64,000 nt of DNA, from NCBI RefSeq assembly GCF_000959445.1, contig NZ_CP009629.1, forward strand, positions 38,621 to 102,620, read 5' to 3'. The notes under the pieces were generated by a model that was not told where the DNA came from, did not search any database, and saw nothing but the letters and a program-made list of their open reading frames with translations. Both the position numbers and the translations under genes were made by a program. Positions within the stretch are counted from its first letter, which is position 1. Each line of letters begins with the position of its first letter. The DNA comes from Burkholderia vietnamiensis LMG 10929. GTDB taxonomy: Bacteria > Pseudomonadota > Gammaproteobacteria > Burkholderiales > Burkholderiaceae. This document shows positions 1 through 64,000 of this stretch, one piece after another.

Positions 1-104
1 CTATGACCATTGATGGCAGCTGACATCTCATTTCGTTCGCGGCATGTTGCCCAGTAGTCGCCGTCGGGCAATAAGTCCGGATCTGGGCGCCCTGATTTCG
101 TCAC
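1..104 (-). CDS. partial unknown protein, runs off window edge
   Basis: An open frame begins with GTG at 104, preceded by a weak GGAAAAC ribosome-binding site, and continues to base 1 without a stop (34 codons seen). It starts 12 bases after the stop of the upstream gene, so it is probably the last visible member of the same minus-strand operon. The visible part is charged and hydrophilic, with no recognisable motif. I do not recognise the product. Confidence 0.4.
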   Translation of the reverse strand, partial: MTKSGRPDPDLLPDGDYWATCRERNEMSAAINGH

Positions 105-116
105 GATGTTTTCCGA

Positions 117-353
117 TCAGCCGTTAATAATCCACCGCCGAAGCTGGAGAAGCCCCGAGACCTCGTTTCCATTCGGCAATTCGACAACAGGGCCGGAGTT
201 CATCGACATCGGGAGGCCAGGAGGAATCCTTGCAAGTTCGCCCGCAACCTTCGCGATAAAGTTGACCTTGTCACCGTCCTCGAAGATGACCTGCGCGTTT
301 GCGCCTCGTCCAATCTTGAATTTGTACGTATTCATCTCGTTATTTTCCGTCAT
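117..353 (-). CDS. unknown small protein, 78 aa
   Basis: This 78-residue protein overlaps the stop of the preceding gene by 4 bases (ATGA), typical of translational coupling. It begins MTENNEMNTYKFKIGRG and contains a short beta-rich region ending LLQLRRWIING. There is no signal peptide, membrane segment or known motif. It belongs to the minus-strand run 1819-1 that starts with the toxin-antitoxin pair. Function unknown; the overlap and reading-frame quality support it being a real gene. Confidence 0.55.
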   Translation of the reverse strand: MTENNEMNTYKFKIGRGANAQVIFEDGDKVNFIAKVAGELARIPPGLPMSMNSGPVVELPNGNEVSGLLQLRRWIING

Positions 354-973
354 TTCTTGGCGTAGTACAGCACCGAATAGATCTCTCGATGTCGCTCGTA
401 CAATCGTTGCGCCAATTCACCATCGTCAGCAACCTTTGCAATTCCTAGCGCGCCGAGGTACGAAAGCATTGCCATCGAGTCGATCAGCTTGCTCGTGTGC
501 TCGTCCGTGAAGCTTTGCCGAATCTCATCCTTGATCGCACGCGCCTTGACCTGTACTGCACCTCCGTGGGTAAAAGCGCACATCGATCGCCATGCCTGAT
601 CCTTGACACTACGTATGATTTCACCCGCCTGTCCAAGTGTTCCCGCGAGGTCGGTCGTAAGCTGATGCATCTTCGGTGGCTCACCGCCCTGAACAAACTT
701 CTCAAGTTCTTCGTCGCTTGCGCAGTCGAAGTACCAGTTTGCGCGGACGTAAGCTTCGAATTGCGGCCGATACAGTGCGAACGCTGAACCTCGAACATCA
801 TTTTCAACCAGCACATGTCCCGCGAGGTGGTGCTCAATGCAGAGGTGGTGAAGCGCGACGGCCACACGGGCGCGTAACGTCGTCTTGAACTCGACGCCAT
901 TGACGAGCTTCGCGCAAGCATCCATCCATGCGTTAGACCGTTTGACGGCCTTTTTTAGTGTCTCTTCGCGCAT
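350..973 (-). CDS. unknown protein, 207 aa (possible DUF6988-like)
   Basis: The protein is soluble and largely helical by composition. The conserved-looking core holds LAGHVLVENDVRGSAFALY and YRPQFEAYVRANWYFDCA, then AFTHGGAVQV. That pattern (buried Arg/His, 'RPxxExxxRAxW') recalls uncharacterised families such as DUF6988/DUF5677, which sometimes neighbour defence genes; this is memory-based and not checked. The start ATG at 973 has CGGAAAA upstream. It sits 15 bases after the membrane protein gene and overlaps the next gene by 4 bases, so these are co-transcribed. No catalytic motif is evident. Confidence 0.55.
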   Translation of the reverse strand: MREETLKKAVKRSNAWMDACAKLVNGVEFKTTLRARVAVALHHLCIEHHLAGHVLVENDVRGSAFALYRPQFEAYVRANWYFDCASDEELEKFVQGGEPPKMHQLTTDLAGTLGQAGEIIRSVKDQAWRSMCAFTHGGAVQVKARAIKDEIRQSFTDEHTSKLIDSMAMLSYLGALGIAKVADDGELAQRLYERHREIYSVLYYAKK

Positions 974-988
974 CGTTTTCCGAGTCTG

Positions 989-1198
989 TTAGCGCGGACG
1001 TGCGCCCTTCTTGTCGATCACCCAACCGCGCTTGTCTTCCCGCGAAAGCGGCAACTCACGCATCCCCGGAAACCGCGCACGCATCATCGCGCGAGCCTCA
1101 CGGTCGATTCGCCACTTACGAAACATGGGACGCGCAAACGGCCATACGATCAGCGCGGCCACGATGGCGACGATGGCGACGAAAATAATCGGTTCCAT
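989..1198 (-). CDS. small single-pass membrane protein, 69 aa
   Basis: The N-terminal 20 or so residues are hydrophobic (PIIFVAIVAIVAALIVW) and form one clear membrane segment. A basic cytoplasmic tail follows (FRKWRIDREARAMMRARF). The gene starts 7 bases after the toxin stop codon and precedes the 207-residue unknown gene by 15 bases, so it is probably in one operon with them. No family was recognised. A small membrane partner in a defence or toxin locus is possible but only inferred from position. Confidence 0.5.
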   Translation of the reverse strand: MEPIIFVAIVAIVAALIVWPFARPMFRKWRIDREARAMMRARFPGMRELPLSREDKRGWVIDKKGARPR

Positions 1199-1205
1199 AG
1201 TTTTC

Positions 1206-1586
1206 CTACACGGCGATGACGAGTTCGGTGTACTTCGACAGATGGCCGTCCGAAGTTACCAACCGCAACGGCTCCGACATTGCCTGCGCAACCAGCAGTC
1301 GGTCAAACGGATCGCGGTGAATGTCAGGCAGATTTCGAACCAACGCTGCGTGAACTGCCCGTACTGGCAGTTCCAAGAATCCGCTGGCTGCAATCTCTGA
1401 GACGAGCAGATCGACGTCGGCCTCGAGTTTGCCTAGACCGACCTTGATCGAGGCCTCCCAAATGCTAGCGCCGCTTACAAATACTTCGTCGGCTTCCAGA
1501 ATCAGCGTGCGCGCCGCTTTGGTCAGCTTGCGGTCGTCCATGACGGACCAGAGGTAGATGTGCGTATCAAGAAGCAGACGCATCAA
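1206..1586 (-). CDS. vapC: PIN-domain ribonuclease toxin (VapC family)
   Basis: A 126-residue single-domain PIN protein of normal length for VapC. The acidic residues expected to bind divalent metal are visible: Asp in LLLDTHIYLW near residue 7, Glu in SIWEASIKVG near 44, Asp in IHRDPFDRLLVAQA near 93-96 and Asp in TSDGHLSKY near 112. Such toxins cleave RNA and are neutralised by the upstream antitoxin. The start overlaps the antitoxin stop by 4 bases (ATGA). This type, with a Phd-like antitoxin and an LLLDTH start, is common in proteobacteria. The RNA target cannot be inferred. Confidence 0.9.
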   Translation of the reverse strand: MMRLLLDTHIYLWSVMDDRKLTKAARTLILEADEVFVSGASIWEASIKVGLGKLEADVDLLVSEIAASGFLELPVRAVHAALVRNLPDIHRDPFDRLLVAQAMSEPLRLVTSDGHLSKYTELVIAV

Positions 1587-1819
1587 CGACCCTCGAATGC
1601 TGCGATCAGATCATCGGGGAGCGGCGCATCGAAGTCATCCCGAATACGGACCTTGCCCTTGAGGCCACCGAAGCGCCGCGTGACCTTCGTCTTCTCGATT
1701 GGCACCAGTCGGGCGGTCGGCTTACCGGCCTTAGCGATGACGATTTCCTCGCCGGCGGCGGCGGCATCGACCAGCCGCGAAAACTGCGTTTTCGCTTCAT
1801 GAATATTGACGGTCTGCAT
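1583..1819 (-). CDS. Phd/YefM-type antitoxin
   Basis: A 78-residue antitoxin beginning MQTVNIHEAKTQFSRLVDAA, the signature N-terminus of Phd/YefM antitoxins (beta strand plus helix that dimerises and binds DNA), followed by GEEIVIAKAGKPTARLVP. The C-terminal part (residues 50-78) should be the flexible toxin-binding tail. ATG at 1819 has an AGGAG site 6 bases upstream. A 10-bp inverted repeat overlaps this leader (1830-1856) and fits autorepression by the antitoxin or its complex with VapC. On a plasmid the pair would act as post-segregational stabilisation. Confidence 0.9.
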   Translation of the reverse strand: MQTVNIHEAKTQFSRLVDAAAAGEEIVIAKAGKPTARLVPIEKTKVTRRFGGLKGKVRIRDDFDAPLPDDLIAAFEGR

Positions 1820-1829
1820 AACTACTCCT

Positions 1830-1856
1830 AGTGGACTAAGCCCATGTTAGTCCACT
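1830..1856. promoter_or_regulatory. inverted-repeat operator of the toxin-antitoxin operon
   Basis: Perfect 10-bp arms AGTGGACTAA (1830-1839) and TTAGTCCACT (1847-1856) are separated by 7 bases. The repeat lies directly upstream of the antitoxin ribosome-binding site, the usual place for a Phd/VapC autorepression site. Binding by the antitoxin is inferred. Confidence 0.7.
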
Positions 1857-2093
1857 GGCTCGCACCGGTCAAGCGGCAATCGCCTGTCAATGAATAACGG
1901 CACAAACACACGAGGCTTGAACTGCACTGCGTCTCGGAATACGCGCGCTCGTCGGCTTGTTCAGAGGGAGTCTGGGGCCATCGGACCCAAAATGCGCGTG
2001 TGTGGGCCGTGTTCGCTCATGTCCTCGGAAAACTCGGCGCGGCGCTGAGTTTCTATTACCATTTCGCTCTATTGCAATAACTCGTGCACGATC

Positions 2094-2420
2094 GTGACGA
2101 CCGAACTACAAGACCTACAGGCTCAGCTTCGCGACTTGAATATTCGACTCGCGGACGTGAAGAAGGACGAGAAGCAGGCGTATTTGGCCGGCGTCCAGGC
2201 GCGCGTTGCGCTCTACGGCATCACCGAAGATGAACTGCTACGCGCGGCCGGCTTCCGGAAAGCGCGCAAACGGCAGGCGCAAGCGAAGTACTACGACCCC
2301 TCCTCGGGTAAGCAATGGTCGGGATTAGGCCCGCGACCGAGATGGCTGGAAGGCAAGAATCTCGACGACTACCTGATTGAGCGCGCTGCGAAACCGTGGT
2401 GGCCCGGAGAGGACGCCTGA
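2094..2420 (+). CDS. H-NS family nucleoid protein
   Basis: A 108-residue protein with a GTG start. Residues 1-55 form a charged coiled-coil oligomerisation segment (LQAQLRDLNIRLADVKKDEK). The C-terminal DNA-binding region carries YYDPSSGKQWSGLGPRPRWL, the beta-proteobacterial H-NS signature in which the AT-hook-like loop is degenerate (GLGPRP). Such proteins silence AT-rich horizontally acquired DNA. It lies upstream of the SRAP and imu genes on the same strand. The 237 bases before it contain no other gene. A second, different H-NS-like gene lies at 19541-19831. Confidence 0.85.
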   Translation: MTTELQDLQAQLRDLNIRLADVKKDEKQAYLAGVQARVALYGITEDELLRAAGFRKARKRQAQAKYYDPSSGKQWSGLGPRPRWLEGKNLDDYLIERAAKPWWPGEDA

Positions 2421-2547
2421 GAGCTCATCCTCGGGGCGATCTTGGCCGAAGAATGTTCGATCGTCGGCCGAGCGTTGCGGCGGTGTTGGGGCCATGCCCA
2501 AGACTTGCGTTACCCTGTCCCTGAACGGTTGCTTATGGGGCACGGCA

Positions 2548-3459
2548 ATGTGCTATTCCGCAAAGATCCAAGCCAACTATCGGGAGTACGTCCGACGCTA
2601 CGGCGCCGACATGGACATCGAGACGTTCAGGCGCCTCTTTTTCGCGCGCGCATCCGGGGCCGACATCAAGATGCCGAAAGCGGTCGACGCCGCGTTCGCA
2701 GGTGTCGACGAAGAGATCACTGCCGCGATCGCCGCGTATCGGAGCCAGTGGACACGAAAGCTCGAGACCGATCTGTTCGAGCAGCGAGCGCGGCTCGTCG
2801 CGGCCGAGAAGAAGCTCGCCGTAAAGATCACGAGGAAGGGCAGCGAGGACGTTCGGATCGCCACGAACAAGATCGATGCGGCAACGCGCGGGCTCGACCA
2901 TCTTCGCCGGCAGGACCTGCAGGAGCGTGATTCGCGCATCTTCCCTGGCTGGTATGCGCCCGTGCTGATCGAACTCGACGGCAAGCGCTTGGTCGTGCCC
3001 ATGCGATATCGCTGTCGGATACCGGGTTGGACCGAGGCGGACGAAAAGCAAAAGCCTGGTTGTTACAACGCAAGAAAAACGAGCCTCGCCACAGTCTGGC
3101 GCCAGGTGTTTGGCTTCACGCACGGCATCGTGCTCGCCGACACGTTCTTCGAGCACGTTGAGCGAGCCGGGAAGGACGTCATCCTGCGTTTCGATCCAAC
3201 GCCACCGCAGCCGATGCAGCTCGCGTGCTTGTGGACGCGCACCGAGATTCCCGGTGCCGATGACCTTTGGTCGTTTGCGGCCATCACCGACGATCCGCCG
3301 CCCGAAGTCGCGGCCGCAGGGCACGACCGGTGTGTGATTCCGCTGAAATCCTCGAACGTCGACGCGTGGCTGGCGCCGGATCCATCGCGGCGTGCTCAGC
3401 TGCGCGATATCCTAGCCGACCACGAGCGGCCGTACTACGAGCACCAGCTCGCAGCGTAA
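2548..3459 (+). CDS. SRAP domain protein (YedK/HMCES family)
   Basis: The SRAP family forms a covalent thiazolidine link to abasic sites in single-stranded DNA through Cys2. Starting at the ATG at 2548 gives MCYSAKIQANY, placing the catalytic Cys at position 2; this decides the start although the frame is open further upstream. A GGGG site sits 7 bases before it. Other family residues are visible: Asn174 in YNARKTS, Glu202 in DTFFEHVE and His259 in GHDRCVIPL. At 303 residues it is longer than typical (~220), with an extra helical, charged insert at about 50-130. It precedes the SOS box and imu cassette, fitting damage tolerance. Confidence 0.88.
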   Translation: MCYSAKIQANYREYVRRYGADMDIETFRRLFFARASGADIKMPKAVDAAFAGVDEEITAAIAAYRSQWTRKLETDLFEQRARLVAAEKKLAVKITRKGSEDVRIATNKIDAATRGLDHLRRQDLQERDSRIFPGWYAPVLIELDGKRLVVPMRYRCRIPGWTEADEKQKPGCYNARKTSLATVWRQVFGFTHGIVLADTFFEHVERAGKDVILRFDPTPPQPMQLACLWTRTEIPGADDLWSFAAITDDPPPEVAAAGHDRCVIPLKSSNVDAWLAPDPSRRAQLRDILADHERPYYEHQLAA

Positions 3460-3494
3460 ACGCAGGGGTTGGAGGGTCGGTTATCTCTGGCATA

Positions 3495-3514
3495 TACTGT
3501 ACAAACATACAGTT
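3495..3514. promoter_or_regulatory. LexA-binding SOS box
   Basis: TACTGTACAAACATACAGTT contains CTGT-N8-ACAG, matching the LexA consensus of E. coli and beta-proteobacteria. It lies 20 bases upstream of the imuA ATG and after the SRAP stop. It indicates DNA-damage induction of imuA and, originally, the whole imuA-imuB-dnaE2 operon. Repression by host LexA is inferred because no lexA gene is in the window. Confidence 0.9.
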
Positions 3515-3533
3515 ATTTTGCGTAACCGACCCC

Positions 3534-4301
3534 ATGCATCCCGCCCTCGCCCACCCTGAAGTCATCCACCCGGCGCTCTGGCGAGCCAGCCAGCTGGCTC
3601 GCTCGAGCGTGCGCGGCGTCGACACGGGCCATCCGGAACTGACGGCCGAACTGCCCGGCGGCGGCTGGCCGGCCGGCGCGCTGATCGAATTGCTCGCGCC
3701 GCAGCCTGGAATCGGGGAGTTGCGGTTGCTGGCGCCAGTGCTCGCGCGCGCGGCCGGCAAGCCGATCATGCTGATCCAGCCGCCTCATGCGCTGCAACCG
3801 TTGGCGCTCGCGTATTGGGGCATCGACCCGTCCGGCTTCGTGACGCTGGCGGCGCCGCGCACGGCTGACGCGTTATGGGCCGCCGACCAGGCGCTGCGGG
3901 CCGGCACGTGTGCCGCCGTGCTGCTCTGGCAGCAGCACGTGCGCGCGGACGCGCTGCGCCGCCTGAATCTGGCCGCGCAGAACGGCTCGGCGTTGTTTTT
4001 CCTGTTCCGGCCGGCGGCCGCCGCCCGCGATCCGTCGCCGGCGCCGCTACGGCTCGCGCTCGCGCCCAAGCGCGACGGTGTCGACGTCACGTTCCTGAAG
4101 CGCCGCGGATTGGTGCGCGATACGCCGTTGTTCGTTCCCTTGTCCCCCTCGCCGATTTTGTTGAACCGCCATGCAAGTCTTTATATGAACGCCTCCCGTT
4201 TGAGCAGGTTCTCGAGCGCTCCGACTGACAGGATGGGCTGCAGCTTTATATCCGGCCTCAATGCAGCTGAAGTCGCTGCGGGCCCCGATGATATCCGCTG
4301 A
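3534..4301 (+). CDS. imuA: ImuA, RecA-like mutasome protein; C-terminus replaced by IS sequence
   Basis: ImuA is an SOS-induced accessory protein of translesion synthesis with ImuB and DnaE2. The start at 3534 gives MHPALAHPEVIHPALWRASQ, the usual beta-proteobacterial N-terminus. RecA-like features follow (GGGWPAGALIELLA, ELRLLAPVLARAA, AAVLLWQQHVRADALRRL) up to DTPLFVPLSPSPILLNRHAS. At about 4178 the native sequence ends and the frame runs on into the insertion element for about 41 foreign residues. The original last 24 or so codons lie beyond the element (to the TGA at 5668-5670). Whether the altered protein works is unknown. Confidence 0.88.
   Translation: MHPALAHPEVIHPALWRASQLARSSVRGVDTGHPELTAELPGGGWPAGALIELLAPQPGIGELRLLAPVLARAAGKPIMLIQPPHALQPLALAYWGIDPSGFVTLAAPRTADALWAADQALRAGTCAAVLLWQQHVRADALRRLNLAAQNGSALFFLFRPAAAARDPSPAPLRLALAPKRDGVDVTFLKRRGLVRDTPLFVPLSPSPILLNRHASLYMNASRLSRFSSAPTDRMGCSFISGLNAAEVAAGPDDIR
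4184..4197 (+). repeat. IS subterminal inverted repeat, left copy
   Basis: TATGAACGCCTCCC is the exact reverse complement of 5581-5594. It marks the end of the element distal to the transposase start. Confidence 0.85.
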
Positions 4302-4431
4302 CTCGCACCTCATTTGGATCACGAACTTGAAGTTCTGACTTGCATCCAGGTTTCGCGAGTCCCGGTCCTACCTGTAGCGTCATCACGTTCAATTGCCTGC
4401 GCAACCTTGGGACGTTCCTCCCTGCAAAGCT
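4198..4431 (-). ncRNA. candidate bridge/seek RNA region of the IS1111-like element
   Basis: IS110-family elements encode a guide RNA in their noncoding end; in the IS1111 subgroup it lies downstream of the transposase gene. Here that is the 234 bases between the transposase stop and the left repeat. It has no credible protein frame of its own on the minus strand. I have not folded it and cannot mark the guide loops, so this is a position-based inference. Confidence 0.4.
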
Positions 4432-5475
4432 TTATGCCGCTGAAGGCTCTACGTGCCCATGCAATCCACCACTGCGAAAGTCCCGCTCGTACGGACGTCC
4501 GTGGGCAAGTACAGCCCAAATCACTCTGGCGATCTTGTTTGCGATCGCAACCACGACGACGTTCGGTGGCCGGCGCATCCTGAGCTGATCGATCCACTTC
4601 CCGGGGTCCTTAGCGTGTACGAGCACGCTTCGCGCGCAGTGGATCAGCAGCGTCCTGAGATAAGAATCTCCACGTTTGCTGATGCCATGGAGAAGAACCT
4701 TGCCTCCGGAGCCGGATTGCCGCGGAACCAACCCCAGATACGCTGCGAATTCCCGTCCAGACCGGAATGCTCGGGGATCGCCAATCGTCGCTACCGCGGC
4801 CGTTGCCGTCAGCACACCGACACCTGGAATCTCGGCAAGCCTGCCGCTCGACGGGTCCGCGCGCATCCACATCTGAAGCCTGCGCTCGATCACACCTATT
4901 TGCTCATCGAGCTTAACCAGGTTGTTCCATTGTTCCCGCAGTGTCTCGATCAACATCGTAGGAAGGCGGTTTGCAAGGCGTGCGAGTACATCTGGAATGG
5001 CGCTGTCGAGTCCCTTGCGACTTCGGCTCATGACTTCTCCGTATTCGGTCAAAAGCCCGCGGAGCGAATTGATCTGCATCGTTCGCATCTTCACCAGTTG
5101 CTGTCGCATCCGGTGCATCGCAAGGACCGCCTGCTGACCTTCGGTCTTAATCGCGACGCCCTTTCCAGGTTGTTGTACTGCAAGCCAGATTGCGCGCGCA
5201 TCGGCCGAGTCGTTTTTGTTGCCGATATTGAATGCCTTCACGAAGCGCCCGGGCATCAGTCGAACATCATGCCCCATTTCCATGAGGCGCCTCGCCCAGT
5301 GCTGGGCTCCGCCACAGGCCTCCATGCCGATCAGGCACGGATTTCTATTCGCGAAGTAGTCGAGGAAAGCAGAACGCTTTATCGCCTTGTTCACGGTAGC
5401 GCCTGTGTTCTCGTCCAGGTGATGCACCTGAAAAACCGATTTCGCAATATCGACGCCGACTGGTATGCGGTTCAT
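4432..5475 (-). CDS. IS110/IS1111-family DEDD transposase
   Basis: The start is set at the ATG at 5475 (MNRIPVGVDIAKSVFQVH) because ACAGGAG lies 8 bases upstream; an in-frame extension to 5544 lacks such a site. The 347-residue protein has the DEDD N-terminal domain (GVDIAK, MEACGGAQHWARRL, NKNDSADARAI) and the C-terminal transposase_20 domain (IPGVGVLTATAAVATIGD, FAAYLGLVPRQSGSGGK). It recombines through a circular intermediate guided by an element-encoded RNA. The frame is intact, so the element may be active. Confidence 0.93.
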   Translation of the reverse strand: MNRIPVGVDIAKSVFQVHHLDENTGATVNKAIKRSAFLDYFANRNPCLIGMEACGGAQHWARRLMEMGHDVRLMPGRFVKAFNIGNKNDSADARAIWLAVQQPGKGVAIKTEGQQAVLAMHRMRQQLVKMRTMQINSLRGLLTEYGEVMSRSRKGLDSAIPDVLARLANRLPTMLIETLREQWNNLVKLDEQIGVIERRLQMWMRADPSSGRLAEIPGVGVLTATAAVATIGDPRAFRSGREFAAYLGLVPRQSGSGGKVLLHGISKRGDSYLRTLLIHCARSVLVHAKDPGKWIDQLRMRRPPNVVVVAIANKIARVIWAVLAHGRPYERDFRSGGLHGHVEPSAA

Positions 5476-5530
5476 CGCGAAGCTCCTGTAAGGGCCACGG
5501 GGGACATCATCATCGCTGATTTCACGCGCC

Positions 5531-7069
5531 ATGGATCCCGACACCTATGACACCCCACCGACGGCGGATGGACGATGGGTGGGAGGCGTTCATACCATTT
5601 GGATCGGCGTGCATCTGCCGCACCTCAACCTCGAAGTGTTCCGGCCGCGATCGCCGGCGCCGTCGTCTGACGATGCGCGCGGGCTCGTCGTGCTCGAGGG
5701 CGGCCGCGTCGTGGCGCTCGATCGCGCCGCGCGTGCGCTCGGCGTGGTCGCCGGCATGCGCCGCGGTGGCGTGCTGTCCCTCGCGCCAGACGCGCAGATC
5801 CGCGAGCGCGACGCCGCGCGCGAGCGCGAGCTCGTGCTGGGGGTTGCTTATGCGCTCCTGCAGTTCACACCAAGCGTCGTCGACGCCGACGAAGCCGTGG
5901 TGGTGCTCGACGTGACGGCGAGCCTGCGCCTCTTTCACGGCATCCGCGCGCTGCGCCAGCGCGTGCGCGACGTCGTCGCATCGTTCGGAGTCACCGCGGC
6001 GATATCGGTCGCTTCGTCGGGGCCGGCCGCGTGGATGGTCGCGCGCGGGCTGCGCGGCGGCCTTGCGCTGTCCGCGCGATCGCTGCGCCACGCGCTCGCG
6101 CGCGTGCCGCTCGTCGTGGCGCCGGACGCGCGGCGCTATGCGAACTGGTTTGAAGATCTCGGCTGCGAAACGCTCGCCGATCTGCAGCGCTTGCCGCGCG
6201 CTGGGTTGAAGAAGCGATGCGGCACGCAACTGCTCGACTGGCTCGACCAGGTCGCCGGCACCGCGCCGGCCGCCTACGACTGGCTTGAGATGCCGCCGTC
6301 GTTCGACACGCGCGTCGAGCTAATGGATCGCGTCGAGCACGCCGAGGCGCTGCTGTTCGTCGCGCGCCGGCTGATCCTGCAGCTGACCGGCTGGCTCACC
6401 GCTAAGCAGTTGGACGTCGCCGCGTTCGCACTGCTGCTCGAGCACGAGCGCGGGCGGGACGCGATCGCGCCGACCGAGATCGAAATCGCGTTGGGCGCCC
6501 CTACCCGCTTCGAGGAACACCTCACGCGGCTCGTCAAGGAGCGGCTCGGCCACGTCGAGCTCGCCGGGCCAGTGATTGCCGTGCGCCTGGTCGCCCGCAG
6601 CGTGCAGGAAGCGGCCGCGCCGAGCGACTCGCTGTTTCCCGAGCCGGGTGGCACGCCGCAGGATCACGCACGGCTACTCGAACTGCTGACGGCGCGGCTC
6701 GGCTCCGAGAACGTACTCGTCGCGGCTCCCATGGCCGACTACCGTCCCGAGCCGGCCGCCCGATGGGTGCCGATGCGCGACGCGCCGAAGCCGTCGCCGC
6801 TGCCGTCGGACCTGCCGCGTCCTGCCTGGCTGCTTGCCAAGCCTGTGCCCCTGCTCACACGCGAGCATCGCCCGTTCTACGGCACGCCGCTGCGCATTGT
6901 GTCGCCTGGTGAGCGCATTGAAGGTGGCTGGCAGGATGGGCAGACCGTGACGCGCGACTACTTCGTCGCCGAGGACGACAACGGCATCTGCTACTGGATC
7001 TACAAGGAGCGGCCGACGGCCAGCGACGAGAGCGAAGCGCGCTTCTTCCTCCACGGCTTGTTCGGGTGA
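5531..7069 (+). CDS. imuB: ImuB, Y-family polymerase-like protein, 5' end remade by IS insertion
   Basis: ImuB is a catalytically dead Y-family homologue that bridges ImuA, DnaE2 and the beta clamp. The native body begins at WIGVHLPHLNLEVF (TGG at 5600). The present ATG at 5531, or a GTG at 5579, lies inside the IS and adds foreign residues. The ancestral ATG is at 4171, beyond the element. The polymerase acidic motifs are replaced (VVLDVTASLRLFHG where active enzymes have an SxDE motif), as expected for ImuB. SDSLFPEPGG at about 365-374 resembles the clamp-binding region. dnaE2 follows after 6 bases. Expression now depends on a promoter reading out of the IS. Confidence 0.88.
   Translation: MDPDTYDTPPTADGRWVGGVHTIWIGVHLPHLNLEVFRPRSPAPSSDDARGLVVLEGGRVVALDRAARALGVVAGMRRGGVLSLAPDAQIRERDAARERELVLGVAYALLQFTPSVVDADEAVVVLDVTASLRLFHGIRALRQRVRDVVASFGVTAAISVASSGPAAWMVARGLRGGLALSARSLRHALARVPLVVAPDARRYANWFEDLGCETLADLQRLPRAGLKKRCGTQLLDWLDQVAGTAPAAYDWLEMPPSFDTRVELMDRVEHAEALLFVARRLILQLTGWLTAKQLDVAAFALLLEHERGRDAIAPTEIEIALGAPTRFEEHLTRLVKERLGHVELAGPVIAVRLVARSVQEAAAPSDSLFPEPGGTPQDHARLLELLTARLGSENVLVAAPMADYRPEPAARWVPMRDAPKPSPLPSDLPRPAWLLAKPVPLLTREHRPFYGTPLRIVSPGERIEGGWQDGQTVTRDYFVAEDDNGICYWIYKERPTASDESEARFFLHGLFG
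5581..5594 (-). repeat. IS subterminal inverted repeat, right copy
   Basis: GGGAGGCGTTCATA is the exact reverse complement of 4184-4197. It lies inside the frame now read as the start of ImuB. Confidence 0.85.
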
Positions 7070-7075
7070 CCCGTC

Positions 7076-10000
7076 ATGGACGCCGGCAGTTTCGGCGCCC
7101 TGCCCGCCTACGCGGAACTTCAGGTCGCCTCCGATTTTTCGTTCCTGCATGGCGCGTCGCGCGCGGAGGAATACGTCGCGCGCGCGGCGCAGCTCGGCTA
7201 CAGCGCGATCGCGATCACCGACGAGTGCTCGCTCGCCGGCGTCGTGCGCGCGCACGTCGAGGCGAAGGCAGCGAACATGGCGCTGATCATCGGCTCGCAC
7301 TTCCGGCTGACGGCTGCCGACGGCGCGCCCGCGCTCGCCTTCACTGCGCTGGCGATGAATCGCGACGGTTACGGCAACCTCTGCGAATTCATTTCGCTCG
7401 GTCGCATGCGCGGCAAGAAAGGCACGTACCGGCTCGCGCCACTCGATCTTGAACACCCGGAAGCGCCGTACACGCACCTGCGCGGCCTGCCCGACTGCAT
7501 CGCGATCCTGTCGCCCGACTTCCCAGCAAACGAGCAACGCCTTGACGCGCAGGTCGAATGGTTTGCGCGAGTGTTCGGCGATCGCGCATGGGTCGCGCTG
7601 ACGCTGCACGCACGCGCGATGGACGACATCCACCGCGGCGTGGTCGAGCGCGTCGCCGCGCGCCACGGCGTGCCGGTGGTGGCCACGAGCTGGCCCCTCA
7701 TGCACGTGCGATCGCGCAAACCGCTGCAGGACGTGCTGACGGGGATCCGGGTCGGCCGGCCGGTATCGGAGTGCGGGTACGAGCTCGCGCCGAACGCGGA
7801 GCGTCACCTGCGATCGCGTCTGCGGCTCGCCAACCTCTATCCCGCCGGCGCGCTCGAGGAAACCGTACGCGTCGCGCGGCGCTGCACGTTTTCGCTCGAC
7901 GACCTGAAGTACGAGTATCCGGATGAACTGGTACCGGCCGGCACCGATCCGGCGACGTACCTGCGCGAGCAGACCTACATCGGCGCGCGCCGGCGGTTTC
8001 CGGCCGGCATCCCGATCGACGTCCAGGCGCAGATCGAACACGAGCTGCAGCTGATCGCCGACCTAAAATACGAGGCGTATTTCCTGACCGTCTACGACAT
8101 CGTGCAGTTCGCGCGCGAGCAAGGCATCTTGTGCCAGGGACGCGGCTCGGCTGCGAACTCGTCCGTTTGCTACTGCCTCGGCGTGACCGAGGTCGACCCG
8201 TCGCGGCAATCGATGCTGTTCGAACGGTTCATCAGCAAGGAGCGCAACGAGCCGCCGGATATCGACGTCGATTTCGAGCATCAGCGTCGCGAAGAGGTCA
8301 TGCAGTACATCTACCGCAAGTACGGTCGCGATCGCGCAGCGCTGACGGCCGCCGTCACGACGTACCGGCCGCGCAGCGCGTTACGGGAAGCCGGCAAGGC
8401 GCTCGGCGTGGACCCGGCGATCGTCGATCGCGTCGCGAAGCAGCACCACTGGTTCGATTCGCGCGCGGATCTGCTGCAGCGGTTTTCCGAGGCTGGCCTC
8501 GACCCCGACGCGCCGCTGAATCAGCAGTGGGCCGCATTTGCCGCGCAGCTGCTCGGCTATCCACGTCACCTGTCGCAGCACTCGGGCGGCTTCGTGATCA
8601 GCCGCGGCAAGCTCACGCGGCTCGTACCGGTCGAAAACGCCGCGATGGAGGATCGCTCGATCATCCAGTGGGACAAGGACGACATCGAGGCGCTCGGCAT
8701 CCTGAAGATCGACGTCCTGGCGCTCGGCATGCTGTCGATGGTCCGCCGCGCGCTCGACATGATCTCGGAAAAGCGCGGCGAGACATTCGAGCTGCAGGAC
8801 ATTCCTGCCGAGGACAAGGCGACCTACGACATGCTGTGCGACGGCGACAGCATGGGCGTGTTCCAGGTGGAATCGCGCGCGCAGATGTCGATGCTGCCGC
8901 GCCTGCGGCCGCAGTGCTTCTACGACCTGGTGATCGAAGTCGCAATCGTGCGGCCGGGCCCGGTGCAAGGCGGAATGGTGCATCCGTTTCTGCGCCGGCG
9001 CCAAGGGCTGGAGCCCGTCACGTTTCCGTCGGAAGGCATGGAGAAGGCACTCGCGCGCACGCTCGGCGTGCCGATCTTTCAGGAGCAGGTGATGCAGGTC
9101 GCGATGCTGGCGGCCGGCTTCTCCGCCGGCGAGGCCGACCAGCTGCGCCGCGCAATGGCCGCCTGGAAACGCAAGGGCGGCTTGGAGCCGTACCACGAAC
9201 GTCTGGTGAGCGGCATGCTCGAGCGCGGCTACGACCGCGAGTTCGCCGAATCCATCTTCGCGCAGATCAAGGGCTTCGGCGAATACGGCTTCCCGGAAAG
9301 CCATGCGGCCAGCTTCGCGCTGCTCGTCTACTCGAGCGCCTGGCTGCGTCGGCACGAACCAGCCGTGTTCCTGGCCGCCCTGCTCAACAGCCAGCCGATG
9401 GGCTTCTACACGCCGTCGCAGCTGCTGCAGGACGCGCGGCGCCGCGGCGTTGAAGTGCTACCCGTCGATGTCAACGTTAGCACATGGGATTCAGCGCTCG
9501 AAGGGCCGGCGACGTCGGCGCCCGTGCGCCTCGGCTTCTCGCTGTTGCGCGGCATGCGCGAGGATGTCGCCGGCCGTATCGAGCTCGCACGTGCAGCGCG
9601 GCCCTTCGTCGACGTCGCGGACCTCGCGCGCCGCGCGCGGCTCGATCGGCACGACCTGCAGGTTCTCGCGCGTGCCAACGCCCTTTGCTCACTCACCGGC
9701 GGCCGACGCGCGGCGCTATGGCTCGCGGCCGCTGCAGTGCCTGATCGAGATCTGCTGCGCGGCACCGAACGCGACGACACGGTGCCGGCGCTGCCTCAAG
9801 CATCGGAGGGCCACGAGATCGTGACGGACTATCGCGCGATGGGCTTCACGCTCGGGCGGCATCCGCTCGCGCTGTTACGCGAGCGCCTGGCGCTCGATCG
9901 ACTGCAGTCGGCCGAGCAGCTCGCAACGCTGCGCAGCGGGCAGCTCGCGCGCGCGTGCGGACTGGTCACGGTACGCCAACGGCCGGGCACGGCGAACGGT

Positions 10001-10222
10001 GTCCTATTCATGACGCTTGAGGACGAGACGGGCCAGGTGAACGTGATTCTCTGGCCCGGACTGCTGGAGAAGTTTCGGAAGGAAGCGCTCGGCGCCGCAT
10101 TGCTCGCCGTGTACGGTGTGTGGCAGGCGGAAGGGAAAGTGCGGCACCTGATCGCGAGCAAACTCGTCGACAGGACCGAGTTGCTTGGTGCGCTGCCGAC
10201 GACGTCACGGGAGTTTTGCTGA
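7076..10222 (+). CDS. dnaE2: error-prone DNA polymerase III alpha subunit DnaE2 (ImuC)
   Basis: A 1048-residue C-family polymerase, the catalytic part of the SOS mutasome. The N-terminal PHP domain is visible (YAELQVASDFSFLHGASRAEE, AIAITDECSLAGVVRAH). The palm carries PPDIDVDFEHQRREEV at about 394-408 with the metal-binding aspartates, and KIDVLALGMLSM about 150 residues later. The C-terminal OB fold is ACGLVTVRQRPGTANG with LEDETGQVNVILWP. Length matches DnaE2 and is shorter than DnaE1. GGGTGA lies before the ATG. The frame is complete, so the polymerase is intact even though imuA/imuB are disturbed upstream. Confidence 0.96.
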   Translation: MDAGSFGALPAYAELQVASDFSFLHGASRAEEYVARAAQLGYSAIAITDECSLAGVVRAHVEAKAANMALIIGSHFRLTAADGAPALAFTALAMNRDGYGNLCEFISLGRMRGKKGTYRLAPLDLEHPEAPYTHLRGLPDCIAILSPDFPANEQRLDAQVEWFARVFGDRAWVALTLHARAMDDIHRGVVERVAARHGVPVVATSWPLMHVRSRKPLQDVLTGIRVGRPVSECGYELAPNAERHLRSRLRLANLYPAGALEETVRVARRCTFSLDDLKYEYPDELVPAGTDPATYLREQTYIGARRRFPAGIPIDVQAQIEHELQLIADLKYEAYFLTVYDIVQFAREQGILCQGRGSAANSSVCYCLGVTEVDPSRQSMLFERFISKERNEPPDIDVDFEHQRREEVMQYIYRKYGRDRAALTAAVTTYRPRSALREAGKALGVDPAIVDRVAKQHHWFDSRADLLQRFSEAGLDPDAPLNQQWAAFAAQLLGYPRHLSQHSGGFVISRGKLTRLVPVENAAMEDRSIIQWDKDDIEALGILKIDVLALGMLSMVRRALDMISEKRGETFELQDIPAEDKATYDMLCDGDSMGVFQVESRAQMSMLPRLRPQCFYDLVIEVAIVRPGPVQGGMVHPFLRRRQGLEPVTFPSEGMEKALARTLGVPIFQEQVMQVAMLAAGFSAGEADQLRRAMAAWKRKGGLEPYHERLVSGMLERGYDREFAESIFAQIKGFGEYGFPESHAASFALLVYSSAWLRRHEPAVFLAALLNSQPMGFYTPSQLLQDARRRGVEVLPVDVNVSTWDSALEGPATSAPVRLGFSLLRGMREDVAGRIELARAARPFVDVADLARRARLDRHDLQVLARANALCSLTGGRRAALWLAAAAVPDRDLLRGTERDDTVPALPQASEGHEIVTDYRAMGFTLGRHPLALLRERLALDRLQSAEQLATLRSGQLARACGLVTVRQRPGTANGVLFMTLEDETGQVNVILWPGLLEKFRKEALGAALLAVYGVWQAEGKVRHLIASKLVDRTELLGALPTTSREFC

Positions 10223-10245
10223 ATTTTTTGGCCGTCGCCGCTTTT

Positions 10246-10488
10246 CTAGGAACCTGCATCCTGCCCTACGGGAGGCGCTGCAAACTGCAAACCGTCGCCG
10301 ACGGAGTTCGTTCCCCCGTCGTATGAACCAAGCGGCCCCGCCCCGGCGATCGTCTGCCGTGCGGCGACATGAATCGCCAATTTACAGAATTCCGATGGCT
10401 CGATCTTTGCCAATCGGGACGCCTGCACCATTGCGGCGAAATCGTTCGGATGGAACGACAGATCTAGCTTTGGGGCTCCGTTATTCAT
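10246..10488 (-). CDS. small putative ribbon-helix-helix protein, 80 aa
   Basis: Residues 7-45 (KLDLSFHPNDFAAMVQASRL then IEPSEFCKLAIHVAARQTI) fit a beta strand followed by two helices, the pattern of RHH/DUF1778-like DNA-binding proteins and antitoxins. The remaining tail is Gly/Pro-rich and looks unstructured. Upstream, CAACGT-GA-ACGTTG (10516-10529) is a small dyad that could be an autoregulatory site. No toxin partner is adjacent. Reading as a regulator is inference from the pattern. Confidence 0.5.
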   Translation of the reverse strand: MNNGAPKLDLSFHPNDFAAMVQASRLAKIEPSEFCKLAIHVAARQTIAGAGPLGSYDGGTNSVGDGLQFAAPPVGQDAGS

Positions 10489-10585
10489 CAGACTCTCGTA
10501 TGTTAGTTATCCTGACAACGTGAACGTTGAACCGTGGCTCCCGCATTGAGCACCAATCTTGCGGCGCATTCAGCACGGGGCCATG

Positions 10586-10759
10586 TTAGTCGATGGAAAG
10601 TTGATGCCGGAGCCGCGCGTCAAGCACACACCAGTCGAACCCGCGCTCGCACTTGCCGCACCAAAGCGGCTGTGCAGACTTGCCGCGCCGGGTGGGCTGG
10701 ATCAACGGCCTACTGCACTCTGGGCAGGTCAGGCCCGCTTTGCGATTGTTGTCGAACAT
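10586..10759 (-). CDS. 57-aa zinc-ribbon protein
   Basis: A short gene with a textbook CGGAGG site 4-5 bases before the ATG at 10759. The protein reads MFDNNRKAGLTCPECSRPLI then PLWCGKCERGFDWCVLDARL and ends RHQLSID. Two CxxC pairs (residues 12/15 and 34/37) form a likely zinc ribbon. It follows the terminator of the DUF1173 gene, so it has its own promoter or is fed by read-through. Function unknown; such proteins often bind nucleic acid. Confidence 0.65.
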   Translation of the reverse strand: MFDNNRKAGLTCPECSRPLIQPTRRGKSAQPLWCGKCERGFDWCVLDARLRHQLSID

Positions 10760-10770
10760 GATGCCTCCGG

Positions 10771-10838
10771 AAAAAAGCCGACCGCACGAGGCGGTCGGTC
10801 AAAGCACTTCGGCAAAATCCGAGGGCCGAGCCGAAGTG
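10771..10838 (-). terminator. Rho-independent terminator and second hairpin after the DUF1173 gene
   Basis: On the minus strand an 8-bp stem CCGACCGC/GCGGTCGG (10778-10785, 10791-10798; loop of 5) is followed by a run of six T. A second stem with 9-bp arms CACTTCGGC (10805-10813) and GCCGAAGTG (10830-10838) lies just upstream. The pair ends transcription coming from the gene at 10899-12104. Confidence 0.8.
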
Positions 10839-10898
10839 AAAACGGATGCGGTTTCGTGAAACTCAGTTGAACTAGGCCGAGCTACGTCCCGCGGAGGG

Positions 10899-12104
10899 TT
10901 ACTGTTGGCTGCTCGACGGTGCCGGCACATCGGGCATGTCTGCGCCCGTATCCCATTGCCACGACTTGAGGTTGCTGCCTTCTTGAAGCTCCCGCAGCTC
11001 CTTCCGGTATTGGTCGCTCGCTCCGTACGGAAGGACGTACATCGCCACCGGCTCAGCTGTGTCGGACAACACGACGCTTGCCAGCGGATTGGTCGACGGC
11101 AGGTTGTAACGCAGCCCCTTCACGAATCGACGTTTCTGGTTTGTCAGGTTGTCCACCAGCATTCGTTCGTCGATACTCTCGAACGGAATCCAGTTTTCGT
11201 TCACTAGCATGAGCGAGGCCTCCTCAATGGACGCGACGCCTGCACCACTCACGCTGAACGTTGCCACTACGAGAAGATGCGAGTTTTCGTTGCCGCTCCA
11301 AAGCGCCAACTCATGTTCGAAGCGTTTCAGCATTCGCTTGTACACGTCATCGTTCATCATGAAATGAGCGTCGGCCAAGTGCTTAACGACGAGTTTTTTG
11401 CCAAACCGCGCGTCGCCAAGTTCCTTCACTTCGCCGACAAGCAGCATGAGTCGCCGCGTTGCGCCTTCCGATTTCGCGAGCGCGTTGAAGACAGTGAGGC
11501 GCCGCCGCGTGATCTCGTCTTTTTTCTCGAGCGAAAACGACTCCGGAATGTAGAGCATGTCCGATAGAGAACTACCCTTCGCCATCTTGTCGGAGGCCGC
11601 CTGCATCAGATACTTACGTACTACCCACCAACTGCGCTTGCCTGCCATTGCAGGCGACCAACGGGTTAAGCCGGCTTCGTCGTAGAGAAAATGCAGTGTG
11701 CCTCGCAACGTCAGCTTCTTGCCGTCGGTTTTCACGGAGTCGTGTTCGGCACCGCCCTGAACCGGTGCCGCGCGTGCTCCGTTTTTCGTGAGCGCGAAGT
11801 CGAACTTCAGCGTGGTAACACCATCTTCGAGATTGGTCTGGATTGCCCCGCCCATAACTTCACCGAGCCCAGATAGCTCAGCGGGCGGCTCGTACGAGTC
11901 GCAGGATGTCGCGTGCGCAGAGCCGGTATGAGGCATTCGCTTGATGACGTAGTGCTTGCCGAGCTTTGCAATGTACATTTCGACGCCACCGGATTTGCAC
12001 ATGCAGAGCGGCCGGTTGGGCGAGCCGTATACGGCGGCCAGGGCATCGTTCAATCGCGTATCGTCCGCGCCGTAAGACTTGTCGCCGATCTTGTACGTGG
12101 TCAT
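10899..12104 (-). CDS. DUF1173 family protein
   Basis: A 401-residue protein with the DUF1173 N-terminus: RPLCMCKSGGVEMYIAKLG, then YVIKRMPHTGSAHATSCDSY, where three Cys and a His suggest a metal site. DUF1173 proteins occur mainly on conjugative plasmids and integrative elements and have no known function. An AAGGA site lies 8 bases before the ATG. The AT-rich promoter contains the GATATCAT motif (12153-12160) recurring at other promoters of this element. A terminator follows at 10771-10798, so it seems to be the last gene of its transcript. The C-terminus is Pro/Ser/Gln-rich. Confidence 0.82.
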   Translation of the reverse strand: MTTYKIGDKSYGADDTRLNDALAAVYGSPNRPLCMCKSGGVEMYIAKLGKHYVIKRMPHTGSAHATSCDSYEPPAELSGLGEVMGGAIQTNLEDGVTTLKFDFALTKNGARAAPVQGGAEHDSVKTDGKKLTLRGTLHFLYDEAGLTRWSPAMAGKRSWWVVRKYLMQAASDKMAKGSSLSDMLYIPESFSLEKKDEITRRRLTVFNALAKSEGATRRLMLLVGEVKELGDARFGKKLVVKHLADAHFMMNDDVYKRMLKRFEHELALWSGNENSHLLVVATFSVSGAGVASIEEASLMLVNENWIPFESIDERMLVDNLTNQKRRFVKGLRYNLPSTNPLASVVLSDTAEPVAMYVLPYGASDQYRKELRELQEGSNLKSWQWDTGADMPDVPAPSSSQQ

Positions 12105-12161
12105 GGACCGATTCCTTCATTCAAAGTGTGTGCGCTGCAATCGTAATATAAAGATATCATA

Positions 12162-12362
12162 TTAGAGATTCGGCCACGTTCTGTCATCGCTGTTCGTCGT
12201 TACGCCGACCGGGCCGCAAGTCTGCCGTGTCCGGTCGTCCAACTCGATCATCACGGCCATGAACTCGAAGAACTCGTCCTGCGGCAGGGCATCGAGCCAG
12301 TCGCCGTATTCGCTTTCTGGCATCGCATAGAACGCTTCACCCATCGCAGTAATCTTCGTCAT
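12162..12362 (-). CDS. unknown small acidic protein, 66 aa
   Basis: Starting at the ATG at 12362 (AGGA about 9 bases upstream) gives MTKITAMGEAFYAMPESEYG, then WLDALPQDEFFEFMAVMIEL. The acidic, aromatic composition looks like a genuine small protein. The same frame is open upstream into the methylase remnant, but the sequence between the two shows no methylase similarity, so I treat them separately. No family recognised. Confidence 0.45.
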   Translation of the reverse strand: MTKITAMGEAFYAMPESEYGDWLDALPQDEFFEFMAVMIELDDRTRQTCGPVGVTTNSDDRTWPNL

Positions 12363-12470
12363 GGCGCGATCCTGCGCATCTTGATCGAATCTCGCTGCTG
12401 GCAGTGCAGCGACGGGCCTGATGGACGCCTCATTCGCCGCGGGTCTACGTCTCGGTCGAAACCCCGTAAT

Positions 12471-12629
12471 GCCCTTTCCGGTTGAACCGGAGCCCATGAA
12501 TGGATCGAGCACCAGACCACCAGGAGGCGTCACCAGTTGGCACAGGTGCGCCATCAAGTCCGTCGGCTCGACACATGGATGCAGGTTCCGCGCACTTTTT
12601 CTTGTACGTGTGTTTGCTGTCGCGGACAC
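12471..12629 (-). pseudogene. fragment of a site-specific DNA methyltransferase
   Basis: Only about 53 codons remain. They contain HPCVEPTDLMAHLCQLVTPP and GGLVLDPFMGSGSTGKG, the target-recognition-proximal region and AdoMet-binding motif I (DPFMGSGST) of beta-class N4/N6 methyltransferases. Both the upstream catalytic motif IV and the C-terminal end are missing. Downstream the frame becomes basic and low-complexity. This looks like a relic left by deletion. It cannot encode a working enzyme. Confidence 0.75.
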
Positions 12630-12733
12630 TGTTCGGAAACAGTTTGCGGATTGCGCCGCGGCCGAATCGCGATGCTAGGTGAAAAAGTAGGCGCGCGTGG
12701 AACCAGCACGCGCGCCCGTACCGGCCAGAGAAG

Positions 12734-15700
12734 TTAGCGCTCGATGCCCGCGGCGCTTTCGTGGCCACGAACGACCGCGTGCCCTGCTCGATAGCTCAGC
12801 CTCACATAGTCGCCGACCTTTACTGGCGCCGTCATCACCATGTCGCCACGATGATGAAGGATGCCTTTGCCGACGCCAGCGTCCTGCACGAGGTAGTGGT
12901 CCGTCTGACCAACTATGCGTCCGGCATACGCACCGCCATCGCGCTGCGCGAACTCCGGCATGAGTCCCAGCTCGGTCACCTTGGACATCGCCAGCGCCTT
13001 GAACTGCAACACCGACTCGGCGGCGTCCAGCATTTCCTCGCTCGCGAACCGTTTACCAGGTGCCGTCGCCACGGCCGCCGCGAGGTCCGCGTCGGATTTG
13101 ATGCGCTCGATCAAGCCCGCATGCACATCGCGCCCACCCTCCCATTCGAACAGCGCTTCGTGGCCGCGATTGAAGATATCGGCCGTGCGCAGAGGCTCAT
13201 GCGCACCACGCAGATAGTCCTGCGCCGCCTTGTCGATCGACTCTCGAACCTCGGTCGCATATGCCTGTTCGCGCGCAGCGCGCTCCGCCATGTCCGGGTC
13301 AACAGCTGAGAACAGATCGCCATCACGCCCACCCATAGATTCGAGCGTCGCAGGCTCCCACGTCGACACGTAGGCCGGGTCGTCCTGCATCTTCCGCAAC
13401 TCGGTCATAACGTCCGCATTGTTCTTGCGCAGCAGCTCGAGTTCCACCAATTGCACAAACGGCTTCGTCAGTTCCTGCCGCACCTTCTCCAGCTCGACAT
13501 GCTCAGCTTCGTTGTTTTCGATCGTATAAGCGATATCACTCTCAATGCCGTTCAGCGCATTGTCCATGCGCTGAATGAATCCGGTGACGCTGAACTTGTC
13601 GTCTCGCGAATAGACCAGATTACCTGGTACGTACACGCGCGAGCCTTTCAACGCAAACTGGACGTGACGTGCATCGGCGGTTGCCGTGACCTTGAAACCA
13701 CGGTACTCGCCGATATGCACAACCTGCGCTTTGTCGCCCAGGTGCTTCGCGCGCCCCTCAATCGCGCGCTGCATGCCGGACAGTATCGACTCCATCAGGT
13801 GCTCCTTCGAGTCGGCGTCGAACACATTGGCGCCGACCTTCATCTTCCATTCGTCGGACGTATTAGTGTCGCGAAGCACGACATCCTTCCGAAAGTCGGT
13901 CAGCACGCGCTCTGCACGATCATCGGCCAGCGCTAGCCACTCCACGCGATTTTCGAGCGAGTGCCGGTTACGCTTATAGTTCGCATGCAGCGCTTCCATC
14001 TTTTTTAAATCCGCCGACAACTGCACCTGCAGGAAAATCAGCGGATTCCCGGTCGCCGCTGCTTTCATCTCGGCCGCGTTCGCCGCTTCGCCGGCAACGT
14101 CCTCAATCACGCGCGATAGGCCATCGCCCTTGCGGAACTGCTCGATCGCCCGCGCCTTGTATTCGATTGTCTGCCACATGCGGGCATCGTAGGTTTGCTT
14201 CGTGGCGTAGCGCAAAAGCTCAATCTCGAATCCGTCCGGGTCTTCTGCGTACAGCAGGTTACCCTGGCGAACGATGCGCCCCTCGCGCTGCTCCAGATCG
14301 CGCGGACGCCACGGCGCATCGAGATTGTGCTCGGCCACGAGCAGCGCCTGAACGTTCGTGCCGGCACCCATCTTCGACGTCGACCCCAGTAGAAAACGCA
14401 CGTCGCCGCGGCGAACTTGCTCAAACAGCTTCGCGCGCTGCAGGTCTGTCTTCGCTTCGTGAATGAAGCGGATTTCTTCGGCAGGGATGCCGCGCGCAAT
14501 CAGCTTCTCCCTAATATCGTCATATACGGAGAACTTGCCGCTGCCACGACTCGTCAGCAGCTCATCCATCGACACTTCCTGCTCTTCGTCCGGCCCGTCT
14601 TCGCCCTGGCCGTCGTTCTCCGCATCCTGCACAACCGCGCCGACAGTAACTGGCTTCGGGGGACCCTTCGGCGTCGACAGGTCGCAGAACACAAGCTGCG
14701 TGCCGCGCTTGTGCGACCATGCGTTATAGATGCGGACCATTTCATCAACAGCCACATTGGTTTTACTACCCTCGAAGTCTGGCGCATCAGGATCGATCAA
14801 GCGAAAATCCAGCCCTGCCTTACGCGCATCGTTCGTGATCTTCAGCGGATTGTCCTTGCTGGGATCGCGCGGCAGATTCTCCATGCGGTGAATAATCGAT
14901 CCCGGTGTCCAATCGGTGATGACCCCGCCGTCTTCGCGCCGAATCTCGTTACCTTCGCTGTCCAGCACGGGCATCTGCTCGCCCATGTAACGCGCCTGCA
15001 ACGGCGAGCGATCGACTACGACGATCTGCGGCTTGCCGCCCTTGATCTTCGGGACCGGGAATCGCGTGCCGCGTTCGGCCGCCTGACGTTCAAGATCCTC
15101 GCGCGTCACGACGTCCGCGAACGATCGATACAGTGCCTGCAGCTCCGGCACGTTTTGGAACTTCGCGAAGCGTGAATTGAGTCGATAGTTCACCCCCGTC
15201 GCGTCCAGCTCCCAGCCTGTCACAACCTGGCCGAACGTGCTGGCCCACGCGTCGAAGTGATGGATGCCGCGCGACTTCAGCTCGTCGTACTGCATGTACC
15301 GCTGCATCGTATAGATTTCGGCGATAGTGTTCGCGACCGGAGTGCCGGTTGCGAAGTACACGCCGCGCCCGCCGTGTTCCGACTGGAGGTAGCGCGCCTT
15401 GACGAATAGGTCGAACGCCTTGTCTGAGCCCTGCAGGTTGCCGAGGCCCGCGACGCCTGACAGAGAGGTCGTAATGAACAGGTTTTTGAACTCATCAGCC
15501 TCGTCCACGAACAGCGCGTCGACGCCCAGTTCGTCGAACGTCACGACACGATCCTTGGCGCCTGTTTCAGCTGCGCGCTTCAGCTTCGCTTCCATGCGAT
15601 CGCGCGCTTTCTCCATCTGCTTGATCGTCAGGCGGTCGCCCTTCTCCGACTTGATCTGGATGATTGCGTCGGTCAGGTCATCGATCTGCTCGTTCAGAAT

Positions 15701-18700
15701 CCGGTCAAGTTCCTGCGGCGGCATGCCGATTTTCTTGAAGCTCGAATGCCCGACGATAACCGCGTCCCAATCCCCCGTCGCGATCCGGGCGAAGAGCCGC
15801 TCGCGATTTTCCCTCTGGAAATCGCTCTTCTCCGCGATCAGCACGTTCGCGTCCGGGTACAGCTTGTAGATGTCGTCTTTCCACTGGAGCAGCAAATGGT
15901 TCGGCACGACGAACATGGCCTTCTTCGTCAGCCCCATGCGCTTGCTTTCCATTGCGGTCGCGATGCACGCGAACGTCTTGCCGGCGCCGACCACGTGGTC
16001 GTATAGCTCGGTGCCATCCTGAATGCCACGCCAGATTGCATTCTTCTGGCTCGGCCGGAGCTCGACCGCGTTCGATGCGCCCGGCAACGTCAGGTGGGAG
16101 CCGTCGTATCGCGGCGCGACGTTCGTATTGAAACGCTCATTGTAGAGCGTGGCCAGTATGTCACGGCGTGATTTGTCTTCCCATACCCAATCGAGGAACG
16201 CTTGGCGAATTTCGTCGGCCTTCTGGCTCGCAGCGGCGGTCTTCGCCTCGTTTGTCTTGCGGATCGGGTTGCGGTTTTCATCGTAGCCGACGATATCCTC
16301 GACTACGATCGCCTTGTTCGACAGAATCGCCTCAAGAATCTTGTTCGCGGGCATATCCTCCGTGCCCCACGTGACGCGCATCGTCGTCTGGTCCCCCAGT
16401 CCAACCTTCGCCACCCATTTCCCGAGCGTAGGCTGATATGACACACTGCGATGCACACCGCCGAAGATGTGCGTGACAAAGTCATCGACCACCCGATCCG
16501 GCACCCATGTCGATCCAAGCTGAATCGAAATATCGACAGGCTCGATGTCCTGCGGCTGCACGAGTCGTAACGCCTCGACGTTACCGCCGTAACGTGGATC
16601 GTCAAGCGCCGCGGCCTGCGCGATCTTCAGCTTTTCCTTTACGTTCCCCGTCAGGTAGCGATCGGCGGTTTCCCACCGTTGCCCCTCGGGGTTCTGAAAA
16701 ATAAGGCCCTGAAGCTCGCGGACAATCACGTCCTCGTCACGGCCGCTCAGGCGCACCATCAGATCGAGGTCGACGCCGCCCGTTTCGTTCATCGATACCA
16801 CTAGCGCGTCTTTTGCGCTGCTGACGCTGGTAATTTCGCGGCGCGGGTTCATCACTCGCCGCGTGAAGATCGCCGCTTTCCGCGCGCTCGGCTCGCGTGC
16901 CTCGACGCCATGCTTGCGCGCGAGATCCTTTGAGATGCCCTTGTCGTAATCGCGTTCGAGTGATTGAAGAAGGGGGAAATCCGGGTCTTCGCCCATCGCC
17001 TGCTTGTTCACGAGCGCGCTGATATAGCCATTGCGCTTTACGAAGCCGTCGTACGCACGATTGAGCCGCACACGCATCGCTTCGAGCGTCGCATCGTCCA
17101 TGTCGTCGTCGCGCTCCGCGCGCATCAGCTCACGCAGCGCGACGCGAATCTCGACCAACCCTTTAATCCGCTCGAGCGCCTTCTCGCTCTTGCCTTCGAC
17201 CAGGCGGGCCTGCCGACCGTCCAGAAGGTCATCGAGACGCTGCGCGACACGGTCGGCTTCTGTCACAAAATACGCGCCGATTTTCACGGTCTCGGGCACG
17301 TCGATCGGCTCGGCGGCAACGGCGGCGATTGCGCGCTCGGTGGTGCGGCCAATGTAGATGCCTTCCGGCAATTGCTGAATCGCAGCGGCGAGTTCGGCCA
17401 CGAGGTCCTGTCCCTCGGGCGCGATTAGGGCTGGTGTGCCCTCGGCGTATTGCGTGCCGGCGCGCTGCATCGAGCCGAGCATCATGTGCGGTCGGTCGAT
17501 GAAATACGTGTTCAGCGGCATGTCCGGCCCGCCGAGTGCATCGACAATCTCCCCGACATCAACCCAGCTTCGCTCGGGCGTCTCGCCAGCACGCGCCCTT
17601 TGCAGGAAAACGATATCCGTCGTGACTTCCGTCAGCGCGTTCTTCTTGAACGCCGTGTTCGGCAGACGGATTGCGCCGACCAGGTGCGCCCGGTCGGCAA
17701 CATGTGAGCGTGCGGTGCTGTCTCGCGCGTCCATGAAGTAGTTCGACACCACGACGGCCACGAGCCCGCCGTCACGAACCTTGTCCAGCGACTTCGAGAT
17801 GAAATAATTGTGGATCGAAAACGACGAGATATCGCGGTGGTGTGCGTCGTAGACGGACTGGCTTCCGAATGGCGGGTTGCCGATCGCCAGATCGAAATAC
17901 CCGCCCGGAATGGTGACTTCCTGAAAGCCCTTGTTGATGACCGACGCTGACGGATACAGATGTTTGGCAATGCGCGCCGTCACCGGATCAAGCTCGACGG
18001 CGGTGACATGCGAGCGTTCGCGCAACGCCTCGGGCATCAACCCGACGAAATTGCCGCTGCCAACCGCAGGTTCGAGCGTGCGGCCACCGGTGTAGCCGAA
18101 GCGATCGAGCGCCTGGTACATCCCTTCGATGACGGGCTGGGCCGTGTAGTGCGCGTCTTGCGTCGATCGGCGCGCGGCCTCGTATTCGTCCTTGGGCAGC
18201 AGTTCGGCCAACTCCTGATACTCCGCCCGCCATTCCGTGTTCCGATGATCAAACGCCTGCGGAATGCCGCCCCAGCCGACGTACCGCACGAGCACAGCCT
18301 GATCCTCGCGCGTCGCCGGCCGGCCATCCGCCTCCAGATCCTTTAGCACGCGAAGCGCTGCAACGTTATCGCGGTACTTCGTTTTTGCTCCGCCCTGGCC
18401 TAGCCGGTCGGCGAGCGTGATCGTGTAATCGCTGGCCGGCGTTACAGCAACTCGGTCTGCACTCCATTCAACCTCAGGATTTCGTGCTCCGTCACCCCTT
18501 GCTGCAACTGCTCCGCCGCTTCCAGCAAGATCGTGTGCTCGATCACCTGCTGGTCCAGCAGCCGACCCAGCAACACCACCTCTCCCTCCGTCTCCAGCGC
18601 CTTGAGCTTCGCCGGTGAGTTGAGCGCCCAGCGGTCGAGAATCTTCCACGCGCGCAGGTGGAACGGCTCCGACCGAACTGAAGAGATCGTCTCCGTGGAA

Positions 18701-18874
18701 AGGACCCGTTTTGCCACGTCCAGCGGCTTCATTTCTCCGGTCAACATCTTTTGCTCCTGTCTGTTCATCCACTGGGTTCGCAGCGGCATCTTCGTTGATT
18801 CGATCGATCGCCGCAACGGTCTCATTGAAACTGAAATCGAACGCAAGTTGGGCCTGTTGGTTGTTTCGCTTCAT
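12734..18874 (-). CDS. giant polyvalent protein: N6-methylase plus SF2 helicase with KfrB-like tail
   Basis: 2046 residues. After a low-complexity N-terminus (to about 140), an Eco57I-like methylase domain carries motif I (LEPAVGSGNF, about 267-276) and motif IV NPPF (333-336). A Snf2/SF2 helicase follows: Walker A VVGAGKT at about 961-967, VDEADEF near 1123-1129, TGTPVANT near 1176, and REGRIVRQGN in motif VI. The last 65 residues (AGRIVGQTDHYLVQDAG ... VGDYVRLSY) form a KfrB-like module shared with five other proteins here. Such proteins are proposed to enter the recipient and protect incoming DNA; that role is inferred. The ATG at 18874 has an AAAGG site, but a small gene overlaps codons 43-144. 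Confidence 0.88.
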   Translation of the reverse strand: MKRNNQQAQLAFDFSFNETVAAIDRINEDAAANPVDEQTGAKDVDRRNEAAGRGKTGPFHGDDLFSSVGAVPPARVEDSRPLGAQLTGEAQGAGDGGRGGVAGSAAGPAGDRAHDLAGSGGAVAARGDGARNPEVEWSADRVAVTPASDYTITLADRLGQGGAKTKYRDNVAALRVLKDLEADGRPATREDQAVLVRYVGWGGIPQAFDHRNTEWRAEYQELAELLPKDEYEAARRSTQDAHYTAQPVIEGMYQALDRFGYTGGRTLEPAVGSGNFVGLMPEALRERSHVTAVELDPVTARIAKHLYPSASVINKGFQEVTIPGGYFDLAIGNPPFGSQSVYDAHHRDISSFSIHNYFISKSLDKVRDGGLVAVVVSNYFMDARDSTARSHVADRAHLVGAIRLPNTAFKKNALTEVTTDIVFLQRARAGETPERSWVDVGEIVDALGGPDMPLNTYFIDRPHMMLGSMQRAGTQYAEGTPALIAPEGQDLVAELAAAIQQLPEGIYIGRTTERAIAAVAAEPIDVPETVKIGAYFVTEADRVAQRLDDLLDGRQARLVEGKSEKALERIKGLVEIRVALRELMRAERDDDMDDATLEAMRVRLNRAYDGFVKRNGYISALVNKQAMGEDPDFPLLQSLERDYDKGISKDLARKHGVEAREPSARKAAIFTRRVMNPRREITSVSSAKDALVVSMNETGGVDLDLMVRLSGRDEDVIVRELQGLIFQNPEGQRWETADRYLTGNVKEKLKIAQAAALDDPRYGGNVEALRLVQPQDIEPVDISIQLGSTWVPDRVVDDFVTHIFGGVHRSVSYQPTLGKWVAKVGLGDQTTMRVTWGTEDMPANKILEAILSNKAIVVEDIVGYDENRNPIRKTNEAKTAAASQKADEIRQAFLDWVWEDKSRRDILATLYNERFNTNVAPRYDGSHLTLPGASNAVELRPSQKNAIWRGIQDGTELYDHVVGAGKTFACIATAMESKRMGLTKKAMFVVPNHLLLQWKDDIYKLYPDANVLIAEKSDFQRENRERLFARIATGDWDAVIVGHSSFKKIGMPPQELDRILNEQIDDLTDAIIQIKSEKGDRLTIKQMEKARDRMEAKLKRAAETGAKDRVVTFDELGVDALFVDEADEFKNLFITTSLSGVAGLGNLQGSDKAFDLFVKARYLQSEHGGRGVYFATGTPVANTIAEIYTMQRYMQYDELKSRGIHHFDAWASTFGQVVTGWELDATGVNYRLNSRFAKFQNVPELQALYRSFADVVTREDLERQAAERGTRFPVPKIKGGKPQIVVVDRSPLQARYMGEQMPVLDSEGNEIRREDGGVITDWTPGSIIHRMENLPRDPSKDNPLKITNDARKAGLDFRLIDPDAPDFEGSKTNVAVDEMVRIYNAWSHKRGTQLVFCDLSTPKGPPKPVTVGAVVQDAENDGQGEDGPDEEQEVSMDELLTSRGSGKFSVYDDIREKLIARGIPAEEIRFIHEAKTDLQRAKLFEQVRRGDVRFLLGSTSKMGAGTNVQALLVAEHNLDAPWRPRDLEQREGRIVRQGNLLYAEDPDGFEIELLRYATKQTYDARMWQTIEYKARAIEQFRKGDGLSRVIEDVAGEAANAAEMKAAATGNPLIFLQVQLSADLKKMEALHANYKRNRHSLENRVEWLALADDRAERVLTDFRKDVVLRDTNTSDEWKMKVGANVFDADSKEHLMESILSGMQRAIEGRAKHLGDKAQVVHIGEYRGFKVTATADARHVQFALKGSRVYVPGNLVYSRDDKFSVTGFIQRMDNALNGIESDIAYTIENNEAEHVELEKVRQELTKPFVQLVELELLRKNNADVMTELRKMQDDPAYVSTWEPATLESMGGRDGDLFSAVDPDMAERAAREQAYATEVRESIDKAAQDYLRGAHEPLRTADIFNRGHEALFEWEGGRDVHAGLIERIKSDADLAAAVATAPGKRFASEEMLDAAESVLQFKALAMSKVTELGLMPEFAQRDGGAYAGRIVGQTDHYLVQDAGVGKGILHHRGDMVMTAPVKVGDYVRLSYRAGHAVVRGHESAAGIER
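18442..18747 (-). CDS. unknown 101-aa protein nested in another frame of the giant gene
   Basis: ATG at 18747 has a strong ACAGGAG site 6 bases upstream, and the protein (MLTGEMKPLDVAKRVLSTET, FHLRAWKILDRWALNS, EGEVVLLGRLLDQQVIEHT) has normal, helical composition. In the same DNA the giant gene's frame reads Gly/Ala/Arg-rich low-complexity sequence, typical of the non-coding frame of GC-rich DNA. So this frame looks like the primary gene here, and the helicase may really begin later or overlap it. No function known. Confidence 0.65.
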   Translation of the reverse strand: MLTGEMKPLDVAKRVLSTETISSVRSEPFHLRAWKILDRWALNSPAKLKALETEGEVVLLGRLLDQQVIEHTILLEAAEQLQQGVTEHEILRLNGVQTELL

Positions 18875-19087
18875 CGCGAGCCTTTCAACGTAACGTGAAA
18901 TTTGCTAGGCTCTCGCTGCCTAACGGCAGGAGGCTTCGGCGTGGCTCACTGGCCCAATCCAGTGTGCTCGTGATCCAGGCGTGCTCCAACACGTCTGGAT
19001 CGCTTCCTTATCGAGCCGCGCGCAAAGCCCTTGGGCTATGCAACGCGCTTCACACTGAATGATATAAATAAATGATTAACCACTCAT

Positions 19088-19101
19088 CCGACTATAGTCG
19101 G
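19088..19101. promoter_or_regulatory. CCGACTATAGTCGG palindrome (operator family B)
   Basis: A perfect 14-bp palindrome in the 243-base gap upstream of the giant gene (18875-19117). The identical 14-mer occurs at 49407-49420, just before the XRE regulator gene. Binding by that regulator is inferred. The rest of this gap holds an AATGATATA element at 19059-19067 and no gene. Confidence 0.65.
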
Positions 19102-19109
19102 CAAACCTC

Positions 19110-19123
19110 TTCTGACGTCAGAA
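19110..19123. promoter_or_regulatory. TTCTGACGTCAGAA palindrome (family A, copy 1)
   Basis: A perfect palindrome overlapping the stop codon of the gene 19118-19351. It is the first of nine copies of TTCYRACGTYRGAA in the window; see the dedicated finding. Confidence 0.75.
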
Positions 19124-19351
19124 ATCCTCCCCGTCAAAGAGAGAATCCGTGATCGGCTTCAGATTCTCCACCTTCACGGCAAACTTCACGGTCTCACCAT
19201 TCTTCCCGACGCCCTCGACGACCATCCGGCTTCCGGGCGCCGGACCAAGAACGCGGACCACGTATCCCCTGCGCAAGGTCGTACTGTATCGACCGTTATA
19301 TCGCGCGAGCGCTTTGGGTTCCGGTCGCCACGATTCTCCTTGTTTGCTCAC
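19118..19351 (-). CDS. unknown 77-aa beta-rich protein
   Basis: GTG at 19351 is chosen because AGGAGG lies 7 bases upstream; an in-frame ATG at 19369 overlaps that site. The protein (YSTTLRRGYVVRVLGPAPGS, then VEGVGKNGETVKFAVKVENL) alternates strands and turns as in small SH3-like barrels and ends acidic (DSLFDGEDF). Its stop codon is inside the family A palindrome. Function unknown. Confidence 0.55.
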   Translation of the reverse strand: MSKQGESWRPEPKALARYNGRYSTTLRRGYVVRVLGPAPGSRMVVEGVGKNGETVKFAVKVENLKPITDSLFDGEDF

Positions 19352-19540
19352 CAGAATGCCTCCTCGCACGCTACTTACCGCGAAAGCCGGTTAGTCGACC
19401 ATTGCTGCGTCATGAGCGATTATCCAATCCGCCCACGCTATCTCGACCACCGATATTACCCACCATCGATGTGTGAGCGGTGATTCAAGATACCAGCCAA
19501 CGTTGGCGATAGCTGGTGCGAACCTAGAACTTAGGTTCTC

Positions 19541-19831
19541 CTACTCCTGAACGATCAAATAGGCGCCGCGATCTTTGCCGGCAATCCAGGCAGGAGGCTT
19601 GCCTCGGCCGCTCCACATCTTGCCAGATGCCGGATCGCGATACTTCGCTTCGACAGGCGCGCGCGACTTCTTCTCACGCTTGCCGGCCAACTCCCCGACC
19701 TTGATCGCAAAATCAGCCATCAGTTGCCGGATGGTCGTCAGCGCTCCTTCCCGTTCTTGCGAGCGGGCCGTTGCGATCTGCTTATCGAGCGCAGCGCGCT
19801 CGGCCAGTAGCTCTCGGTAATTCTTAGTCAT
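19541..19831 (-). CDS. H-NS family nucleoid protein
   Basis: Starting at the ATG at 19831 (MTKNYRELLAERAALDKQIA) gives 96 residues, the normal size for Burkholderia-type H-NS. The first 60 residues form the coiled-coil oligomerisation part. The DNA-binding part reads AKYRDPASGKMWSGRGKPPA followed by WIAGKDRGAYLI, with the intact GRGKPP loop that contacts the AT-rich minor groove. Plasmid-borne H-NS commonly silences transfer genes to lower host cost. The promoter region holds AATGATATCA (19928-19937). Differs clearly from the copy at 2094. Confidence 0.9.
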   Translation of the reverse strand: MTKNYRELLAERAALDKQIATARSQEREGALTTIRQLMADFAIKVGELAGKREKKSRAPVEAKYRDPASGKMWSGRGKPPAWIAGKDRGAYLIVQE

Positions 19832-19927
19832 AGGTAAATCAAGCTCCAAAAATAAAGGTGGTACCGCTCTCATGCTTTTCGAATCAGGCAACGCGGAGAT
19901 GGCCTGCTAATGCTAGCGCCGCAGCAG

Positions 19928-19957
19928 AATGATATCAAGCTATTTTTATATCACTCT
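19928..19957. promoter_or_regulatory. AT-rich operator-like pair upstream of the H-NS gene (family C)
   Basis: AATGATATCA (19928-19937) and TATATCACT (19949-19957) flank a TATTTT stretch. They match a motif, roughly AATGATATCATT, recurring in at least seven other promoter regions of this element. They lie about 100 bases before the H-NS start. Confidence 0.5.
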
Positions 19958-20170
19958 GAAATTTGATTCGGCATCATTTCGCCGTAGAGCATTTTCTGTA
20001 ACGCTGAAGCGCATGGAATGCCCAAAGGGTCGCGGGCAACCATCCCACGATGCTCAACTGGAGCAGCAAACAAGCTACGCTCGCTGCAGGGCGCCGAATC
20101 GTCAAGAACGTCAACCAGGGAAACACTGCCGCGATCGCAAGACGCTTCAGCCCTTGCTGTAGCTTTCGGT

Positions 20171-20995
20171 CTACCGCCATCCGTCAGATCCCTCAGTTTC
20201 CTCATCATACGCACGAGTACCATTGCATTCTGGATAGGCAGAGCACCCCCAAAGAGCGCTTCCGTGTCTCCGCGAATACCGTCGGCACATTGGGTGCCCG
20301 CAGTCCGGACATAACGGTGCGCTGCTTCCTAATCTCGAAATCGCACCAGATCCACGCTGCACCGATCCTACAAGTTCCAGCAAGTTGTCGCCGCTGACCA
20401 ACTCGATGTCCTTCCCGTCAGCGAAGGCCCGCGCGTCACGTGTGAATTTCCCCACGCACACGATTTTCACGCCCGACGCCTGATGATGAAGCATCAGACC
20501 GGCCATTTCCCGTACAACGCTCGCGCCTACGCTATTCGCGCGCCACTGCTTGCATTGCACGAGGATTTTCTCGCGCGGCCGTATCAACACGAGATCTACA
20601 CCGCCATCGGCTCCTCCTTGGCCAACGACATTCACGACATATCCGAGTCTCCTGTAAGCCTCACCGACGAGCCGCTCAAATTCTCTCCAGCTCAACTCCT
20701 TCAGACTATTGAGGTTTCGCTGCGAGTCCAGCAGCTGGCCGCGCAAGTCAGCTCGCCACGCAGCGACCAGGCCGGACAGACAACCGACCGCGGCCAGCAC
20801 TAGTGCGAACCGCAAGGACCAGCGCGACGCGAACAGCAACGCAAGTGCGTCCCATCGAGCCCGGTGTTCAGAGACCGCAGCATGATGCAAGGCGATCCAA
20901 GCCACGAGGACCGCCAGCCCGAGCATCGGACCAATCCACCACGAAGCGCCCCACGGCAAAAGCCGCACGTGCCGGGACCGGCGGCGCCTCGTCAT
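20171..20995 (-). CDS. membrane-anchored Mrr-like restriction endonuclease with zinc ribbon
   Basis: Two N-terminal membrane segments (about 20-38 and 62-80) precede an Mrr_cat nuclease domain: LSWREFERLVGEAYRRLGY, then GGADGGVDLVLI with Asp134, and KILVQCKQW, the (Q/E)xK motif at 147-149. The C-terminal 45 residues form a topoisomerase-type zinc ribbon (CPDCGHPM ... WGCSAYPEC). Such membrane-linked Mrr proteins are widespread and of uncertain role, often suggested to act on foreign or modified DNA. It is the last gene of the virD4 operon, overlapping the preceding gene by 4 bases. A role in DNA processing during transfer is possible but unproven. Confidence 0.85.
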   Translation of the reverse strand: MTRRRRSRHVRLLPWGASWWIGPMLGLAVLVAWIALHHAAVSEHRARWDALALLFASRWSLRFALVLAAVGCLSGLVAAWRADLRGQLLDSQRNLNSLKELSWREFERLVGEAYRRLGYVVNVVGQGGADGGVDLVLIRPREKILVQCKQWRANSVGASVVREMAGLMLHHQASGVKIVCVGKFTRDARAFADGKDIELVSGDNLLELVGSVQRGSGAISRLGSSAPLCPDCGHPMCRRYSRRHGSALWGCSAYPECNGTRAYDEETEGSDGWR

Positions 20996-21363
20996 CCTTG
21001 CGGCTCCGTTACGGGGCAGCTTTTGTCGGCGTGAGCTTCAACCATTCGGTATTGCGTGACCAAAAGCGTCACCATGCTCGTTTTCTCACCCAACCAGACC
21101 TTGCCACTAACTCGCAAAACCCCGGCCTCACGGGGCAGCGTGACGCGCGCTGCGTCGAAGGCGATGTTCACTCGCGCATCGTGCGTCTCCAGCACACCGA
21201 AGACGCGATCGCGGTACATGTTGCCCGCATTAGGTTGGAAAAACCCCTCGACGTCGTGCATGACCGGCAACCGCTTACCTACACGTCGCAACGCTGCAAG
21301 CAGCGTAGACGGCCGTTGATCGAAAGTAGCCGTATTACCTCCCCGTCTCTCAATGAAATTCAA
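20992..21363 (-). CDS. unknown protein, about 123 aa
   Basis: The best start is a TTG at 21363 (LNFIERRGGNTATFDQRPST), since CGGAG lies about 7 bases before it and the frame overlaps the transglycosylase stop. It contains RDRVFGVLETHDARVNIAFD and a beta-rich stretch (VSGKVWLGEKTSMVTLLVTQ). No motif recognised. Position between virB1 and the Mrr-like gene, with coupled overlaps on both sides, implies co-expression with the transfer operon. Confidence 0.55.
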   Translation of the reverse strand: MNFIERRGGNTATFDQRPSTLLAALRRVGKRLPVMHDVEGFFQPNAGNMYRDRVFGVLETHDARVNIAFDAARVTLPREAGVLRVSGKVWLGEKTSMVTLLVTQYRMVEAHADKSCPVTEPQG

Positions 21364-22045
21364 CGTCCAACTCCGAAAATTTCGCCTGCAACAGCCCGCT
21401 GGAGCGCCGCGACTCACCGTACGCGCGCGCCGATCGACGCACCGATCCTGCAGGACTAGCCGAGACCGTGCGCAATGCTGTCGTTCTCAATTCCGGCACT
21501 GTCGCGCCGGCATTTGTCACAACGCGCTGAACGTACCCATTCGAGAAGCCGGAGTCGAAATTTCCCGTGTTATAGGCGGATATCGCCGCGAGCAACGCGG
21601 TTTGCTGATCCTTGTATTGCCTCAAAGCGTTGAGATAGAAGTCAGTCAGAATCTGCCCGCCCGCTTTCAAATTCACGCACGGATCGAGCACCTGCTCAAC
21701 AGTGAGGCCAAGGCGCGACAGGTTCTGACTACTGACCTGCGTCAACCCGATATCGACCAGATGCCCGTCATTAATCAGCGACTTCGCAATATCCGCAGCC
21801 TCTTGCGCTGTGCTCGGGTAGAAGCTCCGCACCATCGACTTCCGAAGCGACCACGGCAAATTGCGAGGACCGCTGTCCGCGAGCACGTACATATGACCGC
21901 GGGACTCGGTACGCACGATCGCGCTCAACGTAGTCGGGTGTACGCCTGGAGCACATTGCGCCATTAGCGTTGTGAGATCCTGCGCATGGGCAGCTTCCAA
22001 CGTCAGAAGCACGCCAACCACAGCGCACATCAGTCGGATCAGCAT
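21350..22045 (-). CDS. VirB1-like lytic transglycosylase
   Basis: A periplasmic enzyme that opens peptidoglycan for assembly of the mating channel. A signal peptide spans residues 1-21 (MLIRLMCAVVGVLLTLEAAHA). The SLT domain has the catalytic Glu47 in SAIVRTESRG, then DIGLTQVSSQN and AISAYNTGNF, the standard motifs. Length (231) suits VirB1. It overlaps the upstream unknown gene by 7 bases in the virD4 operon, far from the main trb operon. One family A palindrome (21995-22008) lies in its signal-peptide codons. Confidence 0.92.
   Translation of the reverse strand: MLIRLMCAVVGVLLTLEAAHAQDLTTLMAQCAPGVHPTTLSAIVRTESRGHMYVLADSGPRNLPWSLRKSMVRSFYPSTAQEAADIAKSLINDGHLVDIGLTQVSSQNLSRLGLTVEQVLDPCVNLKAGGQILTDFYLNALRQYKDQQTALLAAISAYNTGNFDSGFSNGYVQRVVTNAGATVPELRTTALRTVSASPAGSVRRSARAYGESRRSSGLLQAKFSELDVEFH
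21995..22008. promoter_or_regulatory. TTCCAACGTCAGAA palindrome-like site (family A, copy 2)
   Basis: A copy of TTCYRACGTYRGAA inside codons 13-17 of the virB1-like gene. Confidence 0.55.
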
Positions 22046-22680
22046 CGCTTCACCTCCTTGCTTTTATAAAATGACATCAGTGCTCGCTCGAGCCTTGCGG
22101 CGATCGCATTCGCACCTTTCTCATCCCAGCCGCATCCGCGGAAGGCCGCCGTCCCCTCGTGCCGCAGGACGGACGGCTCCAACCAACCTCCCGTATCCGG
22201 AAGCGCCCGGTCCACGCCTCCGACGGCCACAAGAAGTGCAAATTCTTTCGGACATTCGATCCTTAGCCAGTCTTGTATCTGCGCTCGATCGCTGAACTGG
22301 TCGTAATGTTGCGCGAGCACTCGCGACAACTCACTACCGATCATGTCGCTCAAACCCCACGGCCGCGCATCCCCTTCAAATCGCTCAAAATCGACAGGCG
22401 ACTCGATCGCCACGACTCGCCGGCCGAACTGCCCGTCGCAGTTCGCGGAAACGAGCAGCACGAGCAATAGCCTTTCCATCGCGGAGATCCGCGGCCAGAA
22501 TGTTGTCCAACGCGTCTGATAGCTTTCCAGCGATTCGAGGCACCAGTTGTACCGTTGCAAGAGCTTGAAAAGGTGTAACGCTGCGTCGCGCGTCATCTCC
22601 ACGGGTTCCCGACCCGGTAACACCTTCACTTTCACATGAGACGTTGCCGCGCGCACATCGCCCAAATTTGCGCTCGCCAT
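22039..22680 (-). CDS. unknown protein of the virD4 operon, 213 aa
   Basis: A soluble protein between the coupling protein and the transglycosylase genes, overlapping both. It contains LHLFKLLQRYNWCLESLESY, ISAMERLLLVLLVSANCDG and FALLVAVGGVDRALPD, with no obvious catalytic motif. The hydrophobic LLLVLLVS patch is too short for a sure membrane segment. Conserved position next to virD4 suggests a transfer role. Function unknown. Confidence 0.55.
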   Translation of the reverse strand: MASANLGDVRAATSHVKVKVLPGREPVEMTRDAALHLFKLLQRYNWCLESLESYQTRWTTFWPRISAMERLLLVLLVSANCDGQFGRRVVAIESPVDFERFEGDARPWGLSDMIGSELSRVLAQHYDQFSDRAQIQDWLRIECPKEFALLVAVGGVDRALPDTGGWLEPSVLRHEGTAAFRGCGWDEKGANAIAARLERALMSFYKSKEVKRC

Positions 22681-25205
22681 CAGCTAACGGCCCCCTGCTT
22701 GCCCGTATATTTGATCGCAACTTCCTCCCCGATCTTCACTACCCTATCGAGCTTCGATTTGCGATGCACGGATACCTGCGCACGGTCCTGCAATTTTTGT
22801 AGGATCACGTAATGGCTCGTATCGAGCAACACGCGTCCCGAGTAGCGCCGATCCGGCACCACGCGCTCGATTGTCGGCTCGATTTTTTCGCCCTCCTTTT
22901 CCTCCAGTTCATGGAAATAGTCGCGAGTCTTTCGCCGAGCTGCGCGCTCGTGGACGGAGATATCTCTGTAGAAGCCCGTCTGGGAAAAATGCCTGAATGG
23001 CGACGGATCCTTGACTACGAAATGAACTTCGAATGCTTCGTTCACGTCGAAGTCCCCGATATTGCCGACAGGCCGCGCAACGAACTTAAGATCGTCCGTC
23101 GTCAGCGGCCGATCGACGATTTCGCCGCGGCTATCGAACAATGCAAAATCGAATTCCTGCACTACCTCCCGCTCGACGTGCTCCTGCTTGACGACGATTC
23201 TCACCGGCGGAAACTCGCGATAGACGTTGATCGTTACGACAAGGTCGTTGCCTTTTTGCGGCCGTTCACAATGAACCATGAACCATTCACCGACCACCTT
23301 CCCGCGCTCGCCGGCATACGTCATAGCGACGCGGCTCGGAGGGGAGATCTTTGCCCGCTTCTGAAATTCAGGCATTTCGTAGTACTTCAGCTTCTTGCCC
23401 CGAATTGGCGGATGCCCCGTATTGAAGACGAGAATCTCGTCTCGCGGAAGCCTCATCACTTCGTCCTGCGTGAGAAGATTGCGCTCCACGTGCTCTTCTG
23501 AAATGCTCATCTGTCCGAGCATCGCGCTTAAGCGGTTGCCCGAGTAGGACACGTTCTGTCGCTTTACTGTGGTTACACCCGTCCGCCGTGAGATGTCGTC
23601 GGCCGACTGCAACGTGTTTGGCGCGTACGCAATACGCAACTGGCACCCGGCCGATATCGTCTCGTTATCCCCATAGACCTCCTTCAGTTGGATCCCATCT
23701 TGCACGAACAGGAAGGCCGTGATGCCGTAACCGGCGAGATACCCTAGCCCGTCCTGCAACTGCTCGAGCTTACGCAATGACGGCAGTTCATCAATTTGAA
23801 GAAGCAAGCGATGGAGATAGTCCTTTACGCTCTTGCCATCCTCGAACGCCATGTTTGCGGTGAGTCGGCGCAACAGGAATGTGATGAACAACCGGATGAG
23901 CGGGCGCAGCCGTTCCTTGTCGGACGGCGGCACGATCAGGTAGAAGCTAACGGGTTTCGCATGATTCATCAGGTCCGTGACGCTGAAGTCGGACCTCGCT
24001 GTATTCCTGGCCACGATCGGCTCCGTGTACAGGCTCAGCTTTGTCTTTGCCGTCGAAAGAACGCTATTACGCTCCTTCTCTTCCTTGTTGAGCATTGCGC
24101 GTGCGGAAATCGCAACCTGCGGATGAGTCTTCGTTGGATTTCCGCCTGAGTCCAGCCATCCCATGCTGCCGTCCGGGTCGTGCTCCGCCTGCAACATTCG
24201 AAGGAACATCTGTTCGGGGTCTTCAAAGCTCGGATCAGCCATGTACGTTGACACGCCAGTCAGCGACTTATCACGCTCATAGTATTTGACGTGAAGAATT
24301 AGCCCGGTGAGAAACTCGTAGGACGTGCTGACCCAGTGATCGTCCATGCCCTCGCCGTCCGGGTCCGCGATCGCCTGTGCGAGGTTCTGCGCGTCCATGA
24401 CATCGTATTCGCTAAACGCTCGGAGCTCGTCCAACGCGTTCCAGCATGCTGCTACGTTATAGCGGCTCCTGCCGTCGATACTTTTCTGATCAAGCGCTGT
24501 CGGGTCGAACCGAATAACAAGCGTGCCGGCGGTATGCCGGAAGCCGCTCGTCAGCTCGAAATTCTCCCCCTTGATGTCATTCGTCGCCGTACTCTCTGGG
24601 TACGACAGCAGCGTAGTAATGACTGGGCCAACGCCCTTACCGCTTCGACTTGGTGCCTCGCAAAGCGCATGTGCGGGATCGCTGTAACGCATTACCTGCC
24701 GGCCGGCCGACGAGTCGAACAGTCCGACATAGAGTCCCGCGGCTTTAAATCGCTTGAGCCGGCGACGCCACACCGGCCCTTCCCAACGTTCGTATGAGAT
24801 AAGCCCCATCTTCTGCACATCACGCTCCGTCGCCCACCTGGCTGAGCCATGAAGCTCGTCGTGCGATTCGCTTTTCAGGCTTCGTCGGTAATAGAGCACG
24901 AATCCGGCGACGGTGCTTGCGACGATCCCGGCGCAAATGATGTAGAGCATCCTGGACACGTACGTGCCCAGCAACCCCTTCGCACCGACCCATTCGGACG
25001 CCCACTCGATACACGAGAAGGGCTGGTAGATTTTGACTCTGCTTCCGAAGTGGAAAGCGGCGTCGCCGAGGCCATCCTGATATTGAACGGCCGCGGCGAA
25101 ATACTGCGTCGCGCACCACAGCGATAGTATTACGCCAAGGCAAAAGAGGAAGATGATCTGGCCGCTGAAGCGAACCGATTGATTTCGCTGCCCCGCCACG
25201 CGCAT
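22680..25205 (-). CDS. virD4: VirD4/TraG-type conjugation coupling protein with KfrB-like tail
   Basis: An inner-membrane hexameric ATPase that brings the relaxosome to the secretion channel. Two membrane segments (about 15-38 and 84-106) precede the Walker A CEAPSRSGKGVGPV (about 182-195), the family's SRSGKGVG; Walker B is LLLQIDELPSL near 490. At 841 residues it is longer than VirD4 (about 650). The extra C-terminus ends in a KfrB-like module (RYSGRVLLDTSHYVILQ ... VKIGEEVAIKY) that I have not seen described on coupling proteins. It heads the operon 25205-20171. The leader contains an AT-rich GATTTAGATATAGC stretch. Confidence 0.93.
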   Translation of the reverse strand: MRVAGQRNQSVRFSGQIIFLFCLGVILSLWCATQYFAAAVQYQDGLGDAAFHFGSRVKIYQPFSCIEWASEWVGAKGLLGTYVSRMLYIICAGIVASTVAGFVLYYRRSLKSESHDELHGSARWATERDVQKMGLISYERWEGPVWRRRLKRFKAAGLYVGLFDSSAGRQVMRYSDPAHALCEAPSRSGKGVGPVITTLLSYPESTATNDIKGENFELTSGFRHTAGTLVIRFDPTALDQKSIDGRSRYNVAACWNALDELRAFSEYDVMDAQNLAQAIADPDGEGMDDHWVSTSYEFLTGLILHVKYYERDKSLTGVSTYMADPSFEDPEQMFLRMLQAEHDPDGSMGWLDSGGNPTKTHPQVAISARAMLNKEEKERNSVLSTAKTKLSLYTEPIVARNTARSDFSVTDLMNHAKPVSFYLIVPPSDKERLRPLIRLFITFLLRRLTANMAFEDGKSVKDYLHRLLLQIDELPSLRKLEQLQDGLGYLAGYGITAFLFVQDGIQLKEVYGDNETISAGCQLRIAYAPNTLQSADDISRRTGVTTVKRQNVSYSGNRLSAMLGQMSISEEHVERNLLTQDEVMRLPRDEILVFNTGHPPIRGKKLKYYEMPEFQKRAKISPPSRVAMTYAGERGKVVGEWFMVHCERPQKGNDLVVTINVYREFPPVRIVVKQEHVEREVVQEFDFALFDSRGEIVDRPLTTDDLKFVARPVGNIGDFDVNEAFEVHFVVKDPSPFRHFSQTGFYRDISVHERAARRKTRDYFHELEEKEGEKIEPTIERVVPDRRYSGRVLLDTSHYVILQKLQDRAQVSVHRKSKLDRVVKIGEEVAIKYTGKQGAVS

Positions 25206-25263
25206 AGCACACCCGATAGTGATTTAGATATAGCATAATCCTACCTCAAAATCGGGGTGCCAA

Positions 25264-27117
25264 CTAGCCGTAGTATCTCTCGCGGCTCATGCTCTTGTCT
25301 TTCTCCGCCGTCTCTACCTGGCCTCGACCGTTGCTGTAGACGATTTGAGCAGCCTTCCCCACTGAGGGCACTTTGTCCAGCCGACTAAGATCGTGCGCTA
25401 CGGCGGTTTGCCGCCCCACATTCTGTACGGCGTGCGAGGACGTGTTGCCGACCACGGGACCTACGTAGCGCCCATTATCGCGCGCAGCACTCACCACCGC
25501 GCCATCACCGATTGCAGCTTTAGCGACTTCCTGCGGGGTCCGTTCGGGCATTGCTACGGCGCGCGCCAACATGGCCATGCCGATCTGCCGCCGGACTGTA
25601 CTGAGCCCCTCCCGCTCATGCAGATCATTGAAATCGGTAGGACCGCCCTCGAGCGATTGAAACGCGGGGAAGGTCGCCTTGGCGTTGTGCGACGCGGCCG
25701 CCGCCAAAGCCTTTTCCCGGCCGCCATTCACGATCTTCACCGTAACATGCTTGTCGGTCGCTTCGTTGCGAATCTCGCCGACGACACGCTGAACGCCTTC
25801 GGGACTGAGTTCGTAGCGCAGCTCGATCGTGCAGTCGGGATTGCCCCGGAGGTTCCTTCGCACGCCATCGACTTCGATTTCATCCTCATCGATTTGCGGG
25901 AGTTTCAGCCTCTCGACAGCGAAGTCGGACGTGATAACCTTGCTGACGGTCCGTACGATTCGATCCTGCGTCAGGACATCGTCGTCTCCACAAACGATCA
26001 AATCACGTCCGGCGAGACGCGGCGCCAGCGCATCCATAACTGGCCCGATGTTTCCGCCGTCGAAGACCTCAACCACGGGAAGGCGCGTCGCCATATGCAG
26101 CGACGCACATGTCGCGTAACCCTCCCCGAAGAGAATCGTCTTGCCGGCATTGATGTCGCCAAGCACGTGAAAATGCCCTGCTTTCTGACCACCCTTCTCG
26201 TAGAGCTTGTTGCCCCTCGGGTCCACATATTGCAGGCTCCACACCCTCCCGTCAGCGTCGCGAATAGGTGTGACTAACTTGTCGCCGTCGAGCCGCAGCC
26301 CGAACGACTCCACCTGCTTCCGATCCAGATAGGCATGTGAGAGTGCCGGCGACAGGGACTGCCATTTTTTTTCGCACACGGCCGCAACGCGAGCGTATTG
26401 GGCGGCGGTTTGCTCTTCCTGCTGCCGGCGACTGTCCGCCAAGGCCTGTTGCCGCTGTACGCGCGCCTCAACTGCTGCATCGTCCCGATCAGCCCCGGCA
26501 ATTGAATCCGGCGTCGGCCGCACATGTGAGCTTGATCGTTGTAATGAATAGCGCTGGTTATGTTCCAGCGCTTTACGGATTCGCTCGCGCTCCTCGGAGT
26601 TCATCGTGATGCCATGCGGCCGCCATGCACGATCTTCGCCCGTGTCGAAGTTCTTGATGTAGCCGTTCGCCTTGCCATCGACCAACGTCGCCTTATACGC
26701 ACCTTTGAGAGCCTTGATGCTCTTGCTTGTTGACACCCTGGTGTCCTGCCACGAGCCATCCATTTTGACCGGCTCAACGAGCACGAGGCCCATGTCCTCG
26801 AGCGCACGCTCAAGGTCTGCCTCGATATCCGCATCAGACAACGGGCGCAGCGGCTCGCGCCACGCGTCGAATGCAGCGAGATCCACGCCTCGCGGGACGT
26901 ACCAGAGTTTCAATGTGCGATCAAAGTCCGCACCAAGCTCGCTCGCTCGCTTGATTTCCTCGTATGGCACAAAGATATAAGTCCGTCTGCCGCGCGGAGC
27001 GCGTGCGCCGCTCGTCTTTTCTGACGTTGGAAGCTCGTGCGCGCCGCTGTCCGTTACTTCCATGCTCGAATCCAGCATTTTCCTTCCTCCCACAGGCGTA
27101 CGGACAGCGCTGCTCAT
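25264..27117 (-). CDS. traC: TraC-type Toprim primase with KfrB-like tail
   Basis: Plasmid primase that makes primers on transferred single strands and, in IncP-type systems, is itself sent to the recipient. Domains: a DUF5710-like segment (TYIFVPYEEIKRASELGADF, 46-65), a coiled region, then Toprim with ILFGEGYATCASLH (Glu332) and IVCGDDDV (378-380), and the GGPTDFNDLHEREG signature near 515. The last 65 residues are the KfrB-like module (YVGPVVGNTSSHAVQNVG) followed by a basic end (KDKSMSRERYYG). The next gene upstream overlaps it by 4 bases. A family A site lies in codons 29-33. Confidence 0.9.
   Translation of the reverse strand: MSSAVRTPVGGRKMLDSSMEVTDSGAHELPTSEKTSGARAPRGRRTYIFVPYEEIKRASELGADFDRTLKLWYVPRGVDLAAFDAWREPLRPLSDADIEADLERALEDMGLVLVEPVKMDGSWQDTRVSTSKSIKALKGAYKATLVDGKANGYIKNFDTGEDRAWRPHGITMNSEERERIRKALEHNQRYSLQRSSSHVRPTPDSIAGADRDDAAVEARVQRQQALADSRRQQEEQTAAQYARVAAVCEKKWQSLSPALSHAYLDRKQVESFGLRLDGDKLVTPIRDADGRVWSLQYVDPRGNKLYEKGGQKAGHFHVLGDINAGKTILFGEGYATCASLHMATRLPVVEVFDGGNIGPVMDALAPRLAGRDLIVCGDDDVLTQDRIVRTVSKVITSDFAVERLKLPQIDEDEIEVDGVRRNLRGNPDCTIELRYELSPEGVQRVVGEIRNEATDKHVTVKIVNGGREKALAAAASHNAKATFPAFQSLEGGPTDFNDLHEREGLSTVRRQIGMAMLARAVAMPERTPQEVAKAAIGDGAVVSAARDNGRYVGPVVGNTSSHAVQNVGRQTAVAHDLSRLDKVPSVGKAAQIVYSNGRGQVETAEKDKSMSRERYYG
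27019..27032. promoter_or_regulatory. TTCTGACGTTGGAA site (family A, copy 3)
   Basis: A copy of TTCYRACGTYRGAA near the 5' end of the primase gene, inside its coding sequence. Confidence 0.55.
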
Positions 27118-28718
27118 CGGCTATGCGACTGCGAACGCCCCTTACCCGTGTCGATCGTAGCGCGACCATTCTCGTACTGAACACGCAAGCTGCCCCCGCG
27201 TTCGATCACCTTCTTCAGGTCCGCCGCATTGAAGGCCCCCTTTTCATGAACGACGGCCACCTTTCGGCCGACGTCCTGCACAACATGATGGTCGGTCTCG
27301 TGCAGCACTTTGCCCGCGTAGCGGCCGTTGCGATCGTTCAGTGGTTGCGTCACGCCGACCGTATCCAGCGCGAACTCGTTCGCTGCCTTCAGCGACTTCG
27401 CTTTCGCTTCGGCATCGTTCACGGTCGCACCGGCCGCTGCCCTCGACTGGCTCGACACACCATCCTTTCCCGTACGTTCACGAGCCCGCTTCAGCGTTTC
27501 CAGATCCTTCTCGGTCGGCTCATAGCCGACGACCCTCAGACCGGCCATGCTCGCGTGATGCCAGGATTCGCTGCGGAATTTCTCAGTGCCCGTGACGAGG
27601 ATTGCGCCCCACTCCTTTGCCTTCGCCAGCTCGATCGCCGCCTGAAAGGCGTCCATCTGCTTATCCACAAAGCGAATCTTCTCGGCTTCGTCCACAAGCG
27701 CGACGCGGCTCTCGCCCTGGCGCCGATACTCGCCGTTCTCGCCGCGCACGAACCTGCCAGCAAGCAAGGTCGCCGGACCTTGCTTTGCCGTGGCCGCGCC
27801 CTCCTTCCCGCTCGACGGCGCTTGCTCCGGAGCTTTCACGAAAGCGTCCTCAGCCCCATGAGTGGCATCCTTTCGCTCCATCGTGCCGGGGGCAGGCCGG
27901 ATCGCATTCTCGATTCCCTGCTCATCAGCCGCGTGTTCCTCGGCCTCACGCCGACGCGCCGCGTCAAGCACCTCAGCCCCTGCAATGTCGACCGGTTGTA
28001 CAGGATCGAGCGACGCCGATTCGCCCATTGCTTCGCGCACAAACGTGGGCGGGCTTATCGTTTTCGGACCATGTTGCGTCCACAATTCTGCTGCTCGCTT
28101 CGAATCACTCTTTGCGAAGGCCGCGAGGTCCTTCAGGATCGATTCAGCGGTCTTCCTCGCGGCAAGTCGCTCGCCTGTATCCTGAAGATATGCGTAATAC
28201 CAGTTCGCTTTGGCCATACGCTCGCCCAGCGCAGCGCCCTCGTCGATGGCGGGCGCCGGCATGATCGCATTCTCGACAGCATCACGAGCGTGAGCCTCGC
28301 TCCCACGTGCATCCTGCTGCACGGGTGCGACTGCCGCGGCCTGCGCTTTCTCGGACGCGCTAGCCGTACGAGATGCTTCGCGCGACTCCTCGCTCAACTC
28401 AAAGAACGCCATCACAGCCGCACGGTCGGCGGGAGTGCGCTGAGCCAGATGGTTGTTCAGGGCATCCAACGACGGAAGCTCCTGCACGCCATCCAGCGAG
28501 CCGGCTGCGGGAAGAAATGCCAGTCGCGAAACCGCCCCGCCTTCACCCGGCGTATAAAAATATTCACCCTCCGCCGTCTTCAATTCCTTGCCCGGCACAT
28601 ATTCGTAGCCAGTGAGCGCGCTCGGGACGACTCGCCCCGCCCCTTGCGCCGCGGTTTCCCGCTCAGCCACGTCGAGATCCGTCACGATCTGTTCCACTCC
28701 GGCCACCGCTTGCTCCAT
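27114..28718 (-). CDS. LPD7-like polyvalent protein with KfrB-like tail
   Basis: The start is placed at the second ATG (28718) because GGAGG precedes it by 5 bases; an in-frame ATG lies at 28730. The N-terminal half is Ala/Glu-rich and partly coiled. Residues around 375-430 (FVDKQMDAFQAAIELAKAKE, then WGAILVTGTEKFRSESWH) match the LPD7 domain found in relaxases and plasmid polyvalent proteins. The C-terminus is the KfrB-like module (YAGKVLHETDHHVVQDVG) with a basic, Ser-rich end (TGKGRSQSHSR). No enzymatic motif. It sits upstream of and overlaps the primase gene. Confidence 0.75.
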   Translation of the reverse strand: MEQAVAGVEQIVTDLDVAERETAAQGAGRVVPSALTGYEYVPGKELKTAEGEYFYTPGEGGAVSRLAFLPAAGSLDGVQELPSLDALNNHLAQRTPADRAAVMAFFELSEESREASRTASASEKAQAAAVAPVQQDARGSEAHARDAVENAIMPAPAIDEGAALGERMAKANWYYAYLQDTGERLAARKTAESILKDLAAFAKSDSKRAAELWTQHGPKTISPPTFVREAMGESASLDPVQPVDIAGAEVLDAARRREAEEHAADEQGIENAIRPAPGTMERKDATHGAEDAFVKAPEQAPSSGKEGAATAKQGPATLLAGRFVRGENGEYRRQGESRVALVDEAEKIRFVDKQMDAFQAAIELAKAKEWGAILVTGTEKFRSESWHHASMAGLRVVGYEPTEKDLETLKRARERTGKDGVSSQSRAAAGATVNDAEAKAKSLKAANEFALDTVGVTQPLNDRNGRYAGKVLHETDHHVVQDVGRKVAVVHEKGAFNAADLKKVIERGGSLRVQYENGRATIDTGKGRSQSHSR

Positions 28719-28847
28719 ATCATCCTCCATCTGAAAACCAAGAAATACACGCGTGAGAGACTGTCTCGGCCTGTTGCCAATCCGACCCGACGCGTTAGGG
28801 TCACATCTTCAAAAAGACTCACGGAGGCAAGAGCCTCCGCTTCGACG

Positions 28848-29993
28848 TCATCGCGAAAGTCCTTTGGACTTCGAACGGTCCTGCTGCGGCTCGTACACAC
28901 GTCCGCGGCCGTTCTGATAGACGATCCGCGCGTTGTGCCCGACCTCGGGTGCTTCGTTCAGATTGCGCACGCGATGAAGTGCAACGTGATCTTTGCCGTT
29001 GTGCTGCAGGACGTACCGGTCGTTCGCCGCAAGCACCCGACCGGAGTAGGCGTCGCCGTTCGACACGTAGGCGTCGTGCACTTTTACGCCGTCAATCCGC
29101 TCGTTCGCGATCGACTCCATCTGATCACGGTCGGCCCGGTCGGCAACATATTCCTTGCGCATGTCGTTGACTGCGCGCGCCACGAAAGTCTTCAGGTTCA
29201 CGTCGGCCACGTGGACATTTTCCTTGCGATCGAAGTGCGCCCCGTCGACACGCCGGATGCGATCGGAAAGAGTCGGATTGAAGTCAAAGCTGATCTTGTA
29301 CTTGTCGCCGTCCTGCACGACCGTCACTCCATCCACGGACCGACCGAGAGACGCATCCAGCTTTTCCTCGAGCGTATGCATCTGGCTGACCGCTGCACGC
29401 CCCTTTTCCCCGTAGGTAATGGACACTTTGTCGCCCTTGAATACTTGATCGCCCAACTCCGACAATCGGTGAAGCGTCACGAAAGCGATGCCATCGCGGC
29501 GGCCAAAACCGGTCAGCTGCGCGGCATACCGATCGTTCACGCTTATGATTTCCCCGCGTAGCGATTCGCCGACCTGGTGGAAATCTGAGAGGCGCGCCGG
29601 CGGGGCTGACTCGATACCAGCGGCCTGCTGTCGCTCAACAGCCATCGCCCCTGCAAGTCGCTCGATATCCCCGCGCGAGGCGATATCGACCAGGTACTCC
29701 GAGCGCATACGAGCCACGGCATCGCCGAGCGCGTCGTACTGCGACACCGGAACCTTCCACGCATCCGCGTTTCGATCGAACTGCGCACCGTCGATCTTGT
29801 GCATTTGCGCGACAAGAACCGGGTTGTAGCCGAAACGTACGTCGTATGTGTCACGGCCATCGAAAACGACCTTTACACCGTTTTCGTCGCCATCAAGCGG
29901 ATTCAACCGTTGCCGCTTCACGTCCGGGTTCACACGGGCGCGCGAGCGTCGCGATTCGCTTGCAGGCGCATTGTTGAGAGCTTCGCCACTCAT
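28848..29993 (-). CDS. duplicated HARP-like/KfrB-like repeat protein
   Basis: A 381-residue protein built of two tandem units. Unit 1: VVFDGRDTYDVRFGYNPVLV and IDGAQFDRNADAWKV (about 41-80), then a KfrB-like segment (LRGEIISVNDRYAAQL, 145-203). Unit 2: VVQDGDKYKISFDFNPTLSD and VDGAHFDRKENVHVA (about 224-263), then YSGRVLAANDRYVLQHNG (316-333). The first part of each unit resembles the HARP/YD-DW motif of helicase-associated domains. A GGAG site precedes the ATG. It ends basic (DRSKSKGLSR). Function unknown; the internal duplication is directly visible. Confidence 0.75.
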   Translation of the reverse strand: MSGEALNNAPASESRRSRARVNPDVKRQRLNPLDGDENGVKVVFDGRDTYDVRFGYNPVLVAQMHKIDGAQFDRNADAWKVPVSQYDALGDAVARMRSEYLVDIASRGDIERLAGAMAVERQQAAGIESAPPARLSDFHQVGESLRGEIISVNDRYAAQLTGFGRRDGIAFVTLHRLSELGDQVFKGDKVSITYGEKGRAAVSQMHTLEEKLDASLGRSVDGVTVVQDGDKYKISFDFNPTLSDRIRRVDGAHFDRKENVHVADVNLKTFVARAVNDMRKEYVADRADRDQMESIANERIDGVKVHDAYVSNGDAYSGRVLAANDRYVLQHNGKDHVALHRVRNLNEAPEVGHNARIVYQNGRGRVYEPQQDRSKSKGLSR

Positions 29994-30102
29994 GTCATTC
30001 TCCGGTTAGCTGATTTTAAAAAATCAGAATAAGGCAAAGAGAGCCGGCCGATTAGCTGCACGTCAACGTCGGCCCGACCAGCACTGCGCGCCGCTGACCT
30101 TA

Positions 30103-30645
30103 CTATCTTGTGATTGATCCACGACTGGCGTCGCGGCCGCGATCGGCCACCACTCCGCGGCCTTCCGAGTAAGTGATTGCAACGCTTTTCCCAACCTGCG
30201 GCACACGATCGAGTTTGGCCAGCTCGTGAATCACGACACTCCCGCGACCGGCTGACTGGACAAGATGAAAATCTGATCTCGAGATGACCTCTCCGACGGT
30301 CTTCCCGTTCTGGCTTGGGGCAAGAATGCGGGTATCGTCACCGTGCTGCTCGCGCGCGGCCTTGACCGCGACGGCGTAGCTTGCCTCGAGCGCAGCTACG
30401 CTACCGGACACGGACGGCAACACCGCGCCCTGCCGAAGCCGGGCCAACTCCGCCTCTTCGGCCCGCCGCTCCTCAACCTGGCGGACGACCTTGACGATCT
30501 GGTTCATCCGTTGCTTTGAAATGCCAGCTTCGGCCGCCGCCGCAACCTGCTGCATCTCTTCCACAAAGACTAGGCGAGCAGCCTCTCGACTTGCGGCCGA
30601 CAGGCCCGTCTCTCGGATCAAATCAGCAAACTCAGCTTCCGTCAT
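30103..30645 (-). CDS. KorA/TrfB-like repressor fused to KfrB-like module
   Basis: Residues 1-60 (MTEAEFADLIRETGLSAASR, EAARLVFVEEMQQVAAAAEA, GISKQRMNQIVKVVRQ) align by eye with the TrfB/KorA helix-turn-helix of IncP plasmids, a global repressor binding a 12-bp palindrome at transfer and replication promoters. The C-terminus (TVGEVISRSDFHLVQSAG ... VGKSVAITYSEGRG) is the shared KfrB-like module, not present in KorA itself. The likely targets are the AATGATATCATT-like promoter sites. A TTCCGAA/TTCGGAA dyad (30651-30657, 30675-30681) overlaps its own leader. Assignment is by motif memory. Confidence 0.72.
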   Translation of the reverse strand: MTEAEFADLIRETGLSAASREAARLVFVEEMQQVAAAAEAGISKQRMNQIVKVVRQVEERRAEEAELARLRQGAVLPSVSGSVAALEASYAVAVKAAREQHGDDTRILAPSQNGKTVGEVISRSDFHLVQSAGRGSVVIHELAKLDRVPQVGKSVAITYSEGRGVVADRGRDASRGSITR

Positions 30646-30698
30646 ACCATTTCCGAATTAGCAAAAAAAAACCGTTCGGAATATATACCACCAAGTCT

Positions 30699-30989
30699 CT
30701 ACTTGGCAGCGCTGACAGTAAAAGGGCGCGTGATTTTGCGCGGCTCCGACCGAACGCCTACGAGCGAGGACTGCTCTTCGAACGCGTCCATGCCCTCTTT
30801 CCACGTGTTCACCAGCCATGCTCGGTAGACGACCAGATCCACGGAGCCATCAGGATTTGTTGCAAACGGCAACGGCTTGTCTACGAACACACGGCCGAGG
30901 ACGCTCGGAGCCACAACCGAACCAGCTGGCGGGACATAACCGCTTTCTTCAGCAAACACCTCACGAACAACCGACGACGCACCCTTCAT
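30699..30989 (-). CDS. unknown protein, 96 aa
   Basis: Start at the ATG at 30989 because GGGAG lies 7 bases upstream. The protein (MKGASSVVREVFAEESGYVP ... VDLVVYRAWLVNTWKEGMDA) has no signal or membrane segment. It lies between the HerA-like ATPase gene and the KorA-like gene. A perfect 13-bp inverted repeat (31067-31098) and a family A palindrome (31117) occupy its upstream region, so it appears to be regulated independently. Not recognised. Confidence 0.55.
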   Translation of the reverse strand: MKGASSVVREVFAEESGYVPPAGSVVAPSVLGRVFVDKPLPFATNPDGSVDLVVYRAWLVNTWKEGMDAFEEQSSLVGVRSEPRKITRPFTVSAAK

Positions 30990-31066
30990 CACACAACTCC
31001 CAATAGGCAGAACTGGATATCCACACGTCACCCCATAAGCGACATGATACGCGAAAATTTCAGTAA

Positions 31067-31098
31067 GTAAAGAGTAGTCGCTATTGACTACTCTTTAC
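31067..31098. promoter_or_regulatory. perfect 13-bp inverted repeat
   Basis: Arms GTAAAGAGTAGTC (31067-31079) and GACTACTCTTTAC (31086-31098) with a 6-base loop. No T-run adjoins either end, so an operator is more likely than a terminator. It lies in the 31032-31224 gap upstream of the 96-residue unknown gene. Confidence 0.65.
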
Positions 31099-31116
31099 CT
31101 GGTCACCCCCCGGTGC

Positions 31117-31130
31117 TTCTGACGTTGGAA
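31117..31130. promoter_or_regulatory. TTCTGACGTTGGAA site (family A, copy 4)
   Basis: Intergenic copy of TTCYRACGTYRGAA, 19 bases from the 13-bp inverted repeat and about 95 bases from the ATPase stop. Confidence 0.7.
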
Positions 31131-31224
31131 GCCGGTCGGCAACGTTGCCCGTCCATAACACAATCTCTTACAGTGATTACATTAAGTTACATGGACGTTA
31201 GATTGTAACTTAAATATAAGACCA

Positions 31225-32514
31225 TTAAAGCGCCACCCAGTAAGCACCCGCGTTCAGTTCGCCCTTCCTCTTCATCTGCACGACGATCCGACGATGCGGC
31301 ACGATGAACTTCAGCGCGGCCTCCGGCACGCCGAACTTTCCGATCGCAGCTCGCCAGTAGTTCCTGTCGATCCCCAAGATCAATTTCGTTCCAAGACTGG
31401 ATATCAGGACATCGGCAAAATCCGTCAAAGCTTGAGAGGCAAAAATCATCGAAACGCCGAATTTGCGCCCCTCTCGCACCATCTTGTTGATGATGTAGTC
31501 TTCGTCCTTGTCCTGATACAGGTGCGCCTCATCGATCATGCAAACGTCCACGATGTCGCTCTGCGGGCCGCGCTGCACCGCACGACTAAAGATCGTTTCC
31601 AGCCGCGTGATAGTGAAGAGCTTCTTCTCATCCGGACTAAGCGACGTGATGATGTAGCGCCAGACTCGGCAACGTGGATCAAGAGGGGGCGGAGTGCTGC
31701 GATATATGCCGATCGCGTATAGGTTCTCGAGGCGATCCAAGACCGACTTAATCGTCTCTTCCTGGCCGTCGGATTCAATCGCCCTGTCCAGTTCGTCCCC
31801 CGTGTGAACGCTTAGGACTGCCTCGCGGAATGCGTCGATCGCCTTCTCTTTGGCATTGTCCAGTTCACGCTGGAGCTTCGTCAGAGTCTCGTCGTTTCCG
31901 AGACGCGCGAGCGCAACCTCCTTCGCGCGCATCTGACGCGCAACGCGCTCAACTTCCTGGAAGGCCTGCACTGCCCGCTCGTCCGAGCCGACGTACATCT
32001 CCTTCAACCGCTCCCGACCGTACTCGATCGCATCGGGCAAGGTTGGATACCGCTTTCCAGCGGCCACATCCACGGCCCACGTGGAAGCATCGTCGGCGAC
32101 GAAACCGTGCCGCCGGTAAAGGCCCGTCAGGAGCTTCGTAAGCGCCCGCTCTTGCCGTGGGCCAAGGCGAACTGACGTGCGATTGATCGCCGCAATGAGA
32201 GATTGGATGCGCTTGCGCACCCCGCCGAATTCGGGGTCCGGATTCAGCTCGAGGGGATTGAAACCGAAGTCCGCCGACTCGTGAAACCTTACCGCGGATT
32301 CGCCAGGAATCTCGACGTCGCCATGCGCGTCGAACACATGGATGCGAAGACGGCGACCACCTGTTTCCTGCATGGCCTGCGCTATCTTGCGCAGCATCGT
32401 AGTCTTTCCCATACCGGAATCTGCGAAGGCGGCGATGTGCGGATTCACAACAGTGTCAGAATCCCACACAACGTCACCACCACTTTGGGCATTCAAGCCC
32501 CATCGAATCTGCAC
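31225..32514 (-). CDS. HerA/FtsK-like ATPase (DUF87 type)
   Basis: A 429-residue P-loop ATPase starting with GTG (AAGGA upstream). Walker A is ADSGMGKTTML at about 31-41, HVFDAHGDVEIPGES follows, Walker B is VCMIDEAHLYQDKDED near 330, and FASQALTDFADVLISSLGTK is the arginine-finger-side motif of VirB4/HerA ATPases. It lacks membrane segments, so it is not the coupling protein. A long helical insert spans about 160-250. It follows the parAB operon after a terminator. Possible roles: DNA pumping or single-strand handling in transfer. Exact function unknown. Confidence 0.8.
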   Translation of the reverse strand: MQIRWGLNAQSGGDVVWDSDTVVNPHIAAFADSGMGKTTMLRKIAQAMQETGGRRLRIHVFDAHGDVEIPGESAVRFHESADFGFNPLELNPDPEFGGVRKRIQSLIAAINRTSVRLGPRQERALTKLLTGLYRRHGFVADDASTWAVDVAAGKRYPTLPDAIEYGRERLKEMYVGSDERAVQAFQEVERVARQMRAKEVALARLGNDETLTKLQRELDNAKEKAIDAFREAVLSVHTGDELDRAIESDGQEETIKSVLDRLENLYAIGIYRSTPPPLDPRCRVWRYIITSLSPDEKKLFTITRLETIFSRAVQRGPQSDIVDVCMIDEAHLYQDKDEDYIINKMVREGRKFGVSMIFASQALTDFADVLISSLGTKLILGIDRNYWRAAIGKFGVPEAALKFIVPHRRIVVQMKRKGELNAGAYWVAL

Positions 32515-32594
32515 GGCTGATTGCTTCCTTGTCGGTGTTGGACGGTTCTGAATGCGTTTTGTGCTTTTTTTATATTACATCGCACCAAACGAAG

Positions 32595-32617
32595 AGGCCG
32601 GAGATTCACTCCGGCCT
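32595..32617 (-). terminator. hairpin terminator after parB
   Basis: A perfect 9-bp stem AGGCCGGAG/CTCCGGCCT with a 5-base loop lies 5 bases beyond the parB stop. Only a short T-rich stretch (CTTCGTTTGG) follows on the minus strand, so it is a moderately strong candidate. Confidence 0.65.
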
Positions 32618-32621
32618 ACTT

Positions 32622-33752
32622 TCAACGTACCGATCGGTTGATCGCCTCCGCGAGCACCATCGGCAACTGCGCGTCGTCGGCCGGGAGATCCATTCCCAAC
32701 TGCCCAATCGCATGCTTCATCTCTTCGACCGGAAGCATCACGGACACCAAGTGCGCCTTGCTCGGCAACGCGCCCCGACTGAGCAGCAACTCGATCTGCT
32801 GAAGGGTCAGGCGAGCCTCGCGCTTTCCGAGAATAGCCGGGTTCAGCGCGCCCGCACCTTCCGGAATTACGGCATCGCCACCACTGTCCTTGATCTGACG
32901 CGCCGGCGCTGGCGCGCTCCGTGCCGCTTCACTCGGTTGATACGTCTCGCCTTGCGGCGCCTGCTGCTCGACGAATTCCTGAACCCTCCGCGCCAACTCG
33001 GGATCAAACTGCTGTTTAGCGTCGGCTGATGGTTGCGGCACCGGCGTAGTCGAAGCGCCTCCTTTCTTCGTGCCGTTCTTAGCGGCACGAATGTCTCCAG
33101 AGGTCAGCGCGCGGTTTTCGCGCTGGGCCGTCTCCTTCAACTCCTTCTGCTTGCTCTTCGGAAGCGCCCGATACTGTTCGAGAAGCGACGCGTAGGTGAT
33201 GATGCCCGAGTCGACCACATCCGCCCACTTGGGGTCGAGCAGTGCCAGGATGCGCGAAATGTATTGGCTGCTCTGGTTGATAATTTTCGCGAGTTGTTGC
33301 TTCTGTAATTCCGGAAATTCCTCCAGCGTTTCCTTCAGGAAAGCCGCAGTTTCCCTGTCGGAAAGGTCTTTTCGCTGAAGGTTTTCCGCCAATTGAGCAA
33401 GCTTGAGCTGAGCCGCCGACAGCTCTTGCCGGATCATAGCCGGGATTTTTTCGGAATCGGGTGCACCGCGATCACGATTCAACTTGAACGCCCGCCACCG
33501 CCGCTCACCAATGAGAATTTGGTAGCGGCCATCGTCCTTCTCTCGCAGCGTGATCGGCTGCAGGAGACCAACGGCATTGATGTTGTCTGCCAATTCCTCC
33601 AACGCCTGCTGCGTCTCGGGATCGATCACACCGTCGACCGGATAAAACTGTTGGCGCGGCTGCTTCGGATCAGGATCAATAAGATCGATGTCGACCTTGA
33701 GGATCTGCGCCGTCGGCGCTTCGAGACTCTGAAGAAAGTCCAGCGTGCTCAT
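32622..33752 (-). CDS. parB: ParB/KorB-like partition and regulatory protein
   Basis: The centromere-binding partner of ParA. The N-terminal ParB domain has IDLIDPDPKQPRQQF and the CTP-binding motif GERRWRAF (82-89), with ENLQRKDLSDRETAAFL. An HTH spans about 153-181 (KQQLAKIINQSSQYISRIL). A Pro/Ala/Gln-rich linker (230-320) precedes a C-terminal dimerisation part. At 376 residues it is closer to KorB-type ParBs than to chromosomal ones. KorB binds about a dozen palindromes scattered over IncP plasmids; the nine family A palindromes here are candidate sites, which is inference. The gene follows parA by 12 bases. Confidence 0.93.
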   Translation of the reverse strand: MSTLDFLQSLEAPTAQILKVDIDLIDPDPKQPRQQFYPVDGVIDPETQQALEELADNINAVGLLQPITLREKDDGRYQILIGERRWRAFKLNRDRGAPDSEKIPAMIRQELSAAQLKLAQLAENLQRKDLSDRETAAFLKETLEEFPELQKQQLAKIINQSSQYISRILALLDPKWADVVDSGIITYASLLEQYRALPKSKQKELKETAQRENRALTSGDIRAAKNGTKKGGASTTPVPQPSADAKQQFDPELARRVQEFVEQQAPQGETYQPSEAARSAPAPARQIKDSGGDAVIPEGAGALNPAILGKREARLTLQQIELLLSRGALPSKAHLVSVMLPVEEMKHAIGQLGMDLPADDAQLPMVLAEAINRSVR

Positions 33753-33764
33753 GTTTTCATTCCC

Positions 33765-34511
33765 TTATGCGTTCAGTTCCAATACGCGGGCGGCAAAAGA
33801 CTTCCACTCGTCGTTGAGCTTTTTGTCGCGCGAATGCTTCCAGACCGGCTTGAAATTCTCCAAGGCATCCGACACCGCAACGCGCATCGAAAACTCGTGC
33901 AGGATTGCATTGCCGAACTTCTGCGCCAAATCTGCCCTCATCCGCTTTTGCGTGGCGGACGAACGCGAAAACAGGTTCACCACCATCCGCATGGCCAGAC
34001 CGGGATTGACGCGCTGAACGGACTTGATCGTGTCGAAAGTGGAGTCAAGCCCGGTCATCGACGCGAGCTTCGGCTGGATCGTCACCAGCGCCAGGTCCGA
34101 CCAAAAAAGCGGCGCAGCGATGCGCGGCCCGATCGACGGTGGAGTATCGAAAATTACATAGTCGAACGGCAAGGCCCGCACCTTCTGCCTCAGCGTCGTC
34201 GCCTGCTTGAGGATCTCGTCCTTTCGCTGGTCGAGGCCTTCAAGATAGCCGTGCCCGTGAAGCAGTTTCATTCCGTCAGCCGGCAGGTCTGTGTATTTTA
34301 TTTCACCGTCGCCAAATATCTGTTCGGAGCCACCCTTGCGCTTGTTGATGCGAAGATCCTGGCTCAGAAACTGCGAGGCGTTGCCTTGCGTATCGAAGTC
34401 AACGACCAGCACGCGCTTCCCCGCGTCCTGAGCCGCGAAGGCGAGGTGGCAACAGATGGTCGTTTTCCCCACCCCGCCCTTTTGGTTGACTACGGTGATG
34501 ATCTTACCCAT
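33765..34511 (-). CDS. parA: ParA partition ATPase
   Basis: A 248-residue Walker-type ATPase with the deviant P-loop QKGGVGKTT (10-18), VVDFDTQGNASQFLS and VIFDTPPSIGPR. It drives plasmid segregation with ParB. There is no N-terminal HTH (type Ib-like length, about 250), so autoregulation probably relies on the small upstream protein or ParB. It starts 2 bases after the stop of that gene. The promoter of the three-gene operon lies at about 34850-34930. Confidence 0.95.
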   Translation of the reverse strand: MGKIITVVNQKGGVGKTTICCHLAFAAQDAGKRVLVVDFDTQGNASQFLSQDLRINKRKGGSEQIFGDGEIKYTDLPADGMKLLHGHGYLEGLDQRKDEILKQATTLRQKVRALPFDYVIFDTPPSIGPRIAAPLFWSDLALVTIQPKLASMTGLDSTFDTIKSVQRVNPGLAMRMVVNLFSRSSATQKRMRADLAQKFGNAILHEFSMRVAVSDALENFKPVWKHSRDKKLNDEWKSFAARVLELNA

Positions 34512-34513
34512 TG

Positions 34514-34846
34514 TCAGCTTCCCTTTTGCGTTTCGCCAACGTTATCGTCCCGATATCCCTGCGGTAGCAACCGAGCAAGCCGTAGTGCAAGCGTCAAGGG
34601 CACATTGACCGAATCACGGCCCTCTGCGACCGCACGCTCGACCTCTTGCGCGAACGTCGCCAAGATGGCGGCCGGCAGCGCCCCCATCTCGTCTATGGCT
34701 TCCAGTCTGTCGACAACAAGCGAGGGCACCGACACACGCTCGCGGCGCGCACGGGTCTCCTCGACCGCATCGGAAAAGAGCTGATCGAATACGGGTTGCC
34801 TCACCCGAATCAGAACTTGCTTCTTCTCATCTTTCGTGTCGGACAT
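34514..34846 (-). CDS. small partition-operon protein, putative RHH
   Basis: Start at the ATG at 34846 (MSDTKDEKKQVLIRVRQPVF), with GAGAG before it. VLIRVRQPVFDQLFSDAVEE resembles the strand plus helix of ribbon-helix-helix proteins; the rest is acidic and helical. As first gene of the parA-parB operon it is placed like ParG/CopG-type regulators that bind the par promoter. Two AT-rich GATATCA sites lie just upstream. Function inferred from position and pattern. Confidence 0.6.
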   Translation of the reverse strand: MSDTKDEKKQVLIRVRQPVFDQLFSDAVEETRARRERVSVPSLVVDRLEAIDEMGALPAAILATFAQEVERAVAEGRDSVNVPLTLALRLARLLPQGYRDDNVGETQKGS

Positions 34847-34872
34847 TTGAATTCTCTCAATAGCATGATACG

Positions 34873-34925
34873 ATGATATCAATGTAGCGCTCGAAGCGCA
34901 ACATTCAATTTTATTTATATCATTC
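34873..34925. promoter_or_regulatory. par operon promoter with two GATATCA-type sites (family C)
   Basis: ATGATATCA (34873-34881) and TATATCATTC (34916-34925, opposite orientation) flank a GCGCT-CGA-AGCGC dyad. The region is AT-rich against GC-rich surroundings and directly precedes the partition operon. Suggested as a target of the KorA-like protein. Confidence 0.5.
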
Positions 34926-34931
34926 TTATGT

Positions 34932-34966
34932 AGAAACGGGCCGCGACTGATGCGCGGCCCGTTTCT
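34932..34966. terminator. strong 14-bp hairpin downstream of the H1-like gene
   Basis: Perfect arms AGAAACGGGCCGCG (34932-34945) and CGCGGCCCGTTTCT (34953-34966) with a 7-base loop. No long T-run follows on either strand. It separates the gene ending at 35004 from the par operon promoter, so it is probably a terminator or insulator. Confidence 0.65.
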
Positions 34967-34976
34967 GACGTCGGAA
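34963..34976. promoter_or_regulatory. TTCTGACGTCGGAA site (family A, copy 5)
   Basis: Intergenic copy of TTCYRACGTYRGAA that overlaps the end of the 14-bp hairpin by 4 bases. Confidence 0.65.
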
Positions 34977-35003
34977 ACGCCGACGTGCAACCGAGATTCT
35001 GGT

Positions 35004-35723
35004 CTACGAAGAGTGTGCCGGAGTACCAAGCATCTTGGCCGGTGGGTAAACGTACTGTACCCACCAGAAGATCGACGTGTAGCAGAATGCCGCGCGCGAC
35101 ACGCCGCAGATCGTCGCAGTAACTTCGACTTCGGCAGCCAAGTCGGCCGGGAGTTGCATATTCACCTGCTCCCAACCAGTACGCCCCGTTACTCCTCCAG
35201 CAAATGTCACGGCAGTTTTCGGCTTGCGCCAATGAAGCCCATGCTCCCACGGGCGCTCTGCCAAAAACCGGCGCATCATATCCTCAAACATCGCAGTCAA
35301 CGAGCTATACAGGAAAGGTGTGATGCCTTTCAGGTACGTGTAGATCTGCGTCGGGCAACGCGTCGGAACAGCCTTCAACTCATCCAATCGGGTCTTCGGG
35401 CGTCCAATTCGTCGACCGTGGCTCGAGCGCGGTCTCGTCTCCGACGCAGCAACCGCCTCACCACTGCTGGTCGGGGCCTTCCCGTGGACCGCCCGTTGGC
35501 TACCGTTCCCTCTCCCAACAACGGCAACCTTCGCCCGGCCTTGCGTCTTTTTGGCTGCAGGCGTGGCACTCTTGGACACATTGGTTGCCACCTTCGAGGT
35601 CTTGAGAGCCCCCGCGCGCTCCTTCGGCGACGGCTTCGCAACTTTTGCTGCGGCCTTTGGCTTCGGCCGCGCTTCCTTCTTTGCAGCAGCGGCCTTCGGA
35701 GGCGTAGTCTTCTTCGAGGTCAT
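35004..35723 (-). CDS. RHH DNA-binding protein with histone H1-like N-terminus
   Basis: The start at 35723 (MTSKKTTPPKAAAAKKEARP) is preferred over an upstream in-frame start that would add a hydrophobic stretch crossing the promoter. Residues 1-95 are Lys/Ala/Pro-rich like H1-type nucleoid tails. The C-terminal part contains QVNMQLPADLAAEVEVTATI and GVSRAAFCYTSIFWWVQYVY, a strand-helix-helix pattern of ribbon-helix-helix proteins. In between lies TQIYTYLKGITPFLYSSLTA. The TGACTATAGTCA palindrome lies about 93 bases upstream. Likely a plasmid nucleoid-associated regulator; function inferred. Confidence 0.65.
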   Translation of the reverse strand: MTSKKTTPPKAAAAKKEARPKPKAAAKVAKPSPKERAGALKTSKVATNVSKSATPAAKKTQGRAKVAVVGRGNGSQRAVHGKAPTSSGEAVAASETRPRSSHGRRIGRPKTRLDELKAVPTRCPTQIYTYLKGITPFLYSSLTAMFEDMMRRFLAERPWEHGLHWRKPKTAVTFAGGVTGRTGWEQVNMQLPADLAAEVEVTATICGVSRAAFCYTSIFWWVQYVYPPAKMLGTPAHSS

Positions 35724-35815
35724 GGATTGATGAACCTGCATTTGATGTAGTAGAAATTTGCCTGACGAACCTCTGCGTATGTTATTTGACAATGCGATCG
35801 ACAGCAACGCGGTTA

Positions 35816-35827
35816 TGACTATAGTCA
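35816..35827. promoter_or_regulatory. TGACTATAGTCA palindrome (family B)
   Basis: A 12-bp perfect palindrome in the leader of the H1-like RHH gene, sharing the GACTATAGTC core with 19088 and 49407. The flank AGAAAC matches GGAAAC after the second site at 49424. Confidence 0.6.
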
Positions 35828-35916
35828 GAAACAAAATGCCCGATCGCCGCACTCTTTTCAATAATTGACACTATTGAGCAGGGGCCTGCCGGGTCAAGTG
35901 GGGAAATCATCATAAC

Positions 35917-35930
35917 TTCTGACGTTGGAA
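35917..35930. promoter_or_regulatory. TTCTGACGTTGGAA site (family A, copy 6)
   Basis: Copy of TTCYRACGTYRGAA upstream of the H1-like gene. The surrounding stretch 35862-36053 holds no gene that I can support. Confidence 0.65.
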
Positions 35931-36053
35931 GTAAAGTCCAGGCCCGCACGACACCTTCCACGAACGCGGACGCCTCCTGTCTTATGCCAGAGGGTGTTTA
36001 TTGGACTCCGAGGCTCAAGGTCACGAGCGATGATCGCCCCATGATGTTTCGTT

Positions 36054-36173
36054 CTATTTCGAGCGGTCATCTGCCGGCATCAATGCCGTCAGCTGCTCTT
36101 CGTTGTTCGCCCATTCCGACGTGCGGCAGCTACCGCCCGCCGTCTGGATCGTCATGTCGTATCGAAAGCTCAT
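36054..36173 (-). CDS. possible 39-aa peptide downstream of trbI
   Basis: MSFRYDMTIQTAGGSCRTSE followed by WANNEEQLTALMPADDRSK, with GGGAAGC before the ATG. Composition is protein-like, but the length and isolation make this uncertain. The bases 36174-36310 between it and trbI contain an in-frame extension past the trbI stop but no start codon. Confidence 0.3.
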   Translation of the reverse strand: MSFRYDMTIQTAGGSCRTSEWANNEEQLTALMPADDRSK

Positions 36174-36310
36174 GCTTCCCGTCTTCCGCTTTAAATAAAT
36201 TTGACCACCACGTCCGAGGCCCCGACATCCGCCAACGCGCCGAAGTCCACCCCCTCGTGGCAAACAAGTTCCGCCGCATCGATAGCGTCAACGCCGAGAG
36301 AACGCCTCGC

Positions 36311-37732
36311 TCAGTACCCGCGCGCGGTTACCGGCGCCGGCCTATACGCAGCAGGGAATACGATGTCCCGTGTTGCCACAATGTTGAACTTATACCCCGG
36401 CGCCCGCGTCAGTGTTGGTTGGATGTTCATACCCTTTTGGATGTAAGCCGAACCCGTCTGGCCGAGCTGCTGACCGACGGACTGGGAAATGATCTGCGAG
36501 TTCGTCTGCACGCCATTCACGTTATTCGATTGCTTCTGCGTCAACTCTATCCCCGCACTGAAGAGCGCCATGAACGTGGCGCTACCGAGCACCTTGAGAT
36601 AGTGATTGTTGACGGTCGCGTCGAAGCCCGCATTCCCGGCCTTGTCTTCTCCCGGCATCCCATCGAGGCTGATGCTGCTGCCGTCAGGGAAAATCAGTCG
36701 CGTCCAAACCACCAGAATGCGCTCCTGCCCGTACGCGATTTGGCTGTCGTATGTGCCAATCAGCTTACTGCCCTGCGGGATCAGCAGATACTTCCCCGTT
36801 GCCGTGTCGAACACGTTCTCTATCACCCGAGCGCACGTCTGCCCCGGCAGGTCGGAATTGAGCGCACACTCGAGCGCTGCCGGAATGATCCAACCCGCCT
36901 TTATCTCGTACGGGGACGTCGCCGGCAGCTTCACCTCGTTCAATCGAGTCTTAGCCAAGCTCGCCGCGCTCGCGAGAAACTGCTCTTTACGGCCCTGCTT
37001 GTTCTGGTCGTCCTGCTGTTGGCCGCCGATCGCGGGCACCAGCGGACTACCTCCCGTCGCGCCAGCCCCCTGAGCGGCAGCCGCGGCGCCGGCCGCTTGC
37101 GCAAGTTGCGAAAGCAAAGGATTGCTCGAGGCCGACGCGTTACCTAGACCGTTCCCTCCGGCAGCTCCCAACCCTCCTGTAGCGGCGTCGCCACTCCCAG
37201 CATCAAGCGACGATTCAATTGCTTGTCTCCGCTTTTCGTCAAGCTCGCGCTTGCGCCTCGCGGCCTCCTGCTGCTCCGGAGATTGATATTGGCTCTCGGC
37301 CCCCGCCGGCGAGGTGCGGGAACCCAGCACCACCTTCCCGGCACCGTCCGGCCCCGAGGCTGGCGCCGCCACGGCCGGCACGCCTGCGCCGCTTGCCCCC
37401 ACAGGAAATGTCGGACCGAGCGCGGCATTAGCAGCGGAGGCTCCCTGGGCGACGACCACGGCCTGCCCCGAGCCAACGTTTCCAAAATTCGGTGATGCCG
37501 GCGACGGCGATTTCTGTGCCTGCTGGGCTGCTGCCTCGGCGGCGTCGTCCTTCGACGATGGTGCCGAGCCGTCGTCGTTCGCGCCAAAGATCGCAAACAT
37601 GACATATCCGAGCACCGCCACGATAACGATAGCCGCGAGAGCCTTCACCTTCCGCGACACTCTCGTGAGTCCCGTCAGCTTGCCCTTCAATTGAACCGTA
37701 TCCGGTGAATCAAACGGATCTGCGACTGCCAT
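36311..37732 (-). CDS. trbI: TrbI/VirB10 mating-channel protein
   Basis: Spans inner membrane to outer-membrane core and couples ATPase energy to channel opening. The start at 37732 (MAVADPFDSPDTVQLKGKLT) follows the trbG stop by 2 bases. One membrane segment (ALAAIVIVAVLGYVMFAIFG, about 31-50), then a long Ala/Gly/Gln/Pro periplasmic linker, then the TrbI domain (TSPYEIKAGWIIPAALECAL, YLLIPQGSKLIGTYDSQIAY, RILVVWTRLIFPDGSSISLD). It is the last gene of the trb operon here. Confidence 0.93.
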   Translation of the reverse strand: MAVADPFDSPDTVQLKGKLTGLTRVSRKVKALAAIVIVAVLGYVMFAIFGANDDGSAPSSKDDAAEAAAQQAQKSPSPASPNFGNVGSGQAVVVAQGASAANAALGPTFPVGASGAGVPAVAAPASGPDGAGKVVLGSRTSPAGAESQYQSPEQQEAARRKRELDEKRRQAIESSLDAGSGDAATGGLGAAGGNGLGNASASSNPLLSQLAQAAGAAAAAQGAGATGGSPLVPAIGGQQQDDQNKQGRKEQFLASAASLAKTRLNEVKLPATSPYEIKAGWIIPAALECALNSDLPGQTCARVIENVFDTATGKYLLIPQGSKLIGTYDSQIAYGQERILVVWTRLIFPDGSSISLDGMPGEDKAGNAGFDATVNNHYLKVLGSATFMALFSAGIELTQKQSNNVNGVQTNSQIISQSVGQQLGQTGSAYIQKGMNIQPTLTRAPGYKFNIVATRDIVFPAAYRPAPVTARGY

Positions 37733-37734
37733 GC

Positions 37735-38637
37735 TCAGCTCCCCCCCACACGCGACCAGAAGGAGCGTTTGTTCTTCGTCCACGTGATCGTGATCTTCTT
37801 CTCGTCGCCGTCCGACCCGACCACCAGCATCGCTTTGTCAAACAGCTTGTCGACCTCATACAACGTCGGGTCGGAGGAGCTAGGACGCCAATTGACCAGC
37901 TCAGGCTTGTCGTCTTTGCCCAGCAAAACGAGTATCGGCGCTTCCGACGTCGTAATCGCATCGGGCATCTTGATATAGACCTTGAGGCCGTCGTTATAGA
38001 CACGAGCGGGCTTCAACGGTGAGTTGCCGTCGATCGAGTATGCGAAATCAAGCTTGTCGGCCGAGCCCGGTGCGAGTTCGGCGGCGACCAACTTGTCGTG
38101 AGCACGCTGATCGCGTTCCTTGATTTTTGCCGTCTCGTCCCATTCAGCCGCAATCTCGTCCGGATAGTAGAAGCCGATCATGTTCAAGTAGTCCTTCTCG
38201 TTCTTACTCGAGTACAGATCGACTTGGTAGGTACGCCTGTCAGTTGTAATAATTAAATTAGTTTCGATATTCGTATCGAGTGGCTTGACGATGATGTGCG
38301 TTATCGCGTTGTCGCCACTGCCCGAAACTCGCTTGCTGAATTTCCACCGAGCCGAATCGCCGGCGATCGGTTGGCCGGTCGTCAACTCGCCGGGTTGAAG
38401 CTGAATGTCGCAGGCTCGAATGATGGTGCATGTCAGCTTCGGCAAATACTGGCCAAACGGATAGTTGATCCGCCCATCGTCGGAGATGATCGGCTTAGCA
38501 ACACCCGTCTGCTGCCACTTCTTCGCCTGCGCAACCGCCGCGTCTTCGAACGTCAGAAATCTCTTGCCAGATCCCGCGATCGCGCCTTGGCTGACCGCGA
38601 CCAATAGACAAGCTACCAAAGTCGCCAACATCTTCAT
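37735..38637 (-). CDS. trbG: TrbG/VirB9 outer-membrane-core protein
   Basis: ATG at 38637 has GGGAG 9 bases upstream and gives a signal peptide (MKMLATLVACLLVAVSQGAI, cleavage near AIA). The VirB9/CagX domain is seen in FGQYLPKLTCTIIRACDIQL, HIIVKPLDTNIETNLIITTD, RRTYQVDLYS and the C-terminal VYNDGLKVYIKMP. The two Cys (CTIIRAC) are typical of TrbG. It complexes with the VirB7-like lipoprotein and VirB10 in the periplasm and outer membrane. Confidence 0.92.
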   Translation of the reverse strand: MKMLATLVACLLVAVSQGAIAGSGKRFLTFEDAAVAQAKKWQQTGVAKPIISDDGRINYPFGQYLPKLTCTIIRACDIQLQPGELTTGQPIAGDSARWKFSKRVSGSGDNAITHIIVKPLDTNIETNLIITTDRRTYQVDLYSSKNEKDYLNMIGFYYPDEIAAEWDETAKIKERDQRAHDKLVAAELAPGSADKLDFAYSIDGNSPLKPARVYNDGLKVYIKMPDAITTSEAPILVLLGKDDKPELVNWRPSSSDPTLYEVDKLFDKAMLVVGSDGDEKKITITWTKNKRSFWSRVGGS

Positions 38638-38671
38638 ACCGGTGTGCTCCCGAGTAACGCCCATATCAAAA

Positions 38672-39415
38672 TCAACCCAAGACCTTGGACCACGAGAAGT
38701 CGGTGATGAAAAACCCAGTCCCGTTCCGTTGTATGTCCTCGTCCTTGTTCAAAACGATCGTCTTGAATGTGAAAAGCCCCTTCCACCGTTCTTCGCCGAG
38801 CACATCACCATTCGGCGCGTGCCTAATTTCCGTCCACTCGACCTGGTACGAGTGATCGGAAACCGGCAGAGCGAGCGTCACGAGCGTTTCCACCGTGTAC
38901 TCCGCGGCCGTCGCGAACGGTTTGCGCTCGTCGTGATAGAACGAATCGATCTTCTTGTACGCCGGACTACCAGCCTGCACCCGTGCGTAGACGTAACGCA
39001 TGAACGTCTTCTGCGCGTCCTGATCGCCCGCGATGATGCGCGACCATTCGACCCATCGAATTACTTGCTCACGCATGGCCCGGCGGCTATCGACTGGATT
39101 CGCGCGCGACGGCTGCCCCACCGACACCACCGTTCCGAGCTTGTCGACAGCAACCACGTACGGGATGAACTTGCTTGTCATCATGTAATAGCCGTTGAAG
39201 GACATCGACACCGCGAGCAAGGCGGCGGTAATCCTCCAGGCGACTTGCCAGTTGCGCTTCTCTACCGCCAGATTCAAGTACCGATCATCACGGTTGCCAT
39301 CCGGCTCCTGAAGAAACGGTGACCGTGACCTGTCGCGTCCGCCTTCTTTCTCTGCCTTCACAACATCTTCCGCGACGTCACCGCCGCCCCTTTTCTCGCG
39401 CCAAAACATATTCAT
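38672..39415 (-). CDS. trbF: TrbF/VirB8-like inner-membrane protein
   Basis: A charged cytoplasmic N-terminus (1-55), one membrane segment (WRITAALLAVSMSFNGYYMM, about 61-80) and a periplasmic VirB8 domain (FIPYVVAVDKLGTVVSVGQP, EYTVETLVTLALPVSDHSYQ, VEWTEIRHAPNGDVLGEERW). It follows the IncP TrbF pattern and has the normal size. It acts as an assembly factor of the mating channel. The gene lies 21 bases after trbL. Confidence 0.92.
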   Translation of the reverse strand: MNMFWREKRGGGDVAEDVVKAEKEGGRDRSRSPFLQEPDGNRDDRYLNLAVEKRNWQVAWRITAALLAVSMSFNGYYMMTSKFIPYVVAVDKLGTVVSVGQPSRANPVDSRRAMREQVIRWVEWSRIIAGDQDAQKTFMRYVYARVQAGSPAYKKIDSFYHDERKPFATAAEYTVETLVTLALPVSDHSYQVEWTEIRHAPNGDVLGEERWKGLFTFKTIVLNKDEDIQRNGTGFFITDFSWSKVLG

Positions 39416-39436
39416 CGGCCCTATGTAATAACTATA

Positions 39437-41398
39437 TTAGTCGGCGGTGTGTTTAAGATCGATAGTGATCGAAGCAGCGTGCGCAGCGTCTTGCGGCACG
39501 TAACCTTGGAGATCGTTGATGCGTTTATGCAGCGGGTCAGAGCCAGGACGATTCGGGGCCTGCCCTTTGTTGTCTCCTGAAACCGACGCGGTCGATCCGT
39601 CTCCGCCGGGTGTCGCCGGCCCACCCGGGCTTGTTGTAGATGCGCCAGGCGACGCTGAACTCCCCGCATCAACTGGCGTCGAAACGGCACCTGGGCTGCC
39701 AGAAGGCGCGGCCGGCACACTTGCCGAACCGCTCGAGCTGCCGGCACCACCATCGACAGGTGACGCCCCACCGGCGCTCGCCACCCGCGAGCTCGGTGCG
39801 GCAGAGGTAGGCGACGCTCCTGCCGCACTACCGGCGGCTGTCCCGCCACTACCCGCCGAAGCCGGCGGGGAAGCCGTAGTTGCCGTCGATCCCGCCGCAG
39901 AGTTCGCCGACGCCGCCGAACCGTTCACCGCCGCACTCACGGGAGTCGCCGCAGGTCCAGGCGAAGCGCCCATGTCCGCAACAGCCGCGCTCGGCGCGGG
40001 TTGTGCTGCCCCCGCTCCCGCGTCGTTGGTAGCAGGCGCACCAGCGGCGTCTCCGCCACCTTGCGCGGGCGCGCTGCTGGCCGGCGCCGACGGCGGAACA
40101 GGAATCCCCGACACACTACCGCCACGCGTCGCCTCGATGCTCGACGCAATTTTTCCACCAGCCGACCCATCCACTTTCTGCGCGAAACTGGTTCTCGCCC
40201 CGCCTGCGGCCTCGCCAATCGCCCCCTTTGCAAGACCAAGGCCATGGCTGCCCATTTCGCCGAGCGCATGAGTCGCCAGGGCCGTACCGCTCTTTCCGAG
40301 ATCCAGACCCGAGTTCAGACCAGCTCCCAGCGCCTTCGCAAGCCCGGTTGCGCCAGCCGCAGCTCCCGTGGCACCCGAAGCGGCACCCGCCATGCCCGCC
40401 ATCCCGGCCGCACCCGCGCCCGCGACGGCAGCGCCAGCCCCGATCGCCGCTCCAAGCATTCCGCCGGCTGTCATGCTCGGGCTACCCGACATCATTGCGC
40501 TCGCCATTTGCGGCACGGAGATGCCCAGATAGGCATAGACCAATGCCTCCCCAGCGGCAATCAGGCATGATTGAATCAGGTTCGCTGGATCAATCGCGAG
40601 GTTATCGAAGAGCGTTTGCCCAGCACCAACGATCATGTACAGCACCATCAGTTTGATACCCGTCGCTACCGCGTATTGAAGGTATTTCGACGCCATGTCC
40701 GTGGTCCACCGCGACCCGCCAAAGCCGAGCAGGATCACCCCGCCACCGATCGCGATGTACGACTCGATCTGGGTAACCAGCAGTTGTGCTGCAACAAAGA
40801 GAAAAGATAAAAAAACCAGAATCGCCAATGCCGTCACGGGAATCACGACCGCGATCTTTTCCATTACCCCCAACTCGCCGATCGCCTGATAGGCGGCCAA
40901 CGCAGTGTCGAAACCTGTCGACACAATGCCGTCTGGTGTCGCCGCAGACGGCGCGGCCCCGCCTGCTCCTCCGGCCGCCATACCGATCGTCTTAAACGAG
41001 TTGATGATCGCCGGAATCCAAGTGTCGGACATTTTGAGAAGCGTCCAGAAGAAGGCGATCGTCATAACCTTCTTCACGAGGCTATTCAAAATGTCGGCAA
41101 ATTCCGCCTTGTCCACAATATAGGTTACGGTGGTCCACCCGAAGTCAATTGTCGCCAGCATCCAAAAGAGCTTCTGTGCGTACCCTTTGACGATCGTCCC
41201 CCAGGTCACTTGCAAAGGCGAGAACTTGGCGTCCACTCCATTCAAAAAGTTGAATTGGTAACCGCCGCCAGTGCTCTGCGCCAGGGCCGACACGGAAAGG
41301 CTCAGCAGGGTTACGACGACGGCCATGAATGCTGTGAGCCTGAGCCACTGGCGCACCGAGCATGGTTTTCGGATCGTCAACTTGAGTATGGCGAGCAT
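39437..41398 (-). CDS. trbL: TrbL/VirB6-like polytopic membrane protein
   Basis: Start taken at the ATG at 41398 (MLAILKLTIRKPCSVRQWLR). A signal-like N-terminus, then several membrane segments (for example AVVIPVTALAILVFLSFLFV and SYIAIGGGVILLGFGGSRW) form the TrbL core to about residue 330. This protein is the inner-membrane pore component. The C-terminal 230 or so residues are extreme Ala/Gly/Ser/Thr/Pro low complexity, ending in a charged tail (KRINDLQGYVPQDAAHAASI). The long tail is common but variable in TrbL proteins. Confidence 0.92.
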   Translation of the reverse strand: MLAILKLTIRKPCSVRQWLRLTAFMAVVVTLLSLSVSALAQSTGGGYQFNFLNGVDAKFSPLQVTWGTIVKGYAQKLFWMLATIDFGWTTVTYIVDKAEFADILNSLVKKVMTIAFFWTLLKMSDTWIPAIINSFKTIGMAAGGAGGAAPSAATPDGIVSTGFDTALAAYQAIGELGVMEKIAVVIPVTALAILVFLSFLFVAAQLLVTQIESYIAIGGGVILLGFGGSRWTTDMASKYLQYAVATGIKLMVLYMIVGAGQTLFDNLAIDPANLIQSCLIAAGEALVYAYLGISVPQMASAMMSGSPSMTAGGMLGAAIGAGAAVAGAGAAGMAGMAGAASGATGAAAGATGLAKALGAGLNSGLDLGKSGTALATHALGEMGSHGLGLAKGAIGEAAGGARTSFAQKVDGSAGGKIASSIEATRGGSVSGIPVPPSAPASSAPAQGGGDAAGAPATNDAGAGAAQPAPSAAVADMGASPGPAATPVSAAVNGSAASANSAAGSTATTASPPASAGSGGTAAGSAAGASPTSAAPSSRVASAGGASPVDGGAGSSSGSASVPAAPSGSPGAVSTPVDAGSSASPGASTTSPGGPATPGGDGSTASVSGDNKGQAPNRPGSDPLHKRINDLQGYVPQDAAHAASITIDLKHTAD

Positions 41399-41411
41399 GG
41401 CCGAGCTACCT

Positions 41412-41612
41412 TCAGTGTTTGATGCGCTTCGAATGAATACTTCCGAACACAGCTTTCTCCGCGGCATCCGCGTCAATGGCCTGGACCGCAGATGAACTCA
41501 TCAGACGCGGGTTCGAGGCCGGCAGTTGGCTGTACACCCGATCCGCATCGCTTTGCTTACTGCAAGCGCCGAGAACAACGACAGTCAGCAGCCCAATCAC
41601 GATAATGCGCAT
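41412..41612 (-). CDS. trbK: TrbK-like lipoprotein, putative entry exclusion/VirB7-like
   Basis: A 66-residue lipoprotein: MRIIVIGLLTVVVLGACSKQ with lipobox LGAC (Cys17). It sits between trbJ and trbL exactly as trbK does in IncP plasmids, where TrbK is the entry-exclusion lipoprotein. Sequence outside the lipobox is too short to confirm. The same position could hold a VirB7-like lipoprotein of the core complex. Confidence 0.7.
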   Translation of the reverse strand: MRIIVIGLLTVVVLGACSKQSDADRVYSQLPASNPRLMSSSAVQAIDADAAEKAVFGSIHSKRIKH

Positions 41613-41623
41613 GGATGTCTCCG

Positions 41624-42382
41624 TTAGTTCGACGGCAGCGACGGCGCCGTATAAGGGAGGATACGTTTGGCCCGGATGTTTCCGTACACCTGCGCGAGCC
41701 CCGTGTTCCCCATGTTTTCTTTATCCATTTGCATAGCCGTATACGCGTTCTGAGACTGCATCTGAGCCATCTGGAGCTGTCGCAATTTCTCGAGCTGACC
41801 GACCATAGCGACGCCGACATCATTGCCGGCCTGTAGCGCCTGCAATTGCCCTTGCGCAGATTGCGAGCGCTGCTGCAATTGAGCAACCATGGATTGCTCG
41901 TTCGAGAAATCATTCATATGCGCGCGCATCACGGCCAACGAGTTCTGAACCGCACTGAGCGTGTTATCGGACCAATTCCGATATGCGTGCTGGAAGTCGA
42001 GTGCCGAGCCATAGCCAGGGTGCAGATTGCGAAACAACTGGTCAGCGTTCTGAAGCGTATAGTCGATCTTCTGGCCAGCCACCACGATGGTCTGCAGGTT
42101 CTTGAAGGCTTGCGACATATTGTTGTCGTTCCAGAGCGCGCCAGCCGCTTCTCCTAACAGGGCACTCGGAGACATGTTCATCAGATTACGCAGCATCGTC
42201 TCGTATTGATTGATCTGCGTGACCGTTTGTTGCGCCTGTTGCGCGTACGAGGCGACGAGCTGCAGGTTGTTGAGAATCTGCGTCGGCTCAGTCGCGCCAG
42301 CCACCATGCCGCCTGCATTCACTCGAGAGGCGAGTGTCAAACCGATGAACAGCGGAATAGCGACGCGAATCAGGGATTTCAT
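41624..42382 (-). CDS. trbJ: TrbJ/VirB5-like periplasmic protein
   Basis: Start at the ATG at 42382 with AGGGG upstream gives a signal peptide (MKSLIRVAIPLFIGLTLASR, cleaved near VNA). The mature part is helical with the TrbJ pattern: ATEPTQILNNLQLVASYAQQ, AQQTVTQINQYETMLRNLMN, and QAGNDVGVAMVGQLEKLRQL. TrbJ is a minor pilus component at the tip, equivalent to VirB5. The gene starts 2 bases after the preceding gene's stop. Confidence 0.9.
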   Translation of the reverse strand: MKSLIRVAIPLFIGLTLASRVNAGGMVAGATEPTQILNNLQLVASYAQQAQQTVTQINQYETMLRNLMNMSPSALLGEAAGALWNDNNMSQAFKNLQTIVVAGQKIDYTLQNADQLFRNLHPGYGSALDFQHAYRNWSDNTLSAVQNSLAVMRAHMNDFSNEQSMVAQLQQRSQSAQGQLQALQAGNDVGVAMVGQLEKLRQLQMAQMQSQNAYTAMQMDKENMGNTGLAQVYGNIRAKRILPYTAPSLPSN

Positions 42383-42384
42383 GG

Positions 42385-43011
42385 TCAATGTGCCCCTGCT
42401 TGTTGTGGATCGCAAAAGTCGCGATTCGCTTCAAAACTGGTATTGACGTATGCGTACTTGCCGTTTTGCGTCATGTCCGTCTGGATCAGGGTGCGCCGAT
42501 AGTGGTCTGGATCGATCGCAGCAACAACCGCGCTAGCGCTCAATGCCACGGCGGCGTTCGCACTCAGCGCTTTCGCAGCGTTAATGGCATTGATTGCGTC
42601 TTGCACGCGCGCCTCATTGGTGGTCGACAGTGCGCCATATCCCGCATACAAATGCCATCCGTTACCCGCAACGGCAAAGGGCAATGGCAGGGTGATAGTG
42701 GAATCGGAGAGCCCGCTTCTCGCTACCGCGTACACCGGGAACATCCCGCCGCGCCAAGCAGCCCAACTGCTGCCACTCAGAAATGCAGCCTGCGACATCG
42801 TCGGATCGTGCATCCCGATGTAGACAAGCCCCGGCCGCGCTTGGTCCGCGGCATTGATCGGTAGAGTGAACCTGACGTACGGCTGAGACCCTCGGCAAAA
42901 GACCTGTACGCCAGTCACTGCTATGGTCGATCGGACGCCGACCTGAGAGTGCGCCAAACCGCAACAGAGCAACAATGCCGTCGCCAGAATGTTGAAGATC
43001 CTTTTTCGCAT
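42385..43011 (-). CDS. unknown secreted protein of the trb operon, 208 aa
   Basis: ATG at 43011 has AAGGA upstream. A signal peptide (MRKRIFNILATALLLCCGLA, near HSQ) is followed by VFCRGSQPYVRFTLPINAAD, LVYIGMHDPTMSQAAFLSGS and LSDSTITLPLPFAVAGNGWH. A late Ala-rich helix precedes a Cys near the end. It is inserted between trbE and trbJ where IncP has no equivalent. It may be a pilus-associated or periplasmic accessory protein; not recognised. Confidence 0.6.
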   Translation of the reverse strand: MRKRIFNILATALLLCCGLAHSQVGVRSTIAVTGVQVFCRGSQPYVRFTLPINAADQARPGLVYIGMHDPTMSQAAFLSGSSWAAWRGGMFPVYAVARSGLSDSTITLPLPFAVAGNGWHLYAGYGALSTTNEARVQDAINAINAAKALSANAAVALSASAVVAAIDPDHYRRTLIQTDMTQNGKYAYVNTSFEANRDFCDPQQAGAH

Positions 43012-43021
43012 AGCTTTTCCT

Positions 43022-43186
43022 TCAAGCGTGCGTGGTGTGACGCACCGCGCCAAACCGGAGCGTCACGACTGCCTTGAGTCCGTGGAAGCCCAGCACGACC
43101 GGAAATGCGACCAGCGCGCCGATCAACTGAGCGACGAATGCGATAACCGGCAAACCGATCACCGCCGCAATCAAAAACACGCCCAT
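43022..43186 (-). CDS. 54-aa membrane peptide
   Basis: A short gene with a perfect AAAGGAGGGTAAC leader before the ATG at 43186. Protein: MGVFLIAAVIGLPVIAFVAQ, then LIGALVAFPVVLGFHGLKAV, then VTLRFGAVRHTTHA. One long or two short membrane segments with a basic C-terminus. It ends 10 bases before the next gene, so it belongs to this operon. Function unknown; small membrane peptides can modulate secretion systems. Confidence 0.65.
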   Translation of the reverse strand: MGVFLIAAVIGLPVIAFVAQLIGALVAFPVVLGFHGLKAVVTLRFGAVRHTTHA

Positions 43187-43215
43187 GTTACCCTCCTTTG
43201 AGTTCCATTGAATTA

Positions 43216-43250
43216 ATTATAGCATTATGGCTGATAGAAAGATATCAAAA
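43216..43250 (-). promoter_or_regulatory. AT-rich promoter-like stretch between trbE and the small membrane gene
   Basis: GATATCA (43241-43247, family C) and TATAAT read on the minus strand (43216-43221) lie in a 69-base AT-rich gap. The spacing of TTGATA to TATAAT (21 bases) is long for sigma-70, so an internal promoter is only suggested. Confidence 0.35.
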
Positions 43251-43255
43251 TATCG

Positions 43256-45844
43256 TCATGCCGCCTGTTTCGCGATTCCGAGTTGGCGCTCGTGATATGC
43301 AATCCATTCCGTGAGTTGTCCCTTTCCCCAGTCCTTGTTCGCGTTGCAGTGGCGCAGCCATTCGACGGTCCAACGCTCGCCATAACGCGTGATAAGGTCC
43401 CGTGCAAGAGCGACATCGTCCTTTCCCGAGGCCCCCACAAAAGCGAGGCATACGGGGCCAAGGCCAAGTTGATACTTGCGGCGGCCGAGCGGCGACATGT
43501 AGTAGTAGTCGAGCTTCTTCGCCATGCGCCCGATGATGTCGATCTGACGTTCGTTCAGCCCGATCGCGCGGTACTGCGCAGCAGATTCTTCGTTGCCGCG
43601 AATCTCCGAATTCGCCAGCAATATCTTCGTCGGGCAGCTCTCGTAGAGCACGTCGCGAATCGCGCTTTTTCCAACGTCAGAAAGAGACTGAGTCGCAAAC
43701 AACACGACACAGTTTGCTTTCCGCAACACCTTCAGCCATTCCCGAATCTTCTCCTGGAACAGTGGATGATTGAGCATCAGCCAGGCCTCATCGAGCACGA
43801 GCAGCGTCGGCGAGCCATCGAGGCCACGCTCCACGCAACGGAACAGGTACAGCAAGACCGGAATCGCGAACCGATCACCCATACCCATCAAATGCTCCAT
43901 CTCAAACACAACGAATCGGTCGAGCGTGATGTTGTCCGACTCACCATCGAGCATGGCGTTGTTGCCGTCGAGCGAATATGGCTTGAGGGATTCCCGCATC
44001 TTCTCATCGGCAACTTGCCTAATGAAATGGGTCATCGACCGCTGATCCGCGTCCGCATCTGCGAGCTTCTTGAGGGCATTACGGATAGTCGTGCGATGCT
44101 CGGGCAACACCACAAACTTCTGCAACGTCAGCAGCGTTTCGATGTAATCCTCAGCCCATGCTCGTTCGGCCGGTTTATGCACGTTCCCGAGCGGGCACAA
44201 GTTGATCTCGCTGCCATGCTCGCTCCCGATATCCAAATACGTACCTCGCAATGCGTGGCACAAGACGAACGACGAGTACCCCTTCTCAAACTTCCGCACC
44301 TTGGCTCGCGGATACCTCAAGAAGGCCTGCTCGATCAATTCCAAATGTGTCGACTTCCCGGCGCCGGTGGGTCCCATCATCAACGTGTGGCCGACATCAT
44401 CGACGTGCAAGTTGAGCCGGAAAGGGGCGTTGCCCGTTGTCTTTGCCATCAGCAATGGCGGGCTCTTCGCAGGGTAGAACGCGCAAGGGTTTTCGCTCAG
44501 ACCGGGCCACGTCGCCGTCGTCGGAATCAAATGCGACAGGTTCAGAGAGTGCAGAATCGGTCGCCGGACGTTTTCGTACCCGTGACCTGGCAGCGTGCCG
44601 AGATACGCTTCAACGGAATTCATGTCCTCGAGCCGACACGGAAAGCCGAGATCCGAAATCGCGGTAATGCAGTCCTCGACGCTCTCCTTCAGTTGCACGA
44701 GGTCTTCGTCCATGAGTAGCACGACGCTCGTATAGTGCCCGTAGCGCACTAGACCGGAGCCGGCCTCCGACATCGCAGTCTGAGCGTCGGCGGTCATTTC
44801 CAGTGCATCCTGATCGATCGGCCCGGACGTCGAATTGCTCACCTGGTCGCGGAAGCCACGCACCTTCTGCCGCCACTTCTTCCGCAGCTTGGCGAGCAGC
44901 GACTTCCCCTCCTCCGGATTCATGAAGATGAATCGGGTGCTCCACCGATAGGCAATCGGCAGCGTGTTGAGCATGTTCAGGATGCCCGGATAACTCGTCG
45001 CCGGAAAGCCCTCAATCGAAATTGCCCGAACATGCTTCCTTCCTACGCGCGGCGTATTACCGCCAGTAAAATCCTGACTGCCGATGATTGCGTCATACAT
45101 GACGCCTGGCGGAGGCTTGACGATGTGTTGCCGAACACCCGTCACGCAATAGTGCAAGTAGCCCGCGAGATGATCGATAACCACCGTCGAACCGTCCGCG
45201 CGGCTTTCGACCACCTGATCAGTGATCCGCGTGATCCCTTCGAATAGCGTTCCGAGGCGCGACTGGAGCTGATCGAGTTGATCCTTGAACTTCGCGATCA
45301 TCTGGTCCTGCAACGACACGCGGCTGATGTTCAAGTCCGCGCTCTTCTCGAACATCATCGCCGTTGCCTTGCTCTGCAATTGAAGTGGCGGAAGATACGT
45401 GAAGATCATCGCGTAGACGCTTTCGAAGTGTGCCCCTTCCTGGTTGTACTGGGACTGCCGTTCGAGATCCATCAACTCCGCCACTGGTACCGGAAAGAAG
45501 TTGTTCTCCGGATACCCGATAGCAGACGCGCGGATCGCGTCGACATGCACCATCCAGCCCGAACCGAAGCGCCGCAGCGCGTCGTTTAGACGCGCCGCAA
45601 TCGCTTCCAGTTCGCCGTTGCTGGCCGACTCCGTATCAGTTCCCCGATAGAAGAAACCCGCAATCAGCTCACCGCCCTTGCCCTGCATGATGCCGGGCTC
45701 GAGCGGGCGAGCGTAGCGTAGAAGATCGGCAAGACCTTGCGCCTCGTCCCGGTATTCCTTCTGCATCCCCGCCCGGCCGGCCGCCAATGCGTACCATACG
45801 ACGCCAACGACCATCAGGCCAATCATGATCCAAAATCCGCTCAT
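43256..45844 (-). CDS. trbE: TrbE/VirB4 ATPase
   Basis: 862-residue energising ATPase of the mating channel. An N-terminal membrane segment (FWIMIGLMVVGVVWYALAAG) precedes the CagE/VirB4 domain. Walker A is GPTGAGKST (about 491-499), Walker B is LLVLDEAWLMLNHPLFQEKI, and VVLFATQSLSDVGKSAIRDV is the VirB4 C-terminal motif. One family A site (43669-43682) falls within the codons for the SDVGKS stretch. It starts 10 bases after trbD. Length and motifs are complete. Confidence 0.95.
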   Translation of the reverse strand: MSGFWIMIGLMVVGVVWYALAAGRAGMQKEYRDEAQGLADLLRYARPLEPGIMQGKGGELIAGFFYRGTDTESASNGELEAIAARLNDALRRFGSGWMVHVDAIRASAIGYPENNFFPVPVAELMDLERQSQYNQEGAHFESVYAMIFTYLPPLQLQSKATAMMFEKSADLNISRVSLQDQMIAKFKDQLDQLQSRLGTLFEGITRITDQVVESRADGSTVVIDHLAGYLHYCVTGVRQHIVKPPPGVMYDAIIGSQDFTGGNTPRVGRKHVRAISIEGFPATSYPGILNMLNTLPIAYRWSTRFIFMNPEEGKSLLAKLRKKWRQKVRGFRDQVSNSTSGPIDQDALEMTADAQTAMSEAGSGLVRYGHYTSVVLLMDEDLVQLKESVEDCITAISDLGFPCRLEDMNSVEAYLGTLPGHGYENVRRPILHSLNLSHLIPTTATWPGLSENPCAFYPAKSPPLLMAKTTGNAPFRLNLHVDDVGHTLMMGPTGAGKSTHLELIEQAFLRYPRAKVRKFEKGYSSFVLCHALRGTYLDIGSEHGSEINLCPLGNVHKPAERAWAEDYIETLLTLQKFVVLPEHRTTIRNALKKLADADADQRSMTHFIRQVADEKMRESLKPYSLDGNNAMLDGESDNITLDRFVVFEMEHLMGMGDRFAIPVLLYLFRCVERGLDGSPTLLVLDEAWLMLNHPLFQEKIREWLKVLRKANCVVLFATQSLSDVGKSAIRDVLYESCPTKILLANSEIRGNEESAAQYRAIGLNERQIDIIGRMAKKLDYYYMSPLGRRKYQLGLGPVCLAFVGASGKDDVALARDLITRYGERWTVEWLRHCNANKDWGKGQLTEWIAYHERQLGIAKQAA
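43669..43682. promoter_or_regulatory. TTCCAACGTCAGAA site (family A, copy 7)
   Basis: A copy of TTCYRACGTYRGAA inside trbE. Coding constraint could account for part of the match. Confidence 0.5.
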
Positions 45845-45854
45845 CGCTCAGCCT

Positions 45855-46190
45855 CTATTTGAAGTCCTTGTACGAAGGCATCGGCGCGTGCAAACGCCCT
45901 CGCGCGGGGTAATACGATCGGTACTTGAGCGACCGCCGGACCACTTTTGACATGAGTGGGTCTTTGAGCGCCATGACGCGCATGAGAGAAAGCCAAATAC
46001 CCCATAGGATTACTCCAAGCGGTATTCCGTAATACAGCGAATACCGCATCGTCGTGATGAAGGCGAGGTAAATAGAGACGAGGAGTCCACCCACGACCAA
46101 CCCGCGCTCGCCCCCCATGAACATCATGTAACGCACACCGGACGCGTGGATGGTCACCTGCGTCAACTCACTCCGGTGGTCAGCACTCAT
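45855..46190 (-). CDS. trbD: TrbD/VirB3 inner-membrane protein
   Basis: A 111-residue protein whose two hydrophobic stretches (RGLVVGGLLVSIYLAFITTM and LYYGIPLGVILWGIWLSLMR) match VirB3/TrbD. It anchors the VirB4 ATPase at the inner membrane. The C-terminus is basic and cytoplasmic (KVVRRSLKYRSYYPARGRL). Located between trbC and trbE in canonical order, with gaps of 12 and 10 bases. Confidence 0.9.
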   Translation of the reverse strand: MSADHRSELTQVTIHASGVRYMMFMGGERGLVVGGLLVSIYLAFITTMRYSLYYGIPLGVILWGIWLSLMRVMALKDPLMSKVVRRSLKYRSYYPARGRLHAPMPSYKDFK

Positions 46191-46202
46191 CGCCGTCCCC
46201 GA

Positions 46203-46634
46203 TCAGACCGAGCAGGCGCTCGAACCCGCACCCAGCTTCGTCGCTATCCAGCCGACGAATGCCGCACCGCCGACGACCACGCAAATCGCCATCACGATGT
46301 TCACGACCTTCTTCAGAATGCCGGTCAATTCCTCGCCGAAAAGAAAGCCGAGACCGGCCGCGGCGAACGCGATCGTGCCGACCGCGATCGGCGTCGACCC
46401 CTTGAACCAGCCGGCAACACCGCAGAGCGGGCCGTCCCACGGCGCGGAACTGTCGCTGACCGACTGCGCCGCAGCGGCACCGGCATAACCGGCGAGAATG
46501 AATGCCGCGTAGAGATTTGACGGGGAAAATTTCCCCCTCACGTAGCGCATGAAGCTGGCGCCGTTACGTCGAACACGCGCATTTGCTTCGCGCGCCAACG
46601 CAGCAACACTGACCTTCACGATACTGGGTTTCAT
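46203..46634 (-). CDS. trbC: TrbC/VirB2 conjugative pilin
   Basis: Start at the ATG at 46634 with AAAGGAGG 4 bases upstream. A long basic leader (to about 50) ends in AFILAGYAGAAAAQSVSDSS, a likely signal peptidase site. The mature pilin has two hydrophobic helices, STPIAVGTIAFAAAGLGFLF and VVNIVMAICVVVGGAAFVGW, joined by the short polar GEELTGILKK loop, as in VirB2. In IncP the pilin is circularised by TraF; no TraF-like peptidase is visible here. Confidence 0.9.
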   Translation of the reverse strand: MKPSIVKVSVAALAREANARVRRNGASFMRYVRGKFSPSNLYAAFILAGYAGAAAAQSVSDSSAPWDGPLCGVAGWFKGSTPIAVGTIAFAAAGLGFLFGEELTGILKKVVNIVMAICVVVGGAAFVGWIATKLGAGSSACSV

Positions 46635-46656
46635 GAAACCTCCTTTAAAAAAATCA

Positions 46657-47742
46657 TCAAACATAATGAAGAATGTACTTCCGCTTTTCGACGTCATACC
46701 CCTCGATAACTGCCAACTCCCGCACCTTTCTGCCAGCGTCGATACCCGTCTCCTTCTCAATGAAAATGCACAAGTCAATCGCATTCGCGATGACCTGCGG
46801 ATTAGCCTTGATACCTTCGTTCTCCTCCATCAGTTGGCCGACACGAACCAACCCGTCCTCGCAGTCGTTGGCGTGAATCGTCGCAAGCCCGCCAGGGTGT
46901 CCCGTGTTCCACATCTTCAGAAGTGCCAGCACTGCTCCATCGCGAACCTCGCCGACAATGATCCGGTCCGGTCGCATCCGCATCGTCGCTTTCAGAAGCC
47001 GCGTCATACTGACGTCTGCATTCGAACGCATCTGGACAAAGTTATCGGCCGCGCATTGGATTTCCCCGGTGTCCTCGATCAGCACGATCCGATGGTCAGG
47101 TGTGAGCGTCGCCATCCCATGCAGAATCGCATTCACCAACGTGGTCTTGCCGGAGCTGGTCGAGCCGATAACAAGAATGTTTTTGCGTTGACTGATTGCG
47201 AGACGAATTACGTCTCCGTGCGACAGCCCCTTGGCGGCATCCACGAAGCTCCCAGTTTGCCGCCGCCGCGCATTCAAGGGGTCGTCACGGTGAGTAATAA
47301 TCCCGCGTTTTTCGTAGTCCTCGATCGTGAAGATCAACGAGGCCTTTTTGCGGATCGCGAACGCTGGAGCTGCGACGACCGGCCAAATCAGTCCTTCGAA
47401 CCGACTCCCGTCCAGAGGCAACTCTCCCTCGAGAATTGGTTCTTTGACCGTAACCGCGGTTCGCAGCATCTCGGCGATACCGTTGAACAGACTTTCGGCC
47501 GCGATCGCCGCCATCGTCTGCCCCGTGTCGAACATGCCGCGGCCCAGTTCGTCGAGGAATATCCGCCCGTCTGGATTAAGCATTACCTCGATGATCTTCG
47601 GGTTGCTCAACGCGTCGAGGCACGTCGGACCTAGATCCCGACGCAACCCCGTCATCCGACGCTCTCGCGCCTGTTCTGATAGCGCACGAGGCGCGCCGTC
47701 GCCCCTCGATGCGGCAAAGTTCGAAGCTTCAGCCTGGTCCAT
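46657..47742 (-). CDS. trbB: TrbB/VirB11 hexameric ATPase
   Basis: 361-residue cytoplasmic ATPase. Walker A is IGSTSSGKTTLVNA (about 192-205), the Asp box is RIVLIEDTGEIQ, Walker B is RPDRIIVGEVRDGAVL, and the His box is HPGGLATIHANDCEDGLVRV. It is the first gene of the trb operon, transcribed leftward from the divergent promoter region 47743-47906. Length and motifs are standard for TrbB. Confidence 0.95.
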   Translation of the reverse strand: MDQAEASNFAASRGDGAPRALSEQARERRMTGLRRDLGPTCLDALSNPKIIEVMLNPDGRIFLDELGRGMFDTGQTMAAIAAESLFNGIAEMLRTAVTVKEPILEGELPLDGSRFEGLIWPVVAAPAFAIRKKASLIFTIEDYEKRGIITHRDDPLNARRRQTGSFVDAAKGLSHGDVIRLAISQRKNILVIGSTSSGKTTLVNAILHGMATLTPDHRIVLIEDTGEIQCAADNFVQMRSNADVSMTRLLKATMRMRPDRIIVGEVRDGAVLALLKMWNTGHPGGLATIHANDCEDGLVRVGQLMEENEGIKANPQVIANAIDLCIFIEKETGIDAGRKVRELAVIEGYDVEKRKYILHYV

Positions 47743-47906
47743 TTATGTTCCCGATCGATTCCCCGGAGGATCGGCATCTTGCCGTTCACAGCCTCTATCG
47801 TAACCGCCCCTTTTAGATAGTACAATGATATCATTCTATCACTTAAAGACAGAGCATTTCTGACGTCAGAAATTCACCCGCCGGCTCCACCACTCTTCAG
47901 AGGCTG
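47743..47906. promoter_or_regulatory. divergent control region between trb and pil operons
   Basis: This 164-base gap separates the leftward trb operon from rightward pilL/pilM. It holds the 12-bp perfect palindrome AATGATATCATT (47824-47835, family C) and the 14-bp perfect palindrome TTCTGACGTCAGAA (47858-47871, family A, copy 8), 22 bases apart. Its position makes it the likely main switch for conjugation genes. Confidence 0.7.
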
Positions 47907-48881
47907 ATGGCTATGAGACTTAAACCGCAACTCGTTGTACTTCTCGCTGCGCTCTTCTCCGGCAACGCCGCGCACGCCGCATTCTTCGTCAGCGACGACA
48001 CTCCGACCGTCACCGCATCGCAACCCGCGGCGGCTCGCCGCGAGACGACAGCATACGTTTCGTTCTACGGAAACCGTCCCTCTCGCGCTGGAAGAAACAC
48101 TCTCGAAAACCTCTCCGGCGCAGCTCTGGCCGCCGACTCAATCGCGATCAACGCCTACGGGAAAACGCGTGCCCAACTGGCGATAGCGAAACGCCGTGTC
48201 GCGGTCTTGAAGGACTGGCTCGTAAAGCAAGGAGTATCCGACTCAAAGATTCAGACGTGGTCCGAACTCGATCCCGAAGACGATCCGACCGATAACGATA
48301 TACAAGTGGTGCTCAGGTCTTCGCTTCTCATTCCGATTCAAGACGCAAGCGCAACCGCAACGCTGTCGCCCGCCACACTGCCGCCATCGCAACCGCCGCA
48401 ACGCCCCGCATCCGGTGCTAGCGCTGTAATGAATGACCAAGTACGGCTCGAAATCGCCCGCCGACTCATGGCGATGGCACAAAGCAAGATCATTTCGCAG
48501 GAGGATGCGGTACGGCTCGTATCCGATTTCCTCGCGGCGAACACTCCCCAGGCCGCATCGCAGCAACTCACCGCACAAATCACTCCCGCTGCAGCCGCGC
48601 CGACGCCCGCTGCCCAGATCGTTCCAGCTACGGAGGTGCCCCGTACATGGACCCTTGCAGCAAATCGATCGCTGCAGGACAACCTGCGGCAATGGGCCCA
48701 AATGGCAGGTTATTCCGAGCCGGAGTGGGCCGCGTCGAATCCGTACCAAGTGACTTACAGCTCGCCCTACACTGGCACGTTCCTTCAGGTGCTCGAGCAG
48801 CTTTCGAAGCTTGTTCCAGGTCTTGACTTTCAGGTGTCGCAGTCGCGGCACACCCTCCGCGTCGTCGACGCAAAGCACTGA
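47907..48881 (+). CDS. pilL: PilL-like pilus protein with OmpA-like and TcpQ domains
   Basis: Signal peptide MAMRLKPQLVVLLAALFSGN (to AHA). Residues about 48-135 resemble an OmpA-like fold (DSIAINAYGKTRAQLAIAKR, RVAVLKDWLVKQGVSDSKIQ). After a Pro/Ala/Gln linker the C-terminal TcpQ/PilL domain reads WTLAANRSLQDNLRQWAQMA and LEQLSKLVPGLDFQVSQSRH. R64 PilL is an outer-membrane lipoprotein helping secretin assembly; here no lipobox is present. A second, shorter TcpQ protein lies at 61236-61715, so the PilL role seems split or duplicated. Confidence 0.75.
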   Translation: MAMRLKPQLVVLLAALFSGNAAHAAFFVSDDTPTVTASQPAAARRETTAYVSFYGNRPSRAGRNTLENLSGAALAADSIAINAYGKTRAQLAIAKRRVAVLKDWLVKQGVSDSKIQTWSELDPEDDPTDNDIQVVLRSSLLIPIQDASATATLSPATLPPSQPPQRPASGASAVMNDQVRLEIARRLMAMAQSKIISQEDAVRLVSDFLAANTPQAASQQLTAQITPAAAAPTPAAQIVPATEVPRTWTLAANRSLQDNLRQWAQMAGYSEPEWAASNPYQVTYSSPYTGTFLQVLEQLSKLVPGLDFQVSQSRHTLRVVDAKH

Positions 48882-48893
48882 GCGGAGGACGCA

Positions 48894-49334
48894 ATGCCGC
48901 TCCTCATCGTGCTGCTAATGTTTCTGGCTTTCGCAACCGAATACGAGGAATCGGTCTGGACTCGCGCGCAGAACGCGCGTGTTTCACAAGAAGCCAACGT
49001 AGTCGGCGACAGCATGCGCGTGTATCGGACGTACGTGCAGCAATACTCGACCGCAAACCCGTCCTACACTGGCCAGGTTCCCGATAGCGTGTTACCCACG
49101 TGGTACGTACGCCCGACGTCCGTCAACAACTACGTCAGCAACGGCGCGGTCTACATCTATAACACTGCGCCGCCGCAAGGCCTTGTGACAGCGATCGCGA
49201 CACGCAGCTCTTATCTCACCACGGTAGGAACGAACGTCAATGGCCTTCTTGTCGGGCCGTCGATCGGGCCGGCCAGCCCATCCGTCAGCATTCCCGCACC
49301 AGTCCCGCAACAAAGCGTCGTCATAACACCGTAG
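48894..49334 (+). CDS. pilM: PilM thin-pilus protein
   Basis: 146 residues: a hydrophobic N-terminal helix (MPLLIVLLMFLAFATEYEES) and a periplasmic domain (NVVGDSMRVYRTYVQQYSTA, VPDSVLPTWYVRPTSVNNYV) matching R64-type PilM. GGAGGACGCA precedes the ATG. It follows pilL by 12 bases on the plus strand, whereas the rest of the pil genes run on the minus strand from 61.7 kb, so the cluster has been rearranged relative to R64. Confidence 0.85.
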   Translation: MPLLIVLLMFLAFATEYEESVWTRAQNARVSQEANVVGDSMRVYRTYVQQYSTANPSYTGQVPDSVLPTWYVRPTSVNNYVSNGAVYIYNTAPPQGLVTAIATRSSYLTTVGTNVNGLLVGPSIGPASPSVSIPAPVPQQSVVITP

Positions 49335-49406
49335 ACGCTCGAAAGCCTCCCCGCCGCCTCAGGCCCCTCTTTGTCGTCAGTTCGATAGCTGGTGCAGGTC
49401 ATCATT

Positions 49407-49474
49407 CCGACTATAGTCGGATGATGACTATCGTCGGAAACGGGAAAATTTTGGCTGACAACTCCCAGCCAAAA
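49407..49474. promoter_or_regulatory. operator array of the XRE regulator gene (family B plus hairpin)
   Basis: CCGACTATAGTCGG (49407-49420, perfect) and ATGACTATCGTCGG (49424-49437, imperfect) are followed by a perfect 9-bp inverted repeat TTTTGGCTG (49449-49457)/CAGCCAAAA (49466-49474) whose last base is the A of the ATG. No Shine-Dalgarno is evident. The layout suits tight autoregulation at both transcription and translation. Confidence 0.7.
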
Positions 49475-49713
49475 TGACCAGTCCAAACCGAGCCTTCGGC
49501 GAAGTTCTTCGCGAACTGCGAACCGCACGAAAAGCGACTCAGGAGTCCCTCGGTTACGCCGCTGGCCTTGACCGCACCTACATCTCAATGCTCGAACTCG
49601 GGCAAAAGAGCCCGACACTCGTCACCATGCTGGCGCTATGCGGCGCGCTCCAAATTTCGTTTGGCGAGCTCGCGCGAAGGCTAGAGACTGCGCTCGCTGC
49701 TAACAGCAAATAA
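49474..49713 (+). CDS. XRE-family transcriptional regulator
   Basis: A 79-residue single HTH_3 domain: FGEVLRELRTARKATQESLG, YAAGLDRTYISMLELGQKSP, TLVTMLALCGALQISFGELA. Short stand-alone Cro/C1-type regulators of this kind control restriction-modification, transfer or their own genes. Its upstream region has two family B palindromes, also present at 19088 and 35816, which are probable targets. It lies between pilM and the acyltransferase gene, in neither operon. Confidence 0.9.
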   Translation: MTSPNRAFGEVLRELRTARKATQESLGYAAGLDRTYISMLELGQKSPTLVTMLALCGALQISFGELARRLETALAANSK

Positions 49714-49733
49714 GCGAGCGCAAACCGCGCTTC

Positions 49734-51674
49734 TCACGGGGTGAAGATTTTTGACGCGATGCCTCGTGCCACCACGTCAGCCCCCGCAGGAGTCAAGTGC
49801 GAGTCATCGAACATGACAATGTTCCCTCGGCCTGGGCCCGTGCGCGTGACGCAGCCCATCGAGTCGCACATCGCGTCGAAAGCGGACGCGTACTCGATAC
49901 CAAGTTGACTGGCGATCGCGGCCCCTTCGCGGTCATATTGCTTTGATGCAGGATCCAGTCCGAAAAACGTGCGTGGCGGCATCTTGTCGTGGTGCTCTCG
50001 CCAGAAAAGCCAGTAGAGCTTCGGCAACGAACTTTGCCAGGTGGCCACCTGCCCAATCAGAACAACTCTCCCAACGCCTGCTGCACGCAACGTGTCGACA
50101 GTCGCTGAGAGCGCCTGCAGCCGGTCGGTCGTCCAGTTTGCGGTCAGCAATACGATTGCGGGCCTCGCGGCCTTCACGACCCTGATAACACTCTCGTTCG
50201 CCTGCGCGCATCGCGGGTCTCCACCACGAACGGGCGGGCACCCCGAGGTACTGAATTGTGCCAGTCGCACTCCGCGTGCCGCGGTGACACTGCGGAGGCC
50301 CGGATACAGGGCTGCCGATCGAGAGTCGCCCCACAACAAAACCAGCGGGCCGCTTCCACCATCCACGCACGAATTACTAAAGACTCGATCCGATCCCTCG
50401 AGGTAGCACGCCCCTCGGCGCCAAATTGTGTCGCGGTCGAAATTCACCCCGTCCGCAAATGCGCCGACCATGTGGGACATCCGGAATTCCAATCCATCGC
50501 GTCGATAAGCGTTATAGCCTGCAAAGGCACACGCGCCCATCAGAAGGACAAGAACTGCCGCCGTCTGTCGCGGATGCCGCGACCGCCTGATGGGCGTCTC
50601 AATGTATCGATAGGTGAGCAGCGCCAACGGGAAGCAAATCGCTAGTGCAACGACGCGCCAGAGCGCCGGCACGGCGCTGCCACCGTAGATCTTCAGTGAA
50701 GCGAGAAGCGGCCAGTGATACAGATAGAGCGGGTAGCTGATCAAGCCAATCATGACAAGCGGTCGCCAGCCGAGTACGCGAGAAGCGAACGAGTGACTAG
50801 CGCCGGCGTCGATCACGAGGTAGGCCCCCACTGTTGGCATAAGCGCCCACCAGCCCGGAAACGTCAAAGACTCCCTAAGAAACATGAACGACACTGCAAG
50901 CAGCAATAGTCCGAGGATGCCCTTGATATTGGCCCGGCTCGCAGAGGTGCTTCCGGCATTGCCGTGTCGATACGCGAGCAGAGCGCCGAGCATTGGCTCC
51001 CACGCACGCGTCCAGGGTGAGTAGAACGCCTCGACGCTGTCATGACGCACGATCGAAACGTTCAGTACAAGAGAGCAAAGCCCCACGAGCGCGATAGGCC
51101 AGAACGCAGACTTGCGAGCTCGCACCGTCGCAAGGAGCAGGATCGGCCATACCAAATAGAACTGCTCCTCGACGCCGAGCGACCAGAGGTGAAGCAATGG
51201 CTTCAGCGCCGCAGCAGTGTCGAAATAACCCGCTTCGTGCCACAGCACAAAGTTTGCAACGGAAGCAGCGCCACCCGCGATGTCGAGCCCTAGTTGCTTG
51301 AATTCTTCGGGCAGCATTTCGAACCAGCCAAACCCGTAAATGAACACAAGGACCGGGAGCAGCGCCGGAAATATCCGCCGAATCCGACGCCCGTAGAAAG
51401 CCAAGAAACTGAAGGTGTCGGCAACGATCTCACGCAGCATATGCTTCGTGATGACGTAACCGGAAATCACGAAAAACACGTCGACACCGACGAATCCGCC
51501 CTTCAGGAGCTCCGGAAAACCATGGAAAACCAGCACGGCGAGCACCGACACTGCCCGAAGGCCGTCGATGTCAGGACGGTATCCAGGGATGCGATCGGGG
51601 GTAGCTGCTATATTGCTCGACGCGTGATTCGGCGACCGAGCGCCCACGCCATTTCGTAATATTTCCATGTTCAC
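49734..51674 (-). CDS. OafA/YrhL-type acyltransferase with SGNH domain
   Basis: 646-residue membrane enzyme. The N-terminal acyltransferase_3 domain (YRPDIDGLRAVSVLAVLVFH, GGFVGVDVFFVISGYVI) has about ten membrane helices. The C-terminal periplasmic SGNH part has LLWGDSRSAALYPGLRSV and FDDSHLTPAGADVVAR (catalytic Asp/His). Such enzymes O-acylate surface polysaccharides and can alter phage or serum sensitivity. It is inserted within the pil locus on the minus strand behind pilV but separated by a hairpin, so it is cargo rather than pilus machinery. The start is GTG 51674 or ATG 51668. Confidence 0.92.
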   Translation of the reverse strand: MNMEILRNGVGARSPNHASSNIAATPDRIPGYRPDIDGLRAVSVLAVLVFHGFPELLKGGFVGVDVFFVISGYVITKHMLREIVADTFSFLAFYGRRIRRIFPALLPVLVFIYGFGWFEMLPEEFKQLGLDIAGGAASVANFVLWHEAGYFDTAAALKPLLHLWSLGVEEQFYLVWPILLLATVRARKSAFWPIALVGLCSLVLNVSIVRHDSVEAFYSPWTRAWEPMLGALLAYRHGNAGSTSASRANIKGILGLLLLAVSFMFLRESLTFPGWWALMPTVGAYLVIDAGASHSFASRVLGWRPLVMIGLISYPLYLYHWPLLASLKIYGGSAVPALWRVVALAICFPLALLTYRYIETPIRRSRHPRQTAAVLVLLMGACAFAGYNAYRRDGLEFRMSHMVGAFADGVNFDRDTIWRRGACYLEGSDRVFSNSCVDGGSGPLVLLWGDSRSAALYPGLRSVTAARGVRLAQFSTSGCPPVRGGDPRCAQANESVIRVVKAARPAIVLLTANWTTDRLQALSATVDTLRAAGVGRVVLIGQVATWQSSLPKLYWLFWREHHDKMPPRTFFGLDPASKQYDREGAAIASQLGIEYASAFDAMCDSMGCVTRTGPGRGNIVMFDDSHLTPAGADVVARGIASKIFTP

Positions 51675-51756
51675 TGCAGTAAGTTCGGTGAGGGCGCCCG
51701 TGGCGGGCCAAGCGCCCGCAATTATCCCCGAGCGACACGGAAATCAAAAGAAACAT

Positions 51757-51780
51757 CGCGCGCCAAAGGTGGCGCGGTGA
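51757..51780 (-). terminator. hairpin terminator after pilV
   Basis: Stem CGCGCCA (51759-51765)/TGGCGCG (51770-51776) with a 4-base loop, followed on the minus strand by a T-rich stretch (GATGTTTCTTTTG). It lies between the pilV stop and the acyltransferase start; the 190-base gap holds no shufflon repeats that I can see. Confidence 0.55.
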
Positions 51781-51864
51781 AAAGACGTAGGGAGACCGTG
51801 CGGTGCTCCCTTCGTTAGAGGAGCCTGCCCAAAGGATATTCGATCACCGGCGAACGCTGATACC

Positions 51865-53340
51865 TCACTCTTTAGTCGCGTGCAGGTTGATCGTGAAATC
51901 GCCCCACGTGCCACTCCAAGACGTCGATGCAGGGATATACGTTGGACCGCCCACCGCAATTCGATACGATCCACTCATCACGCCATAACCGGTACCCTCC
52001 GAGTCTCCCCAACTGTTGTTGGTATCGACTACTGCACCGTTGATCGAAAATGTCGCACCCAACCACGCGTACTGATGCGCATACGCGAGCCCGAAAATGT
52101 CCCAGGTGCCGGCGCTGGGAAGTGTGATGCCGCATGAATTCGACTTGCAATAGGCTACCGCGCTGCCGCCGCCGCCAAGAGGCGTCCACACATTGTTTTG
52201 GCAGAACAATGGCCCGCTGCCAGAGTTCGCTTGCATCCCGTTCGGCGAGCACCCCCCGCCTTGCTGGGCCCATCCGTTGACCTGCACGTACTCGTTGACC
52301 GACAGTCGGTTACCAACAGTCAATCCACCATCAATTTGCGCACTCCCGGTCGAATGGATCCACGCGGCCGTCACGGCGCCATTTGAGGCCCAAATGTTTC
52401 GCCCCGCCACGACGTCCAGCGCCGCATTTGCGCTGCCCGATGCGTTCGCATTGTTGACGTTTATATCTGCCGGCCCGGTCCCGTTCGCGTTCTGGACGTA
52501 AAGCGCACCGTTTTGCCGCACCGCAGAGTTTGCACCGTCCCCGTAGAAGTAGGTGCTTCCAACCTGAACACCGTTGCCGGCGGGCGTCACCACTTTCTGC
52601 GCGTTGACTATCCCGGCATTGTTCAAATTGTTGCCGTTCATATCGATCGCGGTTTCCATCTGATTGGCTTGCGGATTGCCAGGCACCACGACCCGCGACA
52701 GATAGTTGGATACCGCCGAAGCGTTCTGGAAGAATCCAGCGGCCGCTAAGTGGCCACCTCCTGGTGAGCCGCCAAAATTCGCCAGTGCCGTGTTCCAACC
52801 GGCCATCGCCCCCGTTGCGTTTGCGGGCGTCAGACTCGACACGTATCCGCCCGCACCGCCAACCATTTTGGAGATGCTCCGCAAATCACCCTCGCCGATG
52901 GTACTTCCGCCTGTCGTGACCACCATCAAATCAATCTGCCCCGATGGCTCCTTGTAGAATCGAAGCGAGTATTGCTGCCCGTACACGTTGGTTTGGCTGA
53001 CCGTCGTCGTGCCCCCCATAAAAGTCGCCCACGGGTACGTTGCGGTCGGGTTCGCTGCGGCCTGCACCGTCGCGTAGTTCTGATTGAACCACGTCAACGC
53101 CTGCTGAAATACCGTGTTGAGGTTATCCGCTGCGTTCTGGTTGTCCTTCCGATCGGCGTCCGCTTTAATCCACGTCCCGACACCTGCCATCGCAACCAGC
53201 AGAACACCCATCACCACAACCGCCTCGAGCGAAATCACACCGCGTTGCCGCGATGGACCAAGCGGCCTATCCTGCCGCGCTATACCGCCAACTCCGCGTT
53301 GCCGTGAAAGACTCGCCATACCGGGCTGCGCTTTGTTCAT
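51865..53340 (-). CDS. pilV: PilV minor pilin/adhesin, fixed C-terminus
   Basis: Start at the ATG at 53340 with GGAAGGG upstream. The prepilin leader ends RQRGVISLEAVVVMGVLLVA with cleavage at Gly34/Val35 and Glu at +5. The shufflon-N-type body is Asn/Gly/Ala-rich (NANASGSANAALDVVAGRNI, ASNGAVTAAWIHSTGSAQID). The C-terminal part (CSPNGMQANSGSGPLFCQNN, then a beta-rich region with CKSNSCGITLP) should be the receptor-binding tip that selects recipients. In R64 this end is switched by a shufflon; no rci recombinase or inverted segments are present here. Confidence 0.88.
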   Translation of the reverse strand: MNKAQPGMASLSRQRGVGGIARQDRPLGPSRQRGVISLEAVVVMGVLLVAMAGVGTWIKADADRKDNQNAADNLNTVFQQALTWFNQNYATVQAAANPTATYPWATFMGGTTTVSQTNVYGQQYSLRFYKEPSGQIDLMVVTTGGSTIGEGDLRSISKMVGGAGGYVSSLTPANATGAMAGWNTALANFGGSPGGGHLAAAGFFQNASAVSNYLSRVVVPGNPQANQMETAIDMNGNNLNNAGIVNAQKVVTPAGNGVQVGSTYFYGDGANSAVRQNGALYVQNANGTGPADINVNNANASGSANAALDVVAGRNIWASNGAVTAAWIHSTGSAQIDGGLTVGNRLSVNEYVQVNGWAQQGGGCSPNGMQANSGSGPLFCQNNVWTPLGGGGSAVAYCKSNSCGITLPSAGTWDIFGLAYAHQYAWLGATFSINGAVVDTNNSWGDSEGTGYGVMSGSYRIAVGGPTYIPASTSWSGTWGDFTINLHATKE

Positions 53341-54290
53341 TTTCCCTTCCTCGATACCCATGCCGAAGCGTTTGCTTGGTGCTCGATGTCCTGTTTAAGG
53401 CCGGCAAAATTGCCTTCTCGGATCTTCGCCTTCACGGAGTCGTTGTCCTTGACGACCAGCACCTTGGACCGCAGTCGTTTCGCATATTGCCCAGGCCTCG
53501 GTTGAATGCTGTCGAGCGTCTGCCATACAAAGGCGGCCAGGCCCTTCGCAATCACACTCCCCGCTTCCTCCATCCGCTGCACTGCAAGCGAATGCAGCCG
53601 CTCAATCCCTCCCTCAATATCTTCGCAATGCTGGGTTGCAAAGATGAGGTGTCCGTTGAGGCCGGCGCGCGCCGCTTCCGCCGCAGTGTCAGGGTCGCGA
53701 ATTTCACCCAAAAAAATGATTCCGGCACCGCTTCGCAATCCAATGCGAAGCTGCTCCTGGTATCCACCATTCGCAGCGTTCGCCCAAACCTGGACTATCC
53801 GACCATTGCCGTGGCGACCTTCGAGGTTCAACTCGGGTGGATCCTCCACCCCAAAACCCAACCCCCCATATCGCTTCACGCGCTCGAGAAAGAGCGACCC
53901 GGCCGTCGAGGTTTTGCCCATCTTCATCTCACCCCCGATCAACACGAGCCCCCGGAGGTTCTTTTCGAGCAATACCTCCAGCACCGGATCACTCAGCCCT
54001 AACACGCTTGGCGAGCGCACATCGGCATGTGGTTGCCTGAGCGCAAACACCGTTTCATGCACGCCTGTGTACATCGTGACGCGATACAGCACATCTCCGA
54101 CGGGAATCGAAAACTCACGTGCCCGATTTGCTTTCGAAAAATGGACACACATAGCTCGCAGAGAGGCAATCTCAGGCCGGAGATCCTCCGGAACGGGAAC
54201 AAGACCCTCGACACCGTTGAGCCCGGATATTTCACTAAAGCTCTCACCGAGATACAGATCGACAAATTCGATCGAATTGATCTTCTTCAC
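53337..54290 (-). CDS. PilT-like pilus ATPase
   Basis: 317-residue secretion ATPase starting with GTG at 54290. Walker A is GGEMKMGKTSTAG (about 119-131), the Asp box lies in LGFGVEDPPELN, Walker B is AGIIFLGEIRDPDTAAEAAR and the His box is GHLIFATQHCEDIEGGIERL. Size and motifs match PilT/PilU retraction ATPases rather than the assembly ATPase at 56073. R64's gene named pilT is a transglycosylase, so the R64 letter is not applied. Overlaps the pilV start by 4 bases. Confidence 0.85.
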   Translation of the reverse strand: MKKINSIEFVDLYLGESFSEISGLNGVEGLVPVPEDLRPEIASLRAMCVHFSKANRAREFSIPVGDVLYRVTMYTGVHETVFALRQPHADVRSPSVLGLSDPVLEVLLEKNLRGLVLIGGEMKMGKTSTAGSLFLERVKRYGGLGFGVEDPPELNLEGRHGNGRIVQVWANAANGGYQEQLRIGLRSGAGIIFLGEIRDPDTAAEAARAGLNGHLIFATQHCEDIEGGIERLHSLAVQRMEEAGSVIAKGLAAFVWQTLDSIQPRPGQYAKRLRSKVLVVKDNDSVKAKIREGNFAGLKQDIEHQANASAWVSRKGK

Positions 54291-54308
54291 GCCGGCCGCC
54301 CTATACCT

Positions 54309-54929
54309 TTACTTGGTACTCGTCCAGAGAATGCTGCTCGGGTCGCTCGTGCAAGCGCCCTGCGCCGTCGCGGTAGCGATGGAGCCCGTAGTTGCGGCAC
54401 CACTGTTGACGGAAACAGAGTCGAATTGCCCGTTCTGCGAAACCGACGCAACGATCTTGATGCAGCTCTTCTGCGGTACGCCCGGATCGGTCACCGTGAA
54501 TCCCATACCAGTGCTCTTGATCGTGTACGCCTGCCCCCAGTTGTTCATAATTTGCCCTCCACTGACGGCCATGTTGCCCGGTACTTTGCCCATTGCGATC
54601 AGCGTCGCTGACAGGTCCGTGCCGGCCGTACCGTAACCCGCCGACGTCTTGATTTCCCTGATCGCACCGTACAGCGACTGAACGTTTCCACCCTCGGTCG
54701 TGTTATCCGTGCCCAAGAACAACTGGCCGATCCGCGAGCCGCCCCACACGAGTAGCACAAGGATGATTGCGATAACAACGATCGCTTCGATCGAGATGAC
54801 CCCTCGTTGCTTGCGCGGACCGCGCGCCTGGCGCTTCACGCCGCACGGGCTTTCCACCTCATAAACCGCGCCGCTATCCGCCGCGAGCACCGCACCGACG
54901 CACTGCGAACTCGTCTTGATTTGCTGCAT
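54309..54929 (-). CDS. pilS: PilS major thin-pilus prepilin
   Basis: A long leader ends RKQRGVISIEAIVVIAIILV, with cleavage at Gly43/Val44 and Glu at +5 of the mature pilin. The C-terminal domain has two Cys (KSCIKIVAS and QGACTSD) for the usual disulphide loop. GGGAGGGTGAGTC precedes the ATG. The cleavage region closely matches that of PilV, so one prepilin peptidase should process both; none (PilU) is found in the window. Following 54930-54989 is a short AT-rich gap with no gene. Confidence 0.92.
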   Translation of the reverse strand: MQQIKTSSQCVGAVLAADSGAVYEVESPCGVKRQARGPRKQRGVISIEAIVVIAIILVLLVWGGSRIGQLFLGTDNTTEGGNVQSLYGAIREIKTSAGYGTAGTDLSATLIAMGKVPGNMAVSGGQIMNNWGQAYTIKSTGMGFTVTDPGVPQKSCIKIVASVSQNGQFDSVSVNSGAATTGSIATATAQGACTSDPSSILWTSTK

Positions 54930-54989
54930 GACTCACCCTCCCAAAAAGAAATAAATATACTACTATGATTCAATAAAACAGTAGCTCGA

Positions 54990-56069
54990 TTACATGCCAC
55001 TCGTGAAGCTGTTCGCGATCCCGTTGGCGCCTGCCAGAATGAGCAGAATCAGTATCCCTCCAAGACCGATTGCCACTTGCTTGAACCCTGCTGCGAACTG
55101 TTCGAGACGCTCGACCGTCTCGTCCATCCATTCATCGGCAAACTGTCTGAGCTCCGACTCTCCACCATCCATGCTACCGATCAGCTTCACGTACGCGATC
55201 GAATCCCGGCTCGGGAAGTCGTACCCACATTCCTTGAGTGCCGAACCTAAATCAAGGCCGTTCTTCACTCCAGCGAGCACTCCATCGATCCGCTCTCTCA
55301 TGTACGGAGATGCGCGCTTCGACATATCGTCAAGAATCTCAACCTTCGATACGCCCGCCTCAAGAAGAACGCAGACGTTGTAGAGAAAGATCGCGCCTTG
55401 AACGATTCGGTACACGGTCCAGGGCGGAATCTTGTCGAGGTAAAATCGCACCCGGCCCGTCAGCCGCGGCATGCTGACAATCGCGAACAGAATCAACCCG
55501 ACGCACCCCATCACCAACTTCCCTCCGTGCGCCGCGACAAAATCGGACATGTACTGCATCGCATACGTGCTCGAATCCCAATATTCTTTCTTGGTCACCC
55601 GCAACAGCTTGGGCATCACCGTTACCGATATTTGGTAGAACGTGACTCCCAAAGCCAGCATGATGATCGACGGATACGTGACGGCGTTGACTACTGCCTT
55701 TCGCAGCGCGGTCTTCCGTTTGACGATTTCGCCCGCTCGCGAGAGTGCCTCCCCCAGTCTCCCGCTCGTATCACCCGACGCGATAGTCGAATGTTCGTCA
55801 AAAGGCGTCCAGCTTTGCAGCCGATCAGATAAGCGTGTTCCTTCCTCCACGGCGATGAGGCAGTCACTCGTCACAAGTGCCTCTATGCGATCCGGCTTTC
55901 TTCCATCGTCGCTGTACACATCGTATTGGGCCTGCAAAGCCTTCTTGAGGGACACGCGGTTGCGCAACAGCAATGCCATCGACCGATAAAAATTGCGCCT
56001 CGCCTTAGCTGAGAACCACAACCGATACCACGCGGCATTCAAACGCTCAGACAAAGAATCAATCATCAC
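54990..56069 (-). CDS. pilR: PilR inner-membrane platform protein (PilC/GspF family)
   Basis: 359 residues with two GspF repeats: FYRSMALLLRNRVSLKKALQ / GDTSGRLGEALSRAGEIVKR, and ALGVTFYQISVTVMPKLLRV / MDGGESELRQFADEWMDETV. Three membrane segments at about 138-158, 190-210 and 335-355 are typical. It anchors the assembly ATPase and polymerises pilin. Starts 3 bases after pilQ. Confidence 0.92.
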   Translation of the reverse strand: MMIDSLSERLNAAWYRLWFSAKARRNFYRSMALLLRNRVSLKKALQAQYDVYSDDGRKPDRIEALVTSDCLIAVEEGTRLSDRLQSWTPFDEHSTIASGDTSGRLGEALSRAGEIVKRKTALRKAVVNAVTYPSIIMLALGVTFYQISVTVMPKLLRVTKKEYWDSSTYAMQYMSDFVAAHGGKLVMGCVGLILFAIVSMPRLTGRVRFYLDKIPPWTVYRIVQGAIFLYNVCVLLEAGVSKVEILDDMSKRASPYMRERIDGVLAGVKNGLDLGSALKECGYDFPSRDSIAYVKLIGSMDGGESELRQFADEWMDETVERLEQFAAGFKQVAIGLGGILILLILAGANGIANSFTSGM

Positions 56070-56072
56070 CCG

Positions 56073-57614
56073 TCACCCGATCGTCAGTAAATCTTCATCC
56101 AGACCGCAAACAGCCTCTTCACCGAGGTAAGGGTCCACGGCGCCCTCATTGATTTTGTGGATGAGATGCTGACTCTTCGTGATGCCGCCCATCTCTTTCA
56201 CCCAGTACGTTCGAGCTGCGCTTGAGCCTCCGTCTGGCGAGCGGTAAATATTGAGAAGTTTCTGACTCGTCAAGACCACTTCCGCCACGACCGTCCGATC
56301 CACCACTCCGATGCCGCCACACACTTCACAGTCGGGCTTGTTTCCCCGCACGAACACCGCGGAAGGAATGCAGAACCGCTCGACGCGCTCGCACAAGTCT
56401 GGAGCCAACTCCTTCGAATGCAGCTTGAACGGCCGCTTACAAGCCGGGCAAAGTATCGGTGCAAGCGACTGGTTGATCACGCCCGTGAACAGCGCCGCAT
56501 CTGCAAGCCGTCGTTCCGGCACGCCTAAATCGGCCAACCGATCGAATGTCGCAAATCCGTCGCGCGCATGCGTCGTCGTCCACATCGGATGGCCGGTCAG
56601 TGCAGCATGAATACCTGCAATTGCAGACGCGAGATCGCGAAGCTCACCCACCATGATGTAGTCCGGGTCCAGACGCATTAGATTGCTGATCGATTTCGCC
56701 CATGCCTCTGAAATCGAACTCAGATCGTCCATGTTTGCGACGACCAGCGGCGTTTGAACAGCTCCCTCGATGACGTACTCCAGCGGTTGCTCGACAGTCA
56801 GCAGGTTGACCAACCGGTGATGCAGATCCAGCAGCATCGATAGCACGACTTGCAATGACGTCGATTTTCCAGATCCAGTAACTCCCGAGAAGATATTAAT
56901 GCCACGACGCCGAAGCATCTGTTGGATCGCCTTGATCTGGCGCGCGTTATAGCCGAGATTCGCGAGCGACTTCTGCTTCTTCATATTGCCGTAAAGCAGA
57001 CGCAACACGAGCAGGTTTCCGTACTCCATCGGTCTGGTCGCGATGCGAGCACCATTGAGGCCTGCGGCCTTCAGGAAATCACGAGAGAGCCGGCCGTCTT
57101 GCGTTTCGCGGTCGTTATAGTTCGGTTCGGCAACATCTGTCATCGACTCGTACATACAGCGACAGAGAGCCTGTCCCTCCTCCGGGTTCAGCTCCATCTT
57201 CTCGAACAGCAGGCCGTGAATTCGCATCTTGAGCACGGTGCGATTCGCATAGTTCAAGATGTGCAGGTCGCTGGCACCTTCCTTCACGCACTGCTTAATC
57301 AAGCCGATCGCACGAATCTGCATCTTGCTCACGTCGGCCTTATCAGCAGTCTTCGATAGCGACCCTGACTGGAGATTCGTGAACTGCTCCAGATTCACGA
57401 ACCTGCGTTCGAACTTCACGCCAAAGCCGCTCAGCAGCCTCTCATATGCGCGAACACCGTGGTCGGTCTTGTACGACTCGACAACGACGAGCGTCCAATC
57501 GGACAGGAGCGCGACCGCGTGCCGCGCCGCTTCCGGCACCTCATATTGAGAGCCCTTTACCGAAATCACCTGTGCATCTGGCGATTCGAGCACCAATGCC
57601 TCGCTCATGTCCAT
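56073..57614 (-). CDS. pilQ: PilQ assembly ATPase (PilB/GspE family)
   Basis: 513-residue hexameric ATPase driving pilus extension. Walker A is SGVTGSGKSTSLQ (about 242-254), the Asp box is LLTVEQPLEYVIEG, Walker B is DPDYIMVGELRDLASAIAGI and the His box is HPMWTTTHARDGFATFDRLA. A four-Cys zinc site is visible (ILCPACKRPFK and CEVCGGIG). In R64 the PilQ ATPase serves the thin pilus. It lies in the conserved pilN-O-P-Q-R-S order. Confidence 0.94.
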   Translation of the reverse strand: MDMSEALVLESPDAQVISVKGSQYEVPEAARHAVALLSDWTLVVVESYKTDHGVRAYERLLSGFGVKFERRFVNLEQFTNLQSGSLSKTADKADVSKMQIRAIGLIKQCVKEGASDLHILNYANRTVLKMRIHGLLFEKMELNPEEGQALCRCMYESMTDVAEPNYNDRETQDGRLSRDFLKAAGLNGARIATRPMEYGNLLVLRLLYGNMKKQKSLANLGYNARQIKAIQQMLRRRGINIFSGVTGSGKSTSLQVVLSMLLDLHHRLVNLLTVEQPLEYVIEGAVQTPLVVANMDDLSSISEAWAKSISNLMRLDPDYIMVGELRDLASAIAGIHAALTGHPMWTTTHARDGFATFDRLADLGVPERRLADAALFTGVINQSLAPILCPACKRPFKLHSKELAPDLCERVERFCIPSAVFVRGNKPDCEVCGGIGVVDRTVVAEVVLTSQKLLNIYRSPDGGSSAARTYWVKEMGGITKSQHLIHKINEGAVDPYLGEEAVCGLDEDLLTIG

Positions 57615-57625
57615 GACAGGCCTCC

Positions 57626-58174
57626 TTAGCGCGTTGCGCCTTGAGCAATCGAAGGAATCACTGGCGGTCGCATCATTGGCATCGCCAGCGCGGGCGCGTT
57701 ACTCTGGGCACCACCAGGCGCACTCGTCGCTGCGAGCCCGCTATCCTTCGAGACCGGGATCGTGATCTTCTTTTGCCCCTTCTTCTGGACGTCCACCGAT
57801 GACATTCCCGCCGAAATCTCTACGATCTTGTACCCTCCCGGCAAGACGTCACCGACGCCCTGATCCAGTTGCCCGTTTGGGTACACAAAGGTTGCCGTGG
57901 CCAAACCGCGTGCTTCGAAGATGCCCGACACTCGAGGCAAGCCGTTGCTCTCAGCGCTCGCACCTAGCGCTCCGTTCATCGCTCCACCCGATTTCTCTTT
58001 CAGGTCTTGCCTCGCCTGCTCTCTCGCGGCTTCTGCCTTGAGCATCACCGTCTCAGCGACGACAGCACGCAAGTCTCCCGCGGTCTTGACACGCGCCTCC
58101 TGCGCGAATGCGGCGCACGAGCCGCTGAACAGCACCACGACCAGCCCCCACGACAACACGTTACTTTTGCGCAT
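57626..58174 (-). CDS. pilP: PilP thin-pilus assembly protein
   Basis: Start at 58174 (MRKSNVLSWGLVVVLFSGSC), overlapping the pilO stop; signal peptide to about AFA. The mature part has a charged helix (VMLKAEAAREQARQDLKEKS) and a small beta domain (RVSGIFEARGLATATFVYPN, GDVLPGGYKIVEISAGMSSV) similar to PilP/GspC inner-membrane linkers to the secretin. The tail is Pro/Ala-rich. Confidence 0.88.
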   Translation of the reverse strand: MRKSNVLSWGLVVVLFSGSCAAFAQEARVKTAGDLRAVVAETVMLKAEAAREQARQDLKEKSGGAMNGALGASAESNGLPRVSGIFEARGLATATFVYPNGQLDQGVGDVLPGGYKIVEISAGMSSVDVQKKGQKKITIPVSKDSGLAATSAPGGAQSNAPALAMPMMRPPVIPSIAQGATR

Positions 58175-59534
58175 AGATGTTCCCCTCAACTTTCCACGTG
58201 GCAGACCCCGCGCTGGCGTCCACCGTCTCTACAATCTTGTCGACACGAACTCCTTCGAGCCCCGCTAAAGCACTCTTCATCCGGCCGAAGTGATATGTGG
58301 GCGGCAAGTCATCCGAAAAATTGAAGTTGTACTGCCGCCAGGTCGGAACGGGGACAGGCGTAGGGGGTTGCCCTGGTACATCCGGTTCCTTTTCAACCTT
58401 AACCGGCACTTCCGACACGGTGACGGGAATCACCACTCCTTCGAAGTACGAATGAAAATGCGGCATAACATCATCGGGCATCTTCAACTTCTCGTCGCCC
58501 GCAACGCGCGGCTCCATCTTCACGGGCACCACCCCAGTATTTTGGTCATCACCAATGATGTGGACGCTTTCTCCATACAACTCCCGAGCCTCCGTAAGAA
58601 ACTGATCGATAGTCAGTCCTTCCGTACGCGCGTACGTTGCGGTTGCAGTGCGGCCTTCGCAGGAAATTTCACGCAACGGCCACCCGGCAATACTGAGCGG
58701 GAACTGGTCTTCGGCAGCAACGCATGTCGTGGCGTAGTCCAGCGCTCCCGAAGTGGACGCCCACGGATGAACCAGCTCCTTTACCTCGATCTTCTTCCTC
58801 GCCCGAGCGTTCAACTCTGCCAGGCGCCGCTGCTCGTCCAGTCGTCGTTGAGCGGCGATACGTGCCGCCTCTTCTGCCTGCTTTTCGGAATGCCACACAT
58901 AGCCTGCGATTCCCGCTCCCAGGACGACCAGCGCGGTCGCTGCGATGACAAGCTCACGTTTGGTCAACCCGAAGGTGAGTTGCCGGAGCCGATGCTCCTT
59001 GCGCACCGTCTTCGGCGTAAGCAACTGATAGATATCACGGGAATGCGACGAGAACTCAAGCTCGGGCGGCGCATAGATTGCGTCATCATCGAACTGATGC
59101 AACGTCACGGCGTTGGCAAGCAAACGCTTGGCTTCTTCCGCGTTGCAGATGGTATCGAAGCCGATACAGATCATCCGCTCGTAGACCGCTGTGACGATGT
59201 ACCGGCCGTCGTTCAACGCGAAGGCTCCGAGCCAAGAGTCGCCCAGTTGTGCCGCCAGTGAGGCCGCGAGGCTGTACATCCCCTTCAAGGCCGCGGATTT
59301 CTTTGGCGCGAAGCCGGCTTGCACTCGCGTTCCTCGCCGCACGGCCACGATATCCCACTCGTGCTTCTTGCCGAGCATGCGCGCTTCCGCCATGTAGTTT
59401 CGCGAGTTGCTCAGCGGCTGCCAGAACAGATCCGATACAAAGGTCCGATTGTTGATATCAACAACCTGCACCTCAAATCGGACCGGCGCAGACACTGCTT
59501 GTTTGCGCCCGCGCGCTTTCAGTACCGATGCCAT
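58161..59534 (-). CDS. pilO: PilO thin-pilus inner-membrane protein
   Basis: Start at 59534 (MASVLKARGRKQAVSAPVRF), overlapping the pilN stop. A cytoplasmic N-terminal domain (FVSDLFWQPLSNSRNYMAEA) is followed by a single membrane segment near 198-218 (LVIAATALVVLGAGIAGYVW), a coiled coil (EAARIAAQRRLDEQRRLAEL) and a periplasmic domain. This matches R64 PilO, which differs from the PilO of type IVa pili. Complete. Confidence 0.9.
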   Translation of the reverse strand: MASVLKARGRKQAVSAPVRFEVQVVDINNRTFVSDLFWQPLSNSRNYMAEARMLGKKHEWDIVAVRRGTRVQAGFAPKKSAALKGMYSLAASLAAQLGDSWLGAFALNDGRYIVTAVYERMICIGFDTICNAEEAKRLLANAVTLHQFDDDAIYAPPELEFSSHSRDIYQLLTPKTVRKEHRLRQLTFGLTKRELVIAATALVVLGAGIAGYVWHSEKQAEEAARIAAQRRLDEQRRLAELNARARKKIEVKELVHPWASTSGALDYATTCVAAEDQFPLSIAGWPLREISCEGRTATATYARTEGLTIDQFLTEARELYGESVHIIGDDQNTGVVPVKMEPRVAGDEKLKMPDDVMPHFHSYFEGVVIPVTVSEVPVKVEKEPDVPGQPPTPVPVPTWRQYNFNFSDDLPPTYHFGRMKSALAGLEGVRVDKIVETVDASAGSATWKVEGNIYAQK

Positions 59535-59535
59535 A

Positions 59536-61233
59536 TCAGTCGTCCGCAAGAACCGGGGTAATGAGCACGACGAGCATGGTGTGACTCCTCGTGACGTTCA
59601 CGCCTCCGCCGAACCCGAAGAACTTCGCCGTTCCGGCGCCGTCACGGGTCGAGTTCTCGTCGTCGTAGTCCTGGCCGGCAAGCATCACCGTGTCACCGGG
59701 CCGCACGCGAATCGTGTTCGATGTGTTGAGCGGAAGAGAAATGTCCGGCAGTTCAGCCTTCGAACCGTTGCTCTCCACCACACGCGGTTGCCCCTTCTGG
59801 CTCGACAAATTGATGTTCATCCGAAGCTGGATTTTGTTGTCCTCGCGGATATACGGGAACATCGAGATGTTGAAGCCCGTGTTGATCGTTCCGGGCTGCA
59901 AGGCCGTGCTCGAGCCGACCTGAGCAGTTTGCGTGGTACTTGTGCTCGCAAGATAGCTCTGCTGCTCGCCGGTCTGCGTCGCCACCGCATTCAGGTTCAT
60001 TGTGGGAAGTTGAGTGCTTCTCAGCAGCCGTGCCGCACCCTGCTCGTTCAGCGCGCTCACGATTGCCTGCGTACCAGCCCACGGCGATCCAGAGGTGCTG
60101 AGAATCGAGAACGCGCCGTTGATCGCATTCGTAGGTGCCGCGAAGGTATTGGCCACACTGATTCCGTACTTACCCGTCAACGTCTTGTACAGGGCGTTCC
60201 AGCTCACGCCGGCAGAATCCGTGTTGCTGAACGTTACTGAAATCAACTGCACGTTGAACGTGACGAACTTGTCGAATAGCTTGTTCTTGCTATCGATGTA
60301 TCGCTTCGCCGCGTCCAGCTTCTCGCGAGATGCCGTAACCGTCACGCTCCCCATCGACGGAGCCACGCTCACGTTCCCCTTGCCGGCGATCGTTTCGAGG
60401 TTGTTCTGGATTTCTTTCCAGAGGGACGTTTTGAGCGCAACGACCGTGGTTTGCATCGTCGAACTGGACCCCGACCCACCGCCAGACGCAGCACCGGCTC
60501 CCCCCCCCTGCGAGGAGGAAACGCCGTTCACCTGCGTCATACCGCTTCGGAATTCCGATCGCATGTCCGTATCGCTACCATCGGTGCCGCTCCCGATCAG
60601 ATGGACAGGAAAAGTCTGCGTGTCGATGTTGTAGATCCTGATGGAGTGTCCATCCTCGTCCGGCCGCCACGATACGCCGAGGCGTGAAACAACCATGTCC
60701 ATGACCTCGTTCAGATCACAGCCACGGCAATTGATGTCGATCTTGTGATCGTCCGCGATTTTCACGGTCGATTGTGCGTTGGGGGCCAACGGCGGCACGA
60801 CACTCGCGGCGCCTGCGGCTGTCTGGCCGGTTGGCGTTTGAGTACGGCCGGCGGTCAAATCGGGGTTATAGATCGCCGCAATTGCGTCATCGGTCACGTG
60901 CACCGGAATACCGCACTTCTTGGTGATGACTTGGCCGAATTCATAGACCGACACAGGCTCGTTCGTCACTATGTTCATCTTGCCGCAGTCGAGGCGCGGA
61001 CCTTTGGCGGCGACCGTCTCAAGAATCGGAGTCAAACTGACCCACTGCTTCGAGAGGTACTGCACCGTATCGTTAGCGTGCGTTTGCGATTGCGACACTG
61101 CATTCATGTGCCCGGCGATCGTCGCCTTGTCGTTCTCGGCTGACGTTTCGACATGCGAAGCATGCTGGAACGTGTCGCACCCGGAGAGCAGAAGCGCTGT
61201 CACGACCGCAATTGCGATGAGCGATTTTTTCAT
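59536..61233 (-). CDS. pilN: PilN outer-membrane secretin lipoprotein
   Basis: 565-residue secretin with a lipoprotein signal (MKKSLIAIAVVTALLLSGCD, Cys19). N-domains (GQVITKKCGIPVHVTDDAIA, DINCRGCDLNEVMDMVVSRL) precede the secretin domain, which includes AALNEQGAARLLRSTQLPTM-like and QPGTINTGFNISMFPYIRED motifs and ends RSHTMLVVLITPVLADD. A Gly/Ser-rich loop (SSQGGGAGAASGGGSGSSS) lies near 242-260. It forms the pore for the thin pilus. Confidence 0.93.
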   Translation of the reverse strand: MKKSLIAIAVVTALLLSGCDTFQHASHVETSAENDKATIAGHMNAVSQSQTHANDTVQYLSKQWVSLTPILETVAAKGPRLDCGKMNIVTNEPVSVYEFGQVITKKCGIPVHVTDDAIAAIYNPDLTAGRTQTPTGQTAAGAASVVPPLAPNAQSTVKIADDHKIDINCRGCDLNEVMDMVVSRLGVSWRPDEDGHSIRIYNIDTQTFPVHLIGSGTDGSDTDMRSEFRSGMTQVNGVSSSQGGGAGAASGGGSGSSSTMQTTVVALKTSLWKEIQNNLETIAGKGNVSVAPSMGSVTVTASREKLDAAKRYIDSKNKLFDKFVTFNVQLISVTFSNTDSAGVSWNALYKTLTGKYGISVANTFAAPTNAINGAFSILSTSGSPWAGTQAIVSALNEQGAARLLRSTQLPTMNLNAVATQTGEQQSYLASTSTTQTAQVGSSTALQPGTINTGFNISMFPYIREDNKIQLRMNINLSSQKGQPRVVESNGSKAELPDISLPLNTSNTIRVRPGDTVMLAGQDYDDENSTRDGAGTAKFFGFGGGVNVTRSHTMLVVLITPVLADD

Positions 61234-61235
61234 GG

Positions 61236-61715
61236 TCAGTTGTTCTTCAGTTGGACGATGAACGCCCGTTGCTCGGGCTGAATGAGAACCGCAAGGGGTT
61301 TCCGCGCTTTCTCATAAAGGGAGATGCAGTCGGCAACAGCCTTCTCCACCGGCCCTGCAAACTGCAAGGCAATAACGATCGGATAGTTCACTTGCTTGTC
61401 CGGGCCGTCCGGCGCGTTCCACACGAGATGCCATTGCGCCTCGTCCGCCCATTTCTGAATTGACTCGCGCAGCGTCGATCCAGCCGCTGCCGTCCAGGCC
61501 TTCGGCGCCTCGGGCGCGGGCACAACCTGCGTTGCAGGCCCAATCGGGCCGCCGACGACCACTTGGCCTTGGGCCGGGCTCACGCTCGCGAGCACGGTGG
61601 CTGTCGATGCCGACGTTGCCGGCGCGGCTGCGCTCGACGTCGGATCATCGACCATCACCACCCCGGCCATCGCGACCGACGGAACCAAGAGCACTGGAAT
61701 TACTAGACGTTTCAT
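61236..61715 (-). CDS. short PilL-like protein with TcpQ domain
   Basis: 159 residues: signal peptide MKRLVIPVLLVPSVAMAGVV, an Ala/Ser/Thr linker, then a TcpQ-like domain (KAWTAAAGSTLRESIQKWAD, EAQWHLVWNAPDGPDKQVNY, FAGPVEKAVADCISLYEKAR). TcpQ/PilL proteins help the secretin reach the outer membrane, and this gene directly precedes pilN. It lacks the OmpA-like half found in the 47907 protein. First gene of the long pil operon. Its promoter region 61716-61905 carries TATATCATTG (61812-61821). Confidence 0.78.
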   Translation of the reverse strand: MKRLVIPVLLVPSVAMAGVVMVDDPTSSAAAPATSASTATVLASVSPAQGQVVVGGPIGPATQVVPAPEAPKAWTAAAGSTLRESIQKWADEAQWHLVWNAPDGPDKQVNYPIVIALQFAGPVEKAVADCISLYEKARKPLAVLIQPEQRAFIVQLKNN

Positions 61716-61811
61716 CGTTGCATCCTTCGGTTAGCAGGGGCACGCAAGACTTGCCGAGAGCCCTCGTGCGGAGCAGTACCACAAACCACTACGGTACTAT
61801 CAGGATATATT

Positions 61812-61821
61812 TATATCATTG
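61812..61821. promoter_or_regulatory. TATATCATTG site upstream of the pil operon (family C)
   Basis: Half of the AATGATATCATT-type motif in the AT-rich gap between rep and the pil operon, about 97 bases before the first pil start. Confidence 0.45.
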
Positions 61822-61887
61822 TCATACGCGCCACACGGCGAGTCAAATGATTTTTCTAAGTCACTCTGAGATTGAAACCCTCGCCTT

Positions 61888-61901
61888 TTCCAACGTCAGA
61901 A
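61888..61901. promoter_or_regulatory. TTCCAACGTCAGAA site (family A, copy 9)
   Basis: Copy of TTCYRACGTYRGAA 4 bases beyond the rep stop codon, in the rep/pil intergenic region. Confidence 0.65.
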
Positions 61902-61905
61902 ATCG

Positions 61906-62760
61906 TCAAACGTCGAGGCGTCCTTGGGGATTCTCTGCGAACTCGAACCGAAGAGACTGGACAGCTCTGCCGCGCTTGATGGGCTGCCACTGAATGACAA
62001 GGTCCGCTTTCTTGTTCAGCTCGTCAATCGCCATGTCAATAACCCGCCGCTTGATGTCAGCAAAACGGTACGTTTCAGGAATTTCGAGCGTTTCCCGCAA
62101 GTCATCGACGGTAATCAGCAAGACTCCTCGATCCTTCTCACGCATTAGCAGCTCGAGCAGGCGCCAAGAGTAGATCGACTGCAGGCCTTGCGCGAACTTC
62201 AACTGATAGGAGACGAACCGACTCTTCAGCAGGAAAATGTGTGGCGTCAGGTCCGGAGAGAAACAAATTTCTGCCCACCCTTCACCGTCGTGGTATGTAG
62301 CCTTCCACACCCACCGCAGCTTCACCAGTTTTTTGCCATCCATGTACGTCAGCTTACGCTCGTACAAGCTCGCACATGCTTCCCTCAGTCCTTTGTAAGC
62401 CGCAGCAGATTGCTTTTCACCGGACCGGGGCGCAAGTGCCGCGACCGCGGCAAACTCGTCCGCACGCACACGTACTGAAACGTAGCCGTCGCTCTTGCCA
62501 TGCTGGTACGGAGATTTCTTGCTGTCGATGCTTCGCAGTGCAGTCATCATCAGCCGCTTCTCGTTCAGCGACAAACCTTGCTGGGCATTCACGAGCGCCC
62601 GGCTCATTGCCACAGTTCCCTTCAGCCGGCCGTCCGGTTCGAGGATGTCACCGTCGATCTCAGAAATCTCAATGGGTGCCGACTCAACAATTTGAACCGC
62701 CGCACCCGGAGGCACATCCTCAACACTGCCCAACCGCTCTTCTACGATTTCCTCGCTCAC
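61906..62760 (-). CDS. rep: Rep_3-family plasmid replication initiator
   Basis: Winged-helix initiator that binds iterons. GTG at 62760 is favoured because GGAGG lies 4 bases upstream; a TTG at 62787 has no such site. Visible features: VAMSRALVNAQQGLSLNEKR, LMMTALRSIDSK and GYVSVRVRADEFAAVAAL in the first WH domain, and FAQGLQSIYSWRLLELLMRE with TVDDLRETLEIPETYRFADI and KRRVIDMAIDELNKKADLVI in the second, the last being the family's IKxxVLxxAxxEIN-type helix. It is transcribed away from the iteron region, normal for this class. A sigma-70-like promoter overlaps a dyad of iteron half-sites. Confidence 0.92.
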   Translation of the reverse strand: MSEEIVEERLGSVEDVPPGAAVQIVESAPIEISEIDGDILEPDGRLKGTVAMSRALVNAQQGLSLNEKRLMMTALRSIDSKKSPYQHGKSDGYVSVRVRADEFAAVAALAPRSGEKQSAAAYKGLREACASLYERKLTYMDGKKLVKLRWVWKATYHDGEGWAEICFSPDLTPHIFLLKSRFVSYQLKFAQGLQSIYSWRLLELLMREKDRGVLLITVDDLRETLEIPETYRFADIKRRVIDMAIDELNKKADLVIQWQPIKRGRAVQSLRFEFAENPQGRLDV

Positions 62761-62794
62761 AAGGCCTCCAATGAACAGTGACGCCAACCAACGA

Positions 62795-62830
62795 CGTCAC
62801 TTATTATAAAAGGTGACGCCGGACGGTCAA
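62795..62830 (-). promoter_or_regulatory. rep promoter with overlapping Rep operator
   Basis: On the minus strand TTGACC (62825-62830) and TATAAT (62803-62808) are 16 bases apart. An inverted pair of iteron cores, CGTCAC (62795-62800) and GTGACG (62813-62818), overlaps the -10 box. Rep_3 initiators repress themselves as dimers on such inverted half-iterons, so autoregulation is expected. Confidence 0.75.
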
Positions 62831-62845
62831 GTCACAAATCACCAC

Positions 62846-62854
62846 TGTGGATAA
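62846..62854 (-). promoter_or_regulatory. DnaA box 1 of oriV
   Basis: TGTGGATAA is the exact reverse complement of the consensus DnaA box TTATCCACA. It lies between the rep promoter and the first iteron. Confidence 0.75.
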
Positions 62855-62987
62855 TGGCCAGAATCTGTCACATCCAGACCACAATCCGTCAACGCTGGCC
62901 CTCAATACGTCACTGCCAGGCCACCATGCGTCACATTTCCGGTTTTTTTACATGGCTGAACGCCTTGCAGGACAAGGCTCTCAGGGC

Positions 62988-62996
62988 TTATCCACA
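62988..62996 (+). promoter_or_regulatory. DnaA box 2 of oriV
   Basis: TTATCCACA, a perfect consensus DnaA box, at the edge of the AT-rich segment. Confidence 0.8.
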
Positions 62997-63009
62997 GGCG
63001 TTTACAAAA

Positions 63010-63029
63010 GGTTTTACGATAGGTTTTAC
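63010..63029 (+). repeat. AT-rich direct repeat, candidate unwinding element
   Basis: GGTTTTAC occurs at 63010-63017 and 63022-63029, 12 bases apart, in the lowest-GC part of the origin. Repeated AT-rich 12/13-mers near DnaA boxes are where such origins melt. Confidence 0.5.
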
Positions 63030-64000
63030 TATCTGTCTTACAAAGGCCCCTCTTAGACATAGATATCACTGAACAACCAGCACACCCTCGGTCACCCACT
63101 CCCAACGCGATGAAAGTGCCTAAGCCGTTGAGCAAACGGCCTTTTTCGCGTTTTGCCGAGCGGAGGAAAGGGTGACCGAATGCCGATCTGCGGCAATTCC
63201 CCCATCCAGGGCCACATTCCGTCACCTTTCCAGAGGTGTCGCCTCTCCACCCTCATAGGCCACGAAACGTCACCTTTGGACACATCAGATTGGACCGGAT
63301 ACGTCACCTATTAGGCGACTGGACCACAGGCCACGAAATGTCACCTTTCGATTTGCCGGCGAGCCGGCAACAAAATGTCACCTTTCATCGTCCCCGCAAC
63401 GCCATCACACGGGCCTTTTGCGGAGGAAACCATGCGGGCCACAAAGCGTCACATTTGTCTCGGGCGCCTCACTGAGGGCGTTGGCTTGGCTCGGTGGGTC
63501 GGCCACCAAACGTCACCTTTCAGACCCGACCCCGCGTCAGGCTGGGCCATCAAACGTCACCTTTAGGTCAAGCGCATTGAGCCTTGACAATAGCAGGCAC
63601 CGGCGCACGGGCCATGAAACGTCACTTTTGGGACGAAACCACCTGACAGCACGGGCCACCAAACGTCACTCTTCGAACCTCCTGCCTAACCATTTTCAGG
63701 CCACATTGCGTCACCACCGGGGAAAAGTGATTGATTACAAAGGAATTTTCCGTAGCGTTTTTTTATGGTCACGGGCCCCGGGATCAGGCCACAACACGTC
63801 ACCGTTTACCTCAGCGGCCGGCGCGGCCGGGCCATCATTCGTCATCTTTCGGATCGTCCATTGATTTCCGAAACGCTTTCAGGGCGGTGCCCTGGAACCC
63901 AAGCAGTCGCGGCGGGCGTCAAAACGTCACCTTTAGGGGAAGGCAATCATACGTTGTGCGCCCATACGAACGGTTTGCCAAACAGGCGAGCCCACGCACC

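Follow-up and report, generated by a model that had tools for sequence, protein, structure and literature searches.

A palindrome repeated on a Burkholderia vietnamiensis plasmid and its relatives as the very likely target of a plasmid-encoded ParB/KorB-type protein for partition and repression

The closest described systems are KorB-KorA of RK2/RP4 (IncP-1), KorB of RA3 (IncU) and ParB of NAH7. In RK2/RP4 the ParB-family protein combines an N-terminal CTPase-type fold with a helix-turn-helix (HTH) (PMC11790492, PMC2680271), many copies of one palindrome are scattered near promoters, a ParA gene is adjacent to korB, and a second small operator lies near several of the sites. RA3 KorB serves in partition as a ParB and in addition represses promoters of the backbone, one of them from a distant site, and its targets are described as a parS region plus two additional KorB sites (PMC8124265). 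NAH7 ParB is a partition ParB that acts on conjugation genes as an activator, and it is reported to have low similarity to KorB and par sites unlike OB in length and sequence (PMC12421886).

These RK2 features have counterparts, a possible one in the case of the second operator, in a 64-kb window of DNA, which is the whole stretch analysed here and belongs to a B. vietnamiensis plasmid of 102,620 bp (contig C1). The proposed binder of its 14-bp palindromes is a ParB/KorB-like protein of 376 aa with a ParB CTPase-type fold (32622..33752, minus strand). It matched ParB_N with an E-value of 2.3e-18 and KorB (8qa8) by sequence with an E-value of 1.5e-14, and RK2 KorB (8qa9) was the best solved Foldseek match of its AlphaFold model (E 1.7e-12, TM 0.76 on target). 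GERRWRA and ENLQR stretches were found in it. Unlike in RK2 KorB, the Pfam KorB-specific domains, which are named KorB and KorB_C, gave no match at E up to 1. The adjacent gene encodes a ParA-family ATPase of 248 aa (33765..34511, minus strand), and upstream of parA lies a 110-aa ORF (34514..34846, minus strand) that is RHH-like by eye only and had no Pfam or NCBIfam match. A further ORF of 127 aa (35004..35387, minus strand), with a C-terminus that is RHH-like by eye only, had relatives in 10 of the 15 other plasmids or contigs searched. Across parB and past a DUF87 gene, the plasmid encodes a KorA/TrfB-like HTH protein of 180 aa with a C-terminal KfrB domain (30103..30645, minus strand).

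This arrangement differs from that of RK2. The IncP-1 gene order is korA-incC-korB, which we also found in an IncP-like control plasmid, whereas in the focal plasmid the KorA-like gene has a position other than upstream of parA and includes the KfrB domain. The RK2 KorB operator is TTTAGCSGCTAAA, whereas the operator here is TTCYRACGTYRGAA with even symmetry, and a second palindrome, TGATATNNNNATATCA, differs from the KorA operator. The proposed repression of backbone promoters by a partition ParB-type protein is shared with RA3, but the focal plasmid has 18 sites; NAH7 ParB, in contrast, is an activator and the focal protein a proposed repressor. Chromosomal ParB-parS and Noc belong to the same protein superfamily and also have palindromic sites, but the focal sites are spread across the whole replicon. 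The canonical parS is TGTTTCACGTGAAACA, and it had 0 copies in the four plasmids checked.

The first-pass annotation had placed nine copies of TTCYRACGTYRGAA, a 14-letter palindrome, in the window; all nine were exact and correctly located, and two of them (19110 and 47858) were indeed perfect TTCTGACGTCAGAA palindromes. The comparison with shuffled sequence that it had named gave a mean of 0.00 and a maximum of 0 copies in 100 dinucleotide shuffles of the window. With two mismatches allowed, three further copies were found in the window, compared with 2.08 expected in all, and near-copies at up to two mismatches are about at chance level. The proposed spacing near 4 kb found no support, as the gaps varied like random ones (CV 0.94, P=0.58). 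The absence of copies from the first 19 kb was real but carried no significance by itself, the largest site-free gap on the plasmid being 23.3 kb (P=0.22).

Over the whole plasmid, a scan that had also been proposed, the motif occurred 18 times, and all 18 copies were on contig C1, with none in the remaining 6.8 Mb of the 6.93-Mb genome; the backwards motif had 0 copies in the whole genome. It is extremely unlikely that the motif belongs to a host regulator or methylase or is a repeat artefact spread by duplication: two of the 18 copies (35840 and 39257 in NZ_CP083657.1) do lie in a duplicated promoter region, but the remaining copies have flanks with little sequence in common, the rest of the host genome is empty of the motif, and the motif is identical across three host genera.

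By the NZ_CP083657.1 annotation (PLSDB table, incomplete), six window copies are intergenic and three intragenic (21995, 27019 and 43669), in agreement with the earlier count; the site at 19110, though counted as intergenic, abuts a small annotated ORF at its 3′ end, and one site sits between convergent genes. Several of these putative operators have equivalents in related plasmids. The TTCTGACGTCAGAA site at 19110..19123 (no strand) is an exact match, and the B. multivorans plasmid has a perfect site at 29428 whose flanks are similar. The site at 21995..22008 (minus strand) lies 37 bp into an annotated lytic transglycosylase gene, at an equal offset in B. multivorans (107042), and that at 27019..27032 (plus strand) lies about 46 bp past the annotated start of a DUF5710/KfrB-domain gene, with offsets of 46 bp in B. 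multivorans and 43 bp in P. sprentiae. The sites at 31117..31130 and 34963..34976 (both plus strand) are upstream of the small-ORF/KorA-like genes and of the small ORF-parA-parB genes, respectively; the latter site is TTCTGACGTCGGAA, and B. multivorans has the identical variant (93892). At 35917..35930 (plus strand) a site lies 3′ of trbI and upstream of an RHH-like ORF, and P. sprentiae also has a site downstream of trbI (27126). The second perfect TTCTGACGTCAGAA site (47858..47871, no strand) is located between a divergent TcpQ gene and the trb genes, and the site at 61888..61901 (minus strand) is immediately 3′ of the rep gene and upstream of the pil genes.

Within trbG, a copy with one mismatch, TTCGAACGTCAGAA (38545..38558, no strand), is exact in B. 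multivorans, P. sprentiae, C. basilensis and G296. The site within trbE (43669..43682, minus strand) is identical across six aligned plasmids, and in the four divergent plasmids (42.5% identical columns; 2,644 windows) it is the sole fully conserved run of at least 14 columns. For G069 and G296 the limits of trbE were chosen by analogy, as were those of trbG in G296.

Related plasmids of Paraburkholderia and Cupriavidus, found via ParB homology, carried 12–18 copies of TTCYRACGTYRGAA each. Among 398 genomes of the family, nine had a ParB relative (E ≤1e-30), and all six genomes with at least three motif copies were among these nine; the other three had 2, 1 and 0 copies, and none of the 389 ParB-negative genomes had more than 2. 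In 399 genomes of the order, no ParB relative was found at E 1e-30 except the plasmid's own. Every motif copy was on the ParB contig in G069 (15/15), G296 (16/16) and G316 (12/12). G316 and NZ_CP062807.1 are one plasmid and do not count as independent cases, and kinship is also close between B. vietnamiensis and B. multivorans. In a draft genome with a 57%-identical ParB (G029), 103 kb contained a single exact site and three sites with one mismatch. A search of genome contigs with the ParB alignment returned only partial-length ParBs of 29–42% identity from many phyla and was set aside. The claim that the sites mark the backbone only is better supported by two relatives, in which the metal-resistance genes sit in gaps of 63 kb (P=0.0007) and 74 kb (P=0.0008) that contain no site, but the C. 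basilensis gap also includes some transfer genes and P. sprentiae has no unusual site-free gap (P=0.67).

Among six plasmids or contigs with more distant ParBs, five had 0 focal copies and repeated another palindrome, although the choice of palindrome was ambiguous in two. The palindrome was clear in Methylovorus (TTCCTANNTAGGAA, 11 copies), Acidovorax SUPP3334 (TTTCCCNNGGGAAA, 7 copies) and G034 (TTTCACNNGTGAAA, 14 copies). It was less clear in Acidovorax YS12 (TTCCGCGCGCGGAA, 4 copies) and Diaphorobacter MNS-0 (TTTCTCGCGAGAAA, 4 copies), where other palindromes score equal or better and about 1 kb holds three of the four copies. For Diaphorobacter JS3051, the first 50 of its 94 kb showed no palindrome that stood out clearly. 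In the IncP-like control plasmid, which has a related ParB, the de novo search returned 11 copies of TTTAGCNGCTAAA, which we take to be the known KorB operator, and TTTAGCNGCTAAA had 0 copies in a scan of the focal plasmid and five relatives, of which two were covered in part. The matrix scan took in 100,000 bases of G296:C5 (104,190 in total) and 80,000 of G069:C8 (154,306 in total), and omitted G008, G029, G167, G177 and JS3051; the near-identical plasmid NZ_CP020393.1 and contig C1 were excluded from the de novo search and the matrix. Clear cases of a distinct palindrome number five counting the known KorB operator, and perhaps seven.

Because of the enrichment, the plasmid restriction, the co-occurrence with ParB, the conservation within trbE and the other palindromes of distant ParBs, the 14-bp sites most likely belong to the KorB-like ParB at 32622–33752, and from sequence comparison we put the probability that they are its specific DNA sites at roughly 0.85. 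This was the first binder candidate of the first-pass annotation, and it gained support, as the motif is plasmid-restricted, tracks this ParB and is absent with distant ParBs.

The annotation had also named the KorA-like protein. It is unlikely that this protein (30103–30645), as a pure repressor, owns the sites while the ParB centromere lies elsewhere. It is encoded in the five PLSDB plasmids where the motif was counted and also in Methylovorus, its HTH differs where the motif differs, Methylovorus included, and one 14-bp site is upstream of its own genes. In contrast, G034 has a 42%-identical KorA-like protein and 0 motif copies, and G008, G029 and G167 have the ParB and 2, 1 and 3 sites with no detectable KorA-like HTH, although all three are drafts and their sites are few. 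A KorA-like HTH was also not found in Acidovorax YS12 or Diaphorobacter MNS-0, with related ParBs and repeated palindromes of which the one that pairs with ParB is uncertain, and the identical search recovered the KorB operator in the IncP-like control. The candidate is thus disfavoured despite its co-occurrence with the motif in the five PLSDB plasmids. Ownership by RHH-like or other small regulators (34514–34846, 35004–35387 or an HTH_3 protein) is very unlikely. The RHH-like ORFs adjoin parAB, and motif-bearing plasmids are among the 10 of 15 with relatives of one of them, but such relatives also occur in Methylovorus and G034, both without the motif, and the number and scatter of the sites, intragenic ones included, would suit a ParB/KorB over a local autoregulator.

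If the sites are those of the ParB, a dimer would read TTCYRACGTYRGAA via its HTH and, by analogy with RK2 KorB, might then bind CTP, close into a clamp and slide along the DNA. The scattered sites would mark the plasmid for ParA-driven partition and may also repress nearby operons, namely parAB, the KorA-like, trb and pil genes and accessory genes.

The second, AT-rich palindrome TGATATNNNNATATCA occurs near several 14-bp sites, ahead of operons. Three of its five cases were within 110 bp of a 14-bp site, compared with 0.22 expected: TGATACGATGATATCA (34866..34881) between the 34963 site and the start of small ORF-parA-parB, TGATATCATTCTATCA (47826..47841) on the trb side of the 47858 site, ahead of the trb genes, and GGATATATTTATATCA (61803..61818) likewise on the pil side of the 61888 site, ahead of the pil genes. 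The others are directly 3′ of trbE (43232..43247) and upstream of a DUF1173 gene (12144..12159), and none of the five has a strand. Between the ParB site and the gene, TGATATNNNNATATCA may at several places overlap an extended −10. A sigma-70 promoter scan found no promoter-like site in the trb region, four sites in 30600–36000 (1.9 expected) and two near 61800, and the −10 reading of TGATAT is therefore by eye only. A protein on TGATATNNNNATATCA would probably act with ParB, as KorA does in RK2, and the RHH-type proteins seem to suit this palindrome better than the 14-bp motif. The proximity of the two palindromes suggests a clamp-plus-lock regulon that would resemble RK2 KorB-KorA with different parts. 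Another sequence near two sites, GACTATAGTC, was considered as a KorA-type operator and dropped; it has 3 copies here and 1 each in B. multivorans and Methylovorus.

The 14-bp sites are predicted here as probable targets of a global regulator whose plasmid family occurs in Burkholderia, Paraburkholderia and Cupriavidus. No paper came up in a full-text literature search for the motif in four spellings, and among the papers listed by broader searches no title or abstract opening describes such a regulon. Related ParBs with different palindromes of similar shape offer a natural experiment on DNA-specificity change in ParB/KorB and could show how such proteins gain new targets, and the second palindrome could show whether partner proteins lock such clamps in systems other than RK2 as a general rule. 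As a tentative and rather doubtful extension, KorB-like ParBs on proteobacterial plasmids may have diverged until each recognises a palindrome that the others do not, the outer TT being shared and the core changing, and each palindrome marking a whole plasmid. The clamp of the Burkholderia branch would then be locked at promoters not by a KorA-type protein on a KorA operator but by another partner on TGATATNNNNATATCA, perhaps of the RHH type, with unequal half-sites giving each site a direction.

The halves were unequal in 15 of the 18 B. vietnamiensis copies, compared with 9.4 expected, an excess for which a symmetric dimer gives no obvious explanation. Because most copies there have unequal halves, the focal motif was outside the top 14 of a perfect-palindrome search in B. 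vietnamiensis, B. multivorans and P. sprentiae.

All nine copies of the 14-bp palindrome that the first-pass annotation had reported in the window were recovered (19110, 21995, 27019, 31117, 34963, 35917, 43669, 47858 and 61888), and each of 100 dinucleotide-preserving shuffles gave 0 copies. The window covers positions 38621-102620 of a 102,620-bp contig. This contig belongs to a four-contig Burkholderia vietnamiensis genome of 6.93 Mb and is identical, after rotation and reverse-complementing, to plasmid NZ_CP083657.1 of B. vietnamiensis FDAARGOS_1488. A scan of all four contigs found 18 copies of this focal motif, 18 of 18 on the plasmid, and 0 copies of a backwards control pattern. A looser pattern, TTCNNACGTNNGAA, gained one extra site genome-wide, also on the plasmid, compared to 4 copies of its backwards control, and the YR restriction in the motif is thus genuine.

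Genes on the plasmid encode paired ParA and ParB proteins, a Rep3 initiator, a P-type trb transfer system, a type IVB pilus and a KorA/TrfB-like protein that carries a KfrB domain. In the PLSDB annotation, the KorA-like genes, parAB, trb and pil have copies upstream, and further copies lie a short way 5' of several smaller genes; three window copies are inside genes, as had been claimed. One of the 18 copies, outside the window, sits between an ORF and traI, which converge, and this means that promoter operators cannot account for every site. At 35840 and 39257 of NZ_CP083657.1, outside the window, a near-exact duplicate region carries a 14-bp site and TGAGATGATAAAATCA each time. This recalls IncP-1 plasmids, in which, according to PMC2680271, operator-promoter units are thought to have been copied.

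The proposed binder is the ParB encoded at 32622-33752 (minus strand), and related plasmids were found by tblastn with this protein as the query. The scan of relatives proposed earlier gave 12-18 copies in four of them: NZ_CP020393 (18), B. multivorans NZ_CP102461 (18; ParB 87%), P. sprentiae NZ_CP017564 (18; ParB 61%) and C. basilensis NZ_CP062807 (12; ParB 45-49%). Methylovorus NC_012970 (ParB 38-39%) and Acidovorax CP053916 (ParB 35-36%) had 0 copies. Among 398 family genomes, 9 encoded ParB (a homologue at E 1e-30 or better) and 62 had at least one copy, with three or more copies only in the ParB-positive genomes G000 (18), G069 (15), G167 (3), G177 (28), G296 (16) and G316 (12; the C. basilensis plasmid). 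The other ParB-positive genomes had 2 (G008), 1 (G029) and 0 (G034). G069, G167, G177 and G296 were discovered through ParB alone, and the motif was counted afterwards. The ParB contig held all copies in G069, G296 and G316, 2 of 2 in G008, 1 of 1 in G029 and, in the fragmented assembly of G167, 1 of 3. In G177, whose ParB contig repeats itself after about 83 kb, one copy among the matches listed was off that contig and the others were on it. The G029 contig C86 keeps a 57%-identical ParB; over its 103 kb there are one exact site and three sites with one mismatch, no KorA-like HTH was found, and the regulon looks decayed. In NZ_CP020393.1, the KorA-like coding region (43800-44329) is broken across two reading frames, and all 18 sites of this near-identical plasmid are intact.

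The sites could instead be bound by the KorA-like protein (30103-30645, minus strand), which, like ParB, co-occurs with the motif in all five PLSDB plasmids counted. However, G034 has a KorA-like protein (42%) but no motif, whereas ParB and 2 and 1 exact sites persist in G008 and G029, with C-terminal KfrB-type matches only, and ParB and 3 exact sites persist in G167, with no KorA-like match. The KorA-like HTH profile had no match in Acidovorax YS12 or Diaphorobacter MNS-0, and those it had in Acidovorax SUPP3334 (E 0.006), G029 and JS3051 (E 0.04) were weak. Since the cases are few and the assemblies are drafts, binding by the KorA-like protein keeps a slim chance. The 14-bp sites are real and conserved, and they are very probably a KorB-type operator set of new specificity. 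The motif, in four spellings, was not found in a full-text search that covered few subscription papers, and no description appeared by title or abstract start among listed papers on KorB/KorA/Burkholderia, B. vietnamiensis plasmid ParB or the plasmid names.

ParB has a ParB_N domain (E 2.3e-18). Its AlphaFold model (mean pLDDT 76.9, pTM 0.48) best matched RK2 KorB in the KorB-KorA-DNA complex (8qa9, E 1.7e-12), with other ParB and Noc structures close behind, and in sequence-profile comparison chromosomal ParBs outscored KorB. The KorB Pfam domains had no match in the protein, and we therefore call it KorB-like rather than KorB. Nine aligned ParBs of focal-motif plasmids or contigs have [SGNP]Q[YF][IV]SR in the recognition-helix region, where ParBs from plasmids or contigs with other motifs have PSYVSR, PSYISR, KATISK, KPWVSK, PAWITR or PAFVTQ and that of JS3051 has RSWVSK; across 68 homologues the Q column holds Q 58, S 7 and A 3 times. 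The apparent match between helix residues and motif type is a correlation and in part phylogenetic.

Plasmids with more distant ParBs were searched de novo for repeated perfect gapped palindromes. The top palindromes were TTCCTANNTAGGAA in Methylovorus (11 copies), TTTCCCNNGGGAAA in Acidovorax SUPP3334 (7 copies) and TTTCACNNGTGAAA in G034 (14 copies). The last are held by the 102-kb contig C39, have CA, TG, TA or CG at the centre and are close to the parS core plus two central bases. Acidovorax YS12 had several palindromes with similar scores, from which TTCCGCGCGCGGAA (4 copies) was picked for likeness, and in Diaphorobacter MNS-0 TGATATNNNNATATCA (7 copies) scored best, followed by TTTCTCGCGAGAAA (4 copies); for both TTCCGCGCGCGGAA and TTTCTCGCGAGAAA, three of four copies are clustered in about 1 kb. 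No clear repeated palindrome was found in the first 50 kb of JS3051. In the IncP-like NZ_CP142409, where TrfB-related, ParA and ParB genes follow one another, the search gave 11 copies of TTTAGCNGCTAAA, the KorB operator. The focal motif was not top of the list in close relatives because the halves of most copies are unequal. In a table of exact-pattern counts, with seven motifs set against 12 plasmids or contigs, counts occurred solely where a motif belongs and were zero elsewhere; as the motifs were derived from these same plasmids, what is independent here is the off-diagonal zeros rather than the counts on the diagonal.

In trbE, B. vietnamiensis, P. sprentiae, C. basilensis and G069 share one and the same copy, in an alignment with 42.5% agreeing columns; only 6 of 2,644 14-column windows are fully conserved, in a single run over the copy. 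In trbG (three plasmids), 5 of the 6 fully conserved windows, out of 917, overlap a copy, and the B. vietnamiensis copy itself, at 38545, has one mismatch. Unequal halves (TTCTGAC with TTCCAAC) were found in 15 of 18 copies in B. vietnamiensis (9.4 expected, P 0.007), 16 of 18 in P. sprentiae (9.3, P 0.001), 12 of 15 in G069 (8.4, P 0.05) and 8 of 12 in C. basilensis (5.3, P 0.10). By eye, such sites at equivalent places mostly, not always, have the same orientation across motif-bearing plasmids. Of 126 half-sites in the four plasmids just counted, 122 have TG or CA as their variable dinucleotide. TG and CA are one base step seen from opposite strands, which suggests a flexible step recognized through its shape.

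The AT-rich TGATATNNNNATATCA also occurs five times in the window with at most one mismatch (12144, 34866, 43232, 47826 and 61803), compared to 0.06 expected. With expectation taken from rotation, a 14-bp site is no more than 110 bp away from 3 of 5 copies in B. vietnamiensis (0.22 expected, P 0.0015), 3 of 6 in the close relative B. multivorans (P 0.002), 2 of 6 in G069 (P 0.03), 1 of 2 in C. basilensis (P 0.04) and 2 of 9 in P. sprentiae (P 0.06). At parAB, trb and pil the order is 14-bp site, second palindrome, first gene. By eye, TGATATAAA-like forms look similar to an extended -10, and a promoter scan at trb found nothing. In the Diaphorobacter MNS-0 plasmid (NZ_CP080762) all seven perfect copies lie within GTGATATANNTATATCAC, and Acidovorax YS12 has four copies of TGATANNNNNNTATCA; neither has a detectable KorA-like HTH, and this suggests that a protein other than the KorA-like one binds it. 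Small ORFs that look RHH-like by eye lie near parAB (34514-34846 and 35004-35387), and the one upstream of parA, for which no Pfam RHH match was found, is perhaps the candidate. In RK2, the KorB clamp slides in from distal sites and KorA locks it at promoters (PMC11790492), and the distance between operators is reported to be without effect on KorA-KorB cooperation (PMC2680271).

The KfrB domain (PF18790) is C-terminal in six different window proteins (12734-18874, 22680-25205, 25264-27117, 27114-28730, 28848-29993 and 30103-30645), two of which are the coupling protein and the KorA-like regulator, and might be a shared tag or docking module. A third repeated palindrome, GTACCC N3 GGGTAC, has 14 copies over four plasmids (B. 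vietnamiensis, B. multivorans, P. sprentiae and G069), among them 8119, 8176, 11647 and 14809 of an extract of NZ_CP083657.1 (58119-64809 of the plasmid). One copy lies 40 bp from a 14-bp site, and the palindrome might be the operator of another regulator.
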